37,911 bases of DNA from Bacteroidales bacterium (GTDB taxonomy: Bacteria; Bacteroidota; Bacteroidia; Bacteroidales; GCA-2748055): NCBI GenBank assembly GCA_029210725.1, contig JARGFM010000032.1, positions 1-37,911 of the forward strand. Direction: 5' to 3'. Shown here piece after piece: positions 1-37,911 of this stretch. A program made the translations under genes and the position numbers. A model generated the notes under the pieces. The model was not told the origin of the DNA, ran no database searches, and saw only the letters and a program-made list of their open reading frames with translations. Each line of letters begins with the position of its first letter. The first letter of the stretch is position 1.

Positions 1-444
1 GTGACCAAACTCAACGATCACCTGGTTCAACTCACGTACGGTCTCATCATCCAATAGCGATACATTGTCAACAATGTTCTGGTAGCGCAATTCACGCCTT
101 TCGTAACCTAAGCCCCGCTCTATACCCATAATCTGACGGATCAGATAATCATGATTGGCAATATAATGCAGGTCTTCATAGCTGAGATTCTTGAGCAAGC
201 GTACCTGAGCCAGCACAAAGATTTGCCACAAAGCCAGACCAGGACGACCGGTTTGCTTCTTGCCTGCCATTACCCTGGCCTCCAGGATCTCAAACACCCG
301 TTCATTCCATTTTGGGGTGATGAAGATCTCTTTCAATGCGGAACACAATGCTGGATAGGCCCCACTTCTTTGCTGAGTGGTGATCTTCGTTTCACCAATG
401 GGGATGGTGCCAAGTTCCATATACTGTTCGAATCTCTTTCTCAT
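1..444 (-). CDS. ISNCY-type transposase, N-terminal part (cut by window edge)
   Basis: The minus strand reads open for 148 codons from an ATG at 444 to the window edge, so the C-terminal part lies outside. The protein begins MRKRFEQ and continues with ELGTIPIGETKI, a segment on expected product ends, KKQTGRPGLALWQ and a segment with NLSYEDLHYIANHDYLIRQI. This order is what I recall from the N-terminus of ISNCY-family transposases, which move an insertion sequence by DNA cleavage and strand transfer. The DDE residues would lie beyond the edge, so activity cannot be judged. The terminal inverted repeat should lie between about 445 and 620 but cannot be identified without the other end of the element. 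The identification rests on recognising the family N-terminus. Confidence 0.75.
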   Translation of the reverse strand, partial: MRKRFEQYMELGTIPIGETKITTQQRSGAYPALCSALKEIFITPKWNERVFEILEARVMAGKKQTGRPGLALWQIFVLAQVRLLKNLSYEDLHYIANHDYLIRQIMGIERGLGYERRELRYQNIVDNVSLLDDETVRELNQVIVEFGH

Positions 445-715
445 AATTGAACCTTGTTTGATGTGATGGCCGGAATATCCGAATCTCCTTTGCTTAACAC
501 CCTGAATATCTGTATATTCGGTGAATTATACAAGTGAAAAACACACTATATTCAAACAAGTTTTCAACATTAATTCATTGTGTGACAATTAATTGCAGGT
601 TTTCTTACAGACACTAAATAACTTATCCGATGGAAGCTGTTCCGTTGTTTTTGTCATGCCTCAGCATTGTGGGAGCCTCTGTACTGTTTGTTATAAGCAC
701 AGCCATCCTGCTGTG
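445..715. other. AT-rich spacer between the transposase and the kinase gene
   Basis: No convincing gene is seen here. The stretch should hold the outer end of the insertion sequence and the 3' flank of the minus-strand sugar operon. A six-base inverted repeat (CACAGC / GCTGTG) lies just beyond the kinase stop at about 700-717, but it has no T-tract, so I do not call a terminator. Confidence 0.4.
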
Positions 716-1804
716 TCAGGATAGTTTCCTGATTATTTCCCTGAGCTTATCCATTTTATCTTCCCCGTCCCTGGTCAGTTTGAGCTGGGCCCTGGTCCTG
801 ACCAGGTTGTGTTCCGGGTGTCTGACTTTGTAATAGCTGTCTCCATCGAGGTAATCGATCAGGAAGCGGACCGCCTGCATATAGGGAAAGAGCAGTCCGG
901 CATAGAGCAGGGCGTCTTTCTCAGTCTCCAGCAGGATTTCCCGGGTCGAATCCAGGAAGCCTGAAGCAAATGCCTCAAAGAGATCCAGGTCCATGGTCAC
1001 CCTGTCCAGGTTTTCATCATCTTCCTCTCCCGTATTGGTCAGGGTACGGATCCCGTCTCCGAAGTCGGAAGTCACGTAACCCGGTTGAATGGTGTCCAGG
1101 TCGATGACGCAGAGTCCTTTCCGTTCCTCGTCGAAGAGGACATTACTGATCTTGGTATCATTGTGCGTAACCCGGAGAGGGATGGCTCCTTTCTTCCCGA
1201 GTTCATGAATGGTCAGCATCATTTTTGCACGCGATTCCACATAAGCAATCTCTTCGGTCACCACCTTCAGTCGTCCGGCAGCATCCCTGCGGATACTCTC
1301 TTTCAGCTGGGTGAGCCTCCACTTCATGTTATGGAAATCGGGGATTACGGTTCCCACCTTTTCAGCCGGGAGATCGTTCAGCATGCTTGTGAATGCGCCA
1401 AAGGTATGTGCCCCCTGGTAGGCAATATCCGGATCGGTGGTGCTGTCAAAAACCAGGTGATTATCGATAAAACGGAGCACCCTCCAGAAATTTCCTTCCG
1501 GGTCCTTAAAAAAGGAACGGCCATCGGTGGTGGGTACGATAGTCAGGGAGCGCCTCTCCACCTCATCCGGGAAGTCTTTCCGGATCCTGGCCGCTACGTG
1601 ATCCGTTACCAGCACCATGTTTTGCATCAGTAGCGGCACATCTTTGAATACCTGGTGATTGACTCTCTGAAGGAGATAATCCGGCGCAGCATCCACCCTG
1701 TTCACCAGCCGGTAAGTGTCATTGATATGTCCGCCCCCATGTGCCTGGACTTTAGCTATGCTTCCCTCCGTGGCAAACCGGGCAGCAATTGTTTCAACTA
1801 TCAT
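716..1804 (-). CDS. nahK: N-acetylhexosamine 1-kinase-like phosphotransferase
   Basis: A 362-residue protein of the aminoglycoside-phosphotransferase fold, close to the length of known NahK enzymes (about 360). NahK phosphorylates GalNAc or GlcNAc at the anomeric carbon in the cytoplasm, feeding a nucleotidyltransferase. An N-terminal GGGHIND segment (residues 23-29) is followed by DYLLQRVNH. The catalytic loop THNDTKISN (213-221) carries the putative base Asp216 and metal ligand Asn221. The second metal-binding motif IDLDT is at 234-238, followed by SDFGDGIR. It is the last gene of a minus-strand operon, starting 3 nt after the ROK gene stop. The GH109-type GalNAcase and nucleotidyltransferase nearby fit a GalNAc or GlcNAc kinase role. 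Exact sugar specificity cannot be read from sequence. Confidence 0.85.
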   Translation of the reverse strand: MIVETIAARFATEGSIAKVQAHGGGHINDTYRLVNRVDAAPDYLLQRVNHQVFKDVPLLMQNMVLVTDHVAARIRKDFPDEVERRSLTIVPTTDGRSFFKDPEGNFWRVLRFIDNHLVFDSTTDPDIAYQGAHTFGAFTSMLNDLPAEKVGTVIPDFHNMKWRLTQLKESIRRDAAGRLKVVTEEIAYVESRAKMMLTIHELGKKGAIPLRVTHNDTKISNVLFDEERKGLCVIDLDTIQPGYVTSDFGDGIRTLTNTGEEDDENLDRVTMDLDLFEAFASGFLDSTREILLETEKDALLYAGLLFPYMQAVRFLIDYLDGDSYYKVRHPEHNLVRTRAQLKLTRDGEDKMDKLREIIRKLS

Positions 1805-1807
1805 TTT

Positions 1808-2656
1808 TTAGTCCATCTGTGAGATGCAAAGGGCTGCTGCACCGTAGAGTCCTGCATTATCGAGCTGGGCTTTAACCAGATCTACCTTGCTGCTGATCAT
1901 CGGTACCAGGAATTTGTCCACTTCCTCACGCAGGGGTTTTTCCAGCAGGTCCCAGGAATTAGCCACGGAACCTCCAATCACGAATGCTTCGGGAGCCAGG
2001 ACATACATCACAATACGAAGGAGCTCTCCGATGTTATGTGCCAGTTCGTCAAACACGGCCCGGGAATCCCGGTCGCCCGCCCTGGCTTTATTGTATAGCT
2101 CAATTCCGGTGGTTTTATACTTGTTTTTAAACAGAGCGGCGCTGCAAATATCCTCCGAGATCCCTCCGTGGAAGGGAACACAACCCAGTTCGCCGGCCCC
2201 GCCCATCAGACCGGTATGGATCTTCCGGTTGAGAATGATGCCTCCTCCCAGTCCGGTTCCCAGGGTAACCCCCACCAGGTTGTTGTATTTCTTTCCGGCA
2301 CCGTAATAGGTTTCCCCCAGGGCAAAGCAATTGGCATCATTGTTCTGGAAAGCGGGAAGATTGAATCTTTCCTCCACCCTGGGTTTTATGGCAAAACCGT
2401 TAAAGGAGGGGATGTTATTGATCTGAAGGATCTCACCGGTTTCCACATTCATAAATCCGGGCATTCCGATGCCGATTCCAATCACTTCATCGCTTATCAC
2501 AGCCTCGATGGCCTTATAAAGTGAATCCATGATTTCCGGGGCAGGACGGTCCGCACCTGTAGTAACTTCCGTGCGTTCAAGCAATTCATTTTCCGAAAAC
2601 CTGGCCGCTACGATAGAGGTGCCTCCAATATCTACTCCTATATATAACTTACTCAT
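1808..2656 (-). CDS. ROK-family sugar kinase
   Basis: A 282-residue ROK protein, probably an ATP-dependent cytoplasmic hexose or HexNAc kinase. It has the N-terminal phosphate loop DIGGTSIVAARF (residues 9-20), the GIGIGMPGF segment, the QNNDANCFALGE catalytic-Asp region and GVTLGTGLGGG for nucleotide binding. The usual ROK zinc site (His plus a CxCGxxGCxE motif) is absent: after GGAGELGCVPFHGG there is only a single later cysteine. That is known in some ROK kinases but makes the substrate harder to predict. There is no N-terminal helix-turn-helix, so it is a kinase-type ROK and not a repressor. Its ATG overlaps the transporter stop by four bases (ATGA), indicating translational coupling. It may supply a 6-phosphate branch beside the anomeric kinase. 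Confidence 0.85.
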   Translation of the reverse strand: MSKLYIGVDIGGTSIVAARFSENELLERTEVTTGADRPAPEIMDSLYKAIEAVISDEVIGIGIGMPGFMNVETGEILQINNIPSFNGFAIKPRVEERFNLPAFQNNDANCFALGETYYGAGKKYNNLVGVTLGTGLGGGIILNRKIHTGLMGGAGELGCVPFHGGISEDICSAALFKNKYKTTGIELYNKARAGDRDSRAVFDELAHNIGELLRIVMYVLAPEAFVIGGSVANSWDLLEKPLREEVDKFLVPMISSKVDLVKAQLDNAGLYGAAALCISQMD

Positions 2657-3897
2657 GATTTAGTCCTGATTTTATGTCCTGATATGGCAAAGTAGAGAAT
2701 AAATATATAACAGGGTACCATCACCCAGTAAGCGGTCTGGTAGTCTCCCACAAGAACCTCCTCGGTAGTCTTAACCGCATCTACAATCAAACCGAAAATA
2801 AGCGGAACAACTGCACCGCCCACGATGGCAGTTACAAGCAGGGAGGCTCCGGCCTTGGTGAATTTTCCAAGATCCTTCATGGCAAGGGGCCAGATGGCTG
2901 GCCACATCAGTGAATTGGAAAAGCTGGCAAGCAGCAAGGCAAAAAAGGCGAATCGTGCTGGCATATATATAACTAATATAGAGGAAATTACGCCCAGTAT
3001 AGCGAATGAGATCAGGGCTTTTTGCTGGGAGATGAACCTGGGGATGGCTATTACCCCGAAAATATAACCGGCGACCAGGCCCAGGGTCACAAATTTTGAA
3101 TACCCTTCCAGGTTAGGAGCATCCCCAAAGGTTGCCCGGGCAAAATCGATGATGGAGGCCATGGGCAGGGTTTCGATTCCCACATATACAAAAAGGGCAA
3201 AGACACCCAGCACGAGGTGGGGGAATTGCAGAACACTTGTTTTTCCGGCCGCATAAGATGATTCAGCGGCTTCCTCATCATCTTCTCCCACGGCTTTCAC
3301 TTCGGGAAGGGGGGCAAAGTAAACGAAGATGCCAAGGATAATCATGATCCCGGTGACAATATAGAAGGGCAGGATGATATCGTCCACATCCACTTTGGCC
3401 AGGTCGATAAACAAGCCCAGGAACAGGGGTGCCATCCACCAGGCCAGTTTGTTCATAATCCCCATCAGGCTCATGCGGACGGCAGCCGTGTCTTCAGGTC
3501 CCAGGATGGTGATATAGGGATTGACAGCACCCTGCAGCAGGGTGTTTCCTATACCTCCTACGAAAAGAGCAACCAGGAACAGCGGGAAGCTGACCGATTT
3601 GGAGGATGGGACAAACAGCCACATGCCGATCGCCATGATAAAGAAGGCGAACATCATGGCTCTCCGGTATCCGATCTTCTTAATTACCCATCCGGTTGGG
3701 CGGCCGAAGATCAGGAATGCAGAAAAAATGGCTGCTGTGACCAGGTACGATTGCCCGGTGGTCAGATCGAATGCCGATCGAAGCGCCGGGGTAAGGAATC
3801 CGCTGATTCCCACGCCAAAACCAATCATAAAAAATATGACGCCGACAATCATTAAGGGACCGACCGGGCCAACTTTAATTTTGCTCGAGTTGCTCAT
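2653..3897 (-). CDS. FucP-type MFS sugar transporter
   Basis: A 414-residue major facilitator protein with about twelve hydrophobic segments, resembling the FucP/GluP/NagP group of proton-coupled sugar importers. The N-terminal half has FFMIGFGVGISGFLTPAL and a GRPTGWVIKKIGYRRAMM loop, equivalent to the MFS A-motif between TM2 and TM3. An acidic cytoplasmic loop (EDDEEAAES) separates the two six-helix halves. It is the first gene of the minus-strand operon and translationally coupled to the ROK kinase. With a GH109-type GalNAcase nearby, GalNAc or GlcNAc import is the likeliest role, but glucose or galactose transport is possible. The start follows a 155-bp divergent AT-rich region. Confidence 0.85.
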   Translation of the reverse strand: MSNSSKIKVGPVGPLMIVGVIFFMIGFGVGISGFLTPALRSAFDLTTGQSYLVTAAIFSAFLIFGRPTGWVIKKIGYRRAMMFAFFIMAIGMWLFVPSSKSVSFPLFLVALFVGGIGNTLLQGAVNPYITILGPEDTAAVRMSLMGIMNKLAWWMAPLFLGLFIDLAKVDVDDIILPFYIVTGIMIILGIFVYFAPLPEVKAVGEDDEEAAESSYAAGKTSVLQFPHLVLGVFALFVYVGIETLPMASIIDFARATFGDAPNLEGYSKFVTLGLVAGYIFGVIAIPRFISQQKALISFAILGVISSILVIYMPARFAFFALLLASFSNSLMWPAIWPLAMKDLGKFTKAGASLLVTAIVGGAVVPLIFGLIVDAVKTTEEVLVGDYQTAYWVMVPCYIFILYFAISGHKIRTKS

Positions 3898-4052
3898 TTC
3901 AGGATATTTTAAAGTTTAGTTAGTCAAATGTGATCGCCGTAAAATTAATCTTTTCTTAATTATCTCAAATTTTTTAAACAGCTTATCGATTCTTGGAAAG
4001 CTAATAAGGGATAATTACATTTACCTTGTATTTTCTGACCTAAAATGATCAT
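3898..4052. promoter_or_regulatory. Divergent intergenic region between transporter operon and nucleotidyltransferase
   Basis: This AT-rich 155-bp gap must hold promoters for both the minus-strand transporter operon and the plus-strand nucleotidyltransferase. I see no perfect TAnnTTTG -7 box on either strand. TACCTTGT at about 4022 is a partial match for the plus strand. The call rests mainly on gene layout. Confidence 0.35.
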
Positions 4053-4961
4053 ATGCATACGACACTTTTAATTCTGGCAGCAGGAATGGGCAGCCGTTAC
4101 GGAGGGATGAAACAGGTGGACGCATTCGGACCAGGAGGTGAAACTATTACCGACTATTCCATTTATGATGCCCTTCATGGCGGATTTGAACATTTCGTTT
4201 TTGTGATCTCGCCAAAAATGGAGGAAGATTTTAAAACGAATTACCTCCGGAAATTTCCTGCTCATCTGAAAATTGATTATGTGATCCAGTCGCTGGATAA
4301 TCTTCCCGGGGGATACAGATTGCCTGAAGGTCGCGAGAAACCCTGGGGTACCGCCCATGCTGTTCTGATGGCGAAAGATGTGATCAGGGAGCCTTTTGCA
4401 GTGGTCAACGCGGATGACTATTATGGCAGGAAATCCTACAAGATCATGAATCATTTTCTCAAGCAGACTTCCTTGGAGGCACCGGGCAATTATTGCATGG
4501 TTGGATTTGAACTTCAAAAGACAGTTTCAGAACACGGATCCGTAGCCCGGGGAGTTTGCCAGGTAAACGAAAAAGGATATTTGACCGCGCTGGTGGAACG
4601 AACCAAAATTTTCCTGAAAGATGGAGGGATCGTATTTGAAGAGGAGGATGGGACCCTGCACCAGCTCGATCCCATGGACACCGTATCCATGAACCTCTTT
4701 GGGTTTACACCCGATTTTTTTCCGCATATCGAAGAGCAGTTCAGGGGATTTCTGAATAAAAATGCCGATAATCCGAAGGCTGAACTTTATATTCCTTATG
4801 TGGTGGACCATCTGATTGCTGCCGGAAAGGCAAAGATGTCAGTGCTGCAAACCCCGGAATCCTGGTTCGGGGTGACCTACCAGGAGGACAAACCCACTGT
4901 ACTGAAGGCGATCCGGGATCTGGTGGATGCCGGTGTGTATCCCGAATCTCTCTGGGGTTAA
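4053..4961 (+). CDS. Sugar-1-phosphate nucleotidyltransferase
   Basis: A 302-residue NTP-transferase-fold enzyme that would condense a sugar 1-phosphate with UTP (or another NTP) to give an NDP-sugar and pyrophosphate. The signature ILAAGMGSRYGGMKQ begins near residue 7 and corresponds to the GxGxR nucleotide-binding loop. PWGTAHAVLMAKD lies in the uracil and sugar contact region, and FAVVNADDYYG holds the metal-binding Asp. The enzyme is shorter than GlmU and lacks its acyltransferase beta-helix. It starts divergently from the transporter, ROK and NahK-like operon and is followed 50 bp later by the GH109 gene, so a UTP:GalNAc-1-P or GlcNAc-1-P role is a reasonable inference. A glucose-1-phosphate activity cannot be excluded. 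Confidence 0.8.
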   Translation: MHTTLLILAAGMGSRYGGMKQVDAFGPGGETITDYSIYDALHGGFEHFVFVISPKMEEDFKTNYLRKFPAHLKIDYVIQSLDNLPGGYRLPEGREKPWGTAHAVLMAKDVIREPFAVVNADDYYGRKSYKIMNHFLKQTSLEAPGNYCMVGFELQKTVSEHGSVARGVCQVNEKGYLTALVERTKIFLKDGGIVFEEEDGTLHQLDPMDTVSMNLFGFTPDFFPHIEEQFRGFLNKNADNPKAELYIPYVVDHLIAAGKAKMSVLQTPESWFGVTYQEDKPTVLKAIRDLVDAGVYPESLWG

Positions 4962-5011
4962 GGTTTTTTAATACTAACGGTTAGCCCGGCTATCCATCTA
5001 AACTTATATCC

Positions 5012-6367
5012 ATGCAAAGACGCGATTTTATCAGGACGGGGGCTCTTGCGGGAGCCGCCGCTGCCCTGCCATTGTCCCTGTTCGGGAGGACCACCACTGA
5101 AAAGGCCCGCATCGGCTTTATCGGAACCGGATTGCGGGGCAGGAACCATCTGAATAACCTGCTGATGAGGGATGACGTGCTTATTCCTGCCATTTGCGAT
5201 CTGGACCCGGATGCACTTGAAAAAGCTCAGGAACTCATTAAGAAGCAGGGTTTCCCCAGGGCGGAAACCTACAGCGGTGATCCTTTTGCCTACCAGGATT
5301 TGCTGCAGCGAAGCGATCTCGACGGGGTCATTATCTCCACTCCCTGGCTCTGGCATACCCGTATGTCGGTCGATGCCATGCGTGCCGGTAAATATGCGGG
5401 TGTCGAGGTCTCCGCTGCCAATACCCTGGAAGAGTGCTGGGACCTGGTGAATACCTACGAGCAGACCGGTGTACCGGTGATGATCCTTGAAAATGTTTGT
5501 TACCGCAGAGACGTGATGGCTGTTATGCAGATGGTTCGTGAAGGCCTTTTCGGAGAGTTGCTTCACGCCCGCTGCGGTTATCAGCACGATCTCAGGGGAG
5601 TCAAGTTTAACGATGGCCTCTCTGCCTACGGACCGGGAGTGGAGTTTGGAGAGAAAGGAATCTCCGAATCTGCCTGGCGCACCGTGCATTCCCTGTACCG
5701 GAATGGCGATGTTTATCCCACCCATGGAGTAGGGCCCATTGCAAATATGTTTAATATCAACCGCGGAAACAGGTTTGGGACGCTTACCTCCAGTGCCAGC
5801 AAAGCAGTGGGCCTGAACAGATATATTGTAAAGCATCCGAAGGGAGGGCCGCACCATCCCAATGCAAGCCTGAAATGGAAGCAGGGCGATGTGATCACCA
5901 CCACCCTGGAGACCACCAACGGGGAGACCATAATCGTGACTCATGATTGTAATTCGCCACGACCCTATTCCCTTGGTTTCAGGGTGCAGGGTTCGGCCGG
6001 TCTGACCGAATTTGACTACCACACCAAACGGATTTATGTAGAAGATGTAAGTCCCGCTCACAGCTGGGAGGAAATGGATGCCTATCTGGAGAAATACGAC
6101 CATCCGCTCTGGAAGAAACATGGAGCCTATGCCGAAGGAAGCGGACATGGCGGTATGGATTTTTTCGTGGACCATGCTTTCGTGGAGATCGTGAAAAGGA
6201 GGCTGGAGGCTCCCATGGATGCCTATGATGCAGCTGTCTGGAGTGCCATTACCCCTCTGTCGGAGCTTTCCATCGAAAACAACGGGGATCCCCAGGATTT
6301 CCCCGACTTCACCCGCGGCCGCTGGATGAACAGGAAGCCGGTCTTTGCGCTGGGAGACGATTTTTAG
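5012..6367 (+). CDS. GH109-type alpha-N-acetylgalactosaminidase (Gfo/Idh/MocA fold)
   Basis: A 451-residue exported protein that would remove terminal alpha-GalNAc from glycans through an NAD-dependent redox mechanism. It begins with a twin-arginine-like signal (QRRDFI at residues 2-7, then an Ala/Leu-rich core). The Rossmann motif FIGTGLRGRNH follows at about residue 36. Long segments match my memory of the Elizabethkingia GH109 enzyme: EVSAANTLEECWD, LENVCYRRDVMA, GGYQHDLR-like GCGYQHDLRGV, a YPTHGVGP motif with Tyr235 and His238, HGGMDFFVDHAFVE and a C-terminal FALGDDF. The length matches that family. These matches separate it from ordinary sugar dehydrogenases of the fold. It lies 50 bp after the nucleotidyltransferase and probably shares its transcript. 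The exact acceptor glycan is unknown. Confidence 0.85.
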   Translation: MQRRDFIRTGALAGAAAALPLSLFGRTTTEKARIGFIGTGLRGRNHLNNLLMRDDVLIPAICDLDPDALEKAQELIKKQGFPRAETYSGDPFAYQDLLQRSDLDGVIISTPWLWHTRMSVDAMRAGKYAGVEVSAANTLEECWDLVNTYEQTGVPVMILENVCYRRDVMAVMQMVREGLFGELLHARCGYQHDLRGVKFNDGLSAYGPGVEFGEKGISESAWRTVHSLYRNGDVYPTHGVGPIANMFNINRGNRFGTLTSSASKAVGLNRYIVKHPKGGPHHPNASLKWKQGDVITTTLETTNGETIIVTHDCNSPRPYSLGFRVQGSAGLTEFDYHTKRIYVEDVSPAHSWEEMDAYLEKYDHPLWKKHGAYAEGSGHGGMDFFVDHAFVEIVKRRLEAPMDAYDAAVWSAITPLSELSIENNGDPQDFPDFTRGRWMNRKPVFALGDDF

Positions 6368-6494
6368 CAGGCATTCACGGGCTTACCGCGCTGAATACGC
6401 ATGGCTGGTGGTCCACTCCTGTATTTGAGTCTTCTTAAGCGGGAAAAAATCTGTTCATACGAGAAAAAGCATAACTTTACCGGATCATTTTGCC

Positions 6495-8540
6495 ATGAGG
6501 ATCCTTACCCTGACATATCTGTTTGTGTTAGCTGTATCTGCACCTTCGAATCTTTTTGCGCAGGAGGAGCCGGTAGCAAGTAAAGGAGTCCTGGACCTGC
6601 GGGAATACGACTTCCATACTTCCGGAACAGTGGAGGTGAAGGGGGAATTTGAGTTCTACTGGAAGCAGATGATTAATCCTGCACTGGAAGGAGATTCCGG
6701 GGAAATGATTTATGCACGGGTACCCGGCTCGTGGACCAGTCTAAGAAAGGAACACCCGGAAGTAAGCCGCTTTGGATTTGCCACTTACAGATTGATCATT
6801 CTCTTACCGGAAAGAATGGATGAGCTGGCGTTAAGGATACAGGATGTATTATCAGCATCCGGGTATTTCTTAAATGGCAAGGCCATCGATTACCTGGGAT
6901 TTCCCGGAGTGAACAAATACCAGACGGTCATCAGATACAGCCGTCCGATGATGATAGGGAATGTGAATGGCCAGGAGGTGGAGCTCTTGATCCGGGTTTC
7001 CAATTTCGACAACCGGCTCAGCGGCATTGTGGGAGGGGTGACTATCGGGAAGGTCGGCCAGATGCAGGAAGCCCGGCAAAAGGATCTTTTCAGAGGTCAT
7101 TTCCTGATCGGGGCCTTTTTAATTATCGGAATCTATTTCCTGGGGCTCTACCTGATCAGAACGGAGCATTACCGGCTCTATTTTTCCATGCTGTGTTTTC
7201 TGATGGCCCTGAGGGTCGTGATGATCGTAGAGATCCCGGTGATCGAAACACTCAATCTGAACGGGCTTACGGCAGCGCGATTGGATTATCTCAATATTTA
7301 CTTTTTTGCGCCCTTCTTTATCCTGATGATCCGGTCGATCTTTCCCATTGAGTTTCCACAGCTGATCTACAGGGTTTCCATGTGGGTATCCACGGTATTT
7401 GTTATTATCGTCGTGGTTTCGCCCATCAGTCTTTTTTCCTTTACACTCCCTTTGTTCTTTGTTTTTTTTATTCTGCTCAGCGCTGTTTTTCTTTATGTGA
7501 TTCTTCTGGCCTGGAGCCGCGGACGAAGTCACGCTCCCGCTTATACCCTGGGATTGCTGATCCTGTTTTTCGGTACGCTGAATGATATGTTAAATGAGAT
7601 TGAGGTGATCGAAACGGCTTATGTGGTTCACTATACCATGTTCGTTTACCTCCTGGTTTATGCCTATATTTTTGCCGATAAGTCAAACTTTCTGCAGAAG
7701 AAAGCGCAAAAACTGGCGGACGAAATCAGTGAGGTGAAAAACCACCTGGAGGACCTGGTCGAGGAACGAACCACCGAGCTCCAGTCCGTCTCTAAGGAAC
7801 TAGGGCGGCAGAAGCTTAAACTGGAGACCACAAACCGTAATCTCGTTGAGGCCATGAATGCCAGGAACAGGCTGTTTGCCATTATCGGACATGATGTAAG
7901 GGCCCCTATCGGCTATAATCTTCAGGCCCTTGAGATGCTTATTGAAGATCCGGATATGGAAGAGAAAGAGAGGCTGGAACTTCTCAAAATGATGGCCACC
8001 TCCTCCGAGATCACCTACAATCTGCTGGATAATTTACTGGTATGGGGGAGGTCGCAAACCGGGAAGCTCAAGGCAACGCCGGTCCGGATGAAACTGAAAG
8101 ACCTGATCGATGAAAGCCTGGAGCTCATTGGTATTGGCTTGAAGGAGAAACACCTGAAGGTCGAGGTTTATGTCAGCGAGGAGCACTATGTGGAAGCAGA
8201 CCGGGACCAGCTCTATATTGTGATCAGAAACCTGATGAGTAATGCCATGAAGTTCACCCCCGAGAAGGGAAGTATCTATATCTCCTCAAAAAAGTTGAAC
8301 GGGGAAGTGGCTATCTCCGTTCGCGATACGGGGATCGGTATTCCGGAATCGATGCAGAATAAATTATTTGATACAAACGCACATGTTTCCACCAATGGAA
8401 CCAGAGGAGAGAAGGGCTCCGGACTTGGACTTGCCATTTGCCAGGAAATCATGCAGACCAATGGTGGCTGGATGAAAATTGACAGTAAATCCGGCAAGGG
8501 GACCACCATTACCCTGGGGGTCAAGGCAGCTAAACGTTAA
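6495..8540 (+). CDS. 7TMR-DISM sensor histidine kinase
   Basis: A 681-residue membrane histidine kinase. It has a signal peptide (about 1-22), a periplasmic beta-rich sensor domain of the 7TMR-DISM extracellular type (about 30-190), a block of about seven hydrophobic helices (about 200-395), a coiled coil (about 400-450), a HisKA domain with His466 in GHDVRAPI, and an ATPase domain with N-box NLMSNAMKF, DTGIGIPES and GSGLGLAI. The sensor domain in this family is jelly-roll-like and may bind carbohydrates, which would suit its place beside the GalNAc genes. There is no receiver domain and no response-regulator gene nearby, so its partner is encoded elsewhere. A near-match -7 box, TAACTTTA at 6472-6479, is only 15 bases from the ATG, so it is doubtful. 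Confidence 0.9.
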   Translation: MRILTLTYLFVLAVSAPSNLFAQEEPVASKGVLDLREYDFHTSGTVEVKGEFEFYWKQMINPALEGDSGEMIYARVPGSWTSLRKEHPEVSRFGFATYRLIILLPERMDELALRIQDVLSASGYFLNGKAIDYLGFPGVNKYQTVIRYSRPMMIGNVNGQEVELLIRVSNFDNRLSGIVGGVTIGKVGQMQEARQKDLFRGHFLIGAFLIIGIYFLGLYLIRTEHYRLYFSMLCFLMALRVVMIVEIPVIETLNLNGLTAARLDYLNIYFFAPFFILMIRSIFPIEFPQLIYRVSMWVSTVFVIIVVVSPISLFSFTLPLFFVFFILLSAVFLYVILLAWSRGRSHAPAYTLGLLILFFGTLNDMLNEIEVIETAYVVHYTMFVYLLVYAYIFADKSNFLQKKAQKLADEISEVKNHLEDLVEERTTELQSVSKELGRQKLKLETTNRNLVEAMNARNRLFAIIGHDVRAPIGYNLQALEMLIEDPDMEEKERLELLKMMATSSEITYNLLDNLLVWGRSQTGKLKATPVRMKLKDLIDESLELIGIGLKEKHLKVEVYVSEEHYVEADRDQLYIVIRNLMSNAMKFTPEKGSIYISSKKLNGEVAISVRDTGIGIPESMQNKLFDTNAHVSTNGTRGEKGSGLGLAICQEIMQTNGGWMKIDSKSGKGTTITLGVKAAKR

Positions 8541-8633
8541 GGCTGTTAAATAGTATTTACCGCTCTTCGGCAGACCAGGTTCATCTTTTCCACAGGGCTT
8601 CTTTTTTGTTTTGTTTTTACTAAATTTATACGC

Positions 8634-8936
8634 ATGAGAGCCATCAGCGTCAAATCTGTGGAGTTCCTGGAGGAGGAACTTCAACTACATGTTCATCACC
8701 GCTTTGGAATGGAGCAGTATACCGATTATGTATTCAAGACGGGGGGAGATAAGATTTATTCCGCAACCATCGTCATGGAGTCGAGCGATCAGGTGATCAG
8801 TCAGGTTAAGGAGGCAAGCTCTTCCTTTCCCGGTCATGAATTTGTACTCGTCGACCTGGATACGGATTCAAACGCTTCCACAACCTACAGGATCAGGGGA
8901 GGAGAAATCCTTGAGAAGAAGTACGGCATGTTTTAA
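8634..8936 (+). CDS. Small hypothetical protein, 100 residues
   Basis: I do not recognise this protein. It is soluble, with no signal peptide or membrane segment, acidic in the middle, and predicted to alternate strands and helices (for example YTDYVFKTGGDKIYSATIVM). There are no cysteines and no recognisable catalytic motif. It starts 93 bp after the histidine kinase and its stop overlaps the stop of the converging GH2-like gene by four bases. The upstream sequence has a T-rich run and a TAAATTTA box, close to TAnnTTTG. Codon use resembles its neighbours, which supports a real gene. Confidence 0.6.
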   Translation: MRAISVKSVEFLEEELQLHVHHRFGMEQYTDYVFKTGGDKIYSATIVMESSDQVISQVKEASSSFPGHEFVLVDLDTDSNASTTYRIRGGEILEKKYGMF

Positions 8937-10465
8937 TGATTCAACAGGATCTCTGTTTTTGAAGTGTTTAGTCCCTCCGCGGCTGCGCTGATAACCAGGT
9001 CGCCTGGTTCACCTCCTGCCTGGAGGATTAAAAGCTGCTTCCCTTTTCTGACCGGCTTTGAATCGGCGTCACTGGGAGTAAGATCTGCCAGATCGCCCTG
9101 ATCGTTGGCCTTGATTCTGCCAGGTCCGTCCAATTCATTGTTGGCCATTATACTGCTTTGGGAATCAGGAGTTTCTTTGCCCGATTCCCCCGGATAGTCG
9201 ATCAGGCCGGAAGGTATTTCGTGATGCCCGTCCTTAGTGCCCGGGATGAAGAGTTGCTCCGTGCTCTCATTTCCAAGTCTCCGGAGGATCACAGATGGAT
9301 GATTCCTGTCGCGTTGCATGAAATCGGAGAGTCCGCTTTCAATGACCAGAAACCCCATTCTATCACATAGATCAAGCACTTCCGGGGCATGGGGATAGGG
9401 TGCAAGCTTCAGAGTATTAAGCCCCTGTTCCTTGTATATCCCGAGTCTTCTCTTCCAGGTCTCCAGTGGAACGGCCGCTCCCGGCTCCCCGCCATCGTGG
9501 TCGGGGCGGACCCCCTTCAGGATCAATACTTGGCCGTTCAGGATAAAGCCCCTGTCCGGGTCAAACTGAGCCGAACGGATGCCATGCCGGATGCTCACAT
9601 GATCCAGTTTCCTGTTCCCGTCCCTCAGGTAACAATGAACCGTATACAAATCGGGGGTTTCGGGCGACCAGAGAAGCGGATTTTCAATAGTAAAAGAACT
9701 GGTGGCCTTCCCATGGCTGTTCCGGTCCAGGTATTCATTGCTTTTCCCTTCTGCCACCAGTTTTCCATCAGGTCCCAGGATGTCGTACCAAAGCTCAAAG
9801 CGACGCTCCTTTCTGCTGTTGTTCCTGAATTCAACAGAAACGTCCATCCGGGCCCGGCCGCTTGTTTCAATCACGGAGTTTACGGCTTCTCCCCATACCT
9901 CCATATGCAGAGAACTCGTTGTGATCAGTCTTACATGACTGCAGATACCTCCTCCTGAACACTGGCGATCGCCGGGTAATTTGCTGCAAGCGGTTCTGAC
10001 TGCAATGACATTCAGGGTATCCATTCTGACCAGTTCGCTAAGGTCGTGACAGAAGCCGGAATAAGCATTCTCCTGTTTTCCCAGGTGCGTTCCGTTGAAA
10101 TAGACATCTGCATTCCTCATAAGCCCCTCAAAAAGCAGGTAGAACTGATCTTTGTTATGGTATACTGAGAGATCAATGCTTTTCCGGTACCATCCGGTAC
10201 CTCCCGGATTAAAGTCCCCGGCTGTTCCGGAGGGATGGTCGCTCTCAGCCTTTTGCTCAATCATCCAGTCATGGGGCAGGGAGAGATAGCGCCAGTGCGA
10301 ATCGTTATATTCGGGTAGAAAGGCTCCCTCAGGATCACCCTGGATGAATCTCCAGTTCAGATCGATGGTGGTGTTCACCCTGGGTTCGCTCTCCATGGCC
10401 CGGTAAACAATTGAGCTTGACAGGATAAGCACAAGGCCCGGTACGATCCAGTGGATGATTTTCAT
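8933..10465 (-). CDS. GH2-like protein with a truncated catalytic barrel
   Basis: A 510-residue protein related to GH2 beta-galactosidases, which are usually 700-1000 residues. A hydrophobic N-terminal segment (about 5-20) suggests export or anchoring. The jelly-roll sugar-binding domain spans about 30-180 (LSLPHDWMIE, GGTGWYRKSIDL, DVYFNGTHLG) and the Ig-like domain about 190-300. The barrel begins (FILNGQVLILKGV, DLCDRMGFLVIE), then jumps to RDRNHPSVIL and GNE, with Glu400 in the acid/base position. The rest of the barrel, including the nucleophile region, is missing. The C-terminal 440-510 resembles a late GH2 Ig-like domain. The frame is intact, so this looks like an in-frame deletion product and possible binding protein. 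Its ATG overlaps the stop of the SatD-like gene. Confidence 0.75.
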   Translation of the reverse strand: MKIIHWIVPGLVLILSSSIVYRAMESEPRVNTTIDLNWRFIQGDPEGAFLPEYNDSHWRYLSLPHDWMIEQKAESDHPSGTAGDFNPGGTGWYRKSIDLSVYHNKDQFYLLFEGLMRNADVYFNGTHLGKQENAYSGFCHDLSELVRMDTLNVIAVRTACSKLPGDRQCSGGGICSHVRLITTSSLHMEVWGEAVNSVIETSGRARMDVSVEFRNNSRKERRFELWYDILGPDGKLVAEGKSNEYLDRNSHGKATSSFTIENPLLWSPETPDLYTVHCYLRDGNRKLDHVSIRHGIRSAQFDPDRGFILNGQVLILKGVRPDHDGGEPGAAVPLETWKRRLGIYKEQGLNTLKLAPYPHAPEVLDLCDRMGFLVIESGLSDFMQRDRNHPSVILRRLGNESTEQLFIPGTKDGHHEIPSGLIDYPGESGKETPDSQSSIMANNELDGPGRIKANDQGDLADLTPSDADSKPVRKGKQLLILQAGGEPGDLVISAAAEGLNTSKTEILLNH

Positions 10466-11127
10466 ATCTGGCTTTCTGTTTTAAGCAGGTTTTCGAATCG
10501 ATGGATAAACTTGTGGACCAGGTCAGAATGTCCGGCCTTCAGCCGCCGGTTCACGGCCGGTTGCGAAATGCCCAGCAGCTGGCTGATCTCCAACTGGTTT
10601 TTGCCGGTCAGATTCAGAAACAGGGCTTCAGCCTGTTCCTCGGACCAGCTGCGGATCAGGATATCCATGAAACTGCAGGTGAGGTCAAATTCCTCATTCA
10701 GTGTTTTCACCGGGGATGTAATCGAGATCCGCTGGTTCCGTTTCATCTTCCCGATTCCCTCAGATGCTTTCCGGAAGGCAGTTCCATCCGATTCCCTCAG
10801 ATGATCCCGGGCAAATTCAACGGGCCCGATACCCTGACAAATCCTTAGCTCCAGCCGTTCGAAGAGCTCTTTATGGGAGAGGAAGCGGAAGGCGCTTAAC
10901 AGCATGATGACTGATCGCATGGAATCGGCCGGTGATTCGGAGAGGGCGAGAAATTCATCCATCCGGATGATCTCATATTTCAGTTTGCCCTGCCCGGGGA
11001 TCAACCTGTTTACTGCCTGGAAAGAAGCCCTGATCAGATCTGGTATTTTGCTGAATTGCGCGTCTGAGACCCTGGCTCCAGGGGCAAGTTCTCCCGCTAT
11101 CACCGCATAATGTGCCTTATTCGTCAT
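10462..11127 (-). CDS. SatD-family-like DNA-binding protein
   Basis: A 221-residue protein that resembles the SatD family. It has an N-terminal domain that opens with HYAVIAGELAPGARV and contains ELRICQGIG (about 93-101). A C-terminal helix-turn-helix reads EISQLLGISQPAVNRRLKAG (180-199). SatD-family proteins are thought to be regulators, although their biochemistry is poorly known. In many Bacteroidota I recall the partner gene being a DUF3307 membrane protein; here the partner, joined by a four-base ATGA overlap, is the GH2-like protein. It is transcribed divergently from the large propeller and Fe-S operon, so it might regulate its own unit, the operon, or both. That regulatory link is inference. 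Confidence 0.65.
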   Translation of the reverse strand: MTNKAHYAVIAGELAPGARVSDAQFSKIPDLIRASFQAVNRLIPGQGKLKYEIIRMDEFLALSESPADSMRSVIMLLSAFRFLSHKELFERLELRICQGIGPVEFARDHLRESDGTAFRKASEGIGKMKRNQRISITSPVKTLNEEFDLTCSFMDILIRSWSEEQAEALFLNLTGKNQLEISQLLGISQPAVNRRLKAGHSDLVHKFIHRFENLLKTESQI

Positions 11128-11188
11128 TCCGGATTAAATAATATTAAACTGAGTGATCGGGCTTTTATTAGTTAAAAAATTTAAAAGC

Positions 11189-11221
11189 CAAATTTATAAT
11201 AATATACGATTATAATCCCAA
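11189..11221 (-). promoter_or_regulatory. Putative Bacteroidota-type promoter for the SatD-like/GH2-like unit
   Basis: On the minus strand TAAATTTG (11196 down to 11189) is an exact match to the TAnnTTTG -7 consensus. A TTG at 11221-11219 lies 22 bases upstream, slightly beyond the usual -33 spacing. The box is about 60 bases before the SatD-like ATG. Confidence 0.45.
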
Positions 11222-11296
11222 CAGGTTACCTGGAATCTGCATAGCCGGTAGAAGATTCTTTCTTTTCCGGGAGAATTAAATGCCTGATAAACAAAT

Positions 11297-11317
11297 AATC
11301 CGGCTTTAAATCCGGCT
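11297..11317. repeat. 9-bp direct repeat with 12-bp period in the divergent region
   Basis: AATCCGGCT occurs at 11297-11305 and again at 11309-11317. It sits between the two divergent promoters and could be a regulator-binding site, though such a short repeat may be chance. Confidence 0.35.
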
Positions 11318-11384
11318 AAGATTAGAATGATTCTGAATAACTGGCAAAGACCCCCATAAGCGGCATTTTCAGGGCGATTAGTAG

Positions 11385-11392
11385 TATTTTTG
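11385..11392 (+). promoter_or_regulatory. Putative -7 box for the propeller/Fe-S operon
   Basis: TATTTTTG matches TAnnTTTG exactly and lies 31 bases upstream of the ATG at 11424. A T-rich patch (ATTTTC, 11365-11370) is the only candidate -33 element. This is the best promoter candidate for the operon's first gene. Confidence 0.5.
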
Positions 11393-11423
11393 GCTCCTGT
11401 GAAATGTGTTAACTAAATGTAAG

Positions 11424-12632
11424 ATGATGAAGCGTTTAATTGCCTTATTGGCCATATGTACCCTCTTTTCAGAGGGGTTTTCTCAAGTGCCTACCAGCTG
11501 GAGAGGTCCGGGGCGTGATGGCCACTATCCTGAGAACGGACTGCTGAAAAAGTGGCCCGCAGGTGGACCGGAGATCCTGTGGTCCTATGAACAACTTGGC
11601 CAGGGGCACTCTTCGGCCATTGTGGATCAGGGCTACGTGTTTACCACCGGAATGATCAGTGAAGAAGGCTACCTTTTTAAATTTGATCTGAATGGAAAGC
11701 TGGTTTATAAAAAGAAATACGGTCCTGAATTTACCGAGAGTTTCTATGGCACCCGCGGGACCCCCACCATTATGGGCGATAAGATCTATCTCCTGAGTGG
11801 TCATGGAAAACTGTACTGTTTCGAAAATGAAACCGGTGATATCCTTTGGAGCAAAGATCTGATTAAGGATTTTGGCGGCACAAATATTCAGTGGGGAATG
11901 AATGAAACACCGGTGATTGATGGAGAAATCATCTACATTATCCCGGGGGGAAAAAAGAATAATCTGGTGGCGCTGAACCGTCAAACGGGTGAAACTGTCT
12001 GGAGTACTCCCGGTACCGGGGAGCTTACTGCTTACTGTACTCCCCTGTTATTTGAACACCATGGAAGAAAGATGCTTGCCACCCATTTTGAATCTCACCT
12101 GGTTGGTTTTGATGCGGCCACCGGAGAGATGCTATGGAAACAACACCAGCCCAACGAGTGGTCTGTGCATTCCAATACTCCGATCTATCAGGATGGCAGG
12201 CTTTTCTATCTGAGCGGCTACGGCCAGGGAGGAGGCATGCTGGAACTTTCCCGGGATGGGAATTCGGTAAAAAAGGTATGGAGCCATACCCGGATGGACA
12301 GTCGTATGGGTGGTGCCGTCCTGGTGGATGGTTATATTTATGGTTCGGGCGACAGCAGAGTCTGGAGCTGCCTGGACTGGGAGAGCGGTGAAGAGAAATA
12401 TACCTCCGGGGAGATAGGTATTGGCGCGGTGATTTATGCCGATGGCATGCTTTATTGTTATACCCAGAAGGGTGAACTGGCGCTTGTAAAACCAAATCCA
12501 TCGGGCTTTCAGGTGGTCAGTATGACCAAAGTGGCCAAGGGTTCCGAGCAGCACTGGGCTCATCCGGTCATCTACGATGGCATTCTCTATGTAAGGCACG
12601 GAAGAGCGCTGGTAGCATATAAAGTTAAATAA
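11424..12632 (+). CDS. Secreted PQQ-like beta-propeller protein 1
   Basis: A 402-residue exported beta-propeller protein. I chose the ATG at 11424 over a GTG at 11406 because it puts the signal peptide (MMKRLIALLAICTLFSEGFS) at the very N-terminus. The mature part begins with WRGPGRDGHYPENGLLKKWP, a motif found at the start of many PQQ-like propeller proteins. Repeated blades contain a tryptophan-docking pattern such as LYCFENETGDILWSKD and LVALNRQTGETVWS. This fold resembles quinoprotein dehydrogenases and BamB, but blade motifs alone do not prove bound PQQ, and no PQQ biosynthesis gene is present. It is the first gene of the operon and a paralogue of the next two genes. The substrate or partner is unknown. 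Confidence 0.85.
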   Translation: MMKRLIALLAICTLFSEGFSQVPTSWRGPGRDGHYPENGLLKKWPAGGPEILWSYEQLGQGHSSAIVDQGYVFTTGMISEEGYLFKFDLNGKLVYKKKYGPEFTESFYGTRGTPTIMGDKIYLLSGHGKLYCFENETGDILWSKDLIKDFGGTNIQWGMNETPVIDGEIIYIIPGGKKNNLVALNRQTGETVWSTPGTGELTAYCTPLLFEHHGRKMLATHFESHLVGFDAATGEMLWKQHQPNEWSVHSNTPIYQDGRLFYLSGYGQGGGMLELSRDGNSVKKVWSHTRMDSRMGGAVLVDGYIYGSGDSRVWSCLDWESGEEKYTSGEIGIGAVIYADGMLYCYTQKGELALVKPNPSGFQVVSMTKVAKGSEQHWAHPVIYDGILYVRHGRALVAYKVK

Positions 12633-12648
12633 CAAGAGTTACTGCAGG

Positions 12649-13895
12649 ATGAACAGAGGTTTTTTATATGTTCTTTTGATTCTTTTAATGGTCCCGGGTC
12701 CGGAGTTGCCGGGCCAGGATGTTCAGTGGCGCGGACCCGCGAGAGACGGGATCTATCCGGATACTTTGCTGTTGAAGGTGTGGCCCGAAGAGGGACCTGA
12801 AGTGCTGTTCGTCACCAGGGGGATCGGACGGGGATTCTCCTCGGCGGTTGCCACCGGAGAAATGATTTATGTGACCGGCATCAAAGATTCTGTCGAGTAC
12901 CTCACCGCCATGGACCTGCAGGGAAAGATCCTGTGGCAGCAAGCGATCGGCCCCTGCTGGGATCAGTCTTTTCCGGAGACAAGAAGCACCCCCACCGTGG
13001 AGGATGACCGGGTCTATGTATTAAGCGGAAAGGACAAGATGGTTTGCTTCAACGCCCGGAGCGGAGAGCAGATATGGAGTGTGGATATTCATCAGGAGTA
13101 TGATTCACGCTGGGACATGTTCGGCGTATCGGAGTCTGTACTGCTTGTGGACGACAAAGTGATTACCTCCCCGGCCGGCGATTACACCCAGGTCATTGCC
13201 CTGGATAAAATGACCGGCGAACTGGTCTGGAAATCCCGATCCATGGGGGCAGCACGTTCCAATATGTCGCCCATCCTGATCGAACACTGCAGGAAAGAAT
13301 ATGTGATATGCTCCACCCAGACTCATATGATCGGGGTGGATCCCGGGAACGGTGAAATACAGTGGGATTACCACTACAACTTTCTGAACGAAAAGAAAGA
13401 GAACACCACCATCCTTGCCAATACCCCCATCTACCGGGATTCCTGTTTATGGATCTCCAATGGTTGGGATGTACCCTCGGTAATGCTGGAAATAGCTCCC
13501 GACGGGAGATCTGTTTTTGAAAAATACAAGGACCGTACCTTCGATAATCAGAACCACGGGGTTGTTCTGGTCGACGGCTATCTGTACGGCTCCAATTTTA
13601 CCGGACGGAACAGTGGAAAATGGGTTTGTATGAACTGGGAAACCGGCGAGATCAAATGGATCGGTGATTTTCATAACAAGGGCCCCATCATCTATGCCGA
13701 TGGCATGCTCTATATCAGTGAAAAGAAGCGGGGTTTATGGCGCTGTTGAAAGCGGATCCCGAAGAATTTAAGGTGATCAGTTCTTTCCGGGTTACAGAAG
13801 GAGCAGGGCCCCACTGGGCACGCCCTACCATTTTTAACCGCACCCTGCTGGTCAGGCACGGGGAGGCACTGGTGGCTTATAAGGTTAAACTATAG
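12649..13895 (+). pseudogene. Secreted PQQ-like beta-propeller protein 2, frameshifted near its C-terminus
   Basis: The intact frame from 12649 gives 366 residues with a signal peptide (about 1-22) and WRGPARDGIYPD, then propeller blades (for example VIALDKMTGELVWKS). It ends abruptly at a TGA at 13747-13749. Immediately after, another frame runs on to a TAG at 13893-13895 and encodes the expected last blade, including HWARP, LLVRHGEALVAYKVK and the same ending as paralogue 1. One missing base near the GGGG run at 13730-13733 explains this. It is either a real recent frameshift that removes about 48 residues or a sequencing/assembly error. It lies 16 bp after gene 1. I call it broken provisionally. 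Confidence 0.8.
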
Positions 13896-13929
13896 AGGCT
13901 TAACATAGTCAGAGTATAAAAAGATTAGA

Positions 13930-15192
13930 ATGATGCAGAAATATATGAAGAAGGTCGTAGCAGTTGGTTTAATGATATTGATATTAAGTGCTTTGGAGCT
14001 CAGGGCTCAGGATGGCCAGTGGCGCGGACCCAACCGGGATGGCAAATATCCCGAGACGGGACTGCTGAAAAGCTGGCCCGGGGATGGTCCGGAATTACTT
14101 TTGAAGAAAGAGGGATTGGCCAGTGGATATTCCTCCCCGGTGATTGTGGATGATATGATTTATATAAGCGGGCGCAGGGACGACCGTGATGTGCTGACCA
14201 AACTTGATATGGAAGGGAGGATTATCTGGGAGAACGATTACGGGAATGCCTGGAACAGTTCATATCCGGAAACACGCAGTACTCCCACCATTGAAGATGG
14301 ACGTATTTATATAATGGGCGGACTGGGAACCGTGGTATGCATGGATGCCGGATCGGGAGCGATCATCTGGCAAAAGGACACCCATCAGGAGTTCGGGGGG
14401 GAGTATCATAACTGGGGCATGACCGAATCCCTGCTGGTAACCGATAAAGCGGTGATATCTTCTCCAACCGGAGAACAGACGGCTGTGGTAGCCCTGGATA
14501 AAAAGGACGGATCCCTGTTGTGGAAATCTGAGCCCCGGGGAGGGGTCCGCTCTTATGTCTCGCCCGTGTTGATAGAGCACCAGGGGACCAGGCTGATCCT
14601 GATCACTACCAGCAAGGACATTATGGCTGTGGATCCCGATCAGGGAGAGATCTTCTGGAGTATTGATCTGGCAGCGGATTACGGGTTTGGTGGCGGGAGA
14701 AGGAATAATACCAATACCCCTCTTTACCACCAGGGGGAGATCTTCACGACTTCCGGCTACGATGTGCAGGCTGTCATGTTGAAGCTTTCAGATGATGGTA
14801 AATCGGCAGAAGTAAAGTGGCACAGCGGGGCCCTGGATGTTCATCACGGGGGCGTAATTTTACTGGACGGATATCTCTACGGGGCAAACTGGGTCAACAA
14901 TGGCAACGGTAACTGGGTATGCCAGGAATGGGATACCGGGAAAGTGATGTGGGAGGAGACCTGGTACAACAAGGGTTCCATCATTTATGCCGATGGATTA
15001 TGTTATATTTTTGAAGAGAAACAGGGGCATATCGGACTTTTAGAGCCGTCGCCCGAAGGCTTTAAACTGATCAGTGAATTCAGACTGGAAAGCCGGTCAG
15101 GTCCCTACTGGGCACATAAGGTCATTAACAATAAAAGGCTGTTTGTGAGACACGGGGATGTGCTGTATGTGTATGACATAGCGGAGAGATAG
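13930..15192 (+). CDS. Secreted PQQ-like beta-propeller protein 3
   Basis: A 420-residue exported propeller protein and third tandem paralogue. A signal peptide covers about residues 8-27 (hydrophobic VGLMILILSALEL), then QWRGPNRDGKYPETGLLKSW. Blade motifs include VVCMDAGSGAIIWQKD, VVALDKKDGSLLWKS and IMAVDPDQGEIFWS. The C-terminal HWAH-like YWAHKVINNKRLFVRHGD matches the C-termini of paralogues 1 and 2, which shows all three share one domain layout. It probably folds into a seven- or eight-bladed propeller in the periplasm or on the surface. No cysteine heme motif is present. The 98-bp gap after it is the largest in the operon. Confidence 0.85.
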   Translation: MMQKYMKKVVAVGLMILILSALELRAQDGQWRGPNRDGKYPETGLLKSWPGDGPELLLKKEGLASGYSSPVIVDDMIYISGRRDDRDVLTKLDMEGRIIWENDYGNAWNSSYPETRSTPTIEDGRIYIMGGLGTVVCMDAGSGAIIWQKDTHQEFGGEYHNWGMTESLLVTDKAVISSPTGEQTAVVALDKKDGSLLWKSEPRGGVRSYVSPVLIEHQGTRLILITTSKDIMAVDPDQGEIFWSIDLAADYGFGGGRRNNTNTPLYHQGEIFTTSGYDVQAVMLKLSDDGKSAEVKWHSGALDVHHGGVILLDGYLYGANWVNNGNGNWVCQEWDTGKVMWEETWYNKGSIIYADGLCYIFEEKQGHIGLLEPSPEGFKLISEFRLESRSGPYWAHKVINNKRLFVRHGDVLYVYDIAER

Positions 15193-15253
15193 ATGCCGGC
15201 CTTCCGAATATTTGATATTCGTAATATTTACATTGAAATTTACAGCAAAAATA

Positions 15254-15278
15254 GCAGTAAAATACTTAAGTTTACTGC
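15254..15278. other. Inverted repeat (hairpin or operator) before propeller gene 4
   Basis: GCAGTAAA (15254-15261) and TTTACTGC (15271-15278) form a perfect 8-bp inverted repeat with a 9-base spacer. AATAGCAG is repeated at about 15250 and 15283. It lies 12 bases before the next ATG. There is no following T-tract, so an operator or mRNA 5' structure is likelier than a terminator. Confidence 0.5.
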
Positions 15279-15290
15279 ATTAAATAGCAG

Positions 15291-16742
15291 ATGGTCAACA
15301 AATTAATAAGAAGCTTCAGACTCAGCCATGTTACCCGGGTAAGCTTGTTGCTGGTCCTGGCAGGGGTGATCTCCCTGGGCTGGTGGCTGGCCAGGGACCC
15401 GGTGCGTGATTTGGTGACCACCCAGCCCGGTCTGGATAACCGGGGAGAAGGGGTGGTGGTGGCCGATATAGATATCGGGGCCTATGGCGAAAACTACTCC
15501 GTTCTGGAAACCGGGCTGACCGAAACCTGGCCCAGGTTCCGGGGAGAGTTTTTTAACAACATCAGCCGCTCGGAGGTTCCCCTGATCGAAAAATTCCCGG
15601 AAGATGGGCCCCTGGTAAAATGGACCGTGCCACTGGGTGAGGGACACGCCGGTGCGGCTATCTATAAGGGGGTGGTATATGTGCTGGACTATGACGAGGA
15701 GGAACGGGCCGATCTGCTCAGGGCCTATTCCCTGGAGACCGGCGATACGCTCTGGGTTCGCGGTTACAAGATCAATCTGAAGCGAAATCACGGCATGTCA
15801 CGTACCGTGCCGGCGGTCACGGAGGACTATATCCTGACCATAGGGCCGCGCAGTCATGTGATGTGTGTGAACCGGGCCGACGGAAGCTTTCGCTGGGGTC
15901 TGAATGTGGAGAAGGAATATGGAGCGGAAATTCCTTTATGGTACACCGGTCAGTGCCCTTTGATTCATGAGGGCAAGGCCATCATCGCCACAGGCGGATC
16001 GGCCCTGCTGGTGGCCCTGGACATGGAGACCGGTGAAGTATTGTGGGAAACTCCCAATGACAGGGCCTGGCTGATGTCGCACTCATCGGTGATGCCCTAT
16101 GAATTCGGCGGGCGAAGCATGTATGTTTACAGCGCGTACGGGGGTGTGGCAGGCGTGGCTGCCGATGGACCCGATGCGGGAACCATCCTGTGGGAAACCA
16201 CTGCCTGGAACCACCAGGTAATTGCGCCCTCACCGGTCTGCATGCCCGACGGAACCATATTTCTGACAGCCGGCTATGGGGCCGGAGCTATGGTCCTGCA
16301 GCTAAGAGCCAGTGGAGGAAGCTACAGTGTGGAAGTAATAAATGAGTATGCTCCCAAGGACGGACTGGCCTCCGAACAGCAGACACCTGTCGAGTTCGAC
16401 GGACACCTGCTGGGAATCCTTCCAAAGGATGCCGGCCCTCTTCGTAACCAGCTGGTTTGTGTTCACCCCGGTAATTTTAACCAGGTGGTCTGGTCCAGCG
16501 GGCAGGACAAGCGCTTTGGTCTGGGGCCTTACATGATCGCCGATAACAAGCTCTTTATTGTAGACGATGATGCGACCCTGACTATTGTAAGGCCCAGCAG
16601 CAGGGAGTATCTGGAACTGGATAGTTACCGGGTTCTGGAGGGTCACGATGCCTGGGGGCCACTGGCCATTGCCGACGGATACCTGGTGATGCGCGACTCG
16701 AAGACCATGGTATGCCTGGATATGGCCGTGGAGCGTCAATGA
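15291..16742 (+). CDS. Membrane-anchored PQQ-like beta-propeller protein 4
   Basis: A 483-residue propeller protein with an N-terminal membrane segment (about 17-34, RVSLLLVLAGVISLGWW) and no clear cleavage site, so it is probably tethered in the inner membrane facing the periplasm. After a short linker, TWPRFRGEFFNNISRSE replaces the WRGPxRDG entry of paralogues 1-3. Blade motifs include LLRAYSLETGDTLWVRG, VMCVNRADGSFRWG and LVALDMETGEVLWE. It is more diverged than the first three and opens the tightly packed part of the operon (22 bp to the next gene). It may hand electrons or a signal between the membrane Fe-S proteins and soluble propellers, which is inference. Confidence 0.8.
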   Translation: MVNKLIRSFRLSHVTRVSLLLVLAGVISLGWWLARDPVRDLVTTQPGLDNRGEGVVVADIDIGAYGENYSVLETGLTETWPRFRGEFFNNISRSEVPLIEKFPEDGPLVKWTVPLGEGHAGAAIYKGVVYVLDYDEEERADLLRAYSLETGDTLWVRGYKINLKRNHGMSRTVPAVTEDYILTIGPRSHVMCVNRADGSFRWGLNVEKEYGAEIPLWYTGQCPLIHEGKAIIATGGSALLVALDMETGEVLWETPNDRAWLMSHSSVMPYEFGGRSMYVYSAYGGVAGVAADGPDAGTILWETTAWNHQVIAPSPVCMPDGTIFLTAGYGAGAMVLQLRASGGSYSVEVINEYAPKDGLASEQQTPVEFDGHLLGILPKDAGPLRNQLVCVHPGNFNQVVWSSGQDKRFGLGPYMIADNKLFIVDDDATLTIVRPSSREYLELDSYRVLEGHDAWGPLAIADGYLVMRDSKTMVCLDMAVERQ

Positions 16743-16764
16743 AACGGAATGTAATGAATCTGAT

Positions 16765-17739
16765 ATGAAGAAGAGAAGTCTTACCGTGGTGATTCTGGTG
16801 ATCGTTGGGCTCATCCTGACGGTCATTGTGGTCGATGTTCTGAATAACAGGCCCGACCGGAGGGGAAAGAATCCATATGCCCTGGAGGTGGATCAGTACC
16901 GGGAAGTGGATGCAGCGCTTATTTCGCATAAGGAGGTCCGGAACTTTTCACTGGGACTTATGATTGCCACAGATATGACCTGTTTTCAGCAGGCCCTTTA
17001 TATTTCAGGAAACTCCACACTGGCAGTGATTGCCCTGGACGGTTCCCCTTCCACCCTGCTTGAGATCCCCCCCGGAGCCACCTGCCTGGAGGTAGACGCT
17101 GACTACATCTTTCTGGGTTTTGGCAGCTACGTGTCCAAATTTGACCACGAGGGAAAACTCCTGCAGCAGTGGGAGGACCTGGGCGAGCGGACCGTTATTA
17201 CAAATCTGGCTGTTAAGGAAGACCGCCTGTATGTGGCAGATGCGGGGAACCGGAGAATCGTGATTTACAACCGGGAAGGGGAACAGACCGGTGTGTTTGA
17301 AGGAAAGGCCGAATCGGATGCCGGACATGGCTTTATTGTGCCCAGCGCCAACTTCGACCTGGCTGTCAACAGTTTTGGCGAGTTATGGGTGGTCAATCCC
17401 GGAAAACATGCCCTGGAAAACTATAGCGACGATGGCCGCATGCGTGGTTTCTGGGAGAGTATGTCCTTTGAAATTGATGGCTTCCTGGGTTGCTGCAATC
17501 CGGCCAGGATCACCACCCTGACCGATGGCTCCTTTGTGACCAGTGAGAAGGGGCTCGTCCGGATCAAGATTTATGACCAGTCCGGAACACTGAGGAGTGT
17601 GGTAGCCCCCCCCGACCTCTTTAACGGAGAGGACGGGGAAGCCCCTGAAGTATGTGCCGATGAGCATGATGTGATTTATGCCCTGGATTTTGAGAAAGAT
17701 ATGGTCAGGGTTTTTGAACCAATAGAGAAAGAAGAATGA
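16765..17739 (+). CDS. Membrane-anchored NHL-like beta-propeller protein
   Basis: A 324-residue protein with one N-terminal membrane segment (about 6-25, LTVVILVIVGLILTVIVVDV) and a periplasmic propeller of NHL type. Repeats such as LYVADAGNRRIVIYNREGEQ and FDHEGKLLQQWEDLGE are typical of NHL domains. A CC pair (FLGCCNPARITTL) and a cysteine in the early part (DMTCFQQA) could form disulfides. NHL proteins usually bind other proteins or glycans and are not usually enzymes. Its stop overlaps the next small gene by four bases (ATGA), which couples them. It probably acts as a periplasmic scaffold within this operon. Confidence 0.75.
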   Translation: MKKRSLTVVILVIVGLILTVIVVDVLNNRPDRRGKNPYALEVDQYREVDAALISHKEVRNFSLGLMIATDMTCFQQALYISGNSTLAVIALDGSPSTLLEIPPGATCLEVDADYIFLGFGSYVSKFDHEGKLLQQWEDLGERTVITNLAVKEDRLYVADAGNRRIVIYNREGEQTGVFEGKAESDAGHGFIVPSANFDLAVNSFGELWVVNPGKHALENYSDDGRMRGFWESMSFEIDGFLGCCNPARITTLTDGSFVTSEKGLVRIKIYDQSGTLRSVVAPPDLFNGEDGEAPEVCADEHDVIYALDFEKDMVRVFEPIEKEE

Positions 17740-17933
17740 ACAGGAGGAATTTTTTAGAGAAGGCAGTCAGGGGAATTCTGCTGGGTGGACTGGCCCTGGT
17801 AAGTGGCCTGCTGGTATCCCGGAAACAGCTTAGCCGGTATACGCAGTGTTCGGCCGGTCTCCAGTGTAAAAACTGCGATAAAATATCTGAATGTCAGCTT
17901 CCTGAGGCTGAAAATCAACGTAAGGATGGATAA
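17736..17933 (+). CDS. Small membrane-targeted four-cysteine protein
   Basis: A 65-residue protein that I do not recognise. MNRRNFLEKAVRG at the start resembles a twin-arginine signal, followed by one hydrophobic stretch (about 13-27). The short periplasmic tail has Cys38, Cys44, Cys47 and Cys53 (C-x5-C-x2-C-x5-C). This spacing could hold a metal or Fe-S cluster or form disulfides. It overlaps the stop of the NHL gene and the start of the ferredoxin gene, so three genes are translationally linked. A role as a small redox or assembly partner of the ferredoxin is inference from this position. Confidence 0.75.
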   Translation: MNRRNFLEKAVRGILLGGLALVSGLLVSRKQLSRYTQCSAGLQCKNCDKISECQLPEAENQRKDG

Positions 17934-18516
17934 AAAAGACAAGAGCAGGGACAGGGGCTATAAGCGGCGGGACTTCATAAACAACGGGGTCAGGCTGGCT
18001 CTGGGGGTCTCCGTAGTGGGCACGGCTGCTTTTACGCTTCAACGCTCGGCTACCGGAAAGGATTATGTTTGGCAGATCGACCCCTTTAAATGTACCCAGT
18101 GCGGGCGCTGTGCCACCGAATGTGTGAAGGCAGAATCGGCAGTAAAATGTGTTCATGCTTATGCCCTGTGTGGCTACTGCGATCTTTGCGGGGGATATTT
18201 CAAACCGGGGGCGAAGCTGGAAACCGGTGCCGAGAACCAGCTCTGTCCCACTGCAGCCATTCAGCGCCGTTTTATCGAGGAGCCCTATTTCGAGTATGTC
18301 ATCGATGAGGAACTCTGTATCGGCTGCGGAAAATGTGTGAAAGGCTGTTCCGCCTTCGGGAACGGCTCCCTGCACCTGCAGATCAGACATGATCTTTGTT
18401 TAAACTGCAACCAGTGCTTGATCGCTTCGAATTGTCCCTCCGATGCCATCGGCCGGGTTCCGGCCGACGAGCCGTATATGATTAAGGGGGATTTCATCGT
18501 AAAAGAAGAAAGCTGA
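17926..18516 (+). CDS. Tat-type periplasmic poly-[4Fe-4S] ferredoxin
   Basis: A 196-residue iron-sulfur protein. I place the start at 17926, because the reading frame further upstream overlaps the previous gene and only this ATG puts the KRRDFIN twin-arginine motif (13-19) and hydrophobic stretch at the N-terminus. There are 17 cysteines. CTQCGRCATEC (56-66), CGYCDLC (82-88) with C107, CIGCGKCVKGC (131-141) and CLNCNQCLIASNC (158-170) could bind up to four [4Fe-4S] clusters, as in DmsB/NrfC-type electron-transfer subunits. Tat export of a folded Fe-S protein places it on the periplasmic side. It lies one base before the NapH-like membrane gene, its likely electron partner. Confidence 0.85.
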   Translation: MDKKDKSRDRGYKRRDFINNGVRLALGVSVVGTAAFTLQRSATGKDYVWQIDPFKCTQCGRCATECVKAESAVKCVHAYALCGYCDLCGGYFKPGAKLETGAENQLCPTAAIQRRFIEEPYFEYVIDEELCIGCGKCVKGCSAFGNGSLHLQIRHDLCLNCNQCLIASNCPSDAIGRVPADEPYMIKGDFIVKEES

Positions 18517-18517
18517 T

Positions 18518-19804
18518 ATGATCAAGAAGGCACCCCGTTTTACTCTGCTTTTTTTCACCCTGGTACTGCTTACAGGAACATTCCTGCATGCCCAGCAGCG
18601 TTTTCCGAAGCCGGAATTTGAAACCGGGTATATGCAGCCCGATCCTACCACCCCGGAACCCAGGGCCATGGCCCTGGAATATTTCGATGTGCTTGTTCTT
18701 CTTGCTGCCCTCTCCCTGGCTTCCTGGCTGGCTATCTGGAAACGGTCCAGGCGGGGCCTGCTCTGGCTTTCCGTTTTTTCTCTGGTCTATTTCGGGTTCT
18801 ACCGCGACGGCTGTATCTGTTCCATCGGAGCCATTCAGAATGTGGCACTCTCCATCTTCGATTCCGGGTATGCCATTTCCATCACGGCATTGCTGTTTTT
18901 TGTTCTGCCCTTGCTGTTCGCCCTCTTTTTCGGGAGAGTGTTCTGTGCATCGGTTTGTCCCCTGGGTGCCATTCAGGACCTGCTGTTGATACATCCCGTT
19001 TCCATCCCCAGCTGGATCAGGAAGACCCTGGGATTTATCCCGGTCATCTACCTGGCAATCTCGGTGCTTTTTGCTGCTACGGGCAGCGACTTTATCATCT
19101 GCCGCTACGATCCTTTTATCGGGATTTTCCGGATGGACGGACCTTTTCTGATGATATTCCTGGGCATCACCTTCCTCTTCCTGGGCATGTTCTATGCCAG
19201 GCCCTATTGCAGGATCTTCTGTCCCTACGGGGTTTTGCTGGGATGGATGTCAAAATTCTCCAGATGGCACCTGAGTATCACTCCGGCGGAGTGTATCAAG
19301 TGCAAGCTGTGTGAGGATTCCTGTCCCTTCGATGCCATTGAGGTCCCGGTCGGGCAGGCTTACCGGGCACCGGAAGTGGCCAGAAAAAATCTCAGAAGAT
19401 TCATCATCTATTTGGCCCTGATTCCGCTGCTGACCTTTGCGGGGGGCTGGATCGGGGCCAGGTCGCATGTCTTTATGAGTCGCGTTCATCCCGATGTTTA
19501 CCTGGCCGAGCTGATGATCAGCAATCCTGAGTTACGAGAAGACGAAGAGAACCTGGATATCCAGGCATTCCTGGAATCGGGGGAGACCTTTGAACAACTG
19601 GTAGAGCAAGCCTCGGTGATCCGCGGAAAATTCCGCAAAGGGGGCATGGCCATGGGTGGATTTGTGGGTCTGGCACTCGGAATCACCCTGATGAATCAGG
19701 TGGTGTTCCGCCGGCGGGAGGATTACGAGCCACATAAGGGTGATTGCTTCTCCTGTGGCCGGTGCATGGATTATTGTCCGGTAGAAAAAAAAGTTGGTAC
19801 TTAA
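18518..19804 (+). CDS. NapH/NosR-type membrane iron-sulfur protein
   Basis: A 428-residue membrane protein with an N-terminal signal or anchor (about 6-25) and about five further hydrophobic segments. Two CxxxCPxG motifs of NapH/NosR type are present (CASVCPLGAIQDL and CRIFCPYGVLLGW), with an earlier CICSIGAIQN. A cytoplasmic or periplasmic CIKCKLCEDSCPFDAI motif binds one [4Fe-4S] cluster and the C-terminal CFSCGRCMDYCP another. NapH-type proteins move electrons from quinol to periplasmic acceptors. Here it is probably the transmembrane step between the cytoplasmic NADH module and the periplasmic ferredoxin. There is no FMN-binding domain of the NosR/RnfG type. Confidence 0.85.
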   Translation: MIKKAPRFTLLFFTLVLLTGTFLHAQQRFPKPEFETGYMQPDPTTPEPRAMALEYFDVLVLLAALSLASWLAIWKRSRRGLLWLSVFSLVYFGFYRDGCICSIGAIQNVALSIFDSGYAISITALLFFVLPLLFALFFGRVFCASVCPLGAIQDLLLIHPVSIPSWIRKTLGFIPVIYLAISVLFAATGSDFIICRYDPFIGIFRMDGPFLMIFLGITFLFLGMFYARPYCRIFCPYGVLLGWMSKFSRWHLSITPAECIKCKLCEDSCPFDAIEVPVGQAYRAPEVARKNLRRFIIYLALIPLLTFAGGWIGARSHVFMSRVHPDVYLAELMISNPELREDEENLDIQAFLESGETFEQLVEQASVIRGKFRKGGMAMGGFVGLALGITLMNQVVFRRREDYEPHKGDCFSCGRCMDYCPVEKKVGT

Positions 19805-19818
19805 TAGAAAGTCCTTAA

Positions 19819-21687
19819 TTGAAGAGTATGAAATCTAAGTTGGATCATGAACAAAAAATAGTGCTGGCCCAGCGGGTGGTGCTGATATCCGGAGTCTTCT
19901 GCGGGCTGGTGGCCCTGCTGCTGATTCTGAATTTCTGGCAGATGAAACAGCATGAGCCGCTGGAGAGCAGGACCATCGAGGTGCTGGTGGAACGTCTGGC
20001 CAGTGAGCCAAACAATGAGGAACTGAAGGAGGAGATCCGCAGCTTTGACCTGCTGGCCAGGAAGGCCTATTTCACCAGTCGCTGGCAGGTGAAAACCGGT
20101 ACCTGGCTTTTGCTGATCGGCGGAATTGTGCTGGCTGTTTCATTAAAGATAGTCACCGATCTGAGGTCCCGCATTGAGGAGCCTGAGAAGGTGACCGAGG
20201 AACTGTTGAAAGCCCGGGCCAATGCCCAGTACTGGCTGATGCTGGCAGGCGGATTGATCCTGGGAATGTCGCTGGTGGCGGGTATTCTGACCAATGACTT
20301 CCTGAAAGAGTACCAGCAGACGGGTAGCCTGGCCGAAACGGACCCGGGTACCGCAGATGTGGAGGTAATTGATGTCTTCGCGGGGCAGCAGGATCCGGTT
20401 GCCGGGACAGGCGATTCAAGTCTTACTGAAGAAACAGAGACCGGGCTCACAGAGGAAACCCGGGCGCAGGCTGCACCGGACCAGGCTCAGGAAGCGGTGC
20501 GGGAGACGGCTGCAGCAACGGTGAGCTTTAACCGGGAGGACTTTAAGAAGAACCAGGCCACCTTCCGCGGTTATATGAGTCAGGGAATTTCCTACCATAA
20601 GAATATCCCGGAGACCTGGAACGGTTCCACGGGCGAAAATGTCAAATGGAAAGTGGCTTTTTCCAAACACGGATACAGTTCACCGGTCATCTGGGGGGAC
20701 CGGATCTTTATCTCCGGGGGCGATGCACAGTCCAGGGTGGTGAGCTGTTACAACCGGCATACGGGCCAGCTGCTCTGGGAGAAGGCGGTGACCGGGATCC
20801 CGGGATCTCCGGCTGCAGCGCCCAGGGTAAGCGACGATACGGGTCTGGCGGCCTCCACCATGGCCGTGGATGGCAAGCGGGTATATGCCATATTTGCAAC
20901 GGGCGATGTGGTGGCTTTCGATATGGAGGGCAGGCAGGTATGGGGCCGGAACCTGGGGGTTCCCAACAATCACTACGGACATTCCTCATCGCTCCAGGTT
21001 TGGGGGAATAAGGTCGTGGTGCAGTACGACACCAATTCAAGCGGAAGAATGCTGGCCCTGAATACGGCTAACGGTGAGACGATCTGGGATGTGGAACGGC
21101 CGGTCCATATCTCCTGGGCATCTCCGATCCTGATCGATGTGGAAGGAAAGATCCAGGTGGTTACCACTGCCGATCCCTACGTGTCGGGACATGATCTGGA
21201 AAGCGGAGCAGAACTCTGGAAAGCAGAGGCGATGATGGGAGAAGTGGGGGCCTCCTGTGCTTACGGGGAGGGCCTGGTATTCGCAACCAACGAATATGCC
21301 CGGCTTGTAGCCATAGAGCCCCGGGCAGGGGCAGAGTTTGTGTGGGAGGATGATGAATTTCTGGCCGAAGCAGCCAGTCCCGTGGTTTACAACGGACTGC
21401 TCTATACAGCCACCAGCTACGGGGTGCTGGCCTGTTACGATGCCAGGACCGGAGAAAAGAAATTCGAAAAGGAATTTAACAATGGATTCTATTCTTCACC
21501 GATTATCGCCGACGGTAAGGTATATATTCTTGATATGCGTGGCGTGATGCATATATTGAAGGCCGATGCTACCGGGACCCTTATCGCCGAACCGGAACTG
21601 GGTGAAGGGGGATATGCCGTACCGGCCATGGCCGACGGGATGATCTACATCCGGGGCGATGAGCATTTGTTCTGTATTGAAAAATAA
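19819..21687 (+). CDS. Multi-span membrane protein with PQQ-like beta-propeller domain (5)
   Basis: A 622-residue protein with three hydrophobic helices: about 20-40 (VVLISGVFCGLVALLLIL), about 95-110 (TWLLLIGGIVLAVSL) and about 140-160 (YWLMLAGGLILGMSLVAG). A charged segment between the first two helices (EEIRSF etc.) could be a coiled coil. An acidic, low-complexity linker (about 168-235) leads to a PQQ-like propeller (about 240-622) with blades such as VVSCYNRHTGQLLWEKA and MLALNTANGETIWDVE. An odd number of spans with a cytoplasmic N-terminus puts the propeller in the periplasm. It lies between the membrane Fe-S gene and the NADH module, so it may be a membrane docking platform. Confidence 0.8.
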   Translation: MKSMKSKLDHEQKIVLAQRVVLISGVFCGLVALLLILNFWQMKQHEPLESRTIEVLVERLASEPNNEELKEEIRSFDLLARKAYFTSRWQVKTGTWLLLIGGIVLAVSLKIVTDLRSRIEEPEKVTEELLKARANAQYWLMLAGGLILGMSLVAGILTNDFLKEYQQTGSLAETDPGTADVEVIDVFAGQQDPVAGTGDSSLTEETETGLTEETRAQAAPDQAQEAVRETAAATVSFNREDFKKNQATFRGYMSQGISYHKNIPETWNGSTGENVKWKVAFSKHGYSSPVIWGDRIFISGGDAQSRVVSCYNRHTGQLLWEKAVTGIPGSPAAAPRVSDDTGLAASTMAVDGKRVYAIFATGDVVAFDMEGRQVWGRNLGVPNNHYGHSSSLQVWGNKVVVQYDTNSSGRMLALNTANGETIWDVERPVHISWASPILIDVEGKIQVVTTADPYVSGHDLESGAELWKAEAMMGEVGASCAYGEGLVFATNEYARLVAIEPRAGAEFVWEDDEFLAEAASPVVYNGLLYTATSYGVLACYDARTGEKKFEKEFNNGFYSSPIIADGKVYILDMRGVMHILKADATGTLIAEPELGEGGYAVPAMADGMIYIRGDEHLFCIEK

Positions 21688-21727
21688 TCGGATAGAGTCA
21701 ATTACAAAGAATCAGGGAGACAGAAAG

Positions 21728-24070
21728 GTGGAGTTCGAAATAAAAGATATTGATGCGATTGTGCAGCGACTGGGAGGAAGCAGGCAGGCTGTGATACCGG
21801 TTCTGCAGGCCATTCAGGGCAAGTATAATTACCTTCCTGAGGAGGCCCTGCGCAGGGTGTGTGAGATTTCTGAAATTACCCCGGCACAAATTGTGGGGGT
21901 GGCCAGTTTTTACTCGCAGTTCAGGTTCAGTCCTGCCGGACAGCATATGATCAAGGTCTGCGTGGGTACGGCCTGTCATGTAAAGGGAGCTGTTCAGGTC
22001 TACGATGCCATGAAGCGCGAGCTGGGACTGGGGGAGCATGAAGATACCACCGGATCCGGAAAGTACACCATTGAAAAAGTCAACTGCCTGGGATGTTGTA
22101 CCCTGGCCCCGGTGGTCCAGATCGACCAGGTCACTTACGGGCATGTGAGCACTTCCAAGGTGAGCGCTGTGCTGGCCGATTTTGAGACACAGAAAAGCGG
22201 ACCGGGAAAGAAACAGTTTCGTCTGGCCGATGGAAGCGAAGTCAAGGGAGAAATCCGGATCGGACTGGGTTCCTGTTGTGTGGCCAGCGGGAGCGACGAG
22301 ATCAGGGATGCCGTGAAGGAGACCATAGACCGCAACGGTCTGAATGTGAAACTGAAACATGTGGGTTGTGTGGGTATGTGTCACCAGGTACCCCTGGTGG
22401 AGATTGTCTCCACCCAGGGAGAACCCACCCTCTATTCCAAAGTAAATGCGGCCGATGTGGCCCAGATCGTGCAAAAGCATTTTCAGCCCGACGGTCTTCT
22501 GAAAAGGCTCTCCAATAAACTTCTGACGGTGGCCGACAGCATCAGGGATGACAGCCGCTGGGAGGGAGTCGACCGTTTTTCGCTGGATGTGAGAGAGAAG
22601 CATGTATCTCTCTTCCTCGATAAGCAGATTCCCATGGCCACCGAGTTCCGGGGGATCATCAATCCCATCAATGTGGAGGAGTATAAAAGCCGGGATGGAT
22701 TTAAAGGGCTGACACGTATACTGAAAGAGATGAAACCCGCCCGGGTGGTGGAGGAGATCCTGGAGAGCGGGATCCGGGGACGGGGAGGAGGAGGTTATCC
22801 TTCCGGAAACAAGTGGAAGCTGGTGGCTCAACAAGCGGGCGATGTGAAGTATATCATTTGTAATGGAGATGAAGGAGATCCGGGTGCATTTATGGACCGG
22901 ATGCTCCTGGAGTCCTATCCCTACCGGATCATCGAAGGGATGGTAGCGGCCGGGTATGCGGTCGGGGCCCCGGAAGGCATTCTCTATATCAGGGCCGAAT
23001 ATCCACTGGCAGTCACCCGCATTCTCCAGGCCCTGGATATTTGCCGGGAGCAGGGATATCTGGGAAAGAATATTCTGGGAACAGGGTTTGATTTTGATCT
23101 CACCGTGTATCAGGGGGCCGGTGCCTTTGTTTGCGGAGAGGAGACCGCCTTGATGGAGTCTATCGAAGGGAAGCGCGGATTTCCCAGGATCAGGCCACCC
23201 TACCCGGCGGTAAAGGGATTGTGGGGGGCGCCCACCCTGATCAACAATGCGGAGACCTTTGCCCAGATCTCCTACATCATGAAAAACGGAGCAGCGGCAT
23301 TCAATAAAGTGGGGACCGAATCTTCAAGGGGAACCAAGGTATTTGCTCTGGCGGGAAAGGTGGCCCGGGGAGGGCTGATCGAGGTGCCCATGGGGATGAC
23401 CATCCGCGAGGTGGTAGAGGAGATCGGTGGCGGGGTAGCCGGTGGCCGGAAGTTCAAGGCGGTACAGATAGGGGGCCCTTCAGGGGGCTGTGTGCCCTCC
23501 TGGAAGTCAGATACCCCCATCGACTTCGAGTCGCTGAAAGAGGTAGGGGCCATGATGGGGAGCGGCGGACTGGTGGTGCTGGACGATACCGACTGCATGG
23601 TCGATATAGCCCGGTATTTCCTCACCTTTACTCAGAATGAGTCCTGCGGGAAATGCAGTTTCGGCCGTATAGGCACCAAGCGGATGCTGGAGATCCTGGA
23701 GAAAATCACCACCGGGAAGGGAACGGAACAGGATATGGAAAACCTGGAGGACCTGGCCAACTGGACCAAGAAGGGGAGTCTTTGTGCCCTTTGCGGTACA
23801 GCCCCCAATCCCATACTCTCCACCCTGAGGTATTTCAGGGAGGAATATGAGGCCCATATCCGGGGGGAGTGTCCGGCCGGGAAATGCAAGGATCTGATAA
23901 AATATGAAATCACAGACGACTGCATAGGCTGTACTCTCTGTACACAGGAGTGCCCGGTGGATGCCATTGCATTCAGGCCCCATGAAAAGCATGAAGTGAA
24001 TAACGACCTGTGTATTCAGTGTGACGGGTGCAGGCAGGTTTGTCCGGAAAATGCAGTTTTAGTCAGATAG
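21728..24070 (+). CDS. NuoE-NuoF fusion (NADH dehydrogenase module)
   Basis: A 780-residue cytoplasmic flavoprotein. I chose GTG 21728 over an ATG at 21659 because AGGGAG lies 8 bases upstream and this removes an overlap with the previous gene. The NuoE-like [2Fe-2S] domain has C78, C83, C120 and C124. A second thioredoxin-like domain has C183/C184, C214 and C218, as in HndC/HydB N-termini. The NuoF domain has GRGGGGYP (351-358) and CNGDEGDPGAFMDR for FMN and NADH, then ESCGKC (C640, C643) and C686. Two C-terminal ferredoxin motifs (C732-C742, C762-C772) follow. NuoE is usually a separate subunit. It would oxidise NADH or reduce NAD+ and pass electrons to the next gene product. Confidence 0.9.
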   Translation: MEFEIKDIDAIVQRLGGSRQAVIPVLQAIQGKYNYLPEEALRRVCEISEITPAQIVGVASFYSQFRFSPAGQHMIKVCVGTACHVKGAVQVYDAMKRELGLGEHEDTTGSGKYTIEKVNCLGCCTLAPVVQIDQVTYGHVSTSKVSAVLADFETQKSGPGKKQFRLADGSEVKGEIRIGLGSCCVASGSDEIRDAVKETIDRNGLNVKLKHVGCVGMCHQVPLVEIVSTQGEPTLYSKVNAADVAQIVQKHFQPDGLLKRLSNKLLTVADSIRDDSRWEGVDRFSLDVREKHVSLFLDKQIPMATEFRGIINPINVEEYKSRDGFKGLTRILKEMKPARVVEEILESGIRGRGGGGYPSGNKWKLVAQQAGDVKYIICNGDEGDPGAFMDRMLLESYPYRIIEGMVAAGYAVGAPEGILYIRAEYPLAVTRILQALDICREQGYLGKNILGTGFDFDLTVYQGAGAFVCGEETALMESIEGKRGFPRIRPPYPAVKGLWGAPTLINNAETFAQISYIMKNGAAAFNKVGTESSRGTKVFALAGKVARGGLIEVPMGMTIREVVEEIGGGVAGGRKFKAVQIGGPSGGCVPSWKSDTPIDFESLKEVGAMMGSGGLVVLDDTDCMVDIARYFLTFTQNESCGKCSFGRIGTKRMLEILEKITTGKGTEQDMENLEDLANWTKKGSLCALCGTAPNPILSTLRYFREEYEAHIRGECPAGKCKDLIKYEITDDCIGCTLCTQECPVDAIAFRPHEKHEVNNDLCIQCDGCRQVCPENAVLVR

Positions 24071-24101
24071 GGAAACCTTAGAAAGTAAGAGAGGATATAG
24101 C

Positions 24102-25667
24102 GTGGTTAAAATAATGATAGATAAGCGGGAAACAGAGGTTGCCGAAGGCAGCATGCTCATCGAGGTCATCCGTGGAATGGGCATGGAGGTGCCTTCCATG
24201 TGCTATATGGAGGATCTGGAACATTTTACCTCCTGCATGGTCTGCGTGGTTAAGGACCGGAAGAGCGGGAAGATCATTCCGTCCTGCTCCATGGCCGTTG
24301 AGGAAGGGATGGATATTATCAGTGAGGACGAGGAGATCAGGGAGGCCCGGAGAAGTTCCCTGGAACTTCTGCTCAGCGAACACGTGGGCGACTGCGAGGC
24401 CCCCTGCCAGGTGACCTGTCCGGCCCATATGGATATTCCCCTGATGAATCGTCTGCTGGCTGCCGGTAAGTTTCATGAGGCCCTGGTGGTGGTGAAAAGG
24501 GATATCGCCCTGCCTTCGGTGCTCGGACGGATTTGCCCGGCCCCCTGTGAAGGGGCCTGCCGCAGGAAGACCATCGATGAGCCGGTGTCCATCTGCCTCT
24601 TAAAGCGCTACGCGGGCGATTTTGATATGGAAGCTGATCTTTCCTGGAGGCCTGAAAAAGAGGGAGATACCGGAAAGAATATTGCCATTATCGGAGCGGG
24701 TCCGGCCGGACTGGCGGCAGCCTATCACCTGGCCCTGAAGGGGCACCGCTGCCGGGTTTTTGACCGCAACCGCAAAGCCGGTGGCAGTCTTTGTAAAGAG
24801 GTAAGTTCAGAGGATCTCCCGGCGGAGGTCCTTCAACGGGAGATTGATACCATAGCGGCAGTGGGCGTGGAGTTCAGCCTCGAAACGGCGGTGGATGCAG
24901 CAGAGTTCGGGAAGCTGCAGCGCAGCTATGATGCCGTTGTGGTGGCCACCGGAAAGGGAGAGAGTGGTGTGGCGGAATGGGGCCTGCCCCTGCATTCCAA
25001 AGGAGTGGAGGCCGATGGAAAAACGTACCGGGTGGGCGGGACCGGGGTATTTGTGGTGGGAAGCGCCCTGAAGCCTTCAAAAATGGCCATTCGCGTACTT
25101 GGACAGGGGAAGGGGGCGGCCTTCAGCGTGGATCAGTATCTGCGGAATCAGCCTGTCATGGGAGAGCCCTTTCTCTTTAATTCCCGTTTCGGGAAACTGC
25201 TTCCGGCCGAGTTTGCTGAATACCTGAAGGAATCGGTGGAAGGGAATCGCCTGGAACCGGCACGGAAGGGGGACGGACTCAGCAAAGAACAGGTGAAGGA
25301 AGAGGCCGCACGCTGCCTGCACTGTGATTGCCGCGACCTGCACAAGTGCAGGCTCCGGCTCTACTCCGATGCCTACGGAGCCGACCAGAAACGCTTTAAA
25401 TCGGAAGAACGTCAACTTGTTACCAAGCAGGATCAGCATCAGGAGGTGATTTACGAACCTTCCAAATGCATCAAATGCGGGATTTGCGTGCGGCTTACTG
25501 AAAAGCATCAGGAAGAATTTGGCTTCACTTTTATTGGCAGGGGATTTGAAGTCGTGGTCGGGATCCCTTTTCATGAAAATCTGGCTGCAGGGCTGAAAAA
25601 AGTGGCTCTGGAAGTGGCCGATGCCTGTCCCACGGGAGCCATCAGCCGTAAAGCCGAAAATATTTAA
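24102..25667 (+). CDS. [2Fe-2S]/[4Fe-4S]/FAD protein resembling GltD but without the NAD(P)H domain
   Basis: A 521-residue flavoprotein starting at a GTG with a GAGAGGAT-type ribosome site. Residues 1-90 are a NuoG-like [2Fe-2S] ferredoxin (C34, C45, C48, C62). Residues 98-170 match the GltD/NfnB N-terminus (CEAPCQVTCPAHMDI, GRICPAPCEGACRR), which carries two [4Fe-4S] clusters. The FAD Rossmann motif GAGPAG is at 198-203 and VVVATG at 279-284. The usual NAD(P)H-binding domain of about 110 residues between ATG and the closing FAD segment (GVFVVGS, 315-321) is missing. C-terminal cysteines (405-416, 456-462, 509) suggest more clusters. Paired with the NuoEF fusion, it resembles electron-bifurcating Nfn/Stn/HydABC modules, but the missing domain leaves its second partner unknown. 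Confidence 0.85.
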   Translation: MVKIMIDKRETEVAEGSMLIEVIRGMGMEVPSMCYMEDLEHFTSCMVCVVKDRKSGKIIPSCSMAVEEGMDIISEDEEIREARRSSLELLLSEHVGDCEAPCQVTCPAHMDIPLMNRLLAAGKFHEALVVVKRDIALPSVLGRICPAPCEGACRRKTIDEPVSICLLKRYAGDFDMEADLSWRPEKEGDTGKNIAIIGAGPAGLAAAYHLALKGHRCRVFDRNRKAGGSLCKEVSSEDLPAEVLQREIDTIAAVGVEFSLETAVDAAEFGKLQRSYDAVVVATGKGESGVAEWGLPLHSKGVEADGKTYRVGGTGVFVVGSALKPSKMAIRVLGQGKGAAFSVDQYLRNQPVMGEPFLFNSRFGKLLPAEFAEYLKESVEGNRLEPARKGDGLSKEQVKEEAARCLHCDCRDLHKCRLRLYSDAYGADQKRFKSEERQLVTKQDQHQEVIYEPSKCIKCGICVRLTEKHQEEFGFTFIGRGFEVVVGIPFHENLAAGLKKVALEVADACPTGAISRKAENI

Positions 25668-25670
25668 GCT

Positions 25671-26801
25671 ATGAAGAACCGAGGTACTTTTATCCGGCTT
25701 TTGCTGGCCATGATAATATCCGCTTTCTGGACCACCCTGGAGGGGCAGAGCGCCTCCTGCTGGGGGAATTTCAGGGGAGATTCTCAGTTAAGCGGAGTGA
25801 GCAGTGCTTCCCTGCCCGAAAATCCGGCCCTTTTGTGGAGTTTCAATGCGCAGGACATGATCAAGGCGGCACCGGTGGTATGTGACGGGATCGTGGTGGT
25901 CGGAACCCTGGATGGTTCCCTCTTCGGTATAACATCGGACGGGACCCTGAAATGGAAGATCAGCGTCGAATACAGCATCGAAGCGCCGGCACTGATTGTC
26001 GATGGGGTGGTGTATGTGGGGAACCTGGACGGGACCCTTTATGCGGTCGATCTGAACACCGGCGCCATCAAGTGGACCTACCAGACCGATAATATGATCA
26101 TGGGCTCTCCCTCCTTTTACCGGAAGGGCAACAAGAGCGTGATCCTGGTGGGCAGCTATGATTATTACCTGCACGGGGTCGATCCGGAATCGGGCCAGGG
26201 ATTGTGGAAATATGAAACCAACAATTTCATCAATGGTTCGTGTGCCCTTTATAGCGGGATGGCCGTTTTTGGAGGCTGTGACGGCTATATTCATATGGTG
26301 GATGCCCTGACGGGGAAGGTCCGCACCAGCATGGAGATCTCCACCTATGTGGCCAGTTCGGCCGGAATTGACGGGGATTATGCCTTTGTGGGCGATTACG
26401 ACGGGTTTTTTGTGGCCGTGGACCTGCTGGGACAGAAGGTGGAATGGGTCTTTGAAAGCGAGAAGTACAACCAGCCTTTTGTCGGATCACCGGCCATTTA
26501 CGAGGATCATATTTTTATCGGAAACCGCGATAAATTTGTTTACTGTCTGAAAAAAAAGAACGGGAATCTGGTTTGGAACTATAACACCGGTGGTCAGGTA
26601 GATGCTTCCCCGGTGGTGGTCGGTAACAGGGTGCTGGTTGCCAGCATGCGGGGCGATCTTTTCCTGCTTGACCGGAAAAGTGGCAAGCCGGAATGGACCT
26701 ATGAGCTGGGGACCGCCGTTTATGCCAATCCGGCCGTGGCCGACAATCGTTTTTATGTGGCCGGGGATGACGGAAGGGTTTATTGTTTTGGAAAAAAATA
26801 G
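25671..26801 (+). CDS. Secreted PQQ-like beta-propeller protein 6
   Basis: A 376-residue exported propeller protein with a signal peptide (about 1-25). The mature protein starts with CWGNFRGDSQLSGVSS, resembling the first blade of BamB-like PQQ-repeat proteins. Blades repeat regularly: LFGITSDGTLKWKIS, LYAVDLNTGAIKWTYQ, LHGVDPESGQGLWKYE, FLLDRKSGKPEWTYE. It is shorter and more regular than propellers 1-5 and closest to BamB-like folds. No lipobox is clear before the cysteine. It starts three bases after the FAD-protein stop, so it is translated with the NADH module. A role as a periplasmic partner, assembly factor or catalytic quinoprotein cannot be told apart from sequence. Confidence 0.8.
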   Translation: MKNRGTFIRLLLAMIISAFWTTLEGQSASCWGNFRGDSQLSGVSSASLPENPALLWSFNAQDMIKAAPVVCDGIVVVGTLDGSLFGITSDGTLKWKISVEYSIEAPALIVDGVVYVGNLDGTLYAVDLNTGAIKWTYQTDNMIMGSPSFYRKGNKSVILVGSYDYYLHGVDPESGQGLWKYETNNFINGSCALYSGMAVFGGCDGYIHMVDALTGKVRTSMEISTYVASSAGIDGDYAFVGDYDGFFVAVDLLGQKVEWVFESEKYNQPFVGSPAIYEDHIFIGNRDKFVYCLKKKNGNLVWNYNTGGQVDASPVVVGNRVLVASMRGDLFLLDRKSGKPEWTYELGTAVYANPAVADNRFYVAGDDGRVYCFGKK

Positions 26802-26813
26802 AAAGGAAATCAT

Positions 26814-28112
26814 ATGAATATTATGCATATTATCCCCGGATCGGGGGGGAGTTTTTACTGCGGAAACTGTTTGCGCGACTCCAAGTACGTGGAGGCACTC
26901 CGCAAGTCGGATCATCAGGTGGTCAAACTGCCCATGTACCTGCCGCTGTTTGCCGATGAACATGATCTCAGCAGGGAAATACCCGTATTTTACGGGGCCA
27001 TCAGCATTTACCTGAAGCAACTGTTTCCCATTTTCAGAAAGGCACCCGGCTGGTTCGACCGGGCCCTGAATTCCAAGCCCATGCTGAAGCTGGCTTCTAA
27101 ATTTGCCGGTTCCACGAGGGCCAGGGGCCTGGAGGAAATGACTGTTTCCATGCTCCTTGGAGAAGAGGGACAACAGAAGGTAGAGCTGCAGAAAATGGTC
27201 GACTGGATCGTGGAAAACTGCTCTCCCGATGTGATCCATCTTTCCAATGCCCTTTTGCTGGGTCTGGCCAGGCAGTTGGGAGAGCGCCTGAAGGTGCCGG
27301 TAATCTGTTCCCTGCAGGACGAAGATGTCTGGGTCGATGTGATGAAACCTTCGGCGGCGGAGAGTGTCTGGAAGCTGATGTCGACCAAGGCGGAAGATGT
27401 GGCCAGGTTCATCTCGGTGAGTGACTATTATGCCGAAGTCATGAAGGAGAAAATATCCCTTCCGGAAGAGAAGCTGACCTCGGTGCATATCGGGGTGGAT
27501 CCGGCCGATTATATCTTTAAACCGGCCTCTGAAAAGAAACGCAATATTGGCTATGTCTCCCGGATGTGTTTTGGAAACGGTCTGGATATCCTGGTAGATG
27601 CCTTCCTGCTTCTCAGGCAGAAGGATGGCTTTGAGGATGTGAACCTGGTGCTTACGGGAGGCTCCACCGGAGATGATAAGAAGTTCCTGTCCGATATCAG
27701 GAGCCGGATCAAAGAGCATGGCCTGCAAAACCAGGTGGAGTTCCACGAGGATTTTGAGGAGCAGGGCCTCCGGGACTATTTCGAAAAAGTATCGGTCGTA
27801 TCGGTTCCGGTCCGCAATGGCGAAGCCTTTGGGATCTACCTGCTGGAGTGCATGACCTCGGGCATTCCGGTGGTTCAGCCGGCACTCGGAGCTTTTCCTG
27901 AGATCGTCGGACTCACAGGCGGTGGAGTGATCTACAGGGAAAATACCCCGGAGGAGCTGGCCCTGGCCCTGGAAAAACTGCTCTCGGATCCGGAAGAGAT
28001 GGACCGGCTGAGTCACAGGGGGAAAGAGGGAGTGGACCAGCATTTCCACATAGATATACAGGCCAAAAGGATGCTGGAGGTTTATGAGAATGCCATAAAG
28101 TCTGTGAAATAA
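26814..28112 (+). CDS. GT4-family glycosyltransferase
   Basis: A 432-residue cytoplasmic GT-B-fold glycosyltransferase of the GT4 type. The N-terminal nucleotide-independent domain opens with MHIIPGSGGSFYCGNCLRDS, a glycine-rich acceptor loop. The C-terminal donor domain has VHIGVD, NIGYVSRMCFGNGLDIL, VLTGGSTGDDKKF and the characteristic EAFGIYLLECMTSGIPVVQP (ExxxxxxxE with both glutamates). GT4 enzymes transfer sugars from nucleotide-sugar donors with retention. The gene overlaps the start of the ABC ATPase by one base, so it is co-expressed with it. It may glycosylate a lipid or protein exported by the transporter or decorate the propeller proteins. The substrate is not predictable. Confidence 0.85.
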   Translation: MNIMHIIPGSGGSFYCGNCLRDSKYVEALRKSDHQVVKLPMYLPLFADEHDLSREIPVFYGAISIYLKQLFPIFRKAPGWFDRALNSKPMLKLASKFAGSTRARGLEEMTVSMLLGEEGQQKVELQKMVDWIVENCSPDVIHLSNALLLGLARQLGERLKVPVICSLQDEDVWVDVMKPSAAESVWKLMSTKAEDVARFISVSDYYAEVMKEKISLPEEKLTSVHIGVDPADYIFKPASEKKRNIGYVSRMCFGNGLDILVDAFLLLRQKDGFEDVNLVLTGGSTGDDKKFLSDIRSRIKEHGLQNQVEFHEDFEEQGLRDYFEKVSVVSVPVRNGEAFGIYLLECMTSGIPVVQPALGAFPEIVGLTGGGVIYRENTPEELALALEKLLSDPEEMDRLSHRGKEGVDQHFHIDIQAKRMLEVYENAIKSVK

Positions 28113-28795
28113 TGCTTTTAGCTCTGGAAAACATCCATAAGGGATTTGGCAGGCGCGACGATTCCAGCTATCGTCCGGTGCTGAACGATCTCTCCCTGCA
28201 GGTGGAGGAGGGGGAGCGTATCGCCATCCTGGGGCCTTCCGGTTCCGGAAAGACCACCCTGCTGAACCTGGTGGGCGGACTGGACAGTCCGGATGATGGT
28301 CATGTGAAGTTCCGCGGAGAGGATATTACCGGTTATTCCAGCCGGGAGATCGATCAGTTCCGTAACCGGCAAATCGGTTTTGTGTTCCAGTTCCATCACC
28401 TGCTGCCCCAGTGTACCCTGCTGGAGAATGTGCTGATCCCCACCCTGGTGCAATCTGATAAGGCCTCCCGGCTGGAGAGTGCCGGCCGGGCAGAAGCGCT
28501 GATGAAACGGGTGGGCATCTGGGAATTCAGGAACAAACTGCCCGGGAAACTGTCCGGGGGTGAATGTCAGCGTGCCGCGGTGGTACGTGCCATGATCAAT
28601 GCACCATCCATTCTGCTGGCCGATGAACCTACCGGGGCCCTGGACAGCGAGAACGTGGAGAATATGGCCGACCTTCTGCTGGAGCTGAACCGGGAGGATG
28701 GCCTGACCCTGATGGTGGTTACTCATTCCCTCGAACTGGCCCGGAAAATGGGCAGGACGCTGGAGATCCGGAATGGTAAACTGCATCAGCTCTGA
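28112..28795 (+). CDS. ABC transporter ATPase, LolD/MacB type
   Basis: A 227-residue ATP-binding subunit, typical length for LolD-like proteins. Walker A is GPSGSGKTT, the Q-loop follows in FVFQFHHLLPQ, the signature is KLSGGECQRAAVV (C in place of the usual Q after GGE), Walker B is ILLADEPTGALD and the H-loop is VVTHS. It would drive an FtsX-type permease at the inner membrane by mechanotransmission and not by classical import. The next gene is the permease, starting 16 bases later, so the two form one transporter. Substrate could be a lipoprotein or other envelope component. Confidence 0.95.
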   Translation: MLLALENIHKGFGRRDDSSYRPVLNDLSLQVEEGERIAILGPSGSGKTTLLNLVGGLDSPDDGHVKFRGEDITGYSSREIDQFRNRQIGFVFQFHHLLPQCTLLENVLIPTLVQSDKASRLESAGRAEALMKRVGIWEFRNKLPGKLSGGECQRAAVVRAMINAPSILLADEPTGALDSENVENMADLLLELNREDGLTLMVVTHSLELARKMGRTLEIRNGKLHQL

Positions 28796-28811
28796 TCTTC
28801 CCTGCACCGTG

Positions 28812-31800
28812 ATGACGATCCTGAAACTCATACGATCTAATCTGGTTTACTACAGCAGGAAAAACCTGCTGCTTGCCCTGGGTGTGGCCATCAGCGGAGC
28901 GGTGCTTACCGGGGCCCTGGTGGTGGGCGACTCTGTCGAGTACAGCCTGAACCGCATCGTGGATCATCGCCTGGGAGCCCTGACACATGTCCTGAAGGCA
29001 GGCGATCGTTATTTTACTGCTGAACTTGGCGAACGGGTCGGGGAACAATTAGGGATCTCCGTTTCCTCCATATTGTTGCAGGAGGGCAGTGCGGTGGACG
29101 ATGGCGGGGCCCGGCGGATCAATCACATCCAGATGCTGGGGGTGGACCAGAGCTTTGATAAGGTGGCCGGACTGGATCCGTATTACGGAACTCTGTCGGG
29201 CGACTCCATCATAATCAGCCGAAACCTGGCCAACAGGCTCAGTGTAAAGGCAGGGGATGAGCTGCTGCTGCGGATCGAAAAAGCCAGTCTGATTCCCCGG
29301 AATGCCCCTTTTGTTTCCGATGCGGAAAGTGTAGTGACCCTCCGTGCCATGATAAAAGAAGTGGCGGACGATGACCGGCTGGGAAGGTTCAACCTGAAGG
29401 TTTCCCAAACAGCCCCTTTCAATATTTTTATCTCCCTGGAGTCTCTCGGGGACTTAATGGATTTTTCCGGAAGGGCCAATGTCATGTTGTTCCGGGCTGA
29501 CGGACAGGCCGGCGGCTCAGGGGCCGGCACGGAGGAGATTCGGGAGGCTGTGGGAGCGCAGTTCTCGGCAGCCGACGCGGGACTGAAGCTGCACGTGCGG
29601 GACGAGCTCCGGCTGCTGGAGATCACCAGCGACCGGGTGTTTATCGATGATGCCCTCACTGTACCGCTTTCTGAAGCGGCAGCGGGAGGGGAAGGCATAC
29701 TCACCTACTTTGTGAACCGGATCGAATCGGCCTCCGGTGCCGCACCTTATTCCTTTGTCTCCACGCTTCCGGCACAGATGCTGAAAGCAGGAGAGGTGAT
29801 CATTAACGAGTGGCTGGCCGAAGATTTGTCGGCACAAGTGGGAGATACCCTGGAAATCAGCTATTTTAAGGTGGGCCCCCTCCGCGAGCTTACCGATACA
29901 TCGGCCACCTTTGTGCTTCGTTCCATCGTTCCCATGGAGGGGCGTTACGGCGACGGGAACCTGATGCCCGACCTGCCCGGACTGTCCGATGCCGGCAACT
30001 GCCGCGACTGGGACACCGGGGTGCCCATTTCGCTGGAGAGTATCCGGGATAAAGACGAAGATTACTGGGATGATTTTGGAGGGATCCCCAAAGCATTTAT
30101 TTCCGTGGAGCAGGGAGAGAAGCTCTGGAAGAACCGCTTTGGCACCTATACCTCTTTCAGGTACTCCCTGGAAGGGGCAGGGATGGCTGCGGCGGATAGT
30201 TCCGTGGAAGATCTGACCCAGGCGGCGCTGACTGCCCTGGAGGGCTCCCTCATGGAAAAGATCAGTCCGGCCATGCTGGGCTTTACCCTGGAGGATACCC
30301 GGACCAAAGGATACGAGGCCGCAGGGGAAGGGATCGATTTCAGCCAGCTCTTCGGAGGACTCAGTTTTTTCCTGCTGGCATCAGGTCTCTTGCTGATCGT
30401 ACTGCTCTTCCTGCTGAATCTGGAGAGCAGGAGTGAACAGCTGAGGACCCTGGTGGTGATGGGCATCCCCCTGAAAAGCATACGTCGTTTCATACTGGGC
30501 GAGAGCATGCTGGTGACCCTGGTGGGGGCCCTGGCCGGAACCGGACTCTCGGTGGTCTATAACAAACTGGTGTTTATGGCCATGAACGGGGTCTGGAGCG
30601 GGGTGATCCGCACGCAGATGATGTTCATCGATATACGCATATCCACCCTGCTTACCGGGCTGCTTGCCACCCTGCTGATCGCCCTGCTGGCCATCTGGTT
30701 CCCTATGAACCGCAAACTGAAACGTCACTTCAGCGCCTATAAAAAGCAGGATCCTGCAAAGAGGCATAAGCTTGTTCTGTCGCGAAAGGGGATCTTATGG
30801 ATTTCTGTAAGCACGGGCTTAACCGCCTTAACATTGATTGCCTCCCAGCTGGTTCAGACAGAGATCGTGAATGTGGCCCTCTTCTTCAGTGCAGGGGGAT
30901 TGCTCCTGCTGTCGGCGGTTCTTTTCTTCTACTGGCTTCTGTCGCGCACGGTCACGGAAAAACAGGGAGTTATTGACCTGCAGCTCCTGAGCACCAAAAA
31001 TGCCCGCAGGAACCTGACGCGCAGCATGAGCATTGTGATCCTTTTTGCCATCGGGGCCTTCCTGGTGATCTCCACGGGGAGCAACCGGAAGGACCTGTTC
31101 TCCAATGCCGGGGAAACAGGCAGCGGCACGGGAGGCTTCCTGTACTATGCCGAATCCACCGCGCCGGTTCTCAAAAAGCTCAATAATCCGGAGGTTCAGT
31201 ATGAATTCGGCCTGAGCGAAGGCTACTCCTTTGTACAGTTGCGAAAGGCAGACGGAGACGATGCCAGCTGCCTGAACCTGAACAAGATTGTGAATCCCCA
31301 GATCCTGGGCGTGGATCCGGCCATGCTGGATGGAAGGTTCTCCTTTGTGACCCGCACCCCCTACCTGGATGAGGCCCATCCCTGGCTCTCCCTGCGGCAG
31401 GAGCTGGACGACGGAGTGATCCCGGCCATTGCCGATGAGACGGTGATCAAGTGGGGACTGGGGCTTGAAGTGGGAGATACGCTCCGTTACACCAATTCGC
31501 GGGGGGAGACCATGAGCCTCCTGCTGATCGGGGGACTGGCCCCCTCTGTTTTCCAGGGCAACGTGCTGATCGACGACAGGCGCTTTCTGGAGCAGTTTCC
31601 GGAGAGCAGCGGGACCCACGTGTTCCTGGTGGATGGGGCCATGGAGGATACGGCCCAAATCGCTTCGGAGCTGGGACGGGGCATGCGCGACCTGGGCTGG
31701 GATATGGAGCTGTCGGCCAGCCGGCTTGCGGAGTTTAATTCGGTGACCAATGCCTACCTCTCCATCTTTATGGTGCTGGGAGCACTGGGACTGCTGGTGG

Positions 31801-32135
31801 GGACCTTCGGACTGGTGGTGATCCTCTGGCGAAGCGTGATGGAGCGGAGCCGGGAGATCGCCCTGCTGAAAGCAGTGGGCTACAGCCGGAAAGAGATACG
31901 AAAGCTGGTGGTCAGGGAATACATGTTCCTGCTGCTCATGGGTATCGGGACGGGCTTTGTCACCGCGGTGGTGGCCACCCTGCCCTCCATTCTGAACGCA
32001 CATACCGGGACTTCCTTTTTCTCCATCCTGGCCTGGCTTGCTGTGCTGGTGTTCAACGGCTGGTTCTGGATCCACCTGGTGGCCCGTTCGGCTCTGAAGA
32101 ACGAATCCCTGTATACCGCACTCAGGAACGAGTAA
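28812..32135 (+). CDS. Large FtsX-type ABC transporter permease
   Basis: A 1107-residue permease. I chose ATG 28812 because the hydrophobic N-terminus (LIRSNLVYYSRKNLLLALGV) then begins at once; a longer start at 28773 overlaps the ATPase. The protein has an N-terminal helix, a large periplasmic domain (about 50-490), three helices (about 510-650), further helices (about 675-790), a second periplasmic stretch (about 800-970) and three C-terminal helices. The C-terminal FtsX signature is SREIALLKAVGYSRKEIRKLVVREY. It is much larger than LolC/E (about 400) and resembles large FtsX-type permeases of unknown substrate. With the ATPase it probably moves material across or out of the inner membrane for this system. 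Confidence 0.9.
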   Translation: MTILKLIRSNLVYYSRKNLLLALGVAISGAVLTGALVVGDSVEYSLNRIVDHRLGALTHVLKAGDRYFTAELGERVGEQLGISVSSILLQEGSAVDDGGARRINHIQMLGVDQSFDKVAGLDPYYGTLSGDSIIISRNLANRLSVKAGDELLLRIEKASLIPRNAPFVSDAESVVTLRAMIKEVADDDRLGRFNLKVSQTAPFNIFISLESLGDLMDFSGRANVMLFRADGQAGGSGAGTEEIREAVGAQFSAADAGLKLHVRDELRLLEITSDRVFIDDALTVPLSEAAAGGEGILTYFVNRIESASGAAPYSFVSTLPAQMLKAGEVIINEWLAEDLSAQVGDTLEISYFKVGPLRELTDTSATFVLRSIVPMEGRYGDGNLMPDLPGLSDAGNCRDWDTGVPISLESIRDKDEDYWDDFGGIPKAFISVEQGEKLWKNRFGTYTSFRYSLEGAGMAAADSSVEDLTQAALTALEGSLMEKISPAMLGFTLEDTRTKGYEAAGEGIDFSQLFGGLSFFLLASGLLLIVLLFLLNLESRSEQLRTLVVMGIPLKSIRRFILGESMLVTLVGALAGTGLSVVYNKLVFMAMNGVWSGVIRTQMMFIDIRISTLLTGLLATLLIALLAIWFPMNRKLKRHFSAYKKQDPAKRHKLVLSRKGILWISVSTGLTALTLIASQLVQTEIVNVALFFSAGGLLLLSAVLFFYWLLSRTVTEKQGVIDLQLLSTKNARRNLTRSMSIVILFAIGAFLVISTGSNRKDLFSNAGETGSGTGGFLYYAESTAPVLKKLNNPEVQYEFGLSEGYSFVQLRKADGDDASCLNLNKIVNPQILGVDPAMLDGRFSFVTRTPYLDEAHPWLSLRQELDDGVIPAIADETVIKWGLGLEVGDTLRYTNSRGETMSLLLIGGLAPSVFQGNVLIDDRRFLEQFPESSGTHVFLVDGAMEDTAQIASELGRGMRDLGWDMELSASRLAEFNSVTNAYLSIFMVLGALGLLVGTFGLVVILWRSVMERSREIALLKAVGYSRKEIRKLVVREYMFLLLMGIGTGFVTAVVATLPSILNAHTGTSFFSILAWLAVLVFNGWFWIHLVARSALKNESLYTALRNE

Positions 32136-32184
32136 GACATAATTCCTTTTACACCGCACTCAGGAACGAGTAAGACATAATTCC
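32115..32184. repeat. 32-bp direct repeat spanning the permease stop codon
   Basis: The 32 bases at 32115-32146 are repeated exactly at 32153-32184, separated by 6 bases. The first copy holds the last codons and stop of the permease gene; the second is just downstream, before the YdeI-like gene. It looks like a small recent tandem duplication. Confidence 0.9.
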
Positions 32185-32197
32185 GTACATTAGGGAA

Positions 32198-32767
32198 ATG
32201 AAACAACTTCATGCCGGCAGCATCAGGGAGTGGAGATCCTGGCTGCAGCAGCATCATGACCGGGAGGAATTGATCTGGCTGGTCTTTCGCAGGAAGGATG
32301 CAGGGCCGGTCCCCTTCAGCTACCAGGAGGCCCTGGATGATGCCCTCTGTATGGGCTGGATCGACAGTCTCGTGAAACGGATCGATGAAAGCACCTACAT
32401 GCGCAAGTTCACCCCCCGAAAGGCCTCCAGCAACTGGTCGGAGCGCAACAAACAACGGGTCGGGGAGCTGATCCGGGAGGGAAGAATGATGCCCCCCGGA
32501 AAAAAGACCATCCAGGTGGCCAAAGAGAATGGCATATGGGACAAAAGCATTGAACTTCCGTTGGTGGATGAAAGCCTTCCCGGGGCTCTGCTTTCAGCTT
32601 TTCAGGACCATACTAAGGCAAGGGATCATTATTTTGCTTTGCCCGCCAGGGCACAAAAGCAATTCAATATCTGGATCAACATGGCCAAACGGCCCGAAAC
32701 CGTTCGTAAGAGGCTCGAAGAAAGCCTGCGACTCCTTGAAAAAGGAGAGGAGCTCGGGCTCAAATAA
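32198..32767 (+). CDS. YdeI/OmdA-family protein
   Basis: A 189-residue cytoplasmic protein of the YdeI/OmdA group. The N-terminal half matches the family: REWRSWLQQHHDREELIWLV, PFSYQEALDDALCMGWID and KFTPRKASSNWSERNKQRV. The C-terminal helical segment (RAQKQFNIWINMAKRPETVRKR) fits the OmdA-type second domain. Members have been linked to stress and bacteriocin protection, but the biochemical activity is unclear. It follows the permease by 62 bp, which include the direct repeat, so co-transcription is uncertain. Confidence 0.85.
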   Translation: MKQLHAGSIREWRSWLQQHHDREELIWLVFRRKDAGPVPFSYQEALDDALCMGWIDSLVKRIDESTYMRKFTPRKASSNWSERNKQRVGELIREGRMMPPGKKTIQVAKENGIWDKSIELPLVDESLPGALLSAFQDHTKARDHYFALPARAQKQFNIWINMAKRPETVRKRLEESLRLLEKGEELGLK

Positions 32768-32818
32768 AGGATATCACTACAGCAGCTTATAGGCACGGAA
32801 GGGGGCAGATTCATCGCT

Positions 32819-34363
32819 ATGGGTAATCAAAAACAGGTGGTTCTCTTAACCGGCGCCTCCGGATCGATGGGCTTCGAGACTTTTAAGCTCCTCTGGGAAA
32901 AGCGGGACCGCTACGATATCGTACTCCTGCTGCGACCTTCCAAAAAGAACCGGAAGCTATTCCGGCACTATATTCGCCTGGCAATGGTCCCCACACTGGC
33001 CCGGGCAGGAAGCGGTCTATCCGCGGGCACAGGCCATGGGGCAGGCGCGGGCAGTTCTGCAGGCCGGGGACTGAAAATCGTCTGGGGCGATGTCCTCCAC
33101 CGGGAGGATGTGGCAGAGGCCTGCCGGGGAATCGACTGGTGCCTGAATCCCATGGCGCTGATCTCTCCGGCGGCTGACCGCGATCCGGAGATGGCCGGAA
33201 AGGTCAATGCCCGGGGAACCCGCTACCTGGTAGAAGCCATCGTAGCCGAAGATCCGGAACATATCCGGCTGGTCCATATCGGAACCATAGCGGAATACGG
33301 CGACAGGCTTGCGCCTGTGCATGTGGGCCGCACAGGCGATCCGGTGATCCCCAGTGTTTATGATCACTATGCGCTCAGCAAAATCAAAGGGGAACTGAGT
33401 GTCATGCAGTCGCGGATTAAACACCGGGTTTCCCTGCGCCAGACCTTTATGATGATCCCCGGGCTCTTTTCGCTGATGGATCCCATCATGTTTCATCAAC
33501 CCATCAACTCCTTTATGGAAAACATAACGGCCAGGGACTCGGGCCGCCTGATGGTTCGTTGCCTGGAAATGAAGGATGACTCTGACTTCTGGGGCGGGTA
33601 TTACAATATTTCGGGCGGACCGGCCACCAGGATCACCTACCTGGAATTCCTGGAGCGGATCTATGGCATGCTGGGGATCCGCTACCGGAAGGTGATGGAG
33701 CGTAACTGGTTCGCCCTGAAGAACTTCCATATGCAGTTCTTTGAGGATTCGGACCGGCTGAACGATTACCTGCATCACTGGGAAGGTGGCCAGAGCATGG
33801 AAGCCTATTTCAGGGAGGTATGGAAGAATCTGCCCTGGTACCTGAAAGCCACCGCATGGCTTGCCAGACATTTCCCGCCTTTCCGCTTCCTGGTGGAGGC
33901 CGTCACCCGGACGCAGCTCCGAAGACTGGCACGTAAGCCCGATGGCACCCTGGGCTGGATCGGCCGCAACGACCGTGGACATATCCGGGCCTTTTACGGA
34001 TCCCCGGAAGCCTTCCGGAAGATTCCGGGCTGGGATAAGGAGATGCCTTCCCTGGATCACAGGCAGAGCTATATCAGGCTGGATCATGGCTATGATGAAC
34101 GGAAGGAGGAGCTGGATACAGGGGACTTGCATCAGGCCGCCCTTTACCGGGGAGGCCGGCTTTCGACGGATTCCTGGAATGGAGATCTGCACACTTCTCT
34201 CCCGTGGGAGTGCTGCCGTGGACATGCTTTTAAAATGACCCCGCATGCCGTATTGAAAGGCGGCCACTGGTGTCTGGAGTGCATCTCCCCGCCCTGGAAC
34301 TATCAGGACATGGCCGGTAATAATCTTTTCACCACACAGGTTTTAAATCTCGCGGGCAGATAG
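32819..34363 (+). CDS. NAD(P)-dependent epimerase/dehydratase with C-terminal zinc-ribbon-like segment
   Basis: A 514-residue extended SDR protein, longer than the usual 300-350. The Rossmann motif TGASGSMGF is at 14-22 and the catalytic YALSK follows later. A Gly/Ala/Ser-rich insert lies at about 60-82 (SGLSAGTGHGAGAGSS). After the SDR core, about 150 residues follow, ending with CCRGHAF (C465, C466, H469) and WCLEC (C485, C488). This resembles a C2HC2-like zinc ribbon. I recall similar C-termini on some SDR proteins of anaerobes but no known function. It could be a sugar-nucleotide epimerase or a dehydrogenase of unknown substrate. The start is 51 bases after the YdeI-like gene. Confidence 0.75.
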   Translation: MGNQKQVVLLTGASGSMGFETFKLLWEKRDRYDIVLLLRPSKKNRKLFRHYIRLAMVPTLARAGSGLSAGTGHGAGAGSSAGRGLKIVWGDVLHREDVAEACRGIDWCLNPMALISPAADRDPEMAGKVNARGTRYLVEAIVAEDPEHIRLVHIGTIAEYGDRLAPVHVGRTGDPVIPSVYDHYALSKIKGELSVMQSRIKHRVSLRQTFMMIPGLFSLMDPIMFHQPINSFMENITARDSGRLMVRCLEMKDDSDFWGGYYNISGGPATRITYLEFLERIYGMLGIRYRKVMERNWFALKNFHMQFFEDSDRLNDYLHHWEGGQSMEAYFREVWKNLPWYLKATAWLARHFPPFRFLVEAVTRTQLRRLARKPDGTLGWIGRNDRGHIRAFYGSPEAFRKIPGWDKEMPSLDHRQSYIRLDHGYDERKEELDTGDLHQAALYRGGRLSTDSWNGDLHTSLPWECCRGHAFKMTPHAVLKGGHWCLECISPPWNYQDMAGNNLFTTQVLNLAGR

Positions 34364-34729
34364 ATGCCAGACCTTGAGACTGGCTGATTAATGCGGATTT
34401 ATCATAACCATGTTTCAGGATAGCGCTGTAAATTTCGCCATGGCTGTGACCTGGCCGGATATCTTTACTGGCAGAGCACAGATAAGAGAATGATCAGGAA
34501 GATCAATGCCCTGATTAAGGACATTGTAAGGCACCCTCATAAAGGCCTGGGAAAACCCGAAATGCTGAAGCACGATCATGCGGGCCTCTGGGCCATGCGA
34601 TATGGTTTTTTGGCTCTTTAGTTGACTATCATGGAGACATGAGCTAACTTGTTTCAGAAAATATGCCAGCTATCCTATTTTCCGATTGATCGTGAGATTT
34701 CGTCCAGTACTCATTAATAATCTAAAGCT
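34364..34729. other. 366-bp region with a toxin-gene remnant
   Basis: No intact gene is present. The middle carries a degraded YoeB-like segment (see 34448-34621). The rest, 34364-34447 and 34622-34729, shows no recognisable gene, and no strong promoter box was seen upstream of the serine hydrolase gene. Confidence 0.7.
34448..34621 (+). pseudogene. Remnant of a YoeB/Txe-family toxin gene
   Basis: One frame from 34448 to a TAG at 34619-34621 encodes 57 residues resembling YoeB: DLAGYLYWQSTDKRMIRKIN, then IKDIVRHPHKGLGKPEMLKHD and GLWAMRY. The normal YoeB (about 84 residues) ends with a HRLVY segment and catalytic residues, which are replaced here by a short unrelated tail. The N-terminal residues lie in another frame with a stop before them (MFQDSAVNFAMAV in the frame beginning at about 34411), suggesting a frameshift as well. 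YoeB toxins cleave mRNA at the ribosome. No YefM-like antitoxin is visible upstream. It is a dead toxin gene. Confidence 0.7.
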
Positions 34730-36019
34730 ATGAAACACATTTTTCCCTTTCTTTTTACACTGCTTCTTGTCAGTTCCTGTTCCCGGCGGGCTGTCACGGG
34801 GACTGCCGGTGAGCTGACAGCGGCCTCCCCGAAAACTGCCGGGATGTCGGAGGAGCGACTGAGCCGTATTGAAACCATGCTGACCACCGCCATGGCGGAG
34901 GATCAGATCCCCGGGGCGGTGGCCCTGGTGGCCCGGAACGGCAAAATCGTCTATCACAAGGCTTTTGGAATGGCCGATACGGAAGCCGGCAGAAGCATGC
35001 AAAGCGATGATATCTTCCGGATCGCCTCCCAGACCAAGGCCATAACCTCCACGGCGGTGATGATGCTCTGGGAGGAGGGGAAGTTCAGCCTGGATGATCC
35101 CATCTCCCTCTATATTCCTTAATTTGAAAACATGGTGGTCCTGGAATCCTTCCGGGAGGCTGATTCCTCCTTTACCGGAATACCGGCTTCCCGGCCCATC
35201 ACCATCCGACACCTGCTGACCCACACTTCCGGGATCGGCTATGGAATGATTGATGACGATAATTTCAGGAAGATTTACCAGAAAGCGGGGATCATTGATG
35301 CATTCACCACGGAAGAAGTGAGCATCGAAGAGAACGTCCGGAAACTGGCCGGGCTTCCCCTCCATCATGAACCCGGGGCGAAGTTCACTTACGGCGAAGG
35401 GCTGGATGTGCTGGGTTATTTCATTGAAATCATGTCGGGAAAAGCCCTGGACCAGTTTTTCAAAGAGCGGATCTTCGATCCCCTGGGCATGGCGGACAGC
35501 TATTTTTATCTGCCCGAATCCAAAAAAGACCGCCTGGTTCCTGTCCAGGTCAAAGAGACCGGAGTATGGACGGTTTTCCCGGCCAATGAATTTTTCGATC
35601 CCGATTATCCCATCCAGGGCGCCGGGACTTTCTTTTCAGGCGGGGCCGGACTTTCCAGCACGGCCCTGGATTATGCCAGATTCCTGCAGATGTACCTGAA
35701 CCAGGGAGAATACAACGGGGTGCGCCTGCTCAGCCGAACCACCGTCCAGACTATTTTGACCAACCAGGTGGGTGATCTCCTGGGCGATTCGGGCGACGAT
35801 TTCGGCCTGGCCTTCGGGATCCTGGATGAAACGGGAGCCGCAAAGGGAGGCAGGGGCAGCCTGGGCACCTTTGACTGGGGAGGGTATTTTAATACCCAGT
35901 ATTTTGCCGATCCGGCGGAACATACCATCGGGATCCTGATGAAACAGACCCAGGATGCCTGGTCGGACGAAACCGGCTGGAAATTCCGACTGCTGGTGGG
36001 ACAGGCGATCGCGGACTGA
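34730..36019 (+). pseudogene. Serine hydrolase (beta-lactamase family) interrupted by one in-frame stop
   Basis: The frame encodes 429 residues plus a stop, but codon 131 (35120-35122) is TAA. Both parts are in the same frame: 130 residues before it and 298 after it, with no frameshift. The context, YIP then stop then FENM, suggests a Glu codon (GAA) changed to TAA. The N-terminus is a lipoprotein signal with LVSSC (Cys17). The SxxK nucleophile motif is S100-Q-T-K103. Downstream are YGEGLDVLG, where family members often have YSN-like motifs, and HLLTHTSGI-like LLTHTSGIGYG. Members are D-alanyl or ester hydrolases of the class C type. A fragment may restart at ATG 35132, but it lacks the nucleophile. 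Confidence 0.85.
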
Positions 36020-36068
36020 TTCCCGGAGACAGGACCCTGTAAAGGGTTCAGGTCAGAGGAAAGGGGTC

Positions 36069-37694
36069 TTAGAGCGGGTCCATCTGAACGGTCACGGGCC
36101 AGCCGGTGAACTGACCGGCTCCCTTGGCCGGGATAAAGACATCGCGGGGCCAGCATTCGAAGGTGACCTCTTGGGCGGACTTGTGGAAACGGATCACCCC
36201 GAAACCTCCCGCCTGGGAGGGGCTCTCGGGATTGGCATAGGCCACCATGGTGATGGGGTTTCCCATTCCGTCGTAATAGTCTCCCGTCCACGGCAGCGGA
36301 TTCTCCGGGTTATGGTTACCGCCCGGCTCTTCATCCAGGGGCCACCACCAGCGCTTGTAATAGGTATTGACACTGGCCGGAACGATAAAGGCCCAGGGAC
36401 CGTCGCCAAACTCCTCGATCCCGTGCCGGATGACTGTGGGCAGGTGCTGGTCGCCTCCGATATGTACGGCATGGGCCTTTTTGATGGCCCGGAGCGCCTT
36501 CTTTCTTCCCGTTTGCGGCCAGCCATTGGAGTCCAGGTCGGCCAGCAGCCGGTTTTCGATGTTCCCGTGCAGATGGGCCGCTCCGCAGAAGCCGGTCTGG
36601 GAGAGCACGGCGCGCATCTTCACTCCGTCGGTCCACCCGGCCCACTGGTCCAGGAAGTCCAGCTGCCGCTCTCCCAGTAAGACCAGTCCGGGCAGGTCGA
36701 TGCTGGCCGGATCGTAAGCGGGGTCGTAAATGTGATCGGGCCGGGGACCCTGCCGGGGGATCTTTCCGGCGGGACCCGATTTGAACTTGCGGTCCTCTAT
36801 AATGGCAAAATCCACTTCTCCCAGCAGCAGGTTGGTATAGTAAACCCCGATGCCCTGACCGATGGGGGTGGGATCGTAGGGATCGGGCAGGTTGGCGGTC
36901 TGGCAGCGCTCCACCATCTTCACATATTCGGGGTGATAGGTATAGCCCCCGTCGGCTGCTCCATCCAGGGTGGATACTTTTCCGCTTTCCCCCCAGAGGT
37001 TGGGCTGGCCCACGTCGTGATCGTCCGGGATCGAAATACAGGGCCGCTCGCGCCACATCTCCCCGAACTGGGAGCCAAACAGCAGCCAGGAGGCCGTGTG
37101 TTCGGTGTGGTCATACGACTGGTCGCCCGCCAGGAAGATCAGGTCGGGATCCAGAAAATCGATGTTTCTCACATAGCTTTCCCGGTCGCCCCGGTCCTTG
37201 TTGCTGCTGCACGAAAAAGCGGCCACTACAATCTCTTCCTTTTCCACCGGGTCGTGGCGGATCAGTCCTTCGTACATGGCCTTTTTTCCATGCCTGAGCC
37301 TGTAAGCCACATCTTTGGTGGCATCCCAGTTCTCGATCCGGAAGAGAGCCGACCAGCCCAGGTCGTTCACTTCCGCTGTGGCGATCTCCTGCCACTGTCC
37401 GCCGCTCCGGGTTTCCAGCCTTACCGTGCGCGTTTCATCCGGATAAAGGGGATATAACTGCGCACTTAATTTCATGGTATTTTTCGATACGGTGTATAAG
37501 CCGAAAGCCAGCACTTTGTCACGCTCCACCTTTACGTCGTGGATGGGATTGGGGGCCCGGTTCCACCAGTCGTTGGTACAAATGGTATCCAGACCCGTAA
37601 AGGGAGCCGGCACGGGCGGTTCCATTTCCGAAGTGCAGGCGAGAGAGAGGGCCAGGATAAGTGTCAGGAACGGGAGCAGAAACTGTCTGGACAT
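36069..37694 (-). CDS. PhoD-like metallophosphatase lipoprotein
   Basis: A 541-residue exported enzyme. I chose ATG 37694 over 37721 because it puts a lipoprotein signal at the N-terminus (MSRQFLLPFLTLILALSLAC, Cys20). PhoD-like enzymes hydrolyse phosphomono- or diesters with a bimetal centre. The N-terminal Ig-like domain spans about 40-150. The catalytic domain has FSCSSNKDRG, FLAGDQSYDH, PDDHDVGQPN and HIGGDQHLP as metal-ligand motifs. It converges with the serine hydrolase pseudogene; the 49-bp gap holds a weak 5-bp hairpin (36034-36047). A -7 box lies 28 bp upstream of the start. Confidence 0.85.
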   Translation of the reverse strand: MSRQFLLPFLTLILALSLACTSEMEPPVPAPFTGLDTICTNDWWNRAPNPIHDVKVERDKVLAFGLYTVSKNTMKLSAQLYPLYPDETRTVRLETRSGGQWQEIATAEVNDLGWSALFRIENWDATKDVAYRLRHGKKAMYEGLIRHDPVEKEEIVVAAFSCSSNKDRGDRESYVRNIDFLDPDLIFLAGDQSYDHTEHTASWLLFGSQFGEMWRERPCISIPDDHDVGQPNLWGESGKVSTLDGAADGGYTYHPEYVKMVERCQTANLPDPYDPTPIGQGIGVYYTNLLLGEVDFAIIEDRKFKSGPAGKIPRQGPRPDHIYDPAYDPASIDLPGLVLLGERQLDFLDQWAGWTDGVKMRAVLSQTGFCGAAHLHGNIENRLLADLDSNGWPQTGRKKALRAIKKAHAVHIGGDQHLPTVIRHGIEEFGDGPWAFIVPASVNTYYKRWWWPLDEEPGGNHNPENPLPWTGDYYDGMGNPITMVAYANPESPSQAGGFGVIRFHKSAQEVTFECWPRDVFIPAKGAGQFTGWPVTVQMDPL

Positions 37695-37722
37695 CTGAAA
37701 GTGTTTTAGGTGAACAATCACT

Positions 37723-37730
37723 CAAATGTA
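37723..37730 (-). promoter_or_regulatory. Putative -7 box for the PhoD-like gene
   Basis: On the minus strand TACATTTG matches TAnnTTTG exactly, 28 bases upstream of the chosen ATG at 37694. No good -33 element is seen at the expected spacing, so confidence is limited. Confidence 0.4.
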
Positions 37731-37911
37731 GCAGTTCAAAAAGAGAATACCAGATTTTTTTTCTGCTTGATTTATCTTTTAGTATCTGGAGTTATGTAAC
37801 GACTTTATGTATAAAGGACCAACAAGGGTCTCTAGTTTTCGTCATCGGGACACCCTGGTGAGTTGCACGTGATCAACTCTACTTCTCAAGCCTGAACAGA
37901 CCCAGTGCTTT

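Follow-up and report, generated by a model that had tools for sequence, protein, structure and literature searches.

A conserved gene set of Bacteroidales may encode a Bfu-type bifurcating enzyme with a haem-free connection across the inner membrane

A gene set combining a putative electron-bifurcating module with Fe-S proteins and propellers appears in near-constant order across many Bacteroidales. We consider the chances about even that it specifies a membrane-spanning Bfu enzyme whose third partner would be reached across the membrane via a NapH-like protein and a Tat-exported ferredoxin. The window, i.e. the whole stretch of DNA analysed, is contig JARGFM010000032.1 of a Bacteroidales bacterium (assembly GCA_029210725.1; positions 1-37,911, forward strand). 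It contains a predicted operon at 11406-32135, whose products are six propellers of the PQQ type and one of the NHL type, a Tat ferredoxin, a membrane Fe-S protein resembling NapH, two Fe-S/flavin proteins of the cytoplasm, one GT4 and an ABC/FtsX pair. An earlier sequence-only reading had counted fifteen co-directional genes; all genes are indeed on the + strand, but it is 14 that end at position 32135. The gene set and tight packing that it described agree with the domain matches and with the intergenic gaps, which are mostly short and in some cases overlaps (from pA to FtsX: 16, 180, 98, 22, 63, 1, 14, -29, 31, 3, 12, -1 and -23 bases). No terminator-like match on the + strand falls inside any operon gap. 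A single weak promoter-like match (9/12) is present in the pC-P4 gap, sigma-70 matches overall being at the level of shuffled sequence, and a Bacteroidota promoter consensus gave 0 matches. The window has no Rfam match at gathering score and no tRNA genes. In agreement with the same reading, none of the 27 window proteins has a CxxCH motif, which rules out c-type cytochromes encoded there.

The central cytoplasmic component is a fusion of BfuC and BfuB (BfuBC; 21659..24070, probable start near 21728). It scored above cut-off for PF01512 (139.7 bits), PF10589 (105.7), PF01257 (173.1) and Fer4_21 (40.4), and just below it for the SLBB family PF10531 (26.7 bits, cut-off 27). With InterPro entries paired to Pfam families, these correspond to the domains expected of BfuB and BfuC (FMN-binding, SLBB, NADH 4Fe-4S, ferredoxin and NuoE). 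The protein had been called a NuoE-NuoF fusion. Those domains are present; however, BfuBC carries two more, another 2Fe-2S domain and, at its C terminus, a 2[4Fe-4S] domain, which point to another identity, and its score with the NuoF model (464.1) is under the cut-off of 558.65. Its closest solved chains are NfnB, StnB-like proteins and HydB, not complex I. The ligands of cluster B2 named in PMC9304861 map to C646, T684, H733, C738 and C743. Among 70 aligned rows C646 is kept in 70, and H733, C738 and C743 in 69 each, the one row without H733 being incomplete; position 684 is Thr in 45, Cys in 17 and Val in 8. The B2-cluster His is said to mark bifurcators and to be absent from non-bifurcating homologues (PMC9304861). 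The ligand Cys residues of B3, B4, B5 and C1 are kept in 68-70 of the 70 rows. Cluster B1 has its usual four Cys in 61; in the other nine, which belong to the genus of the window, Gly replaces the third Cys and a neighbouring Cys appears at 712. The presence of the B2-B5 ligands rules out a plain NuoEF module. In a tree of 39 chosen BfuB rows, seven of them paralogues, all 32 operon rows fell in one clade (100/100).

The second cytoplasmic protein, BfuA (24102..25667), matched Fer2_4 (45.9 bits), Fer4_20 (70) and Fer4_Nqo3 (28.1), and its Cys residues 34, 45, 48 and 62 are conserved in 59 rows. Alignment to 8oh5_C and 9n5u_A identifies this protein, formerly described as an FAD/Fe-S protein, more specifically as a BfuA without the NADPH region. 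It aligns to 8oh5_C at residues 4-290 and 453-674 only, and residues 291-452 of that chain, the region of the NADP(H) site, have no counterpart in the BfuA of the window. The position matching StnC R239 is variable. In six distant loci BfuA is shortened to 323-366 aa, and the one short distant BfuA scanned gave no FAD-domain match. A fused BfuA-P11 frame was seen in one of 119 loci, and no other such fusion was seen. Sequence comparison supports the assignment of BfuBC and BfuA to the electron-bifurcating Bfu (HydABC/Stn) family. Given such a core, ferredoxin is the expected second cytoplasmic partner.

Upstream of the Bfu genes lie those of a candidate membrane connection. The NapG-like, multi-cluster Tat ferredoxin (17803..18516, probable start 17926) matches Fer4 families; a loose pattern for a twin-Arg-like motif was found in all 83 orthologues, and 17 Cys are conserved in 30 rows. 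The NapH-like protein (18518..19804) matches PF12801 with 50.4 bits but does not reach the curated cut-off of TIGR02163 (46.1 versus 213.05 bits). Fifteen of its Cys are invariant across 8 diverse sequences. At E 0.001, none of the operon's 14 proteins matched an FMN-binding family. Conservation is given per family over alignment columns from which partial proteins were left out (8-87 rows by family, only two for FtsX).

Three exported propellers precede these genes: pA (11406..12632, probable start 11424; PF13360, 81.4 bits), pB (12649..13749; PF13360, 87.9 bits) and pC (13930..15192; PF13360, 84.7 bits). In this genome pB is shortened by a TGA to 366 aa, versus 413-432 aa in six relatives. 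P4 (15291..16742; PF13360, 57 bits), with an N-terminal membrane anchor (hydrophobic segment 16-34), is the most conserved propeller, with 120 alignment columns conserved at the 97% level among 70 rows. Many of its polar residues are invariant, an enzyme-like pattern, and its structure model (pLDDT 86.9) is BamB-like. It is followed by the likewise N-terminally anchored six-bladed NHL-type protein (16765..17739), which gave no match in a Pfam scan and was recognised from its model (pLDDT 87.4, NHL fold); its GCCNP motif is kept in 79 of 79 cases. P8 (19819..21687; PF13360, 103.7 bits) has three N-terminal TM segments (20-38, 97-115 and 140-158), and P11 (25671..26801; PF13570, 201.8 bits) is exported. 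The alignments behind the structure models held 31, 32 and 30 rows from 65, 74 and 72 candidates, respectively, plus the window sequence. Six PF13360/PF13570 propellers are present, as the sequence-only reading proposed, but they are probably not PQQ enzymes: among the five scanned (pB was left out) the best score with TIGR03075 was 67 against a cut-off of 480.05 bits. We dropped PQQ enzymes as the default reading, and use of PQQ by the propellers seems unlikely. No redox cofactor was recognised in them; they would probably serve as docking or catalytic subunits without PQQ.

The operon ends with a GT4 glycosyltransferase (26814..28112; PF00534, 86.5 bits), whose N-terminal YCxNCLRD motif is conserved in 41 rows and which co-occurs with NapH, a LolD-like ABC ATPase (28112..28795; TIGR02211, 247 versus a cut-off of 307.75) and an FtsX/MacB-type permease of 1120 aa (28773..32135; PF02687, 77.3 bits). 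A single short tandem repeat lies within the FtsX gene.

Conserved synteny in relatives, which had been put forward as a check on the grouping, was observed both in the named loci and in distant families of Bacteroidales, where the gene order is also kept. The named loci (L057-L136) are the best 80 of 538 relatives, and the counts hold for loci that carry NapH and whose contig leaves room. Within this set NapH adjoins P8 in 78/78 loci, the Tat ferredoxin lies beside NapH in 76/78, P8 and BfuBC are adjacent in 65/71 and separated in 6/71, and FtsX follows ABC in 22/22. At least one gene of the pA/pB/pC type is present upstream of P4 in all 51 of these loci in which P4 starts beyond base 5000, and P11 is missing from 4/50. 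Carriers named among the matches listed are Draconibacterium orientale, D. sediminis, D. mangrovi, several Maribellus and Mariniphaga sediminis. Outside the family of the window (33 families), fused BfuBC was found in 6/6 families with NapH and in 0/27 without it. Inside that family (28 genomes), three genomes had NapH without operon BfuBC and three the reverse, all of these mismatches being in drafts. Phylum-wide, NapH was found at 1e-30 in 1 of 395 genomes. The conserved order in the named loci and the co-occurrence of BfuBC and NapH by family rule out chance neighbours.

We propose that in the cytoplasm the BfuC-BfuB fusion, with FMN, NAD(H) and ferredoxin sites, and BfuA as wire subunit would form a bifurcating module, as homology and cofactor ligands suggest. 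This BfuA has no NADP(H) region, the part with which relatives of the Stn type handle their third substrate. Co-occurrence and gene order suggest electron transfer between BfuA and the NapH-like protein, and between the latter and the Tat ferredoxin together with the membrane-anchored periplasmic P4, NHL and P8 proteins; GT4 and ABC/FtsX may serve the same envelope function. In the outward direction, towards which we lean modestly, NADH and reduced ferredoxin would be merged to place electrons of ~-400 mV on the periplasmic ferredoxin, which could feed a reduction or an electron sink outside. Of the haem-free NAD(H)-to-periplasm relay suggested earlier, the conserved gene set and the suitable haem-free parts are borne out, with a Bfu-type core in place of a plain NADH module.

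The same complex might work inwards, a low-potential periplasmic substrate being oxidised at the propellers and electrons passing via the Tat ferredoxin and NapH to generate NADH and reduced ferredoxin. Bfu enzymes are reversible (PMC9304861), 172 genomes have NapH-like modules beside ExaA, an alcohol oxidase of the propeller type (PMC8238504), and the invariant polar residues of P4 look enzyme-like. We nevertheless regard this direction as rather unlikely, considering the low PQQ-enzyme scores of the five propellers scanned, the finding of PqqE over cut-off in 0/61 genomes (though equally in 0/14 control genomes), and the fact that the operon proteins include no other recognised cofactor enzyme for oxidising a substrate. 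It is improbable that NapH exchanges electrons with menaquinone, the Tat ferredoxin and propellers branching off the quinone pool: use of menaquinone has been proposed for Nuo-Bfu (PMC9304861), but this NapH-like protein scores far under the NapH cut-off, and the ferredoxin stays by it in nearly all named loci of the best 80 of 538 relatives.

Still more improbable is that the locus serves two separate functions, a Bfu enzyme of the cytoplasm and a system for assembly or export of an envelope component (NapH, ferredoxin, propellers, GT4 and ABC/FtsX). The BamB-like P4, the LolD-like ATPase, the propellers without a known redox cofactor and the weak promoter-like match ahead of P4 would fit such a division, as would a GT4-ABC-FtsX contig in genome G043 (70% complete), in which NapH was not found. 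Against it, fused BfuBC tracks NapH across the other families, NapH and BfuBC flank P8 in those named loci (best 80 of 538 relatives) that have room, and the loss of the NADPH region calls for another partner.

The closest solved sequences to the operon's Bfu proteins are those of Stn/Nfn-Bfu (StnABC of Sporomusa ovata and Nfn-Bfu of Thermococcus sibiricus), which likewise combine BfuC and BfuB with a BfuA whose parts resemble GltD and NuoG. Unlike in those enzymes, BfuC and BfuB are fused here, the FAD/NADPH region of BfuA is short of ~160 residues, its C-terminal FdhF-like domain is missing, and the operon also encodes NapH, Tat ferredoxin and propellers. The bifurcating hydrogenases HydABC and NiFe-HydABCSL share the Bfu core with the B2-B5 and C1 ligands and, in 61 of the 70 rows, the usual B1 ligands, whereas the operon proteins have no recognised H-cluster or NiFe subunit. 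In the predicted Mbh-Bfu and Nuo-Bfu (PMC9304861) a Bfu core is also thought to join a membrane complex, there built of hydrogenase or complex-I pump subunits rather than NapH, periplasmic Fe-S protein and propellers. NapGH and the flavinylated NapH-like systems (PMC8238504) similarly place a NapH-type protein beside an exported ferredoxin or oxidoreductase; the operon differs in having no FMN-binding domain match, in its TIGR02163 score far under the cut-off and in electrons that would be tied to a Bfu module. The Rnf complex also connects ferredoxin, NAD(H) and the membrane, but no Rnf subunit is encoded in the operon and the host's RnfC is encoded separately; given this RnfC, the ferredoxin and NAD(H) pools of the host are expected to be linked.

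No description of a haem-free wiring from NADH/ferredoxin to the outside was found in the open-licence PMC literature. Tentatively, and with less confidence than in the membrane-spanning arrangement itself, we suggest that this is the first bifurcating enzyme with its third substrate across the membrane: it would merge NADH and reduced ferredoxin in the cytoplasm and deliver electrons of ~-400 mV through a haem-free NapH/ferredoxin/propeller wire to the periplasm or surface of many Bacteroidales, for low-potential chemistry or extracellular electron transfer without cytochromes. If so, anaerobic Bacteroidota could move low-potential electrons over the inner membrane without haem. Schut et al. 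(PMC9304861) described 17 BfuB clades without obvious function, for which the operon supplies a concrete candidate for a third partner outside the cytoplasm. Carriers include cultured Draconibacterium and Maribellus, in which experiments could be done before any uncultured lineage is brought into culture. A terpenoid role would be accessory at most, since the DUF116-polyprenyl synthase of genome G049 has a full-length match in only 2/61 relatives, one of them G049 itself; both are NapH carriers.

The operon consists of fourteen genes, rather than the fifteen counted in the sequence-only reading, all on the + strand between positions 11406 and 32135. Genes were assigned with Pfam and NCBIfam; membrane segments and signals come from simple hydropathy scanning and visual inspection. 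The operon encodes three exported BamB/PQQ_2-type propellers, a propeller with a membrane anchor (P4), the NHL protein (no Pfam match; its model is an NHL propeller), a ferredoxin bearing a twin-Arg-like signal, a NapH-like protein, P8 (a propeller that has three membrane segments), BfuBC (803 aa, NADH/FMN/Fe-S), BfuA (521 aa, Fe-S/FAD), another exported propeller (P11), a GT4 glycosyltransferase (26814-28112), an ATPase resembling LolD and an FtsX permease. The absence of CxxCH motifs claimed earlier was borne out, with 0 occurrences among the 27 window proteins. Propeller pB (12649-13749) is ended by a TGA stop at 366 aa, versus 413-432 aa in relatives, and a GH2 enzyme on the - strand (8933-10465, 510 aa) is shortened versus ~806 aa in the relatives. 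The N-terminal YCxNCLRD stretch of GT4, which contains two Cys, is invariant in 41 aligned orthologues.

BfuBC had been read as a NuoE-NuoF fusion. Both domains are indeed present in one protein, but Pfam detects NuoE, another 2Fe-2S domain, NuoF and, as a tail, 2[4Fe-4S], and the best solved relatives are NfnB (9n5u_B), 8oh5_B, 9bov_B and HydB chains, with complex I far behind. According to Schut et al. 2022 (PMC9304861), a conserved BfuBC core defines the electron-bifurcating Bfu family, and non-bifurcating homologues lack the His that ligates cluster B2. When aligned with 7t2r_B (ligand numbering counted by hand), B2 ligands C438, C476, H525, C531 and C536 correspond to C646, T684, H733, C738 and C743 of the window protein. 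Over 70 rows of orthologues, C646 is kept in 70, the T684 position in 62 (Thr 45, Cys 17, Val 8 at this position), and H733, C738 and C743 in 69 each, one row ending before the site. Cysteines of clusters B3, B4, B5 and C1 are kept in 68-70 of the 70 rows. By these features we file the operon enzyme with the Bfu family, with a predicted activity. At cluster B1, the third Cys (codon 669) is accompanied by Gly at 712 in 61 rows, and nine rows (the window plus eight congeners) have Gly at 669 and Cys at 712; no other combination occurs in the 70 rows. This exchange looks like a ligand swap between two loops around B1, and was probably one event.

Three Bacteroidales genomes have paralogues in which the chains are separate: BfuC measures 172-176 aa, BfuB 592-595 aa and BfuA 1099-1230 aa, with one BfuA cut at the locus edge. 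This is the layout of the bifurcating enzyme Stn. In a BfuB tree of 39 sequences, all 32 from the operon cluster together (support 100/100, stem 1.22); the exact sister of this group is unsure because two paralogue branches are long. The operon BfuA aligns with residues 4-290 and 453-674 of the 1172 of 8oh5_C, taken from its length to be the StnC of PMC10482914. In that paper, StnC binds FAD and NADPH with residues 102-565, and residues 683-1172 form an inactive FdhF-like domain. Thus the operon BfuA lacks ~160 residues of the FAD/NADPH region as well as the C-terminal domain. The StnC R239 site is variable over 59 rows of operon BfuA. In six distant loci BfuA is 323-366 aa long; the single one scanned with Pfam had Fe-S domains and no FAD domain. 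Outside the window's family, fused BfuBC was found in exactly the 6 NapH-bearing families of 33 (Fisher 9e-7). Among 28 draft genomes of the window's family, three have NapH without operon BfuBC (G014, G017, G025) and three the reverse (G007, G011, G022). This is read most simply as a replacement of NADP(H), the third partner of the Bfu enzyme, by NapH together with the periplasmic parts.

NapH has 15 invariant Cys across eight diverse sequences, made up of seven in the membrane part and two ferredoxin motifs. By a loose pattern, 83/83 ferredoxin orthologues carry a twin-Arg-like motif; the 17 conserved Cys of the ferredoxin (30 rows) are sufficient for four [4Fe-4S] clusters. The NHL protein, modelled as a six-bladed propeller (pLDDT 87.4), has GCCNP in 79/79; a twin-Arg-like start was found in 5/80, including that of genome G049 (L051), with none by that pattern in the remainder, and by eye in that of G600. 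The P4 model (pLDDT 86.9) is a BamB-like propeller whose structure matches include tetrathionate hydrolase, and the many invariant polar residues of P4 suggest that it is more than a scaffold. PQQ use by the propellers is unlikely, although the PqqE search lacked a positive control. G059 (L052 89-4179) has a further NapH-like gene, after which come genes for a 424-aa protein without a Pfam match and a Tat-type polyferredoxin (541 aa, 67 Cys), perhaps the haem-free equivalent of multihaem wires.

We propose that BfuBC would be fed by NADH and reduced ferredoxin (the host genome has RnfC), and that electrons would pass via BfuA to NapH and, once across the membrane, via the Tat ferredoxin to P4, NHL or P8. 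We lean weakly towards this outward direction, since no substrate-oxidising cofactor enzyme was recognised among the operon genes; inward flow is allowed, provided that the donor lies near -400 mV.

Gene order was found to be largely kept in the best 80 of 538 NapH loci, and content in distant families. Counting each pair where the contig has room, these 80 loci gave adjoining genes for P4-NHL in 69/71 (2 separated), NHL-ferredoxin in 73/74 (1 separated), ferredoxin-NapH in 76/78 (1 separated, 1 unrecognised), NapH-P8 in 78/78, P8-BfuBC in 65/71 (6 separated), BfuBC-BfuA in 44/57 (13 separated), BfuA-P11 in 45/50 (1 separated, 4 absent), P11-GT4 in 41/41, GT4-ABC in 31/31 and ABC-FtsX in 22/22. 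Inserts inspected by eye resemble two-component genes, SGNH hydrolases and mobile/nuclease genes. In distant families the set is still present, at ~30-60% identity depending on the gene; G049 has its GT4 and one exported propeller behind FtsX, so that content is kept and order altered. A single 867-aa open frame joins BfuA and P11, with a hydrophobic stretch between them, in G591 (L189 4448-7051, - strand); this sole case in 119 loci scanned may be an assembly error.

In 28 of 61 relatives a NapH match covered most of the length with 40% identity or more. Within the order, 46 of 295 genomes, belonging to 28 families, matched at 1e-60 or better and 12 further ones weakly. At 1e-30 the window's own genome was alone in a 395-genome sample of the phylum, and the system therefore looks confined to Bacteroidales, with a patchy distribution. 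A scan of one genome per species (84,980 species) gave 538 NapH relatives; titles among the best 80 kept include Draconibacterium, Maribellus, Mariniphaga, Prolixibacteraceae and many MAGs. A few name other groups, such as Chlorobiota and Lewinellaceae, and may be misnamed bins. GT4 accompanies NapH (both in 24 genomes, NapH alone in 4, GT4 alone in 4, neither in 29; Fisher 4.6e-9), also over 33 other families with one genome each (5 both, 1 and 1 with either alone, 26 neither; 1.5e-4). G043 (L197 / L186) has GT4, ABC and FtsX on one contig, which starts inside GT4, and no NapH orthologue was found in this 70% complete genome.

Bfu enzymes have been described with soluble, hydrogenase-linked or complex-I-linked partners (PMC9304861), whereas the operon enzyme has NapH and periplasmic partners as predicted ones; PQQ, propeller and NapH have zero occurrences in that paper's main text. 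Modules in which a NapH-like protein accompanies an extracytosolic propeller oxidase are known from another setting (PMC8238504); here, the NapH-like protein is tied to a predicted Bfu module instead. What appears new, judged by sequence features, is the joining of a Bfu core with a NapH/propeller module, which was not found in the open-licence PMC literature searched, largely by titles and abstracts.

G600 and G049 carry a block directly upstream of the operon on the same strand (L193 1-4882 in G600; L192 14657-19000 with L051 1173-3790 in G049), encoding a 4Fe-4S protein, a radical SAM protein, a DUF116-polyprenyl synthase and two prenyltransferase/squalene-cyclase-like (terpene-cyclase-like) proteins. 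This synthase/cyclase block suggests that a lipid-like product may be what the system serves in this branch, which would suit GT4 and the FtsX exporter. The DUF116-polyprenyl synthase is full-length in only 2/61 relatives, G049 itself and G042, both of which carry NapH.
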